IMG/VR virus record: IMGVR_UViG_3300025000_000296
Span: 1 to 32,950 of that record
Length of the DNA stretch: 32,950 bases
Reading direction: 5' to 3' (one strand)
From: a virus
Shown here: positions 1 to 32,950 of the stretch, one piece after another
How the letters are laid out: the number at the start of each line of letters is the position of its first letter
Position numbering within the stretch: position 1 is the stretch's first letter
Position numbers and translations under genes: made by a program
Notes under the pieces: generated by a model
The model's database searches: none
Seen by the model: the letters and a program-made list of their open reading frames with translations, nothing else
Told to the model about the DNA's origin: nothing

Positions 1-760
1 GGGCAAATGCATAGGTCATCGTACCTACAGCGCCTGGTGAGCCAGCGACGAACTTATTACGTAGGGACTTCTGTAAAAAGTTACTTCTGCAAAACTCCCT
101 AAAAAGTTTAACCCAATCCCTCTGAGGATCTTTCGTAGTTCCTTCTAAAGACTGAGGCATGATAGCTGCAGCTCCTACAGCATCCATTGACTTCTCAACA
201 TCTAAGCTAATTGTTAATTCATGGTTTTTTTCAAAAGATTTAGCAAGCTCAGCCCATGTAACAGTGTTCACAGGATTCATAGTAAGTACGACATTACGCA
301 AAATAGATTTGACTATTTTACCTGTTTTACGGTTACGTTCCTTAACATTACCTTCAATAGACCATCCCATCGTTCGCTTCGTAGCACTCTTCTGAAGGTC
401 TTGCATAGCTTGAATCGCTTCCTGAGCAAGCTTTCTTTGGGCAAAGAGTTTTGCCTTAACAAAGATACCTTTTACTACTTCATGACGTGTAGGGTGTGTA
501 AATTGGCCTATTTTAACCTCTAGGGGTTCCCCAATAAACTGGTTTGGGGCGTTACCGTGTTCGTATTTTACCCATCCCTTTTCGAGGAAATATGAGCAGT
601 CCATCCCCTCAGGGGTTATGCTGTCATCTTCTTCATCTACAGAATCCGTTGTCATAACTCCTTGGACGATGTAGTCGCCATTTTCATCAATTTCAATAGA
701 CTTCATAAGCCCCTGATCCTCAATGGGTATAAACACTCTGTATGTATCATCAACTAGCAA
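1..760 (-). CDS. Prohead (capsid maturation) serine protease, partial
   Basis: This gene runs off the left edge; 253 codons are visible. I chose a TTG start at 760 because it follows directly on a stop codon and a GGAAGGTGGTG ribosome binding site; no ATG or GTG is well placed. The N-terminal half fits phage prohead proteases: an early beta strand (YRVFIPIE), then VKYEHGN with candidate catalytic His68, then MGWSIEGN with candidate nucleophile Ser134, followed by the typical LTMNPVN segment at about 159-165. In such families the protease cuts head proteins before DNA packaging. It carries LQK-S at 122-125 and again at 229-232, beyond the catalytic domain, plus a weaker VEK-S at 188-191. These match the peptide found between domains of the giant proteins, so they may be autocleavage sites. 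The remaining C-terminus, perhaps scaffold or capsid, lies outside the window. The family assignment is from motifs by eye. Confidence 0.75.
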   Translation of the reverse strand, partial: MLVDDTYRVFIPIEDQGLMKSIEIDENGDYIVQGVMTTDSVDEEDDSITPEGMDCSYFLEKGWVKYEHGNAPNQFIGEPLEVKIGQFTHPTRHEVVKGIFVKAKLFAQRKLAQEAIQAMQDLQKSATKRTMGWSIEGNVKERNRKTGKIVKSILRNVVLTMNPVNTVTWAELAKSFEKNHELTISLDVEKSMDAVGAAAIMPQSLEGTTKDPQRDWVKLFREFCRSNFLQKSLRNKFVAGSPGAVGTMTYAFA

Positions 761-796
761 CTATTTCACCACCTTCCGAAGTGAGTGTAAGCTGAA

Positions 797-881
797 AGCT
801 AGGATGGCCAAAGACACGCTGCTTGGCTAGGTGAGCTGGCGAAACCTTGGCCTAGTCTACGTGTCTTGGGCCATCCTAGCT
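797..881. other. Long imperfect hairpin upstream of the protease gene
   Basis: Arms of 22 bases (797-818 and 860-881) are complementary except for one position and enclose 41 bases, inside which CTAGG (827-831) can pair with CCTAG (851-855). On the minus-strand transcript the structure lies about 35 bases upstream of the protease ribosome binding site. There is no T-run after it, so it does not look like a standard terminator. It may be an RNA processing or translational control element; the function is unknown. Confidence 0.6.
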
Positions 882-961
882 GTGTTATACACGGATTTTG
901 TTGCCCTAAATATTTAGTTACTGCTAAATATACCAACTTCGGAAGTAAATGGCAAGATAAA

Positions 962-1120
962 TTAAATAATTATGCCAATAAAACTTTCATTAAGTATAAA
1001 CCCTAAGTAACCTGCAGAGGAGGGCTCTAAGTGATTATTTACCATATCCGGAAGATCCTGAATTACAGAAAGCTGATTAGTGCCTATGCCTAGACCTACC
1101 CCAATTCCGATTCTACCCAT
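962..1120 (-). CDS. Small hypothetical protein (52 aa), glycine-rich start
   Basis: The ATG at 1120 sits one base after the stop codon of the upstream gene (TGA-T-ATG), with GGCGGTG as a possible ribosome binding site, so translation may be coupled. The product begins MGRIGIGVGLGIGTNQLSV and ends in a hydrophobic stretch (GFILNESFIGIII). I do not recognise a family. The tight junction to the structural gene before it suggests a real late gene, but at 52 aa it could be spurious. Confidence 0.45.
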   Translation of the reverse strand: MGRIGIGVGLGIGTNQLSVIQDLPDMVNNHLEPSSAGYLGFILNESFIGIII

Positions 1121-1121
1121 A

Positions 1122-1442
1122 TCAATACACCGCCACTATGCCTACGGCTGTTGTACCTGATGCCTTGACTCGCTTAACGGATATGGGATGCACAACACCG
1201 ATGCATAGAGAAGCAAACGTAACTTCTGTACCTCCGGATAGTACTACCGTGATATTGCCTAAGCCACCGATGTACAGGCCAATCGTTGGCCCTTGAGCCA
1301 GATCCTCAGTATCTGAAGGAACTACTGGGTAGGCTCTTTTTACTAGGTTATCATTAACAACTACTTTCTGAGCACCCTCTGAAACCTGTGCAGCCTCCCA
1401 CTGGAGTGTAGTAGGATTCCAAAACCGTTCAGCATCTGCCAC
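1122..1442 (-). CDS. Virion surface/spike-base-like protein
   Basis: This is 106 aa from a GTG start at 1442, supported by an AAGGGGG ribosome binding site 7 bases upstream. The C-terminal half (IGGLGNITVVLSGG, then TEVTFASLCIGVVHP, ending VKRVKASGTTAVGIVAVY) has the alternating beta pattern and the RV-ATGTTA-GI-A-Y ending known from small phage proteins described as decoration or spike-base proteins. It lies between the giant protein B operon and the protease gene, in the head region. I infer a small virion surface or base protein; the family match is from memory of the pattern. Confidence 0.5.
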   Translation of the reverse strand: MADAERFWNPTTLQWEAAQVSEGAQKVVVNDNLVKRAYPVVPSDTEDLAQGPTIGLYIGGLGNITVVLSGGTEVTFASLCIGVVHPISVKRVKASGTTAVGIVAVY

Positions 1443-1443
1443 A

Positions 1444-1650
1444 TTAATACCCCCTTACAACTAGTTTACTTTTAGCAGGTTTTTCTGATAGAGCCCCTAG
1501 GATAATTGGGACTTCAACATGTGTTTTGCATGTCGGGCATATAGCTATGGCTTTACCCTCTGAGAATAGAATCATCCGTGAGCGGATCTTGTACCCGCCA
1601 CTCTGCGTTGAATCCATAATGATCCTCTTACACCCAGGACACTGCACCAT
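1444..1650 (-). CDS. Small zinc-ribbon protein
   Basis: This 68-aa protein has CPGC at residues 4-7 and CPTC at about 38-41, a two-knuckle zinc ribbon spaced by a short beta hairpin. It resembles small phage Com-like zinc proteins in size and cysteine spacing, but I cannot assign a role. It ends one base before the next gene. GGGGGTGTAAGCT precedes the ATG. A second zinc ribbon is found in the Ig-like domain protein at 19860-20594. Confidence 0.6.
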   Translation of the reverse strand: MVQCPGCKRIIMDSTQSGGYKIRSRMILFSEGKAIAICPTCKTHVEVPIILGALSEKPAKSKLVVRGY

Positions 1651-1672
1651 AGCTTACACCCCCATACTTAGG

Positions 1673-1924
1673 TTACTTAATACTATATATGGCCTTTTTA
1701 GAGACTACTAGATAGTCAGAGTATTTAAACTTAGCGCACATCTTAAGAAGGCTTACCCACAAGACTTCTACCTCTGTCTGTATCGTATCATAATCCATAC
1801 CCGCAGAAGATAACTCTTGCCTGAACTTTACCTCATTTTTTGCTAAGTATTGTACAGCTGCTTTAACTTCAGAAGAATCTTTTAGTTCCTCGAATGAATC
1901 AGCATTGAACATTTGTTCATCCAC
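1673..1924 (-). CDS. Hypothetical protein (83 aa)
   Basis: The gene starts at GTG 1924 with GGAGG eight bases upstream. The product is mostly helical and acidic at its N-terminus (MDEQMFNADSFEELKDSSEV). I recognise no family. It follows giant protein B by 18 bases and is probably co-expressed with it and with the zinc-ribbon protein. It carries one CTTCNGAAG palindrome at 1867-1875 in a frame reading Ser-Ser-Glu. Confidence 0.5.
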   Translation of the reverse strand: MDEQMFNADSFEELKDSSEVKAAVQYLAKNEVKFRQELSSAGMDYDTIQTEVEVLWVSLLKMCAKFKYSDYLVVSKKAIYSIK

Positions 1925-1942
1925 AGCCTAAACCTCCATACT

Positions 1943-4900
1943 TTATAGAATAATAACGAGTTTAAGTGCTTTAGCTACCTGCCTACCAACTTGAGGTGGG
2001 GGATTTTCGCTGGGCTTTGGTCTTTGAATGCTACCTGGGTCACCTGTTGTCCCCTTTGGCTTAGCACCTGCTCTTCGTTTCTGACTACGAGTGAAGTTCT
2101 TGGCTGAACTAATCTTAGCCTCTGAATCTCCAAACTTAGTGACCTCTTCAGCATCTCGTGTAGCCTTAGCGACTCTTTTGATATCCCCCATCTTTGCGTC
2201 TTCAGCGTTGAACATGAAGTCTTCAATGGTCCCGGGCATATGCAGTGATTCAATGCGAACGCTATTAGCTCGTCCTACTTGCGCATGCCCACCTGATGCT
2301 GAGTCTGAACGTCTTACTCGGGCGGTAAACTGCGCCATTTTCTGGGGGTTCCAGTCTTGATCCATCATTAACATTAAGTGTGCGTTACCGAGGTCCACGC
2401 CTTCTTTACCTGCAGGGGACACTGTGGTGGCCCACATATTACCCTGGTTCTTAGCATAGCTGTTTTCTTCCTTGCTACCCCTGAAGCTCGATTTGATCTC
2501 TTCTCGTTCCTTAGACTCCCCGGTAAACTGTCCAGAACTTAAGCTTTGCCCTTGTCGGTCAAGTTTATCTGCCCAGTACGCTAAGTGCGGGTGCTCACGC
2601 TGTAGATCACGAATAACTCCATCTGCAATATCGGTTCCAAAAGTAGTGTAACTAGACTTCACAACGACTTTAGGCATCAACTCTGGTTTACCTGCTTTAG
2701 CTCTGGCTTCGTTCTCAGTAGCTAATGAATCTAGGTAGGTGCTTATACGCTGTTTCATATACTCTGCCTTAGGATTATTGTGGTGCATCGGTGCCATGAG
2801 CTTAGGACTTCCGTCTTTGTTTCGTTTAAAACTACCTTCTCCATCACTTTCAAAGTACCGCCTGTCACCGTGTTCATCAACCTTATAGTGGCCTTCACCT
2901 GTGACTGGGTTATAAGGTTTTAATCCCCCGGCCTTCGCTTTCTTAACTTTGGCCCCGGGTTCTGCTTGTGCGTCTGTATCTCCTGAATCTAGTGCACTTC
3001 CCCCACCAGGTACATACATCTTACTGGCAAGTGGTGCGTTCAGGTGCTTTTGAAGCTTTTGCATAGCTGTTAGATAGTTCTTAGACGCTCCCTCTTTACC
3101 TTTTTCAGAATTGTCATAACCTGTTTCACTGGCCTTTACAAGTTCACTAAGTTTAGAATCTGGCAGGTACTGTTTCTGAATCTTACGATACTCGTCGTAA
3201 AAATCTTTTTGGTCATCGGTTAGATTCGTGGGAGATGTGGTATTGGGCATGGCCCCTGGTTCGTAGTCGAAGACACTGTGTTTCGTTCCATAAGTATCTG
3301 TTGTCTTTTGATCACGATTGCGGTCTGCCATATTACTCATGAAGTCTTCAGGAGCATTCTCCTTTTGGGCTGCGTCACTGCCAACGATGTGAGGAAAATG
3401 AATCTTAGATCCATCATTGTACTGAACATCTTCTGAACCCCTAAACTGGACAATGTTAGCTACAATGTCTCCGAGCTTATCAGCCATCGTTGGCTTAACT
3501 CCGATAACTTTACCATTCTTGTCCTTCATAAGGAACTTCTCTGTAAACTCCTTAGCTGTACCGAGTTCATGTCTTCCACCTGTAACAGTATCAATAAGGC
3601 TATGGACTTCACGAGCATCATTTTCCATAGGAGTACCTGACAGCCCCCAGACATTTTTAAAGGACTCAGTTGTTTCAGCTAGTGACTTCCCACGCTGCCG
3701 GCCTTGGTTCTTAAAAGCATGTACTTCGTCAACGATGATGTTATCATACAAACCGGATTTTGAAAGAGCATCTCTGTGCTTCATGAACTGGTCATAGGAC
3801 ATAATATGAAAGTCATGGTCTTCTGAACCGATGCTTCCCATGTTATTTACAAAGTGCTTAGAACTCACAGCTTCTTGCTCAGTACCATCCATCCCAAACA
3901 TGTGCCGATCATTCTCAGACTTCATCCAGTTACCACCACTATCTCGCTTCCGAAGACTACCTTCGGATCCAATGTAAAGAGCTCTGGAGTTTGTCTCTTT
4001 TCCTATCTCTTTACCCCAGTCCGATTGAATTCCAGCAGGTGAGACGATGAGAGTTTTACCAGGTTTCCTACCTTCAGAGATAGCCTTAGCTTTCTCGTGC
4101 AAAGCTGCTGCCATCCCTGTGATAGTCTTCCCCGTACCCATCCCGTGCCCCACTATACCGCGCCCTCGTTCAACTAAATGTGATAATCCCGCTAGCTGTG
4201 TACCATAGAGTCCTTTGTCCATGATCCGACTATCAGGCTTAAACTGAGCTCTATATGCCTGACCAAAGGCACTTTCTGAGTCACTAGCATTTGGCTGATA
4301 GGCCTTCTGAAGCTCTTCAGGACTTTTAGGCTTACGATCCTTGCGGTTGAAATGCTCTGCTAGGTGTTCCCTAGCATCATGACTTACAGACAGGCCTCCT
4401 AGGGCTTCCCTAAGCTCTTCGAACTTACCTGCTGAAATCTTAGCCGTTCCATCGTTCAAGACTCTAACCCCATAGGTAGACACTTGGTCCCTCATAGCTT
4501 CAGGTACATGAATCTCAAGCTCTTTTGTATAAGCACTCTTAAATTGTTTAAGGAGCTCTTTACCTGCTTTTGATCTACCGAGGCGCTTGGTTAGCTGCTT
4601 CATCATAGCATCTGATAGCTCAAGTTGGATGTTCATAACACCGTCTTTATCAAAGGCACTGTTTATCCCTGCCTTCTGAAGCGCTTGACTGAAGAGCTCT
4701 TTTACCTTGTCAACTTTCTTCTGATCTTTAGGATTATCTGCTTTAAAGGTACTTGTAGTATCCATCCGGTGTGTACCCGTCTTCGCAGTTTTAACGACTG
4801 ACTGGCCACTTGCTGATAAGGTTCGACCTTCTTCAGAAGCTTGCTTAAGCTCTGACTTCTTGAACATTCCTATGACATGACCTTTGCCATCGGTTACCTT

Positions 4901-7900
4901 GTAGGTGTCCCCTTCAATAGAGTGGATTCGCCCTTTTCTGAAGCCTTTTTCTCCTGGGTAGAGAACAGCGTTTCCTTCATTCATAGCTACTTTGTTCTTA
5001 GTCGTTAGACCTCGATCTACAAGCTTTCCTCCCTTGAACAAAGCTTTGATTGGTTCCCCTGTCGCCGGATCTATGGCTCCTTTAGGTATGTCATTGGTAT
5101 CCATGAATCGATAGCCATCATACTCTCCACCAACTACCCGTGGAGCCCCTTTTCCATCATACTCTAGCTGAATGTGGTGGCCAAGAGAATCACTAATATG
5201 AGTTCCACTCCCTGAATGAGCAGTTACCCATGCCTTATTACCTACAGCGCCTTTCATGACTTCATGGAGGTCCTTTTCGTTCATAATAGGTTTTCGCTGC
5301 TTCAGAAGCCTTGCCATGACTGGATCTGTGATTGTCCCCTTAGCATCGACCATAACAGTGTTCTGAGTACCATCAGGCATGTCCTGTGCATAGGTATGAC
5401 TCGTTACTTCGCCCTTTTTATTTCGACTCTGGTTAACAAGCTTGAAGTCCTTGTGAGCCATGCCCTCTTGCAGACCTAGCTTGGTGTTGGACCGTGCCTT
5501 AGCATACTCAGCTTCATCGATCTGCTTCATAAAGGGCTTATCACCCTCAGAGTTTGCTTTCTTGGCTAAGATGTCCTGAAGACCTGAGGCATCAGCGCCT
5601 GTGTACCCTAGAGCCTTTCCTAGGCCTCCCCATGTGTTTAGGTCCTCATGTTGACCACCATCAGGATCGAAGACTTCAGCAATCGTTGAACCAAATCTAG
5701 TATGGGCCCCACCTTGACCAGCCTTAGTAACTTCATTCTTAATTCTTAGAGCTATGGTTTTACCTGTGAGGGGATTACCCACGAGGTATGTACCATCAGG
5801 CAAAAGCTTTTTACTGGCCTCTTCCTTAGCCCTTGTAAGCTCATTTTGGCCTAATAAGTCGGCTATGGTGTCCTCATCAGCGCCTTTACGTACTTGGGCT
5901 AGTAGGCCACTATTACCTGTTTTACCGACCATCATCTTTGCGTTTTTACCTGCCATAGATCCAGACTTAGACAGGGCATCCATGATCTCTTTTCGGTCTG
6001 CTTCAGTATCTCCGCTGTCACGATACTTCTGTAGGGCTTCTTTAACGCCTTCCTTTTCTAGATAACGTTTGCCTAGAAACTTCTTACGCTCGTCCTCGTT
6101 CATCGTTTCATAAGCTTTTTGCTCGTCTTCTGTAAAGTTGGCATAGTCGTGGTGCCCTTTGTGCTCATGCTCTCTTAAGTAGGTCTTCCGTATGCCTAGG
6201 TCCTTATCTGTTTCGTCACCGCGCCAGTCCTTGCGCATTGTTTCCATGTCTTCTTTAAAGGCTTCGATGCCCTCGTCCTTATGCTCAGCGTCCTGCTCAT
6301 GGTGGAAGTCGATCTTATCCTCTGGAGCGCTCTCATTGTGCTCTTCCCTGTGTACAGAGTTAGCCGAATCATAGATGAGCTTTCCATCAGAAGTATTGAC
6401 TAAGACCCGTTTACCGCCCCACGTAACCCATGCACTGCCTGGGTTCTTCAGAAGGAGTTCTTCTGACCATGTATGCCCAGAACTCTTTTTTCTAGCCGAT
6501 CCATGCTGGGCTTCAGATAGGCTAGAGTACTTTTTTGAGTTGGCCTTTATATAGTCCCCCATCTTCTTATTGACCTCATGCTGCTTACCCTTATGGGGAA
6601 ACATGGACTTCTCTAGAGACGAGTTGAAGCTTTTATAGAGTTCATTATCCTCAGGTAGTCCAAACTCAACAATTCGAGCATGGAGCTCTCCACCCTCGGT
6701 GTAGACTAACGATCCAATGTACTCTTGAGGTGCCATAGACTTCTGCAGGGAAAGAAGGTTATCTGCCGTGGCAATCCTCGTTTGTTTGTATACCAAGACA
6801 TCAGTACCTATTCCCCATGAGTTCAGGGACTTCACAAGATCATACTCATAAAGTGATTTCATAATGAGGTTAAAGACTAAAGACTTCAGCATAGCAAGTT
6901 CTTTTAAGGCCGGATGATTCTTCGTTCGAGCATCGGATAGCTTAACCATAGCACTTCTGTAGTATTTATTAACCCAATCCTTGGTGGCTTGTTTACCACC
7001 TTCATACCCACCCTGTTTATTAATAGCATCGGCTACTTCGTCAAGGGTCATATTCCCTTTGTTGATCTTAGCAGAAGGGCTTCCGAACATAGTCATAAAG
7101 ACCATCTTCTCTTTACTACTGAGCCCGATGTCTTGGAGAACTTTAGGTATTGCCGTCTTAAGCTCTTTTTGGCGCTCTTTCTGCTCATACTGTTCATCTG
7201 GTGTTGCTTCTGTGCTCTTCACGTTAGATGCTGCTGAGCCTGCAGTACCCTCTTCTCCATCGATATCTTTATCTAAGGTGGTGGTCTTCTGCCTGTCTCT
7301 GTAGGCCTGTAAGGTCTTTAAGCGTTCCACCGGATCACTGATTCGCTTCTTAGTGGCTATCCACTGCCCTGCTTTTTCATCATAGGTTGGGTTGTCCATA
7401 ATCGGTGCGTTTTTAAACTTAGCTGAAGTCTGTTGCAAATGATTCGCAAGTTCTTCCGTTGATGGTGTGTGGCCTAGACTCTGGGTTAGCTCTGTTTTTC
7501 CCTTGTGCAGGTCTGCCAGTGCTCCCCTGATTTCATGGGGTGCCGGGACCTCATTTAGAAGAGCATACATATCCTTGTGCAGCTTCTGCTTCATACGGGA
7601 TATAACATGGGCTCCAATGTTGGTGTCTTTACCAGGGTTCTGGCTCCCGCTCATGACCCGGTATAGAGTTTCGTACATACTAGCCCGGGCCGTCTGAAGA
7701 AGATCCCCGTAGTAACCTGTCTCTTGATTATGGACCTCACCGTCACCACTTGGGCCAACGTCACCTATACGATTAACTTGGCTAAGGAGATTCATTCCCC
7801 GGGCCTTACCCATCTGAAGAGTCGTGTGGTAGGCTAAGCGGTCATTTTGAGTAGTCATATCTCCAGCAATCCGGCGAATATCAGCCTCTGAGCGTTTACC

Positions 7901-8545
7901 CGGCTCTTTTTTCATAAGAGCCTTAGCTTCCTTGGAGTTCCACATTTCATCAAGCCTTGACGTAGCCTCAGGGCTGTTCTCTAAATCTTTATAGTCCACT
8001 GCATGAGAACTCTGCTCAGTATTCTTTAGGGTAGCGGATCGTCCAGTCGTTCCCTGCTCAATAGGCTTCCGAAGTATATCAGGGGCCGAAAGATCACGCT
8101 CTTTTTTAGCTCTTCTATTAGCCTTATTTTCTGCTGTGGCCTTCTGTTCCATGGCTTTTACCTTAGTAGATTGTTGCTTTTTGCCACTGGTCAAAACTAG
8201 TTTAGGCTCTGTAGCTTTACCTGCACCATTGGCCTTATTCGTTGCTTTGGTCGTTTGACCAACTGCAGCAGAGGCCTTCCGCTTCTTCGTCTTTGCTTGG
8301 GCATCCATTACCTTCCTATGATCTGATGCATGGATAGTGTTGCCCTTAGCTACTTTCCCTTTCTTACCGTCGGAAAAACGGACGTGATAATGGCTGTCAG
8401 TAATTTTTTCAACGGTTCCTGTTTTTCCGGTACTTGTAACAACACTGGACCCGCCTTTGATAGTTGTAAACTTGCCGAACTCATCCCGCTTGTGTAAGTC
8501 CTCTTTCCACGAAACGCTCTTCTGTAGATCTATGTATAGATTCAT
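1943..8545 (-). CDS. Giant polyvalent protein B: sigma-70-like module plus SNF2 helicase
   Basis: This is 2200 aa with an AAGGAGG site eight bases before ATG 8545. It opens directly with MNLYIDLQKS, the interdomain peptide also seen inside protein A. Domains in order: R-D-E-F-G-K-F motif and a small KOW-like beta segment (about 20-75); a basic linker; a sigma-70-like region, with region 2-like DLLQTARASM at about 281, region 3-like LGHTPSTEELA at about 359, a region 3/4 linker LDKDIDGEEG at about 423 and region 4-like LSSKEKMVF...TLDEVADAI at about 475-535; WVTWGGKRVLV motif; long regions of unknown function; SNF2-type ATPase with GMGTGKT (K1473), DEVH (D1606-E1607), LSGTP, a VVVKSS strand, and a final QFTARVRR motif VI near 2075. 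LQK-[S/A] occurs at K9, K602, K1291 and K1414, bracketing the sigma-like and helicase parts. All helicase motifs look intact. Location after portal and MuF genes suggests a packaged head protein. Confidence 0.85.
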   Translation of the reverse strand: MNLYIDLQKSVSWKEDLHKRDEFGKFTTIKGGSSVVTSTGKTGTVEKITDSHYHVRFSDGKKGKVAKGNTIHASDHRKVMDAQAKTKKRKASAAVGQTTKATNKANGAGKATEPKLVLTSGKKQQSTKVKAMEQKATAENKANRRAKKERDLSAPDILRKPIEQGTTGRSATLKNTEQSSHAVDYKDLENSPEATSRLDEMWNSKEAKALMKKEPGKRSEADIRRIAGDMTTQNDRLAYHTTLQMGKARGMNLLSQVNRIGDVGPSGDGEVHNQETGYYGDLLQTARASMYETLYRVMSGSQNPGKDTNIGAHVISRMKQKLHKDMYALLNEVPAPHEIRGALADLHKGKTELTQSLGHTPSTEELANHLQQTSAKFKNAPIMDNPTYDEKAGQWIATKKRISDPVERLKTLQAYRDRQKTTTLDKDIDGEEGTAGSAASNVKSTEATPDEQYEQKERQKELKTAIPKVLQDIGLSSKEKMVFMTMFGSPSAKINKGNMTLDEVADAINKQGGYEGGKQATKDWVNKYYRSAMVKLSDARTKNHPALKELAMLKSLVFNLIMKSLYEYDLVKSLNSWGIGTDVLVYKQTRIATADNLLSLQKSMAPQEYIGSLVYTEGGELHARIVEFGLPEDNELYKSFNSSLEKSMFPHKGKQHEVNKKMGDYIKANSKKYSSLSEAQHGSARKKSSGHTWSEELLLKNPGSAWVTWGGKRVLVNTSDGKLIYDSANSVHREEHNESAPEDKIDFHHEQDAEHKDEGIEAFKEDMETMRKDWRGDETDKDLGIRKTYLREHEHKGHHDYANFTEDEQKAYETMNEDERKKFLGKRYLEKEGVKEALQKYRDSGDTEADRKEIMDALSKSGSMAGKNAKMMVGKTGNSGLLAQVRKGADEDTIADLLGQNELTRAKEEASKKLLPDGTYLVGNPLTGKTIALRIKNEVTKAGQGGAHTRFGSTIAEVFDPDGGQHEDLNTWGGLGKALGYTGADASGLQDILAKKANSEGDKPFMKQIDEAEYAKARSNTKLGLQEGMAHKDFKLVNQSRNKKGEVTSHTYAQDMPDGTQNTVMVDAKGTITDPVMARLLKQRKPIMNEKDLHEVMKGAVGNKAWVTAHSGSGTHISDSLGHHIQLEYDGKGAPRVVGGEYDGYRFMDTNDIPKGAIDPATGEPIKALFKGGKLVDRGLTTKNKVAMNEGNAVLYPGEKGFRKGRIHSIEGDTYKVTDGKGHVIGMFKKSELKQASEEGRTLSASGQSVVKTAKTGTHRMDTTSTFKADNPKDQKKVDKVKELFSQALQKAGINSAFDKDGVMNIQLELSDAMMKQLTKRLGRSKAGKELLKQFKSAYTKELEIHVPEAMRDQVSTYGVRVLNDGTAKISAGKFEELREALGGLSVSHDAREHLAEHFNRKDRKPKSPEELQKAYQPNASDSESAFGQAYRAQFKPDSRIMDKGLYGTQLAGLSHLVERGRGIVGHGMGTGKTITGMAAALHEKAKAISEGRKPGKTLIVSPAGIQSDWGKEIGKETNSRALYIGSEGSLRKRDSGGNWMKSENDRHMFGMDGTEQEAVSSKHFVNNMGSIGSEDHDFHIMSYDQFMKHRDALSKSGLYDNIIVDEVHAFKNQGRQRGKSLAETTESFKNVWGLSGTPMENDAREVHSLIDTVTGGRHELGTAKEFTEKFLMKDKNGKVIGVKPTMADKLGDIVANIVQFRGSEDVQYNDGSKIHFPHIVGSDAAQKENAPEDFMSNMADRNRDQKTTDTYGTKHSVFDYEPGAMPNTTSPTNLTDDQKDFYDEYRKIQKQYLPDSKLSELVKASETGYDNSEKGKEGASKNYLTAMQKLQKHLNAPLASKMYVPGGGSALDSGDTDAQAEPGAKVKKAKAGGLKPYNPVTGEGHYKVDEHGDRRYFESDGEGSFKRNKDGSPKLMAPMHHNNPKAEYMKQRISTYLDSLATENEARAKAGKPELMPKVVVKSSYTTFGTDIADGVIRDLQREHPHLAYWADKLDRQGQSLSSGQFTGESKEREEIKSSFRGSKEENSYAKNQGNMWATTVSPAGKEGVDLGNAHLMLMMDQDWNPQKMAQFTARVRRSDSASGGHAQVGRANSVRIESLHMPGTIEDFMFNAEDAKMGDIKRVAKATRDAEEVTKFGDSEAKISSAKNFTRSQKRRAGAKPKGTTGDPGSIQRPKPSENPPPQVGRQVAKALKLVIIL

Positions 8546-8572
8546 ATGAATCCCCTCCTTCTGGGCAAATAA

Positions 8573-8613
8573 AAAATGGGGCTAAGTAGCCTTAAGCCAC
8601 TTAGCCCCATTTT
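8573..8613 (-). terminator. Rho-independent terminator between giant genes A and B
   Basis: A perfect 15-bp stem (8573-8587 with 8599-8613) has an 11-base loop and is followed on the minus strand by a T-rich tail. It lies between the stop codon of protein A (8654) and the start of protein B (8545). Readthrough or a separate promoter is needed for B; I see no clear promoter downstream of it. Confidence 0.85.
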
Positions 8614-8653
8614 ACCAGACTTTAGTAATTAATTATACACAGACTTCCGAAGC

Positions 8654-11600
8654 CTACCTTTTACCGTTGTAGATGGAGTCATAACTTCTTCTGTAGCTAC
8701 CCCATGCCTCTGCTGATAAATGATCCGTAGATCCTTTGACTTCTTTTTTGACGTACTCATCAAACGTAGGGGCTGTCTTAGGAGATTCGCCATGTTTTTC
8801 AATGTGCTTCTGAATCATAGCATTGATATTTCCCTTATTGCGCTCTATTAGATCTTTAGCTACTTTTATAGCTAAATTCTTACTGCTGTCGCTTGTAATT
8901 TTAAGACCAGAGCGAGCTTCTGAAACTACCCATTCCCCATCTTTACCATGGATAAAAGCATGAACTCCTTTACCTACGTTCACCTTTTCTGCATGCTCAT
9001 ATACTGGCATGTACTTAACTTTTCCACTTTTACCTTTAGGTACAGCTATGTGGTACGGGGTTTCTTCTGGCTCAGATCCAAATATGACCCCGGCTTTACC
9101 TGGTTCTGCTGTTGCTGGGCTTTCCCCATGTTTTTCGATATGTGACTTTATATATTCAACAAGTTTAGTAACCCCATGCTCAGCTGTTCTTCTAGTAGCC
9201 TCTTGTATAGCGGATTCTCTAGTTTTACCCTCTGCGAGTGAAAGACCTGTCTGAGCTTCTGTAACTACCCATCTCTGATCACCTGCTCCTTTGTGTATAA
9301 ATGCGTGGACTCCAGCACCTACATCAACCCTCTTACCGTCTACAGGTACATAGGTTAACTTACCTGTGTGATCCCCTACAGATTTATTTGACTTATAGTA
9401 CTGACTTATCTTAGGCTCTTCCTTCTTAGGCTCCTCTTTTGGTTTATTAGCATCCATAAACTCCTTGAAGGCATCAGCCATGGAAGTAGTCTCTGCATGA
9501 TGCTTGAGTACTAGTTTTTTATGTTCTTGATCTGACCATTCCTTCTGCTGTACTAAACTAGCACTACCTGCTAAGTGTTCCCTGTATCGATCATGTATAA
9601 CTCCTACATACTCACCTTGTGCCCCTTTCATGTACCCCATTTTAATCATCTTGTCATGGAAGTATTCATCAGGTGTCATCTCCCAAGGCTCTTTCTTAGG
9701 TTCAGTACCAGCCATCAGTAGTTCAAGTGGGTCAAAGTCTGCGAAAGCTTTTTCATCTGCAGCAATCTGCTCAGGAGTCCTGTTCTTCCTAGCCTCGCGT
9801 GCCTCTTGATCTTTATACATCTGTTCAGTGTTTGCTTTGACCTTACCTAGGAATTCCTCGTGTTCCCGCTCTTTTTGAGCTTTAGCATCAGCTTTTGCCC
9901 GCTTAGCTCTCTTTGCAGCTTCATTTATGGCTACTGCCTTAGCAGCAATGTCTTTAGTAAACTTTTTGTCTTTTTTATAGGCTTCAACGGCCTTCTGAAC
10001 ATCCACCGCACTGTACTCACGACCTATAACTTCTTTACTTCCTGTGGCATCTAACTCATCCCGCCCTTGGGCACTGAAACTGTTTGACGTTGTACTGTGC
10101 TTCAACGTTTGTAGAATAGCTTCCCTATGACCTGCTGGTACACCATACTCACCCATAAGTTTTTTAGCATTGGTTGCACTTAATCTTTCGCCCATCTTTG
10201 CGTCCACTCCTTTTGTTTTGGAGGTTCCCTCCCCCTTAGCCTTATCATACATAGGCTTTTCGGATTTGTGGACGACAGGTTTCTTAGCCTCTTTATCCAC
10301 GGTCTTCTGGTGCTCAGCTAAATGGGATTTTGTCGCCTTCTTTGCTCCTTTGGCCCCGGGTACTGACCCAGCTAGGATCTTTCCATCCTTGATATAGACG
10401 TGGTGACCACTCATGGTCCTCCATACCCCGCCCTCAGGAAGGTCCTTATGCACTCCTTTAGCCTCTGAGCGGGTGATTGACTTTTGAAGATCAATGTAGA
10501 GTCCTTTGACAATCGGTGTCTTAGGAACGAGCACCACCCCGACAATTGAACTAGCGGGTATCTTTCCTAAAACCTCAATTTCTCCTAATTCGTTCTCTGT
10601 TCCCTGGTATTCTACAGCTAAGACATAAGCTTGTTTCTCATGGTAAAGGTCATAGTTTGAGCGGGCATACCCTTCTGCTTGGCTAAAAAGAGTACTGAAG
10701 CAAGTAACTACATTTTCTTGGTCCCCATCGTTTCCTTTGCCCTTGGTCTGGATGTATCCGGACTTCTGAATAAAGTCGTATTCCTTTTGGCCTATGCCTC
10801 GAAACATAACTCCTGGTGCGTTGTCATATGGGAAGGCGCTTAGTCCAGTGTCTACTTCTGGTAGATAGACCAATGACTTCTGAAGATCATCAAGCGCCCC
10901 CTCATTCCCGGCCATATAAGCTAAGACTTTCTTGAGGTTATGCTCATGGTTCTTCTCATCAGCGATAATCTCAGCGATAACTTTCCGAATCTTAGGGTCT
11001 TTGATCTGTTTCAGGCGCTCAGAGTAATCAAGAATTGCTTTCTTCTCTCCATCTAGGTCCGTAGTGGCTATATCATCTTTAAGGGATTTCCATAACTCCG
11101 AGTACTCTTCAAAGAGTCTCTGCTTGTCAATGTCGTTGAACTCCCCAATAATACACGGGCAGTGGGTGTAATTTCTGATCTTACTAGCTTCGAGCTTATG
11201 GTGGCCGTCATGGACCTCATAGTTCCAGCCAATAATGATAGGAGCTATAAGGCTCCCATCTTCCATTCTTGTAACGAGAGAACGTACCTTATCAAAGTCG
11301 AGGGCTTTGTCCGTCTGGAAAGGGGTCTGAAGTCTATTCGTCGGGATATAGAGTATTTCATCTATGGGATTGTCAAAGGATGATCCATCAACTTGGTAGG
11401 CGCTTCTTATACTTGGGATTACTGGCCTCTGTAGATCACTTCGTCTGATAATACCCTTCTGAAGATCAAAGCTTAGGCCTTTTTGGATGGCCTTCTCACG
11501 TTTTACAACGTCCATAAGATTATCGAAGGCTTTACTAATAGCTACGGCTTCTTCACCTCTTGGGTACGGGGACCCTGGGTCTACACCTTTAGCTCCATAA

Positions 11601-14600
11601 ACTAGATAGTCATTGTGGATCTTCTTACTCTGCTCCATTTTCAGCTGAAGATGTGTCTCAAAAGCCCGGGCAAATAACTCATGCGGTCGTACCCAATAGC
11701 TATTTTCTTTGAGTCCACCAACTCGAAGAGAGTCTAGGTAATACTGTGATCGTCCTGTACTAACCATAAGAGTATCAGGTGCTTCTCCAGTTGCCTTCTT
11801 GTGTAGGTATGCCATTACCTGAACTGCACTATTAATGTCTTTTCTGGTTTTCATAGTTTTTGTGACTTCTTCAATAGCTTTATCTAATCCTAATGTGTCA
11901 TAAGCTGTTTTCCAGCTTCTAGGGTAGCTTGAGTACTCAAGGTTTTGGTTATGGATAGCCTCTTTACCTTTACCATCGCCTACCTTAATAGCCTGCATAA
12001 GACTTCTATAGGCACTTGCCAGCTCAGGTGAGGAACTTTCTGAGAAAACTCCTTTATCGTCAGACGCTAAATTAGTTGATGCTTTACCTGTCATGTACTG
12101 GTAGAGGATATTGTCCATGGCGTGGCCCCATTCATGTCCAAGACTTCCCGCTCCACCATTCTTCGTGATATTGATAACCTTCATATCAGGTTCATAGTGA
12201 GCTAATCCCCAGCCACCACCACGAGCACCAAAAGCCATTGCTAGTTTACCATTAAGTGAAATGTCCTTATCCTCTAGGCCTAATAAATCTGCTAAGTCAT
12301 GCATTGCTTCAGCTGACTTCACAAGATGAAAGCTACCTGACTTATCATCAACATAATGCCCGAACTCTACCCCACGGAAACCGAACGTCTTAGCCATATC
12401 TTCAGGCTTCTGAACACTTGTTTTACGGCCACCAATGCGCTGTATCTTCTCAGGCATCACCTTTTCCCATTTTTCAGCTGTTCCGCTTTCCTTTTTCTCC
12501 TTAGCAAAACGTGGACTAACTTTACCTGTAGCTACTTGATTTTTCAGCCATGAGTCAAGCCGACTACCATTACTTTCAACATAGCGTTTAGCGCCAGCTA
12601 TAGCTTCTTCTTTTGTGGCTCTTCCGTAGGCCGAAGATAGGGGTATCCCTGTCTTAACTTCATGAATGAAGTGTTTACCATTAGCATCAACATAGTGGAA
12701 TGCCTCAATATTAGGGGCTATGTCAATAGGTGTAGCATCTTTTGCTAGTTCAAACTTAGTGCCCTTGGTTGACTCCTTTCGGTAGTATTGCTGGCTCTTT
12801 TCTTCATCGGTTAGTTTCTTAGTTTCTTTACTTCCGAAGTACTTAGCCCATGTCAGCTTTTTGTCTCTTAGGGTCTGGTTGGTCCTTGCCTTACTCTCAT
12901 GATCTGTGAAGTACTTTGTTAGCTTCTCACCGAGTGGGAAGAAGGGTTTCTTAGCTAAAGTTTCAGACATAGCTATACTGGCTTTGATTTCGTCAATACG
13001 TGCCTGCTTCTCGGCCCTCCATTGCTCAGGAGTTAAGTCTACAGGTTCCCGTTCCCCTGTTTTAGGATTACGCCTGCTAGTTCTTAGGTCATATTGTGAC
13101 GGCCCATCCCTTAAATCTCTTTCTTGATAATGGAGAATACCTTGCTGATTTTTTAGATACTTAGGGTCTTCCGTTTTCATATAGTTCCTTAAGTAGCTAT
13201 AAGCCCCATCGAACTCCTCTTGTGTCTTATGAGGCTCAAGTAGGCGCTGCAACTCGTTAATAGCTCGCATATAGTGAGCTCTTGCTACGGGGGTATCTTC
13301 AGGAGGCTTTGCTGCTATTCGATCATAGATGAGCTGCTTAAGCATAGCAACATTGACATCGACTCCCCGCTCCATTTCAGCTTTGAAATCAACAGGTGCT
13401 AAAATATTCTTTTTAACACACAAGGTCTGCGCGACTTCAGGAGCTACTTCTTCTAAAGCTTCAAGCCCCTGCATCGTTGGCTTTTCTGCAAATTCTGCCC
13501 GTAGACTAGCTTTATCCTTCTTAGATCCCCAAACTTTCTGACCAACATCACGAGCAGTTGTTTTGTTGACCTGGGCTTCAGTACGAATATCCGCAACTTC
13601 ACCCTTTTTAGTCTTCTTAGGCTTAAGGTCTGGGTACTCATCTAATACAGCTTTAGGAACCTTCTGCCCTTCGTCTAAGGCCTTGGATACCAGACGTTTG
13701 TGTTGTGACTTAAATGACTCTAGGTTAAGGTTAAAATTAGCATTTCTCTTTTTGAGGGCTTCAGCGTACTTACTCCACGGAAGTTTCCATGCTTGGCCTA
13801 AATCTTCTTTGCTCTGTGTAAAACTTGAGGCATCAGGGATCATAGACATAATGTCTTTAGGATCCTCTATAGGTTTAGCCTTAGCCTTGGCCTTAGCTGG
13901 CTTAGTACCAAGCATCTCATGGGCTGCTTTCTGCTGCTCTTCAAGCGTTGCTTTCTTGCTCTTAGCTTTTGGCTTCTTAGCAAGTGCATCCACGTCTTTC
14001 TTCTGCTTTGCCATGAACTCAGGTGTTACCTTGGTTCGTTTCGTTGAGGACTCTTTGTTATTAGCTCCTTTGAGCGTGTCTTCAATAGCCTCTTTACCTG
14101 TTTTGGGCTTAGCTTTACTAGATGTAGACTTCTTGGCTTTTCTTGCAGCATCAGCAGCAGCCTTAGCTTCTTTGTCTATGGTTTCCTGATGTTCAGCTAA
14201 ATGGGCCTTCGTCGCTTTCTTAGCACTCTTCACTCCCGGGATAGCACCAGCCAATACCTTACCGTTGAGAATATAGATATGGTGCCCGTTCATTGAGCGC
14301 CACACACCACCAGGTGGCAGGTCCTTGTGCAGAGACTTTGCCTGAGTCTTAGTCACTTTACCCGGTGCAAGGGCCTTCTGAAGATCAATATAGAGTCCTT
14401 TAACTACGCTCATGATACTTCTCTCAGCATACGAGCGGAATGCCCAGTGCCCAGCATCGATATCCTGCCTGCTATTGGTATTAGGGACAATGACATCATA
14501 GAGCTGAATATTAAGAGTTTTAGAGGCACCTTGAATTCCTGCATTATGCAGGACTTCACTTGACCCAAGGCCTGTGTACATGAAAAAGCTTTTACTGTTA

Positions 14601-16123
14601 GCTTTAATCAAACTTTCAAGGGCCTTCTTCCGAAGCTTATCTGGTGGCAAAGTTACATCAAGGGGCTCAGCATGGGTAATCCCGTTCTTTGTGTCAACGC
14701 CAATGATGTAGATTGATTTATCCGCATCATGAATACTAAGATTACTCTTGATGTAGGCTTTTACATCATCTACACCGTTCATCCTAGGGCCCGGTACACT
14801 GGCATCCTTTTCTTGGTAGGTTTCATAGACAGGGGCCTGCTTAGTTCTCATGATCTTAGAACGATCCATATTCTTGTTGAACTCAACAATGCTGCCATTG
14901 CCATTTAAGGCTGTGTACTCATTATCCCCTATGACAACATGACCACCGAACCTCATACCCATATGGTCTGCTACATCCCTAAAACGTTCGGTAACCGCCA
15001 CATCCGGTTGACTCGGGGTGCTATCTCCTGTTGGGTGGTTATGGATTAGATAAACTGTATCTGCTCCGGATAGGAGCGGTACTTTCATCATGTCTTTAGG
15101 ATCAATAATACTTGAATCAACATTACCTATGTGAGCACAGTGAATACCTACGACTTCCCCATCTTTGGTTCCCATAACATAGCTCTTCTCACGATCTGAA
15201 TCAGTTAAATCAGCGAAAACTTGGGCCACGTCTTCACGGCTATTCACCTGCATATTAGGCACAGCATAACTACCTATTCGACGAGCGACGACTCTTACAC
15301 GCCCCTTGTTTTGGTAGTCAGGTACTAGGTCGCTAGATTCTGAATTGCTAGTCTTAGGTAGGGAAACAACCTTAGGCTTAGGTACTCGTTTCTTAGTTGG
15401 ATTATCAATTACTGGGGGCATCTTAGGGGCTGCTGCCTCACTAGCTTCAGTAGGTTTTTTAGAAGCCTTTGGTTTAGGTTCTTTATGCCCAGGTGATAGC
15501 CCTCTCATAGCCTTATGGTCAGATATTTTGGTATCGAAGTATTCTTGACCCCAACCACTAAGCCTAATCTCTGCGTGTTTAATAGCGTCTTCTTCCCCTG
15601 TGTAGGATGAAACTATTCTGGTCCCTGTTGTAGCCTCGTAGATATACGTATCTTCTGGATGCTCAGGGTCTGGGTGCTCCATGAAGAAGGAACCCTTAAC
15701 AGACTTCAGCTTAACTTCTTTAGCATTGATGGCTTCTTTATAGGTCCCTGATCCAATATGGTAAACAAAGAATTTCTTAGGTGTAGGCTTTTTAGGCACT
15801 GCTTTCTTAACCGCTGCTTTCTTAACTTCAGGAACATTGACCACTAGCTCTTTTTTCTTGCTAGTGGTCTTCTTAGTCGTTGCTACTTTGCTACCAGCGG
15901 TCTTTTTTGGGGTAGCCTTGCTCTTGGTAGACTTTTTTGGTGTACTCCCCTTAGCTTTTATCTTTGCACTTGTCTTAGGTGCTTTTTTAGGCTCCTCCTT
16001 AACAACTGAAGAGACAATACCTTCATGCTTCTTAGCAAATTTTCCATCTCTTGCTCTCGGGTGAAGTTCTTGCTTAAAATACCCCTTTATAATGTCTAGG
16101 TCTTTTAAGTTAAGTATCTCCAT
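8654..16123 (-). CDS. Giant polyvalent protein A: JAB/RadC, zincin, ParB-like and ART domains
   Basis: This is 2489 aa from the ATG at 16123; an upstream ATG at 16129 is only one base from AAGGAGG, so the second is preferred. Domains: HPRARDGKF motif (about 21-29); Lys/Ala-rich linker; repeat domain (about 115-200); JAB/RadC-like metallo-domain with H361-x-H363 and S371-x-x-D374; a degenerate second JAB (about 440-560); WRSMNGHHIYI motif; KALDEGQKVPKAVLDEYPDL domain (about 800-835); second repeat domain (about 1138); zincin with H1330-E-W-G-H1334 and WVRPHELFARAFE, resembling the LPD1 domain of polyvalent proteins; ParB-like HDGHHKLEAS (about 1638-1647); ADP-ribosyltransferase-like domain with FRG (R1775) and FST (about 1814); a second WRTMSGHHVYI motif; two more repeat domains (about 2271 and 2384). 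LQK-[A/G/S] at K583, K1556, K1749 and K1881 separates these blocks, giving pieces of 583, 973, 193, 132 and 608 aa. Likely packaged in the head and cut by the prohead protease (inference). Confidence 0.85.
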   Translation of the reverse strand: MEILNLKDLDIIKGYFKQELHPRARDGKFAKKHEGIVSSVVKEEPKKAPKTSAKIKAKGSTPKKSTKSKATPKKTAGSKVATTKKTTSKKKELVVNVPEVKKAAVKKAVPKKPTPKKFFVYHIGSGTYKEAINAKEVKLKSVKGSFFMEHPDPEHPEDTYIYEATTGTRIVSSYTGEEDAIKHAEIRLSGWGQEYFDTKISDHKAMRGLSPGHKEPKPKASKKPTEASEAAAPKMPPVIDNPTKKRVPKPKVVSLPKTSNSESSDLVPDYQNKGRVRVVARRIGSYAVPNMQVNSREDVAQVFADLTDSDREKSYVMGTKDGEVVGIHCAHIGNVDSSIIDPKDMMKVPLLSGADTVYLIHNHPTGDSTPSQPDVAVTERFRDVADHMGMRFGGHVVIGDNEYTALNGNGSIVEFNKNMDRSKIMRTKQAPVYETYQEKDASVPGPRMNGVDDVKAYIKSNLSIHDADKSIYIIGVDTKNGITHAEPLDVTLPPDKLRKKALESLIKANSKSFFMYTGLGSSEVLHNAGIQGASKTLNIQLYDVIVPNTNSRQDIDAGHWAFRSYAERSIMSVVKGLYIDLQKALAPGKVTKTQAKSLHKDLPPGGVWRSMNGHHIYILNGKVLAGAIPGVKSAKKATKAHLAEHQETIDKEAKAAADAARKAKKSTSSKAKPKTGKEAIEDTLKGANNKESSTKRTKVTPEFMAKQKKDVDALAKKPKAKSKKATLEEQQKAAHEMLGTKPAKAKAKAKPIEDPKDIMSMIPDASSFTQSKEDLGQAWKLPWSKYAEALKKRNANFNLNLESFKSQHKRLVSKALDEGQKVPKAVLDEYPDLKPKKTKKGEVADIRTEAQVNKTTARDVGQKVWGSKKDKASLRAEFAEKPTMQGLEALEEVAPEVAQTLCVKKNILAPVDFKAEMERGVDVNVAMLKQLIYDRIAAKPPEDTPVARAHYMRAINELQRLLEPHKTQEEFDGAYSYLRNYMKTEDPKYLKNQQGILHYQERDLRDGPSQYDLRTSRRNPKTGEREPVDLTPEQWRAEKQARIDEIKASIAMSETLAKKPFFPLGEKLTKYFTDHESKARTNQTLRDKKLTWAKYFGSKETKKLTDEEKSQQYYRKESTKGTKFELAKDATPIDIAPNIEAFHYVDANGKHFIHEVKTGIPLSSAYGRATKEEAIAGAKRYVESNGSRLDSWLKNQVATGKVSPRFAKEKKESGTAEKWEKVMPEKIQRIGGRKTSVQKPEDMAKTFGFRGVEFGHYVDDKSGSFHLVKSAEAMHDLADLLGLEDKDISLNGKLAMAFGARGGGWGLAHYEPDMKVINITKNGGAGSLGHEWGHAMDNILYQYMTGKASTNLASDDKGVFSESSSPELASAYRSLMQAIKVGDGKGKEAIHNQNLEYSSYPRSWKTAYDTLGLDKAIEEVTKTMKTRKDINSAVQVMAYLHKKATGEAPDTLMVSTGRSQYYLDSLRVGGLKENSYWVRPHELFARAFETHLQLKMEQSKKIHNDYLVYGAKGVDPGSPYPRGEEAVAISKAFDNLMDVVKREKAIQKGLSFDLQKGIIRRSDLQRPVIPSIRSAYQVDGSSFDNPIDEILYIPTNRLQTPFQTDKALDFDKVRSLVTRMEDGSLIAPIIIGWNYEVHDGHHKLEASKIRNYTHCPCIIGEFNDIDKQRLFEEYSELWKSLKDDIATTDLDGEKKAILDYSERLKQIKDPKIRKVIAEIIADEKNHEHNLKKVLAYMAGNEGALDDLQKSLVYLPEVDTGLSAFPYDNAPGVMFRGIGQKEYDFIQKSGYIQTKGKGNDGDQENVVTCFSTLFSQAEGYARSNYDLYHEKQAYVLAVEYQGTENELGEIEVLGKIPASSIVGVVLVPKTPIVKGLYIDLQKSITRSEAKGVHKDLPEGGVWRTMSGHHVYIKDGKILAGSVPGAKGAKKATKSHLAEHQKTVDKEAKKPVVHKSEKPMYDKAKGEGTSKTKGVDAKMGERLSATNAKKLMGEYGVPAGHREAILQTLKHSTTSNSFSAQGRDELDATGSKEVIGREYSAVDVQKAVEAYKKDKKFTKDIAAKAVAINEAAKRAKRAKADAKAQKEREHEEFLGKVKANTEQMYKDQEAREARKNRTPEQIAADEKAFADFDPLELLMAGTEPKKEPWEMTPDEYFHDKMIKMGYMKGAQGEYVGVIHDRYREHLAGSASLVQQKEWSDQEHKKLVLKHHAETTSMADAFKEFMDANKPKEEPKKEEPKISQYYKSNKSVGDHTGKLTYVPVDGKRVDVGAGVHAFIHKGAGDQRWVVTEAQTGLSLAEGKTRESAIQEATRRTAEHGVTKLVEYIKSHIEKHGESPATAEPGKAGVIFGSEPEETPYHIAVPKGKSGKVKYMPVYEHAEKVNVGKGVHAFIHGKDGEWVVSEARSGLKITSDSSKNLAIKVAKDLIERNKGNINAMIQKHIEKHGESPKTAPTFDEYVKKEVKGSTDHLSAEAWGSYRRSYDSIYNGKR

Positions 16124-16135
16124 GCTCATCCCTCC

Positions 16136-16390
16136 TTATGCTTCAACTACCTCCGGTTCCTGCACTGGTATCTTCGATGGCCACACGTTAGGCGTGTGGT
16201 AGGCTTTAGTCATCTGTCCCCTGCAGTGTAATTCCATGGACTTCACTAGCCCTTTTCTCTCCATATGCCTAAGCTGCTCCCGGCCAACATCAATAGCCTT
16301 CAGAACTTGAGCGGTTACTGGGTAGCCAGTGCCTCTTACCAGTCGTTCAATGGTTTGAGCAATAAACTGTGTATCAATAGGTTTTTTCAT
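16136..16390 (-). CDS. Small winged-helix-like protein
   Basis: This 84-aa protein contains a pattern typical of winged helices: IERLVRGTGYPVTAQVLKAI, then GREQLRHMERKGLVKSMEL, followed by a basic hairpin-like tail. It lies directly upstream of giant protein A, 12 bases away, so the two are probably translated from one transcript. AGGAG lies about 10 bases before the ATG. Its start would overlap the ancestral stop (ATGA) of the preceding membrane gene before the 56-bp duplication. Function unknown; DNA binding is inferred. Confidence 0.55.
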   Translation of the reverse strand: MKKPIDTQFIAQTIERLVRGTGYPVTAQVLKAIDVGREQLRHMERKGLVKSMELHCRGQMTKAYHTPNVWPSKIPVQEPEVVEA

Positions 16391-16444
16391 TCTTTGCCAG
16401 CTCCTCTTTTATGTATCTTATACCATGCAGCCACCTCAGCCGGT

Positions 16445-16556
16445 CCCCATAAAATCATATAACACAGTAAAATATGAACATGCTCTCTAGGTCTATGTGC
16501 CCCCATAAAATCATATAACACAGTAAAATATGAACATGCTCTCTAGGTCTATGTGC
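16445..16556. repeat. Perfect 56-bp tandem duplication
   Basis: Bases 16445-16500 are repeated without change at 16501-16556, with a few further matching bases after. The period of 56 is not a multiple of three and the repeat lies in a small membrane-protein gene, so it shifts that gene's reading frame. Identical copies indicate a very recent event or an assembly artefact. Confidence 0.95.
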
Positions 16557-16640
16557 CCCCATAGCTTCATCATGCTCTTTGCTGAATAGATAGGCACCGT
16601 AGATCACATACACTGCTATAATCCACCACGGATAAAACAT
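16455..16640 (-). CDS. Small membrane protein, C-terminus altered by a 56-bp duplication
   Basis: As it stands the gene gives 61 aa starting MFYPWWIIAVYVIYGAYLF, a single N-terminal membrane segment. The 56-bp tandem duplication makes the second copy read in another frame and ends the protein early. With one copy removed, the frame continues from YMILWG into GPAEVAAWYKIHKRGAGKE and stops at a TGA overlapping the ATG of the next gene (16390) in an ATGA junction. That is the normal phage arrangement, so the single-copy form is probably ancestral. Position next to head genes does not reveal its job. Confidence 0.6.
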   Translation of the reverse strand: MFYPWWIIAVYVIYGAYLFSKEHDEAMGAHRPREHVHILLCYMILWGHIDLESMFIFYCVI

Positions 16641-16664
16641 AGTTTGTCATCCCCTTTATTTCAA

Positions 16665-16681
16665 TCACGTTTCAAACGTGA
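16665..16681. repeat. 17-bp dyad between MuF and the membrane gene
   Basis: TCACGTTT-C-AAACGTGA is a perfect dyad with one central base, lying six bases beyond the stop codon of the minor head protein gene. It may fold as a short hairpin with a 5-bp stem or act as a protein site. No T-run follows. Confidence 0.5.
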
Positions 16682-16686
16682 GCGTA

Positions 16687-17955
16687 TTATTTGAGATTCG
16701 GATCGATTCCCATCCCTCGGCGAACTCTCTCTTCTTGGATCAATTCAACCGTGGTCTTCAGTACTGGCTTACCCTCTGCATTAGTCTTGTAGAAACGACT
16801 AAAGGCATGCAAACGATGCCGGCAACATGGATGTAAGGGAACACAGGGGATCCACTCTTTTGTTAGTCTTCCGTAATTACTTTTACCTACCCATATGTAC
16901 TTCAGAGGGTCGGCACCCGGGTCTGAGGTCACTATGAACGTCTTTCCTTCGATTAACTTTTTGCAGTAATCACAGGACCCTTCAACAGGCGGTATCCAGA
17001 CTTCTGTACCTTCAGCGCACCCCGCGATAAAAGTATCTGAACTAGCCATGGCAAGCTCTGTAATAGCCACTCTGCGCCAGTCTCTGTTCTGATCTCCGAA
17101 GGCATCAAAGAGGGCTTGAGCTAGCTTCTGAGCACCCCAGCGCTCATTCTGTGCTCTAATCACTAGTTGCCGGACACCTGCCCGGTGTTTATTACTGATT
17201 TCTTGAATCTTGTCCCCTGCTCGTAGGTTCGCATGTTCTACTGCTCTAAGCTCTTGGGGTTGCAATGGAAGGATCTTTACTGTCCTACCCTCAGCCTTAG
17301 CCCTCTCTTGCTCTTTGAGAGTCAATACTAGGCCTTCATGCTCTGCCTCTTTGATCGTCGAAGGAAAGCGGTCCACAAAGGCCCCAACCGTACTCAGCAT
17401 CTCAGTGTCTGCATGACTTCTGATCTTAGCAATAAAGGCTGCTCTTATAGCAAACTGTTCAGCTAATTTTGCGTAGTCTGGTAGCTTCTGTTTCATGATA
17501 TCGTCGATCTGCTTAAGCTTAGCTTTAGTCCACTCAGTCCCCTCTTGCAGTAGCTTAGCAAAAGCATTGCGCTTAGTCTTCGACAAGTTGATAAGGTCAC
17601 TAAGCTTGTGTTTTCCATTGTCTAGGGCCTTAAACAGTTGATCCTCATAAGCTAAGAACTCAGGACTAAAGGCCTTCTGTAGCTGTACTGGCTCATCGCT
17701 TAACTCTAGTGCTGCGATTAGTTCTGCCATATTTTCCATTGCTGGACCCACTAGAATTTCATAGAGTTCATCTTCAGCTTCACCTAATAGCTGCTCATCG
17801 TTCGTGGTCCACACTGTACGCTCTAATCCAGAGGCCTTAGGACTTTTAACATTTAAGGCCTTAGACAGCTCAGAGACTATTTGAAGTTTATGGAAATTTG
17901 ACAGATCTTTTAGGGTCTTCGGAAGTACGATATTCAATTGCTTCAACCTCCTCAA
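16687..17955 (-). CDS. MuF-like minor head protein
   Basis: This 422-aa protein follows the portal gene by six bases, the classic place for a minor head/head-morphogenesis protein. Its C-terminal half has the SPP1 gp7/MuF-type features: GDQNRDWRRVAITELAMASSDTF, then CDYCKKLIEGKTF, and the closing VPLHPCCRHRLHAF with paired cysteines and histidines that may bind metal. The N-terminal part is helical. LQK-A occurs at 92-95 (EPVQLQKAFSPEF), matching the cleavage-like peptide in the giant proteins and protease; trimming there would remove 94 residues. A palindrome CTTCGGAAG at 17917-17925 encodes Leu-Pro-Lys. Family assignment is confident; cleavage is inference. Confidence 0.8.
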   Translation of the reverse strand: MRRLKQLNIVLPKTLKDLSNFHKLQIVSELSKALNVKSPKASGLERTVWTTNDEQLLGEAEDELYEILVGPAMENMAELIAALELSDEPVQLQKAFSPEFLAYEDQLFKALDNGKHKLSDLINLSKTKRNAFAKLLQEGTEWTKAKLKQIDDIMKQKLPDYAKLAEQFAIRAAFIAKIRSHADTEMLSTVGAFVDRFPSTIKEAEHEGLVLTLKEQERAKAEGRTVKILPLQPQELRAVEHANLRAGDKIQEISNKHRAGVRQLVIRAQNERWGAQKLAQALFDAFGDQNRDWRRVAITELAMASSDTFIAGCAEGTEVWIPPVEGSCDYCKKLIEGKTFIVTSDPGADPLKYIWVGKSNYGRLTKEWIPCVPLHPCCRHRLHAFSRFYKTNAEGKPVLKTTVELIQEERVRRGMGIDPNLK

Positions 17956-17961
17956 CTCCTT

Positions 17962-19767
17962 TTAGTAGTCTCCCCATTCAATGGATACCTGCAGTTCCTC
18001 TTCTTCAGGACTTAGCATTTCCGAAGTATCTAAGCTCTTTTTGAGCGGTGGCTTCTTAGCTTGTGCCTGGGCCTTTGCTTTCATCTGCTCAATGTTCGTT
18101 TGATGCTTTTGGTCAAGTTGTTTACCTTCAAGGCCTTGCTTATGCGCCTTATCAGCCATCGCCAGCTGGTGTTCTTGATCCAGCTTCTTAGCCTCTAGGC
18201 CTTGTTGGTGCTGCTTATCCATGACTTCTAAAGCCTTACCGTGGGCATCATCAGCGGTCATTTTCTCTTGAGCCCCATCAATAGCTCCTTGTTGCTGTTG
18301 CTGTGCTTGCTGATCCTCTGCCATTTTAGCATTGACTTCAGCCATAAACACTTGAATCAGCGTAGGGTTACCAGGGGCTGTTGTCCACTGCGCTGGCTTA
18401 CCCTCTTCGTCAAGTAGTTCATCCATGTCTTCTTTTTTCCGGATCTCTGCGACGACGACAACACCTGAATCGATCTGCTCCTTATACCGAGCCCACTTCT
18501 GTTCCTCATCCTGTTCATCAATACCAATCCAAGTGAAGGCGTACTGATCATCAATCCGGTCCACGATTTCTGAATTGAAGGTATTGGCTAAGAACTGCAT
18601 GAGCGGGACGAATCCTTTATCCTTTGACTGGTCTATCTTGACTTCTGTATTGTCACTCTTCATAGTCCCACTACCACCGCTGGTCCAAGACTTAAATCCC
18701 ACCTCATTGGGATCGATCTGATACACTGCACAGGCGATATTGAACAGGAATTCTAAGAATTCGTTGAACTCCATATCCCGATTATTGTTTTTAAAGTTTG
18801 TGAACTTAAAACCTTGACCCTCTTTCAAGGCCATCACAGGTACAGCCCACTTACCGGATGCTCCACTGGTCATTGCCTTCCAGTGCTTCTTAAAGCCCTC
18901 CAGGTGTGAGTCTTCATAGCTGCCTACAATCTCTAGTATGCCCTGAGGTAGATGTGATTCACTAAAGTAGCTTGTATTATACCGGACGCTATTCATGATC
19001 CCTGTGATAATCTCAATGAGTGTTTCAAGCTCTGACATTCCGAAGTCCACCATGTTGATATCTGTCTGAGGATTACGAATAGCAAAGCACAACTCGTCTT
19101 CTGTAAACTCTGCAATGATCTGGCCATTAACCCTCTGCACATAGGATATATCCTTAGCAATTGACTGTCCGGCCCGAGTCATTGGTTCATAGACAGGCAT
19201 CTCCCGCTCTTCACCTACTAAATTACTCGCTACAAGCTCAATCGTTGCACCGTCTATAGCCCATACCTCTGCTATGGTTCCTTTGCGGTTACCTACATTC
19301 TCAAAGGTTACAACGTCAAGCGTCAAGGTATCCCGTACAATCTTACGCATGAACTTATCAAAGTTATCCTTACGCTTAGCATTGGGTACTGCACCTGTAG
19401 TCATAAAGAACTCTTCAAGCTCGAAGGCTCGCTTCTTCTGAGCCTCGTTCATCTTAGCTTCTCGATCCTTCAGTACGATTTTAAAGCCCATATCCCCTTC
19501 GAACCGTGGCCTTCGAGAGAAACGAGCTACTTGATTAAGGCGCGTGTTAATGATTGCAGCAACCGCCGGAATCTTAGCCATTCTCCTAAGGGTAGAATAG
19601 GGTACAGCCGTAGGCTTTTGCCTTAACCCATTAGATCCTGTTGTCATATAGGGGTCAATAATTGCAGACTTAGGGTTTCCCATCTTTATCCTCTCTCCAC
19701 TAGCGAAGGCCTTCAGAAGCTCTTCAGCCTTAGGAGCTGTTGCACAAATGTCTAGTATCTCACTCAT
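17962..19767 (-). CDS. Phage portal protein
   Basis: This is 601 aa from ATG 19767; the ATG six bases earlier is only one base from AAAGGAGG and is unlikely to be used. The core (about 50-450) fits tailed-phage portal proteins: YSTLRRMAKIPAVAAIINTR near the start, then VNGQIIAEFTEDELCFAIRNP, NEFLEFLFNIACAVYQIDPNEVGF and MQFLANTFNSEI. It would form the dodecameric ring at the packaging vertex. The C-terminal region (about 500-575) has an unusual Gln/His/Lys-rich repeat with units like DKQHQQGLEAKKLDQEHQ. LLK-A at 17-20 and LKK-S near the C-terminus resemble the LxK cleavage peptide. It lies between the terminator at 19794-19831 and the MuF gene. Confidence 0.85.
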   Translation of the reverse strand: MSEILDICATAPKAEELLKAFASGERIKMGNPKSAIIDPYMTTGSNGLRQKPTAVPYSTLRRMAKIPAVAAIINTRLNQVARFSRRPRFEGDMGFKIVLKDREAKMNEAQKKRAFELEEFFMTTGAVPNAKRKDNFDKFMRKIVRDTLTLDVVTFENVGNRKGTIAEVWAIDGATIELVASNLVGEEREMPVYEPMTRAGQSIAKDISYVQRVNGQIIAEFTEDELCFAIRNPQTDINMVDFGMSELETLIEIITGIMNSVRYNTSYFSESHLPQGILEIVGSYEDSHLEGFKKHWKAMTSGASGKWAVPVMALKEGQGFKFTNFKNNNRDMEFNEFLEFLFNIACAVYQIDPNEVGFKSWTSGGSGTMKSDNTEVKIDQSKDKGFVPLMQFLANTFNSEIVDRIDDQYAFTWIGIDEQDEEQKWARYKEQIDSGVVVVAEIRKKEDMDELLDEEGKPAQWTTAPGNPTLIQVFMAEVNAKMAEDQQAQQQQQGAIDGAQEKMTADDAHGKALEVMDKQHQQGLEAKKLDQEHQLAMADKAHKQGLEGKQLDQKHQTNIEQMKAKAQAQAKKPPLKKSLDTSEMLSPEEEELQVSIEWGDY

Positions 19768-19793
19768 AGTCATGCCTCCTTTACCTAAAACAA

Positions 19794-19831
19794 AAAGAGC
19801 AGACGAAGGTTGTCCCCTTCCTCCGCTCTTT
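19794..19831 (-). terminator. Terminator upstream of portal
   Basis: A 16-bp stem with two mismatches (19794-19809 with 19816-19831) has a 6-base loop and is followed on the minus strand by a TTTTTGTTTT-type run. It lies after the Ig-like domain gene and just before the portal ribosome binding site, so it would reduce portal transcription from upstream. Confidence 0.75.
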
Positions 19832-19859
19832 CTTTAATTCCCCCTGGGTCGTGGTTAGC

Positions 19860-20594
19860 TTATACTTGATTACTTATCGTAATTACAGCAGTGCCTATAA
19901 CTCCTGATCCATCATGAGCTAGGGCTTTAACTGTCACTGTACCATTGGTCAGCGCCGTTAATATGCCTTCTGCGCTAATCTCTGCGGTCCCTGTACCTGG
20001 TATAACGCTAAGGACAACCGTTCGATCTGTTGCCCCAACAGGCAGCGCATCAATCTGCATCTCTAGGGTGCCTCCATCAACTTCAATAGTCGTGGCATCC
20101 CCTGCTCCAGTCACTGTTAGACTCTGTACCCATACACTCTGATTACTTAAGGTGATTACCTTAGTACCCGCGGTCTTAGTCACATCATTAGCCGTTGCCT
20201 TCACTGTGACCGTTCCATCTGTCAGTGCCTGTAATAAGCCATCAGCACCAATTACCGCTGTTCCTGTGCCAGCTGCAACGCTCCATGCTACTGACTTATC
20301 CGTAGCAATAGCCGGAAGAACTTCAGCTAACATCTGCAGCCTAGCCTTATCCACGGCAATGGCTACTGCACCACTAGTTCCAGTGACATTGACCGTTAGC
20401 ACCTTCGTAGGGAAAGTTCCTCTTCCGAAGATCTGGCCACAATTAGGGCAGTGCTTCTCACCTGCAGCTCCGGGCCTTGTTGAATTAATACCCTTCGGTA
20501 CGACTTTTACCTGACACTGTGGACACTTAGCAAGCAGCTTACTTGCACTTTCATCAATGCTGGTGTATTCTCGTGTATCTCCGATTTGAGTCAT
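19860..20594 (-). CDS. Zinc-ribbon and tandem Big2 Ig-like domain protein
   Basis: This 244-aa protein has an N-terminal zinc ribbon with CPQC at about 24-27 and CPNC at about 49-52, followed by two tandem bacterial Ig-like (Big2-type) domains of about 85 residues. Each contains the pattern GTA-I--G-L-ALT-GTVTVKA. Such domains commonly decorate phage heads and tails and bind cell-surface carbohydrates. Its place between terminase and portal, with its own terminator, suggests a virion decoration protein. An intact palindrome CTTCCGAAG (20422-20430) lies in the frame reading Ile-Phe-Gly-Arg. Confidence 0.75.
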   Translation of the reverse strand: MTQIGDTREYTSIDESASKLLAKCPQCQVKVVPKGINSTRPGAAGEKHCPNCGQIFGRGTFPTKVLTVNVTGTSGAVAIAVDKARLQMLAEVLPAIATDKSVAWSVAAGTGTAVIGADGLLQALTDGTVTVKATANDVTKTAGTKVITLSNQSVWVQSLTVTGAGDATTIEVDGGTLEMQIDALPVGATDRTVVLSVIPGTGTAEISAEGILTALTNGTVTVKALAHDGSGVIGTAVITISNQV

Positions 20595-20627
20595 ATAAAT
20601 TCCTCCGTCCCTTTACGTATTAAGCTA

Positions 20628-20654
20628 ATAATACCATTATTTACGATAAATCAA
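20628..20654 (-). promoter_or_regulatory. Possible promoter for the Ig-like domain gene
   Basis: On the minus strand TTGATT is followed after 15 bases by TGG-TATTAT, an extended -10-like element. The spacing is short, so this is a weak call. A stem (AATAGTCTT with AAGACTATT) around the palindrome CTTCGGAAG at 20666-20674 lies just upstream. Confidence 0.3.
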
Positions 20655-20678
20655 TAGTCTTTTTACTTCGGAAGACTA

Positions 20679-20951
20679 TTAGACTTTACTACGACGCTCA
20701 TTTCTACGGTATGGGCTTCTTGTAGGCTTATCGATATGGGTTAGCTCCCAGTTATGCTTTGGTGGTGGTTCTAGCCAGAGTTTGCTAGGCTTTTGTTTTT
20801 CGCATCGGTCCTTAAGAGCGAGTATGCACCTGTCACACTTGGGCTCCTTTGCCCCTGCAAAGAATCCAAGGATTAGACAACCGATAATTACCCCCGCTAG
20901 TAGTATGGGTATAACCCATCCGACATGCACAGTCCATCCAACGTCTACCAT
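20679..20951 (-). CDS. Small membrane protein with a Cys motif
   Basis: This is 90 aa. One hydrophobic segment (about 11-31, VGWVIPILLAGVIIGCLILG) is followed by CDRCILALKDRC and a basic tail ending RRNERRSKV. GGAGG lies nine bases before ATG 20951. It sits between the Tad2-like gene and the Ig-like domain gene. I do not recognise a family; the topology suggests a single-pass inner membrane protein with a cytoplasmic basic tail. Confidence 0.55.
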   Translation of the reverse strand: MVDVGWTVHVGWVIPILLAGVIIGCLILGFFAGAKEPKCDRCILALKDRCEKQKPSKLWLEPPPKHNWELTHIDKPTRSPYRRNERRSKV

Positions 20952-20967
20952 ATTCCCCTTCCTCCTC

Positions 20968-21579
20968 TTAGCTCTTCATGAGCTTATAATCTTCGGCTAG
21001 CAGGGCTGCCGACTCTGCATCATCCCAATAGCTTAGATTACCATCGCACATCCGGCCTTTTTTGATATCATTATCCACGAGCTCTAACCAATAGACCGCA
21101 TTATCCCCATCCATCCAGTAGGTCCTTGTGATCTTATGCCCCAACTTCAGAAGCTGTAGAGCCATTGTGAAATCAAAAGTTGCACCATCTAGCGACTTTA
21201 TGTTTATAGTATTAGGTGCAAGAAGTGCTGTTACCTTAGGTGCTCCTTCATAGCACATAGCAGTTCTCCACGCTTTCTTGAGTGCCTCGATCTCTTCAGG
21301 TAAAGGATCTTCTTTTAACTTGATTAGAAAAACACTCGAATCGAGCGGTTGTATTTCTAGACCTGCCCCTATAGTTCTACGAGCCTCAGCTTTTGTGTAT
21401 GCCTTCTCAAACTGAGCTTTTGGGGACCATGAAGTGTACCCGTCTTCGTACTTCACTAAGTAACCATTACCTTCTGCATCTGCATTTGACGCATCTATAA
21501 ACCTATTTAGTAACTTAGCTGCATCCTCTCCTGTCATAGGCTTTGCCTCGATCATCTTAAATCCAATGTACTTATCCAT
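20968..21579 (-). CDS. Phage protein with C-terminal DUF2829/Tad2-like domain
   Basis: This is 203 aa from ATG 21579, nine bases after AAGGAGG; an earlier ATG touches the ribosome binding site directly. The N-terminal domain (YIGFKMIEAKPMTGEDA, then GYLVKYEDGYTSWSPKAQFE) is a recurring phage domain seen in lysis and accessory proteins. A short middle domain (about 70-130) follows. The C-terminal 71 residues fit DUF2829: FDFTMALQLLKLGHKITRTYW, then VYWLEL, ending LLAEDYKLM. DUF2829 proteins include Tad2, which sequesters the Thoeris signalling nucleotide. I infer a candidate anti-Thoeris protein; other DUF2829 proteins have no known role. It sits just after the large terminase gene. Confidence 0.65.
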   Translation of the reverse strand: MDKYIGFKMIEAKPMTGEDAAKLLNRFIDASNADAEGNGYLVKYEDGYTSWSPKAQFEKAYTKAEARRTIGAGLEIQPLDSSVFLIKLKEDPLPEEIEALKKAWRTAMCYEGAPKVTALLAPNTINIKSLDGATFDFTMALQLLKLGHKITRTYWMDGDNAVYWLELVDNDIKKGRMCDGNLSYWDDAESAALLAEDYKLMKS

Positions 21580-21596
21580 TTGTTTCATCCTCCTTT

Positions 21597-23417
21597 TTAT
21601 ACCCAGAAGTCTCCCCCACCACCGCTTTTTGTAATCTTCCGTAGAGCAATAGATAGGTAATTCGCTGCATGGGCGAAATGGTCCCCACCAGGCATACAGC
21701 CAACTCGCTCAGTGATAATCTCTTTCTTAGTCTTCTCATCCTCTTCGATATCGCGTATCAAGACAATGTTTGTCAAGTGCTTGATAAAGAAGGTTTCAAA
21801 GAGGGGATTTAGCACAACCCATGCAGGTATTACAAAGAGTCCCTCACGGAAGGCCCGGGCCATAAGCTTAAGAGCTAATGTACGGTCTACATTAACCTTA
21901 GCATCGTCTTCACTCCATTGGTCATCAACATTCTTAGTTGAGGTCGTTGATAAATTAGGGTAAAAGCAGCTGAAGACTTTACCCGGGAATACCTGCATGA
22001 GCTCCCAGTTACGGTCCTTCCCATAGCCAGCGTCAAAGACTCCACGCCGTGCGTCCCACTGTCGCATCTTATCAGCAGTTCTGGTTATGTGTGGGTTGTT
22101 CTTCCGGCCATCTGTAGTCACAGCTTCTTCGTCTTTAACGTCCCATATGTCTAGGATTATGACCTTGCTCGGGTTATCTGGATGGGGCATACCAGCAATT
22201 CCCCATGATGTGTTCCCCCAGTCTACACCTAAGCACACACGATCCCTTCTAAGGTCATAGGGATTTGTGAGGGACGTGTCACAGCATCTAAGGATATCTC
22301 CCTTTGATACCATGATATTATCCCCGAGGTAGGTTAGGCCAATAACATAGTTCATGAACAGCTGCTCTAGCTTGTAGTCAGCTTTCTTCTGCATGAGTTG
22401 GCTAGCGCTAATCCATGGGCACATGAGCTGGCTAATCTGATAACCCCTGATTCGGTCCCTATGTGGGTAGAGCGGTTGCCATGTACCATTGATCCGCATC
22501 TCATCACTGATAGGCCTCTTACACTTCAAACAAATGTAGATGTATCTATCTGACCCTTGTACCCAGTCATAAACTAGGTGCAGGTTATGATTGGGTCTAT
22601 CATGACGGTCTACAGTAAGCTGCTCTATGCCCTTCGGAAAGTCATGAATCATCGTAGTCCAGTGGCCACAGTGCGGGCACTTCATAAACCAGTGCTGCTG
22701 GTCTGAATCTTTAAAGCTTGCATTCACACCGACGCCTGGGAGACTAGGTGTTGATACATCCCTTCTCCAACCATAGGCGCTGGATGATAGCGTTTCGTTG
22801 AATGCTATCATTACGTTGGGTGCCATCCGGTCAATCTCATCGAACACTACAACGTCGCAGGGTATACCTTCTCCGGCCTTAGGTGTACTACCACTACGGA
22901 AGTAGAGCCAGCTATTGTCTCCCATCTTCCGTAGGCGTACATTATCCACAGGATCTTCACCCTGCTTCTTTTTCCCTGTCTTTGGGTCATAGCCCATACG
23001 ACTCTTCACATGGGGGGATTCTCTCATAACCTCTTCAATACGAGTCTTTGAGAAGTCTGCCACCTGATCAAACGTTGGGAAGACGTAGACAATAGACGAA
23101 TAGGGGTGTGTATCTGCAAACCATAGGACTTCTCTAACCTCATTCTCACTGGCCCCACACTGCCGAGACTTTTGCTCTGATTTATAAGGGTGCTGATCAT
23201 CCAGCATCTGCTGAAGGAACTGCCTCTGCCCACGGAGCCCTATATTCTGCTCTTGAGGTGATATCTGAAAGGGCTTCCGTAGGTCCAAGGAGCCATCAGG
23301 ATTAAGCTGTTCGAAGCGATAAGGCTTTCCCCTTAGCTTAGTGTGAAACTGAGCCCATATAGAGGGCCTGGTGCGCACTTGGTAATCAAATATCTCCTGT
23401 CTTGAAAAACCCTCCAT
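21597..23417 (-). CDS. Terminase large subunit, GpA-like
   Basis: This is 606 aa from ATG 23417, with GGAG eight bases upstream; a GTG at 23426 overlaps the previous stop but lacks spacing. The ATPase half has KSRQCGASE (about 84-92) as Walker A and VVVFDEID (about 189-196) as Walker B. A zinc-binding insert follows with CPHCG and CLKC. The nuclease half starts at LGVDWGNTSWGI and continues with DAGYG and GGDHFAHAANYLSIAL. This zinc insert and layout match the GpA family of lambda-like terminases. It pumps DNA into the prohead through the portal and cuts it. Motifs appear intact. Confidence 0.9.
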   Translation of the reverse strand: MEGFSRQEIFDYQVRTRPSIWAQFHTKLRGKPYRFEQLNPDGSLDLRKPFQISPQEQNIGLRGQRQFLQQMLDDQHPYKSEQKSRQCGASENEVREVLWFADTHPYSSIVYVFPTFDQVADFSKTRIEEVMRESPHVKSRMGYDPKTGKKKQGEDPVDNVRLRKMGDNSWLYFRSGSTPKAGEGIPCDVVVFDEIDRMAPNVMIAFNETLSSSAYGWRRDVSTPSLPGVGVNASFKDSDQQHWFMKCPHCGHWTTMIHDFPKGIEQLTVDRHDRPNHNLHLVYDWVQGSDRYIYICLKCKRPISDEMRINGTWQPLYPHRDRIRGYQISQLMCPWISASQLMQKKADYKLEQLFMNYVIGLTYLGDNIMVSKGDILRCCDTSLTNPYDLRRDRVCLGVDWGNTSWGIAGMPHPDNPSKVIILDIWDVKDEEAVTTDGRKNNPHITRTADKMRQWDARRGVFDAGYGKDRNWELMQVFPGKVFSCFYPNLSTTSTKNVDDQWSEDDAKVNVDRTLALKLMARAFREGLFVIPAWVVLNPLFETFFIKHLTNIVLIRDIEEDEKTKKEIITERVGCMPGGDHFAHAANYLSIALRKITKSGGGGDFWV

Positions 23418-23422
23418 AGTGC

Positions 23423-23629
23423 TCACTCCATCTTCCGTTTCTTAGGTGCTCTGTTTCTATGCTTGTCAATTAAAAACTGGATGAACTCTTTCTTAAGCCC
23501 AAGTACTTCTAGTAGCTTAGTAAAGGCCCAATCCCATGCATAGCATACACCCACAACGAGCAGACCAGCGAGTCCAGCTAAGGATAGGATAATGATCGCA
23601 TGTAGTAAAGTGTCAGATACCTTGAACAT
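23423..23629 (-). CDS. Small membrane protein (68 aa)
   Basis: One hydrophobic segment (about 8-34, LLHAIIILSLAGLAGLLVVGV) is followed by an amphipathic stretch and a basic tail ending APKKRKME. Its stop overlaps the GTG of the terminase frame. It follows another tiny membrane gene by four bases. Function is unknown; a holin-like role cannot be excluded, but the position before terminase is not typical for lysis genes. Confidence 0.5.
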   Translation of the reverse strand: MFKVSDTLLHAIIILSLAGLAGLLVVGVCYAWDWAFTKLLEVLGLKKEFIQFLIDKHRNRAPKKRKME

Positions 23630-23633
23630 AATG

Positions 23634-23822
23634 TCACTTCCCTTGCTGCCAATTATAATACTTAGGCTTCCTGCCTAAGCTTTTGATCTTAATATACCGA
23701 GCTCTTAAGTACTTGACTACCTTCCGTAGCTTAAGGATCTCTACCACGAATACTAGACTGACGACCATAAGTCCTAATGTAAGTGCAATGATGATCGATA
23801 CAGTTGTCCCTGCATCATACAT
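23634..23822 (-). CDS. Small membrane protein (62 aa)
   Basis: This protein has one N-terminal hydrophobic segment (about 7-29, TVSIIIALTLGLMVVSLVFV) and a basic C-terminal half (KVVKYLRARYIKIKSLGRKPKYY). GAGGAGG lies nine bases before the ATG, a strong site. It sits 37 bases after the rha gene and just before the next membrane gene. No family recognised. Confidence 0.5.
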   Translation of the reverse strand: MYDAGTTVSIIIALTLGLMVVSLVFVVEILKLRKVVKYLRARYIKIKSLGRKPKYYNWQQGK

Positions 23823-23859
23823 CGGTGTATTCCTCCTCTATGCTCTGACCTATTTAACC

Positions 23860-24450
23860 TTAGTCCTCGACTTCTGTACCCGCTTCTAATTTCTTTTGCT
23901 TGGCTTCAAGCCTCGTCTGTTGCTTTAAGCGTTTTCGTTCTATTCTTGTTGCCACCTTGTCTCTAAATTTTAGTATCATATCGTACATATCTGTGCTAAG
24001 CCAAAAGAACCCCTCACGAAATGTCATGCCTTTAGGCACTAAGTAGTCAAATACTTCTATAGGCATTCCATTTGTAGTAGTCAGATTAACGAGCGGTATT
24101 TCTGGAACTACAGGTTTTTTGTGGTACTCCTGTATCAACCATATAAAAGTATCGATGTAGTCTAGTTTGCAATCCAGTGCTTTTTTACCAGTAAATCCTC
24201 CTACAAGTAGTATAAAACCCTTAAACGTTATGTCATAAAATCTTTGTGTTCTACCTTGAGCATCTGTGTATTCTTTTAGGATAAAGTAGTCTTTTGAGAT
24301 ATGCGCAAAATTGCGCATATCTATTTTGGGTATTAAATTTTCAATGGCGCGTACTACATCCCTATGGACCTTTTCAAAATTTTCAGCAATAATACGGCTA
24401 TCTACTGTATCAGTACCATTATTAATTGCTATCTTTGTTAGCTCATTCGT
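23860..24450 (-). CDS. rha: Rha-family antirepressor, apparent ACG start
   Basis: This protein of 196 aa matches Rha phage regulatory proteins: VDSRIIAENFEKVHRDVVRAI at about 17-37, then DITFKGFILLVGGFTGKKAL and a charged C-terminus. The frame is open back to codon ACG-AAT-GAG (24450), which gives the family-like start 'NELTKI'. A GAGGG site lies about nine bases upstream of the ACG. An ATG a few bases further on is out of frame and stops after two codons. The next in-frame ATG (24318) would remove about 44 residues of the conserved N-terminal region. So the start is either non-canonical or the gene is disabled by a T-to-C change. Rha proteins act in the lysogeny/lytic switch of some phages; the exact role here is inferred. 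Confidence 0.75.
   Translation of the reverse strand, partial: TNELTKIAINNGTDTVDSRIIAENFEKVHRDVVRAIENLIPKIDMRNFAHISKDYFILKEYTDAQGRTQRFYDITFKGFILLVGGFTGKKALDCKLDYIDTFIWLIQEYHKKPVVPEIPLVNLTTTNGMPIEVFDYLVPKGMTFREGFFWLSTDMYDMILKFRDKVATRIERKRLKQQTRLEAKQKKLEAGTEVED
24298..24321. repeat. Palindrome inside rha
   Basis: Eleven-base arms (GATATGCGCAA and TTGCGCATATC) flank two central bases within the rha coding region. It encodes Asp-Met-Arg-Asn-Phe-Ala-His-Ile. It may be a protein site or RNA hairpin over the internal ATG. Confidence 0.5.
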
Positions 24451-24467
24451 AGCCTATCACCCTCTTT

Positions 24468-24505
24468 ACTTAATTAATGGAATAAAAGTATTCCATTAAT
24501 TAAGT
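24468..24505. promoter_or_regulatory. Operator-like perfect 17-bp inverted repeat
   Basis: Two 17-base arms (24468-24484 and 24489-24505) are exact reverse complements, separated by four bases. The dyad lies between the divergent rha (-) and ribbon-helix-helix (+) genes, directly downstream of the rha -10 element. It is well placed as an operator, possibly bound by the ribbon-helix-helix protein. Confidence 0.7.
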
Positions 24506-24534
24506 AGTATAATATAGCGTAGTTTAATTAGCAA
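24506..24534 (-). promoter_or_regulatory. Promoter of rha
   Basis: On the minus strand TTGCTA (24529-24534) and TATACT (24506-24511) are separated by 17 bases, a good sigma-A-type arrangement. The 17-bp dyad operator starts right after the -10 element, so binding there would block initiation. Confidence 0.65.
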
Positions 24535-24575
24535 TGACATTGTGCTATACTACTCTAAAAAGGAGGTATAACTTT

Positions 24576-24755
24576 ATGCTACTCGCTAGAACAAAAGTAG
24601 GTATAAATATGGATAATAAGTTGCTTGAGATACTGAGAGGGCTATCTAAACAGACAAAGATTCCAGTATCTAGGCTAGTAGATGAGGCTGTAGAAGACCT
24701 TGTGACTAAGTACCAAAAGAAAAGAGCTTCAGAAGATCAACTCTTAGTGGGTTGA
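24576..24755 (+). CDS. Ribbon-helix-helix DNA-binding protein
   Basis: This is the only clear plus-strand gene: 59 aa from ATG 24576, preceded by AAAAAGGAGGT at ideal spacing. The sequence TKVGINMDNKLLEILRGLSK, then TKIPVSRLVDEAVEDLV is a ribbon-helix-helix fold: a short strand and two helices, as in Arc/CopG-type dimeric repressors. It diverges from rha across the 17-bp dyad. I infer that it represses rha and itself; the dyad length suits two dimers. A terminator follows immediately, overlapping its stop codon. Confidence 0.7.
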   Translation: MLLARTKVGINMDNKLLEILRGLSKQTKIPVSRLVDEAVEDLVTKYQKKRASEDQLLVG

Positions 24756-24768
24756 TCTTCTTCTTTTT
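24731..24768 (+). terminator. Terminator after the ribbon-helix-helix gene
   Basis: An 11-bp perfect stem (24731-24741 with 24751-24761), a nine-base loop, and a T-rich run. It overlaps the stop codon at 24753-24755 and insulates this gene from the converging minus-strand genes. Confidence 0.85.
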
Positions 24769-24955
24769 ATGCCTTCACAAACCCATGTCTTTTACACACT
24801 GGGCACGACTCCTTAAGTTCTAGCCGTGTAGGTAGCCCATGGTTATTCTGTATTGACCAAGACACTGGGACCTTACCTGAGCCGTTGCAGTAGCTGCATT
24901 TCTTGGACTTCCGTACATGGGCTATAGCAGGTTTCTCCTGCAGTATGCTAGCCAT
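24767..24955 (-). CDS. Small CxxCxGxG zinc protein
   Basis: This 62-aa protein has CSYCNGSGKV (about 21-30), the DnaJ-like CxxCxGxG knuckle, and CPVCKRHG at about 51-58. It overlaps the preceding gene by an ATGA junction. Such small zinc proteins are common phage accessory products. No specific role can be given. Confidence 0.55.
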   Translation of the reverse strand: MASILQEKPAIAHVRKSKKCSYCNGSGKVPVSWSIQNNHGLPTRLELKESCPVCKRHGFVKA

Positions 24956-25143
24956 CAGTGGGTGCCAAAGTATGGATTCTTATGCTGCTCCATATCCGCT
25001 TGAAGAATCTGAAGGCTGCTATTTGGGCACATGCCCTGGCTGGATATGATCTGAAGAGGTCTTTCACAGTAGCTGCATTTCGTTTGGTTGGTACTTCCGT
25101 AGGTCACATTGCACACTTGGCAAATCTTAGGCACGACAATCAT
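24955..25143 (-). CDS. Small zinc-finger protein (62 aa)
   Basis: The N-terminus has CQVC and then CSYC (about residues 8-26) plus a later single Cys. The gene ends in an ATGA overlap with the next small zinc protein. The ribosome binding site is weak and close to the start, so translation is probably coupled to the upstream short frame. Function unknown. Confidence 0.5.
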   Translation of the reverse strand: MIVVPKICQVCNVTYGSTNQTKCSYCERPLQIISSQGMCPNSSLQILQADMEQHKNPYFGTH

Positions 25144-25229
25144 TCCCCCTGTTTACTCATTCGTTTAACACGAACCCGCTCATAGCTATAGTTTGTCCAC
25201 TCTATAGCGTTGTACAGGTTGTTTAACAG
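25140..25229 (-). CDS. Possible tiny protein with a CTG start
   Basis: Directly after the stop of the DUF4406-like gene a frame reads LLNNLYNAIEWTNYSYERV and ends in a TGA overlapping the next gene's ATG (ATGA). The composition looks protein-like and the end junction is typical of coupled phage genes. There is no ATG; CTG at 25229 lies close after GAGGAG. It is a weak but reasonable candidate of 29 residues. Confidence 0.3.
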   Translation of the reverse strand: MLNNLYNAIEWTNYSYERVRVKRMSKQGE

Positions 25230-25508
25230 CTACTCCTCAAAGATAACTATCTTTCCCGTATGCTCTGCATGTAGCTTTTCAATATTCGCCCCAATACTAG
25301 GCTCCCAGCCACGAAGTAGATATATTGCTTCGCAGATACTAAGCATCGGAATGCACACACTCATATACTCTTCTTGTGTAAATCCTTTAGGTAATAGCGC
25401 AGGATTAAGAGCTATGTTTCCGGATTCTGTCAGCGCTTTCTCAGCCCGTGCAAATTCTGCTTGATAGTTCTCATTACCCGTTATACTACCAGCGATGTAT
25501 ATTTTCAT
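25230..25508 (-). CDS. DUF4406-like protein (deoxyribosyltransferase-like fold)
   Basis: This is 92 aa from ATG 25508, with AAGGAG ten bases upstream. It starts MKIYIAGSITGNENYQAEF, the nucleotide-binding strand-loop typical of DUF4406 and nucleoside 2-deoxyribosyltransferase-like proteins. It continues with NPALLPKGFTQEEYM, ICEAIYLLRGWEPSIGANIE and ends with a beta strand (KIVIFEE). These proteins are common in phages and are thought to act on nucleotides, but the reaction is not established. It follows the small-terminase gene. Confidence 0.75.
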   Translation of the reverse strand: MKIYIAGSITGNENYQAEFARAEKALTESGNIALNPALLPKGFTQEEYMSVCIPMLSICEAIYLLRGWEPSIGANIEKLHAEHTGKIVIFEE

Positions 25509-25515
25509 AAGCTTT

Positions 25516-26340
25516 CTACTCCTTTTCACCAGTGATACCCCGGATCACATCATCACTGACATCCTTGAATTGGGCTTCTAAAGCCCTTCGTTCTTCGGCA
25601 CTTTTGCTTGCCATTATAGTGTCAATGTTGGCTATAGCCACACCCACCAGACCGCTTATGCTTGTGTTCTGTTCCACTCTTGACTGCTCTACAAATTCAT
25701 CTTTCTCTTGAGCGATTTGCTTGGCAATTGTTTGAATGGCGGTTAGCACTGGGCCAATGGACTTATCTGTTAGATTAACACCATCAATCTCAGCCACAAC
25801 CTTATCAAAGAGCAAGCGGGTTACTTTATTAAGTCCCGCAATCCGCTCTTGCTTATTGGCCCATCCTGTCTCCATTACGAGCCCATTAACATGGCCCTTG
25901 AACTCCGGGTGCTGCAGCCATGCATAGATCATGGATTTATGCAGACCAAGTTCCTTAGCTATTTGGGTGATAGGATGTCCAGCGCTTATCATGTCTGCAG
26001 CCTTGTAGCGCCTAGGGTTCCACCTCCATGTCTTCGGTATTACATTCCTATAGCTGGCGGGGACAACAATTGTGTACACCTTATCACCAGATCCTCTAAC
26101 CTCAAGCTGTATATACTTCGGAGCCTTACCCGTTAATACTTTACGGGATGTTATAGGGTTTTTTGGCTTTTTGTTAACAGCGATGACCCTGCCCTGAGTA
26201 GTAGGCATGGGCTTATCTAACTGCATACGGAGTTTTTTCCCTTTAGTAGCTTTTGGGGCCTCTGCTGCAGCTATTTCCTCAGGCGTATTTTTCACAGGTT
26301 TTGCAGCCTGTTTTATTTTAGATATTAGTTTGTGCCCCAT
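25516..26340 (-). CDS. Small terminase-like HTH protein
   Basis: This 274-aa protein has a basic N-terminus (about 1-75), a helix-turn-helix region (about 108-150: YKAADMISAGHPITQIAKEL, then GLHKSMIYAWLQHPEF) and a helical C-terminal half. This resembles terminase small subunits of the phBC6A51-type, which recognise the packaging start. It is the first gene after a 1 kb structured non-coding region, where a pac or cos site could lie, and large terminase follows after several small genes. Ribosome binding site GGGAGG is 11 bases upstream. Confidence 0.6.
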   Translation of the reverse strand: MGHKLISKIKQAAKPVKNTPEEIAAAEAPKATKGKKLRMQLDKPMPTTQGRVIAVNKKPKNPITSRKVLTGKAPKYIQLEVRGSGDKVYTIVVPASYRNVIPKTWRWNPRRYKAADMISAGHPITQIAKELGLHKSMIYAWLQHPEFKGHVNGLVMETGWANKQERIAGLNKVTRLLFDKVVAEIDGVNLTDKSIGPVLTAIQTIAKQIAQEKDEFVEQSRVEQNTSISGLVGVAIANIDTIMASKSAEERRALEAQFKDVSDDVIRGITGEKE

Positions 26341-26592
26341 GGGTAAAATCGCCTCCCTCCTAGGTGTATAGGGCTTCTGAACCCTTTCGTCTAGCGAACT
26401 CTATGGAGTATTTTACCACATATAGAAGAAAATTAATAGACAATAGTTCACAAGTTTGAACAAACAATTTTAAAATACATATATAAGAAGAAATAAAAAA
26501 TTAACCTAATATAAATAAACTATTTTTTGATCCTTAAAGTACTTATTTCCTTTGTCGTTTTCTTATGAATTTTTATGCACTTTATGCACTAC

Positions 26593-26616
26593 ATTTTAAA
26601 AATATATTTTTAAAAT
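26593..26616. repeat. 24-bp perfect AT palindrome
   Basis: The sequence ATTTTAAAAATA followed by its exact reverse complement. It is composed only of A and T, so it could partly be chance in an AT-rich region, or a site for melting. Confidence 0.6.
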
Positions 26617-26640
26617 AGGTCATTTTTACTGTTTTCAAGG

Positions 26641-26853
26641 TTTTCTCGATTACGTACGAGTTGATACGTAATTATCAAGTGCCACGGCTTTTATTTTTTG
26701 CAATTTTTTTTTTTTTTTTTTTTGCACTTTTTTTCTGAACAACCATGAACAAATTTGCAGTTTTGGTACAAAAACTAATTTTTTTTTTTATAGACCCCTT
26801 TTTTCTTTTGTGTCTTTAACAATTCCTTACCAACTCGTACGTAATCGAGAAAA
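26641..26853. repeat. 23-bp perfect inverted repeats flanking 167 bp
   Basis: Arms 26641-26663 and 26831-26853 are exact reverse complements over 23 bases. Each contains TACGTA. The spacer holds another TACGTA, a run of 20 T (26704-26723) and further T tracts, but no gene. It could be a small non-autonomous element, a recombination site pair, or a regulator array. Confidence 0.85.
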
Positions 26854-27273
26854 TTTTTTTCAAAAGCTCGGAAAAGCCCTTTTTTGACCCCATTCTTGGC
26901 TCCACTTATTGGTAATTTCCTCTTGCTAATGGTCAGACCAACAGACCAATTCTCCAAGCTTCTCACCCCGGCCTCAAAATATCCTAATTATTTACATGGG
27001 TATTTTTGTAATAAATGCTCAAACGCAGTGATACCTAGGCGCACAGCCATTTGTAATATTTTTACTTTTCACCTAAAAACACCTCATTTTAAAAATCCCT
27101 ATATTATACTACAGACTTATAAAGATTGCAATAAAACACCTATGCATAATTATGCACTCGACTGCATAAACCCTGTCAGATTATTCTGTCATGGATTTTT
27201 AACCCATTTATAGGTGGTATTAGGAATATGAAAGTACCTCCCCTTAAACCTGAATGTTACACAAGGTTATTAT

Positions 27274-27317
27274 GTTACATTCGTCGAAGGCCTGTGTTAC
27301 ATTCGTCAAAGGCCTGT
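27274..27317. repeat. Two tandem 22-bp repeats
   Basis: Two copies of GTTACATTCGTC-[G/A]-AAGGCCTGT stand back to back with one difference. More GTTACA copies lie at about 27255 and 27342. They may be iteron- or operator-like sites. Confidence 0.7.
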
Positions 27318-27356
27318 GTAGGAGGGCATAAGAAGTCTATTGGTTACACATAAGAA

Positions 27357-27386
27357 AAGCCCCAATGCCTTGCAGCACTAGGGCTT
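27357..27386 (-). terminator. Terminator after the 123-aa gene
   Basis: A 12-bp stem (27357-27368 with 27375-27386), with two G-U pairs, is followed by TTTTCTT on the minus strand. It lies 17 bases after the stop codon of the 123-aa gene. Confidence 0.75.
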
Positions 27387-27402
27387 AAGCCTTCTATATA
27401 AT

Positions 27403-27774
27403 TTAAGTCCGATTAATACCATAGGTATTGTCAGCCAATATCCCTTTCCTTAGAACCTTATTTATTCGATCAACGTGCAAGCCAGTGGTGCTCTGCTCCT
27501 TTGTCACCCCATGCTGTGTTTCCATGCAATTCCACCACATATCCCGCCGGGCATTATGCACGATCACTTTCGTATTGATTTTGATCTTAAGCTCTTTTAG
27601 TAGTTTCTCTAAACTACGAATCTCTGAAGCCTGTGAAGCAAGACCCTCATAGGCAGCCATGTCCTCAGCTGTAAGTACAGCAACAATCTCACCCTTCTCC
27701 TGCTCATCAACTTCAGTAAGTACACCCATAGTAACAAGCAACTTCCGTGCTAGTAATACATCCATCTCTTTCAT
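27403..27774 (-). CDS. Hypothetical protein (123 aa)
   Basis: A mostly helical protein: helical N-terminus (MKEMDVLLARKLLVTMG), a coiled-coil-like middle (SEIRSLEKLLKELKIKIN) and a C-terminal part with RDMWWNCMETQHGVT. GAGGAG lies nine bases before the ATG. It is the last gene of the accessory cluster before the non-coding region and ends at a terminator. No family recognised. Confidence 0.55.
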   Translation of the reverse strand: MKEMDVLLARKLLVTMGVLTEVDEQEKGEIVAVLTAEDMAAYEGLASQASEIRSLEKLLKELKIKINTKVIVHNARRDMWWNCMETQHGVTKEQSTTGLHVDRINKVLRKGILADNTYGINRT

Positions 27775-27797
27775 ATTCGCCAGCTCCTCTTCTCTCT

Positions 27798-28079
27798 TTA
27801 GATTACCTTTAATCCATGGGCTAAGAACATCTCAGTTGTATCCTTGGGCTTAAGCCTTCTGTAGGATACAAGAGCATCCATGCACCCTTTCTTAGTCCCT
27901 CGATGGGAAACAATCCCAGCTTTGATTAAGAACCACTCGGTCACAGGCTCCACCGCCTTAGTGACACTGGGCTTCCGTACACTTTTAGCCAGCTCTTCCT
28001 GATGGCTTTCTTTTTTGACATAAGTATCTATTTGCTCAGCCATTGCCCCGGCTGGTGGTCTGGGATATCTAACTGGCAT
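27798..28079 (-). CDS. Hypothetical protein (93 aa)
   Basis: This protein has a Pro-rich start (MPVRYPRPPAGAMAEQI), a charged middle and a C-terminal motif SYRRLKPKDTTEMFLAHG. GGTGG lies nine bases before ATG 28079; an internal ATG at codon 13 is another possible start. It follows a good promoter (28138-28166). No family recognised. Confidence 0.5.
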   Translation of the reverse strand: MPVRYPRPPAGAMAEQIDTYVKKESHQEELAKSVRKPSVTKAVEPVTEWFLIKAGIVSHRGTKKGCMDALVSYRRLKPKDTTEMFLAHGLKVI

Positions 28080-28137
28080 AGCTTGTCCACCATCCCTTTA
28101 AAAATTTTAGTTCTCCCCCAAAATCCCCCTGATTTAT

Positions 28138-28166
28138 AGTATACAACCCTGAACAAGTATAGACAA
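28138..28166 (-). promoter_or_regulatory. Sigma-A-type promoter
   Basis: On the minus strand TTGTCT (28161-28166) and TATACT (28138-28143) are spaced by exactly 17 bases, just after the stop codon of the 48-aa membrane gene. It would drive the genes at 28079 and 27774. Confidence 0.65.
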
Positions 28167-28170
28167 GTAT

Positions 28171-28317
28171 CTAGAGCAAAATACTGAGCACAAACAGCAC
28201 AGTCACTAGGGCTATACCACCCCAGACATCCCCTATAGTGAATGATTTAACAAACTTTTTTGAATCTTTAAATACCTCAACAAAGATATCAATAATACCT
28301 TCGATTCCCTCTAACAT
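28171..28317 (-). CDS. Small membrane protein (48 aa)
   Basis: The ATG at 28317 follows AAAGGGAG by about ten bases. The product starts MLEGIEGIIDIFVEVFKDSK, amphipathic, and ends in a membrane segment (GIALVTVLFVLSILL) reaching the C-terminus. It lies between the 190-aa gene's terminator and the promoter at 28138. A tail-anchored phage membrane peptide is plausible; the role is unknown. Confidence 0.55.
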   Translation of the reverse strand: MLEGIEGIIDIFVEVFKDSKKFVKSFTIGDVWGGIALVTVLFVLSILL

Positions 28318-28370
28318 ATACGAACCACTCCCTTTATTTTAGTAGGCTTGTCCACATACTAAGTAAAGGA

Positions 28371-28398
28371 AAAGAGCCCCCTATTCCTGGGGCTCTTT
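28371..28398 (-). terminator. Terminator overlapping the end of the 190-aa gene
   Basis: A perfect 10-bp stem (28371-28380 with 28389-28398) and eight-base loop are followed on the minus strand by a T-rich sequence. The stop codon at 28381 lies inside it. Confidence 0.85.
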
Positions 28399-28953
28399 TA
28401 TCCATGTACCATCAGTCCTGCAGTACTCATCAATATCAGTAACCATTAGAGTCTTCGGGTGGTTGTGGGTCTTTTCAAGCCATGCTTGGAGTGCATTATT
28501 AAGCATCTCATCCAGTGTAAGCTTCTCATCTTCTGTGATTTTCTCGTACCACCGTTCACCATGCTCAAATTCACTGCCATACTCATCGTCTAAATACTGT
28601 GACACTTGGCGTAATACCTCATCAGTAACCATTACATAATTTTGAGGTATTGTGATAGGCACAAGCTGGCCAATGTAGAAGACTTCATAACCATCCTCTA
28701 GGGCTGCATCTTTACCAGCTTCATAGGCCTCTTCACCTGTTTCAAAGACTTCATTGTCCCACAAACCATCCTCACTAAAATTGTAAGACCATTTCTCAGG
28801 TTCAGGTATTAATGGGTACTTAGGGCACCCATGCTCAGGGCATAGAATACAATCTTCATTTTCTGAGCAATCTAAGCATAAGCAGGTAGCCTCTACGTGC
28901 TGGATGCATGCCCCTTCCAACCCAATCTTAACTTCATTACATGTTTTAGACAT
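28381..28953 (-). CDS. Cys-rich N-terminal acidic protein (190 aa)
   Basis: The first 45 residues are cysteine rich (CLCLDCSENEDCILCPEHGC), probably a metal-binding knot. The rest is acidic, with WYEKITEDEKLTLDEMLNNA and a closing DIDEYCRTDGTWIKEPQE. The Cys motif is closely shared with the next upstream gene (DCDLCPEYGC), so both have a common metal-binding module. AAAGGAG precedes ATG 28953 and overlaps the stop of the shifted frame of the upstream gene. No family recognised. Confidence 0.6.
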   Translation of the reverse strand: MSKTCNEVKIGLEGACIQHVEATCLCLDCSENEDCILCPEHGCPKYPLIPEPEKWSYNFSEDGLWDNEVFETGEEAYEAGKDAALEDGYEVFYIGQLVPITIPQNYVMVTDEVLRQVSQYLDDEYGSEFEHGERWYEKITEDEKLTLDEMLNNALQAWLEKTHNHPKTLMVTDIDEYCRTDGTWIKEPQE

Positions 28954-28968
28954 CGGTCTTCAGCTCCT

Positions 28969-29309
28969 TTACTTAGTCCACAGGTAGTCTATTAAATCTA
29001 AGTAATCGGTTAAGTCTTGTTCGGACATTGAATTTAAGTCTTTGGGCTCTAATCCAAATTCCTTCTCCCCGTATTGAATAAATTGGCGAAAGGTTTCGTT
29101 CTCCGGTCTTCCACTCCTTTAAGTAGTTTAATCCATGACTCTGCGTACCCTGGCTTAATTGCAAATGGGCATAAGATTCTACCTATCCTAACACCCTTTA
29201 CATGGTTTTTTCTGCATCCGTATTCAGGACATAAGTCGCAATCAAATGCCTCTAAACATCCATTACACTTACATAAGTCCTCAGGTTGCGTGCATTCACA
29301 GTGAGGCAT
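28969..29309 (-). CDS. Cys-rich small protein, probable frameshift
   Basis: The ATG frame gives MPHCECTQPEDLCKCNGCLE with DCDLCPEYGC, then GYAESWIKLLKGVEDRR and ends at 29049 with a basic, unlikely tail. From about 29103 the -1 frame instead reads ENETFRQFIQYGEKEFGLEP and on to LTDYLDLIDYLWTK, ending at a TAA (28969) that overlaps the next gene's ribosome binding site. That frame has no start codon of its own. The simplest reading is one gene of about 113 codons with an indel or programmed shift near 29105-29115. The two fused frames make a sensible acidic protein. Confidence 0.5.
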
Positions 29310-29325
29310 CAGCCCTCATCTCCTT

Positions 29326-29514
29326 TTAGATATTCACATTAATGCTCGCCCTAAAATCAGCAGTTTCCCATTCGCTTCTATAGTTCTGCTTAGACTTAGT
29401 TTCAATAGCCACTTGGTGTAGCTCGATCTTTTGACCTGGGAACTTCCCTTGTAAATCCTTCAGTACGAGATTTTTTAGGTCTGTTACATTGTACTCAATT
29501 TTAATATTTGCCAT
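29326..29514 (-). CDS. Hypothetical protein (62 aa)
   Basis: MANIKIEYNVTDLKNLVLKD followed by a beta-rich C-terminus (RSEWETADFRASINVNI). GGAG is about 11 bases upstream. It sits between the exonuclease and the Cys-rich small gene. No family recognised. Confidence 0.5.
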   Translation of the reverse strand: MANIKIEYNVTDLKNLVLKDLQGKFPGQKIELHQVAIETKSKQNYRSEWETADFRASINVNI

Positions 29515-29535
29515 AGTAGCACCCGCTCCTTTCTT

Positions 29536-30642
29536 TCAAAATGGTAGATCATCTGATAGCCCCATAGGACAATTCATATTAGGAGCACAGTTTCCTTCAT
29601 GTCCATGAGGATTATCAGGATGACTACAAATAGCTTCTTCAGGTGGTGTTTGATACGGGCACCCTTTACCAAACCATTGGGGCTTAAGCTCTTCTACAGG
29701 TTTAGTAGCCCTAGGGTTTATAATCTGCCTAGCCTTACGAGGACCTTCTTGAACATGCATATCCCCCTGCCCTTTGAGTGTTATCCATGAGGGTTTCCAT
29801 TCGGGTTCTCCATATTGCCTTTTCCAACCAACAACATTTTGGTAGTCAGCCACCTGTTTTCCTTCGGTGTAGTTTTTATCCTCTGCATGCATGGCTAGGA
29901 GTAGGTTACCGCAGGCCAGAGCGTCGAAATAAGCACTGTGCCAGGCCTCTTGGGGCACATTATACTTCTTGCACATATCTGGGAGTTTATGAGGGTACTT
30001 GTGTCTGTCTCGTGCAATAGTAAGTGTATCAATTAAGGTGTTACAAACACCACACTCAATCCGACCAGCAGCTCGGTAGAATAGCTCATAATCAAAAAGA
30101 ACATTGTGACCAACAATAGGCTCACTTCGCAAAAAGTACACTAGAGTTATAATCGCCTGATCCTCACTCATGCCCTTCAGAAGGTCCTCGTTGGTATGCC
30201 CTGTAAGTTTAGTTATCTCTTCACTTATAAACATTTCTGGGTTAACTAAGGTATTAAATATAGCCACAGGCTCACCGTCTGTGAACCGAACCGCTCCTAT
30301 TTCAATGATCCGGTCATTAGCCCGGTCAAAGCCTGTCGTCTCAAAATCAATTGCATAAAAGGTCCGAGGGAGCGGTTTAACGACCGCTCCGGATCTTTGT
30401 TGAACTTTTTGATCTCGTTTATCCCTACCAGCTCTAAGTTTATTAAAATCAACCATAGTTTGCAGCTCCTCCTCAGTTATAAATAGTATTGGATCATACC
30501 TAGGATCTTCTGAAGCTTTGTACTCCTCATCATCAAGGATTCCATTAACACATGGTTCATCTGGACCTAGATCATCAGGACACGCACCTTGATAAAGTCC
30601 TACACCCGTACATCCTTCAGGACAATGCCAGTCTCTAATCAT
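29536..30642 (-). CDS. DnaQ-like 3'-5' exonuclease with SSB-like C-terminal tip
   Basis: This 368-aa protein holds an exonuclease domain (about 93-255) with ExoI DFETTG (D99, E101), ExoII VGHNVLFDYELF (D184) and ExoIII HSAYFD (H235, D240), the full DEDDh set. The fold removes 3' nucleotides from DNA or RNA. The N-terminus (about 1-90) is Cys and acid rich; the C-terminal 100 residues contain more Cys/His (CSHPDNPHGHEGNC). The very end, DDLPF, resembles the acidic tip of SSB proteins that recruits repair enzymes. It overlaps the upstream gene by an ATGA. Confidence 0.8.
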   Translation of the reverse strand: MIRDWHCPEGCTGVGLYQGACPDDLGPDEPCVNGILDDEEYKASEDPRYDPILFITEEELQTMVDFNKLRAGRDKRDQKVQQRSGAVVKPLPRTFYAIDFETTGFDRANDRIIEIGAVRFTDGEPVAIFNTLVNPEMFISEEITKLTGHTNEDLLKGMSEDQAIITLVYFLRSEPIVGHNVLFDYELFYRAAGRIECGVCNTLIDTLTIARDRHKYPHKLPDMCKKYNVPQEAWHSAYFDALACGNLLLAMHAEDKNYTEGKQVADYQNVVGWKRQYGEPEWKPSWITLKGQGDMHVQEGPRKARQIINPRATKPVEELKPQWFGKGCPYQTPPEEAICSHPDNPHGHEGNCAPNMNCPMGLSDDLPF

Positions 30643-31007
30643 CGGTAAAACATCCCAAAGATATACTTAGCCCTGTCTTCCTCTGCTTTAATCTTTTGGC
30701 GTCTATTGCAGGTAGCTAAGCAGTAATTGTAGGACACTATAAAGTTATTACATTTGGTAAGTTGCTTAGTCTTAGGATCTGTGCAGAACCTGCATCCAGA
30801 ATCGTCATGAATTTCTGGTGCTACATACCTACATAGCTTTTTCCATTTGAAATGGTACAGAATATCATGTTTACTTGGGTAGATTAGCTTTATACCTACC
30901 ATTGGCAAAGGGCATATATAAACTGCCCTGTTCTTTATATCAGTAAAAGCTCCCATCCATAAGTCGTACCAACGAAAAAATAGGCTCAAGTTAAATAGTT
31001 TTTTCAT
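30639..31007 (-). CDS. Hypothetical phage protein (122 aa), Cys-rich
   Basis: It has FFRWYDLWMGAFTDIKNRAV and YICPLPMVGIKL in its first half, a pattern I associate with small uncharacterised phage proteins, and Cys residues (CRFC, CNN, CLATC) in the second half. It overlaps both neighbours by ATGA. AGGAGG lies seven bases before ATG. Function unknown. Confidence 0.55.
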   Translation of the reverse strand: MKKLFNLSLFFRWYDLWMGAFTDIKNRAVYICPLPMVGIKLIYPSKHDILYHFKWKKLCRYVAPEIHDDSGCRFCTDPKTKQLTKCNNFIVSYNYCLATCNRRQKIKAEEDRAKYIFGMFYR

Positions 31008-32461
31008 TGGCTATCCTCCTTGGGCCAACCTTTACACCCCGTAAAACAGCCTAAGACTTCCATAGTATTAATACCCTCTGACCTAGGCTTAAGTATAGGA
31101 GTATTAATTAAAGGCTCATGCATTTGGACTACTCTATACCAATCCATTATGTTTTGGCAGGTAGGGCAGCATGTTACATTTAAGCCATCATTACTTACTA
31201 GATAAAGCTTAGCCCCTTTTAGGTTATGACTACCAGCCTTCATAAGAGCCATTTGTTCTGCATGAATAGCTGGGCACCCAGCATAATCACCTGAGCTATG
31301 CTCAACATTTTCCCTAATACATGTGACGCAAGGCACACGGCTGCTATTAAAACCACTAGATATGATAATGCCATCTTTAACAATGACACATCCATACTGC
31401 CGTTTTAGGCAGTTACTATGGTCTAGATATTTCTCAGCTTTAGCCCAGTAGTTAAGCTCTTCTTTAACTTCGGATAGGGAAGTTCTATTATGCGCATTAA
31501 AGAACGCATCAATTCTTGCATTCTGCTCCTCAGTAAGATTCGCTTCGTCTAAGTCAGTGCACACTTGAGGATCACCATAGTAAGCTTTATGAGTTTCAGC
31601 GCATACCCTACATAGCCATTCACCATCTGTAAGCTCACAGGCAGCGTCAAACGCACCACACCCGGAGCACATAACTTCATGTAAGATATCTTCCATAGGA
31701 CGTTCGGGAGGGCAATTGGGATCTCTTTCCAAGGCTTTAAGAGCTTCTGTAGTGAAGTCAACTTTCCCACACTGCCTAGCTACACCATAGATTTGCTTGA
31801 AGCTAGAAGTCATAGCTTGACTTCGTTTGCACATTTCAGAATTACGTTCCCTACTTATGCTAGCCTCAAGTTCGATTTTGTGGGTTCCAAGATCTTCTTG
31901 AAGTTCTGCTACAATTTTTTCTGCTGCAATCTTGCGTTCCTCTTCATCAGCTATATAGGACAGGTAGTTGCCATGGCTGTGTCTTTGTATGGATTCTTCT
32001 AAATCAGCTATCCTGCGTGTCCAATAAGTGCTGTTAGCGTATAAGTGTTCTACACCTGCACTGTAGCCATACCTTACAGCAACATGATTTTTACTAATCC
32101 ACATGACTGTCTTTATGGGGAAGTTCATACCGGGAATACCTGAGTAGAGCGCAGCGCCTAGAAGTTCACGATCTGGACTGTAATCAATACCAAGGACTAT
32201 GTCTACAGGAGGGATAGGCTCTTGGTCTGGTAATAGGACCTCTGTAGCTTGAGGCCTATCTAATTTTGTGGTAATGGAATGTACAAGATGCTCAATGAAC
32301 TTATCCCTCTGCACTTGATCTACAGGCTGCACAGCCTTAGCAGCATAAGTCTTAGCGAAAAATCCCCCTAAGATTTTGTCTCCATTATCAAACTTAGGGC
32401 TGGTCACTCTATCCGCCCACCACCCCGCAGCAATTATGGCAATCTCTTTAACACTTTTCAT
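31004..32461 (-). CDS. Fusion of a phage domain with a dCMP/cytidine deaminase domain
   Basis: This 485-aa protein begins with a recurring phage segment (KEIAIIAAGWWADRVTSPKF), followed by a middle region with VDIVLGIDYSPDRELL, a helical part, and CSGCGAFDAACELTDGEWLC as a zinc ribbon. The C-terminal 150 residues form a deaminase-like domain: H400-A-E402 and CCPTC with C432 and C435, plus CVTC and CPAI around it, the zinc-binding site of dCMP deaminases. Such enzymes make dUMP for thymidylate synthesis. The fusion of the N-terminal domain to a deaminase is unusual. It overlaps the next gene by ATGA. Confidence 0.7.
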   Translation of the reverse strand: MKSVKEIAIIAAGWWADRVTSPKFDNGDKILGGFFAKTYAAKAVQPVDQVQRDKFIEHLVHSITTKLDRPQATEVLLPDQEPIPPVDIVLGIDYSPDRELLGAALYSGIPGMNFPIKTVMWISKNHVAVRYGYSAGVEHLYANSTYWTRRIADLEESIQRHSHGNYLSYIADEEERKIAAEKIVAELQEDLGTHKIELEASISRERNSEMCKRSQAMTSSFKQIYGVARQCGKVDFTTEALKALERDPNCPPERPMEDILHEVMCSGCGAFDAACELTDGEWLCRVCAETHKAYYGDPQVCTDLDEANLTEEQNARIDAFFNAHNRTSLSEVKEELNYWAKAEKYLDHSNCLKRQYGCVIVKDGIIISSGFNSSRVPCVTCIRENVEHSSGDYAGCPAIHAEQMALMKAGSHNLKGAKLYLVSNDGLNVTCCPTCQNIMDWYRVVQMHEPLINTPILKPRSEGINTMEVLGCFTGCKGWPKEDSQ

Positions 32462-32484
32462 GGGTAAACACCCTCCTCTTCTTC

Positions 32485-32946
32485 TTAAACTCTTTCCTGT
32501 TTCCTAAGCCTGCGAATTCTCTGGATCTCAGCCTGTTTTTGGGCTAAAGCTTCTGTTTCGTCAGTTTTAAACTCTGCGCGTATGCTCTTTGCATTTTCTC
32601 TGATACCTTGGGCTTCTAACATAACTTGATGGTCATTTGGGTAATTTGCTAAGTGCTCATCTGCTAAATCATTGAGACTGGGGTGTTCTTTAACAGTCCA
32701 TAGAGGGTGGTCTTTAGGTACCCTCTTCTTCTGACTTCTCTCTAAGGCTAAGAGTTTTTCCAAGCGTTTGACTTCAAAAGCATTTTCCTGCTCTAGTTGC
32801 TCAAGTAAGGTCATAAGCACTCTACGGGATACTCTTAGGTGCTCTACACGCTGTTCTAACGTAGAGTTTCTGTCCTCTAGTCTTCTAAGACTACCCCTCA
32901 TATTTTCTAGCTGCTCTTCATGTGAAAGTCTAGATACTCTTTGCAT
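32485..32946 (-). CDS. Coiled-coil protein at the window edge
   Basis: This 153-aa protein is predominantly helical with heptad-like repeats (LSHEEQLENMRGSLRRLEDR, then EQLEQENAFEVKRLEKL). Its second half contains HPSLNDLADEHLANYPNDHQ and a charged C-terminus. The start shown is near the edge, so the gene may extend beyond the window. No family recognised. Confidence 0.45.
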   Translation of the reverse strand: MQRVSRLSHEEQLENMRGSLRRLEDRNSTLEQRVEHLRVSRRVLMTLLEQLEQENAFEVKRLEKLLALERSQKKRVPKDHPLWTVKEHPSLNDLADEHLANYPNDHQVMLEAQGIRENAKSIRAEFKTDETEALAQKQAEIQRIRRLRKQERV

Positions 32947-32950
32947 TTCA

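What the first reader, a model, noticed from the sequence alone, without database searches (positions are those of the whole stretch)
389..17955. LQK-[S/A/G] peptide as the cleavage site of a head-packaged polyprotein system
Seen: LQK followed by S, A or G occurs at K583, K1556, K1749 and K1881 of protein A, K9, K602, K1291 and K1414 of protein B, K94 of the MuF-like protein, and K124 and K231 of the prohead protease. In protein A each site falls between recognisable domains (JAB, zincin, ParB-like, ART, C-terminal repeats). By rough composition such a motif should occur less than once in this length. Known: prohead proteases cut head proteins at short motifs (T4 gp21 after Glu; HK97 protease cuts after Lys103 of the capsid protein). 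Inference: the protease cuts after LQK, releasing separate effectors within the head.
Basis: partly seen in the sequence, partly recalled or inferred. Interest (0 to 1): 0.92.

Follow-up and report, generated by a model that had tools for sequence, protein, structure and literature searches.

The report
Cleavage-site-bounded phage cargo polyproteins
A group of uncultured phages appears to string several host-takeover proteins into two giant chains and to let the enzyme that matures the virus shell cut them apart after a lysine at matching sites, with 'LQK' being only the commonest spelling of a looser site.

Summary
The LQK-[SAG] observation is real: 11 copies in the head block of the window against 0.4 expected. 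But LQK is a subset of the true motif. Relatives in IMG/VR carry the protease fused to an acidic scaffold packed with hydrophobic-x-K-S-hydrophobic, and a capsid protein with ELNK-AL near its N-terminus. In four divergent phages [LIVMF]xKS[LIMFVYW] occurs 105 times in head genes (8.5 expected) and 33 times elsewhere (29 expected). In staphylococcal Herelleviridae capsid protein the deposited chain starts exactly after such a K (VVK|SF). In proteins A and B, K-[S/A] is conserved while Q varies. Sites sit at module borders: the same modules are separate genes in a relative, with short leaders ending LxK|[SA]I, and inserted modules are flanked by sites. AlphaFold puts all six border sites tested in A in low-confidence linkers. 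Eight of the eleven LQK sites are supported; K1291 and K1414 of B and K124 of the protease are not. Best reading: a head maturation protease cuts two cargo polyproteins into separate effectors. Cleavage and packaging are inferred, not shown. Protein B also begins with a sigma-70-like factor.

The parts
2..760 (-). Head maturation protease, N-terminal 253 codons (C-terminal scaffold part runs off the window); carries candidate self-cleavage sites after the catalytic domain at K174 (TWAELAK|SF) and K231 (NFLQK|SL)
   Evidence: phrog_1028 E=6.5e-42; full-length relatives are protease-scaffold fusions; a relative is 37% identical to the Herelleviridae protease that matches Peptidase_S78
65..76 (-). 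Supported site, protease K231 (LQK|SL)
   Evidence: K|S-hydrophobic conserved in relatives as LKK|SL, LISK|SL, LLKK|SF
386..397 (-). Protease K124 (DLQKSATKR): probably NOT a cleavage site
   Evidence: conserved inside the catalytic domain, also in EFDG1 (TIQKSGISR), no hydrophobic P2'
8519..8545 (-). Protein B leader MNLYIDLQK| (residues 1-9)
   Evidence: relatives: LYIDLEK|A, LYIDLSK|A, LFIDLSSQLEK|S, LYIDLQK|S, LVIDLQK|A, each just before a W-[KR]-E...H-[PK]-R motif
6911..7993 (-). Protein B module 1: sigma-70-family factor, regions 2-4 (residues 185-545)
   Evidence: all 5 homologues match Sigma70_r3, best E=1.1e-6; all 18 PDB profile hits at E<=1 are sigma factors, weak individually; Foldseek top hits all sigma factors, prob about 1.0, E from 1.2e-4
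6605..6892 (-). Protein B cluster of six sites: K554, K563, K572, K602 (LQK|SM), K638, K646
   Evidence: K conserved in all five homologues at all six positions, followed by S or A, while P2 varies
4670..4681 (-). Protein B K1291 (ALQKAG): probably not a site
   Evidence: no hydrophobic P2'; homologues ALRKAK, ALKKAK in the same conserved stretch
4301..4312 (-). Protein B K1414 (EELQKAY): probably not a site
   Evidence: not conserved in homologues, e.g. EELKQRY in G004
2309..4162 (-). Protein B SNF2-type helicase module
   Evidence: SNF2-rel_dom E=2e-18; Helicase_C E=2.7e-4, below its cut-off
1946..1978 (-). Protein B C-terminal tail, VAK|ALKLVIIL, K2192
   Evidence: same tail after K|[SA] in relatives with an intact C-terminus: AK|SLKLVIML, TK|ALKLVILL
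16082..16129 (-). Protein A leader, MSMEILNLKDLDIIK|G (residues 1-15)
   Evidence: relative L055 MEILNVRSLDLLK|G
14897..15244 (-). Protein A RadC/JAB module core
   Evidence: PF04002 E=9.8e-21
14372..14407 (-). Protein A double site VVK|GLYIDLQK|A (K577, K585) around a leader-like octapeptide
14150..14374 (-). Protein A 'HKDLPxGGxW' module, copy 1
   Evidence: homologous module is the N-terminus of separate genes in G006
11480..12475 (-). Protein A zincin-fold module (HEWGH)
   Evidence: HEWGH in all homologues; zincin-fold PDB matches over model residues 20-351, Z about 9; LPD1 at its end
11453..11488 (-). Protein A tandem site IQK|GLSFDLQK|G (K1550, K1558), zincin-ParB border
   Evidence: first K-[GA] conserved in all 8 homologues; in low-pLDDT segment 351-374
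11087..11455 (-). Protein A ParB/sulfiredoxin-like module
   Evidence: phrog_26754 E=8e-19; ParB and sulfiredoxin folds
11084..11095 (-). Protein A site ELWK|S (K1681), end of ParB module
   Evidence: WK conserved in all 8 homologues, followed by S in 7 and G in 1; starts low-pLDDT segment 482-504
10877..11086 (-). Inserted helical module between K1681 and K1751
   Evidence: absent in G004 and L062, where ELWK|SI runs straight into the ART module
10874..10885 (-). Protein A site DLQK|SL (K1751), start of ART module
   Evidence: low-pLDDT segment 552-568; ART border site in 5 of 6 contexts
10505..10876 (-). Protein A ART-fold module
   Evidence: ADP-ribosyltransferase/Tpt1 fold, Z up to 10.7 over model residues 572-674; no Pfam match
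10478..10513 (-). Protein A double site IVK|GLYIDLQK|S (K1875, K1883)
   Evidence: low-pLDDT segment 672-686; same octapeptide as copy 1 and as the B leader
10265..10480 (-). Protein A 'HKDLPxGGxW' module, copy 2
   Evidence: G006_2 has the same module as N-terminus of a separate 473-aa gene with leader ...LDLFK|SITRSQAK
17671..17682 (-). MuF-like protein site QLQK|AF (K94)
   Evidence: relatives DMEK|SF, EMTK|SL, TSEK|SF
18034..18045 (-). Portal C-terminal site PLKK|SL (K579)
   Evidence: LKK|SL, IKK|SI, IKK|SL about 20 aa before the conserved W-x-[DE]-Y end in relatives

Best explanation
Proteins A and B are head-packaged cargo polyproteins. They are built from modules (RadC/JAB, zincin, ParB-like, ART, sigma-70-like factor, SNF2 helicase and others) separated by recognition sites for the phage's own head maturation protease. 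The protease, fused to the scaffold, cuts after Lys in hydrophobic-x-K|[S, A, less often G]-hydrophobic during prohead maturation. In one step it would shred the scaffold, trim the capsid protein N-terminus and the portal C-terminus, remove short targeting leaders, and free the modules of A and B as separate proteins to be ejected with the DNA. Shown by sequence comparison: the motif, its restriction to head genes, its conservation and its border position. Inferred: cleavage, packaging, the protease as the cutter, and injection.
For: (1) [LIVMF]xKS[LIMFVYW]: 105 observed against 8.5 expected in the head block of four phages, 33 against 29.1 in their other genes; at P1 K is 12-fold over-represented, while C and W reach 10x and 4.6x on only 4 counts each. 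(2) The scaffold part fused to the protease carries about ten sites and the capsid protein has ELNK|AL near its N-terminus. (3) In Herelleviridae, whose protease is 37% identical, PDB chain 9row_B (439 aa) starts exactly after K24 of the 463-aa capsid protein (5lii), at VVK|SF. (4) K-[S/A] conserved while P2 varies in B homologues. (5) 'HKDLPxGGxW' modules that are internal in A start separate genes in G006, with leaders ending LFK|SI and LIK|AI. (6) After ELWK|S, relatives carry either nothing, a helical insert, another 'HKDLP' module or a ~200-aa insert before the ART module, and the ART border again has a site. (7) Border sites 9/12, 5/6, 8/9 against chance 0.14-0.24 per window, binomial P 3e-6 to 2.5e-4. 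(8) All six A sites tested fall in pLDDT<50 linkers, 21% of residues. (9) Zincin-bearing giant proteins of three phages with other head genes show no enrichment.
Against: No virion proteomics exist for these uncultured phages. Nothing shows that A and B enter the head; that rests on gene position, shared sites and T4/P1 analogies. The capsid-protein evidence comes from a deposited chain length in a distant relative. A carries a zincin that could cut the chain itself. Some matches to the motif lie inside folded helices (A K1417, K1533) and are presumably not cut, so sequence alone does not define a site. Two relatives start the 'HKDLP' module without a leader (L063, L069), one has LQKSK instead of the full motif (L068), and one ART border lacks a site within 45 aa (L057, where VWK|GF lies further upstream).
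Confidence: 0.74

Rival explanations
1. The zincin metallopeptidase inside protein A cuts the polyproteins, as proposed for polyvalent proteins in general; the head protease is not involved.
For: A zincin module with HEWGH is present in A of all relatives; PMC5512222 proposes autoprocessing by embedded MPTases, citing phage P1 DdrB.
Against: The same motif fills the scaffold, capsid protein N-terminus and portal tail. It is present in Herelleviridae capsid and scaffold proteins, and no Herelleviridae record matched the zincin. Zincin-bearing giant proteins of other phages lack the motif.
Confidence: 0.12
2. The K-S-hydrophobic elements are short binding motifs that dock cargo, portal and capsid protein on the scaffold, and are not cut.
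For: Many copies lie in the scaffold; a leader-like peptide accompanies them.
Against: K at P1 with a small P1' residue fits cleavage; the Herelleviridae capsid chain starts at this bond; border positions fit cutting better than docking.
Confidence: 0.08
3. Strict LQK|[SAG] is the recognition sequence.
For: 11 copies against 0.4 expected in the window; Q is the commonest P2 residue.
Against: Orthologous sites read LYK, IKK, LRK, LEK, LWK, LFK, LIK; three LQK copies lie at non-border or non-conserved places.
Confidence: 0.03
4. The motif reflects K/L-rich composition or shared ancestry of repeated linkers and has no function.
For: Two of the A sites lie in duplicated modules.
Against: Shuffle controls, absence outside head genes, K specificity, and conservation at 45-62% protein identity.
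Confidence: 0.03

Closest known systems
Phage T4 prohead protease gp21 with internal proteins IPI-III and Alt (PMC9026906)
   Same: A protease fragments the scaffold, trims the capsid protein and removes short N-terminal capsid-targeting propeptides from ejected head proteins; Alt, an ART, also loses its C-terminus.
   Different: T4 removes propeptides from single proteins and is generally held to cut after Glu; here cuts would follow Lys and would separate several effectors strung in one chain.
Giant phage SPN3US protease gp245 and ejection proteins (PMC10052503)
   Same: Prohead protease cuts 14 mapped sites in nine head proteins, including ejected ones, with Ser preferred at P1'; multiple sites lie in propeptides.
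   Different: Apart from self-cleavage the cuts give N-terminal propeptides; no multi-effector chain is described.
Polyvalent proteins of phages and conjugative elements (PMC5512222)
   Same: Giant multidomain proteins combining domains such as zincin, ParB-like, ART and RadC, likened to polyproteins and, in phages, encoded near virion genes.
   Different: Release was ascribed to embedded metallopeptidases; processing at serial sites by the head protease in trans was not found proposed in the passages read; the term 'sigma factor' does not occur in that paper.
Herelleviridae prohead protease and capsid protein (Staphylococcus phage group, Enterococcus EFDG1, SPO1 Gp6.1)
   Same: 37% identical protease (EFDG1), related capsid protein, K|[SG]F near the capsid N-terminus, K-S-hydrophobic in the scaffold.
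   Different: No homologue of the zincin part of protein A, or of the B sigma region, was found in Herelleviridae records of the phage collection.
Phage P1 DarA/DarB/DdrB head antirestriction system (PMC9024508)
   Same: Large head-packaged antirestriction proteins, DarA believed to be processed, DarB carrying a capsid localisation signal.
   Different: Separate genes; the DarA site could not be determined by N-terminal sequencing.

Membership tests
S78/HK97-like head maturation protease | Sequence similarity to known prohead proteases | tested here: met
   phrog_1028 E=6.5e-42; a relative is 37% identical to the EFDG1 protease, which matches Peptidase_S78; the window fragment alone has no Pfam hit
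S78/HK97-like head maturation protease | Gene order protease-scaffold-capsid protein | tested here: met
   relatives G001, G003, G004, G006, G007; the window itself ends inside the protease
S78/HK97-like head maturation protease | Proteolytic activity on capsid and scaffold | not testable with these tools
   needs experiment
Polyvalent proteins (Iyer et al. 2017) | Two or more functionally different domains in one polypeptide of an invading element | tested here: met
   RadC/JAB, zincin/LPD1, ParB-like and ART fold in A; sigma-70-like and SNF2 in B
Polyvalent proteins (Iyer et al. 2017) | Encoded among virion genes and predicted to be packaged | tested here: inconclusive
   between MuF-like and protease genes; packaging not shown
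T4-type capsid-targeted, protease-processed internal proteins | Short N-terminal leader ending at the protease site | tested here: met
   B leader LYIDLQK|S and A leader LDIIK|G with counterparts in relatives; that the site is cut is inferred
T4-type capsid-targeted, protease-processed internal proteins | Leader directs the protein into the prohead | not testable with these tools
   needs a fusion assay
T4-type capsid-targeted, protease-processed internal proteins | Homology to gp21 or the IP proteins | not tested
   protease best matches are Herelleviridae and PHROG 1028
Sigma-70 family (protein B residues 185-545) | Regions 2, 3 and 4 in order | tested here: inconclusive
   region 3 by Pfam in 5/5 homologues (best 1.1e-6); collinear fold matches over about 370 columns but low TM-scores and a model of pLDDT 63.5

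The most novel reading that the evidence does not exclude
These phages assemble interchangeable cargo cassettes. Each effector carries a short 'address' peptide (LYIDL-type) walled off by K|[SAG] sites, which may sit at the N-terminus (B), inside a fusion (A) or at the C-terminus (upstream gene in L063). New effectors can therefore be added to the injected load just by inserting a site-bounded cassette. The load includes a sigma-70-like factor delivered with the DNA to redirect host RNA polymerase at once.
Probability: 0.3. Interest if true: 0.85.

Novelty: new variant of a known kind. Interest (0 to 1): 0.66.

Why it matters
It gives a concrete mechanism for how giant multi-effector phage proteins are resolved into working parts: the head protease rather than an embedded peptidase. 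It also gives a sequence rule that predicts, in genomes alone, which phage proteins are packaged and where each effector begins. A site-bounded cassette system would explain how such proteins reshuffle domains so freely. The sigma-like module, if packaged, would be an early-transcription switch carried in the virion.

Tried and rejected
Strict LQK as recognition motif: rejected, P2 varies at orthologous sites. B K1291, B K1414 and protease K124 as sites: rejected as non-conserved or within folds without a hydrophobic P2'. Composition as the cause: rejected by shuffles and by P1 replacement. Motif as a general property of polyvalent proteins: rejected, not enriched in Shewanella Y11, Dolichospermum Dfl-JY45 or Pseudoalteromonas Y3. 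Search for relatives of B in bacterial genomes found none, and B's sigma part has no match in known phages, so the host is unknown. Literature searches for mapped N-termini of A511, SPO1 and phage K/812 capsid protein found no text stating the site; I therefore rely on the PDB chain start. ART module: no Pfam match, fold match only. VIA-align gave no additional families beyond zincin, ART/Tpt1 and ParB/sulfiredoxin folds. A regular-expression search for the LYIDL peptide near sites gave few extra examples.
Full report
What the window is. The window is a 32,950-base virus record with its late genes on the minus strand. In transcription order these are a terminase large subunit, portal, MuF-like protein, giant protein A (2491 aa), giant protein B (2200 aa) and the start of a head maturation protease cut off by the window end. 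Fourteen IMG/VR loci encode relatives of the protease. Six contigs were read in full: G001 (102 kb), G003, G004, G005, G006 and G007. G003 is nearly the same phage (protein A 100% identical). G004, G006 and G007 are 45-62% identical in the first part of B and are treated as independent.

The observation. All eleven LQK-[SAG] copies exist where stated, with 0.4 +/- 0.7 expected from composition in the head proteins and none in the remaining genes of the window.

The motif is wider than LQK. In relatives the protease continues into an acidic scaffold with about ten copies of hydrophobic-x-K-S-hydrophobic, almost none of them LQK in the closest relatives (ELRKSL, LSKSLG, ELKKSLD, TLKKSIE). The next gene, the major capsid protein, has ELNK-AL near its N-terminus in all relatives, aligned with LNKAL of SPO1 Gp6.1. 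Counting [LIVMF]xKS[LIMFVYW] gives 105 against 8.5 expected in the head blocks of G001, G004, G006 and G007, and 33 against 29.1 in their other genes. At P1 K is 12-fold over-represented; the only other values above two-fold, C and W, rest on four counts each. The profile is L at P3, Q preferred at P2 (22 of 138), S far above A at P1', and L, F, M, I, V at P2'.

Link to known cleavage. A relative of the window protease is 37% identical to the protease of Enterococcus phage EFDG1, which matches Peptidase_S78. In the Herelleviridae capsid protein the deposited chain 9row_B has 439 residues and starts at the Ser after VVK, whereas 5lii carries the 463-residue precursor; 463 minus 24 is 439. So a K|S-F bond is where the deposited mature chain begins in this protein family. 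The EFDG1 protease itself carries, after its catalytic domain, LVK|SWTTGYGITPETQTDAGALRRE, which mimics the capsid N-terminus IK|GFTTGYGITPDTQTDAAALRRE. This looks like a self-cleavage site, and the window protease has TWAELAK|SF at the same place (K174).

Sites in A and B are conserved, Q is not. In five B homologues the lysine is invariant at K554, K563, K572, K602, K638 and K646, followed by S or A, while P2 varies; at K602 the five read LQK, LQK, LYK, IKK and LRK. The MuF K94 site reads DMEK|SF, EMTK|SL and TSEK|SF in relatives, and protease K231 reads LKK|SL, LISK|SL and LLKK|SF. K1291 and K1414 of B and K124 of the protease fail these tests.

Sites are module borders. (a) The module HKDLPxGGxW...GHHxYIxxGKxLAG occurs twice inside A, after LQK|A and LQK|S. 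In G006 its relatives are the N-termini of two separate genes, with leaders ending LDLFK|SITRSQAK and FDLIK|AITRTQAK. (b) The ART module is preceded by K|[SA] in nearly every context, although what comes before it differs: ParB directly (G004, L062), a helical insert (window, G001), a longer insert (L056, L063) or the start of the gene (G007). Where a module is inserted after ELWK|S, the insert ends in its own site. (c) Sites lie within 45 residues (75 for ParB) upstream of the module core in 9/12, 5/6 and 8/9 distinct contexts, against a chance of 0.14-0.24 per window. (d) The AlphaFold model of A 1200-1965 puts K1550, K1558, K1681, K1751, K1875 and K1883 all in segments with pLDDT below 50, which hold 21% of residues. 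Fold matches cover 20-351 (zincin), about 384-473 (ParB/sulfiredoxin) and 572-674 (ART), that is, the stretches between the sites. Motif matches inside folded helices (K1417, K1533) are presumably not cut.

A leader peptide that travels. B begins MNLYIDLQK|S. A contains the same octapeptide twice as VVK|GLYIDLQK|A and IVK|GLYIDLQK|S, and once more loosely as IQK|GLSFDLQK|G. Both flanks are candidate sites, so cutting would excise the peptide. In L063, L064, L066 and L067 it is the C-terminal tail of an upstream gene (IKK|SIALYIDLRKERR, stop), and the next gene starts directly at MAITRAQAK after a good ribosome-binding site. The simplest history is fusion and fission of genes that each carried a leader like the T4 capsid targeting sequence (PMC9026906). 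That it is a targeting signal is inference.

Who cuts. The head protease is favoured over the zincin of A. The motif also fills scaffold, capsid and portal proteins, it occurs in Herelleviridae where no zincin match was found, and zincin-bearing giant proteins of three other phages are not enriched for it. The polyvalent-protein paper proposed embedded metallopeptidases for release and compared the proteins with polyproteins (PMC5512222). Head-protease processing of ejected proteins is known in T4 and SPN3US (PMC9026906, PMC10052503) and processing is believed for P1 DarA (PMC9024508), but as propeptide removal.

What is shown and what is not. Shown by sequence: the motif, its restriction to head genes, its conservation and its border position. 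Inferred: that the bond is cut, that this protease does it, that A and B are in the head, and that fragments are injected. No culture or proteome is known for these phages, and no relative of B was found in 84,980 bacterial and archaeal species genomes.

Verdict. This is a new variant of head-protease-processed cargo: a serial, cassette-like polyprotein.

Noticed in passing
window 6911-7993 (-), protein B residues 185-545: A sigma-70-family factor lies at the start of protein B, directly before a cluster of K|S sites and upstream of a SNF2 helicase. If packaged, the phage would inject a sigma factor.
   Followed up: partly
L063:5920-6080, also L064, L066, L067: The LYIDL peptide is the C-terminal tail of an upstream gene, and the next gene starts exactly at the residue that follows the cleavage site elsewhere (MAITRAQAK).
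   Followed up: partly
L051:5989-6777 (Enterococcus phage EFDG1): The head protease carries, after its catalytic domain, a 20-odd-residue mimic of the capsid protein N-terminus including the K|[SG] bond.
   Followed up: no
window 1946-1978 (-) and 18034-18045 (-): Conserved C-terminal tails after a K|[SA] site: [SA]LKLVIxL in B, and an acidic tail ending W-x-[DE]-Y in the portal. Either could be a second kind of targeting tag.
   Followed up: partly
L033:5857-10626 (G004), B homologue: The reading frame of B ends after 1590 aa inside the helicase motifs (VVGHG then divergent), unlike other relatives; a real truncation, a frameshift or an assembly error.
   Followed up: no
window 10877-11086 (-), A residues 1682-1751: The insert between the ParB and ART modules overlaps a weak Rubrerythrin match (E=0.001, below cut-off), suggesting a small ferritin-like helical module.
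   Followed up: no
L063, ORF 5965-10455, insert before the ART module: The long insert carries another 'GGRW...GGKVVAG' module and a second metallopeptidase-like motif (HEIGH).
   Followed up: no
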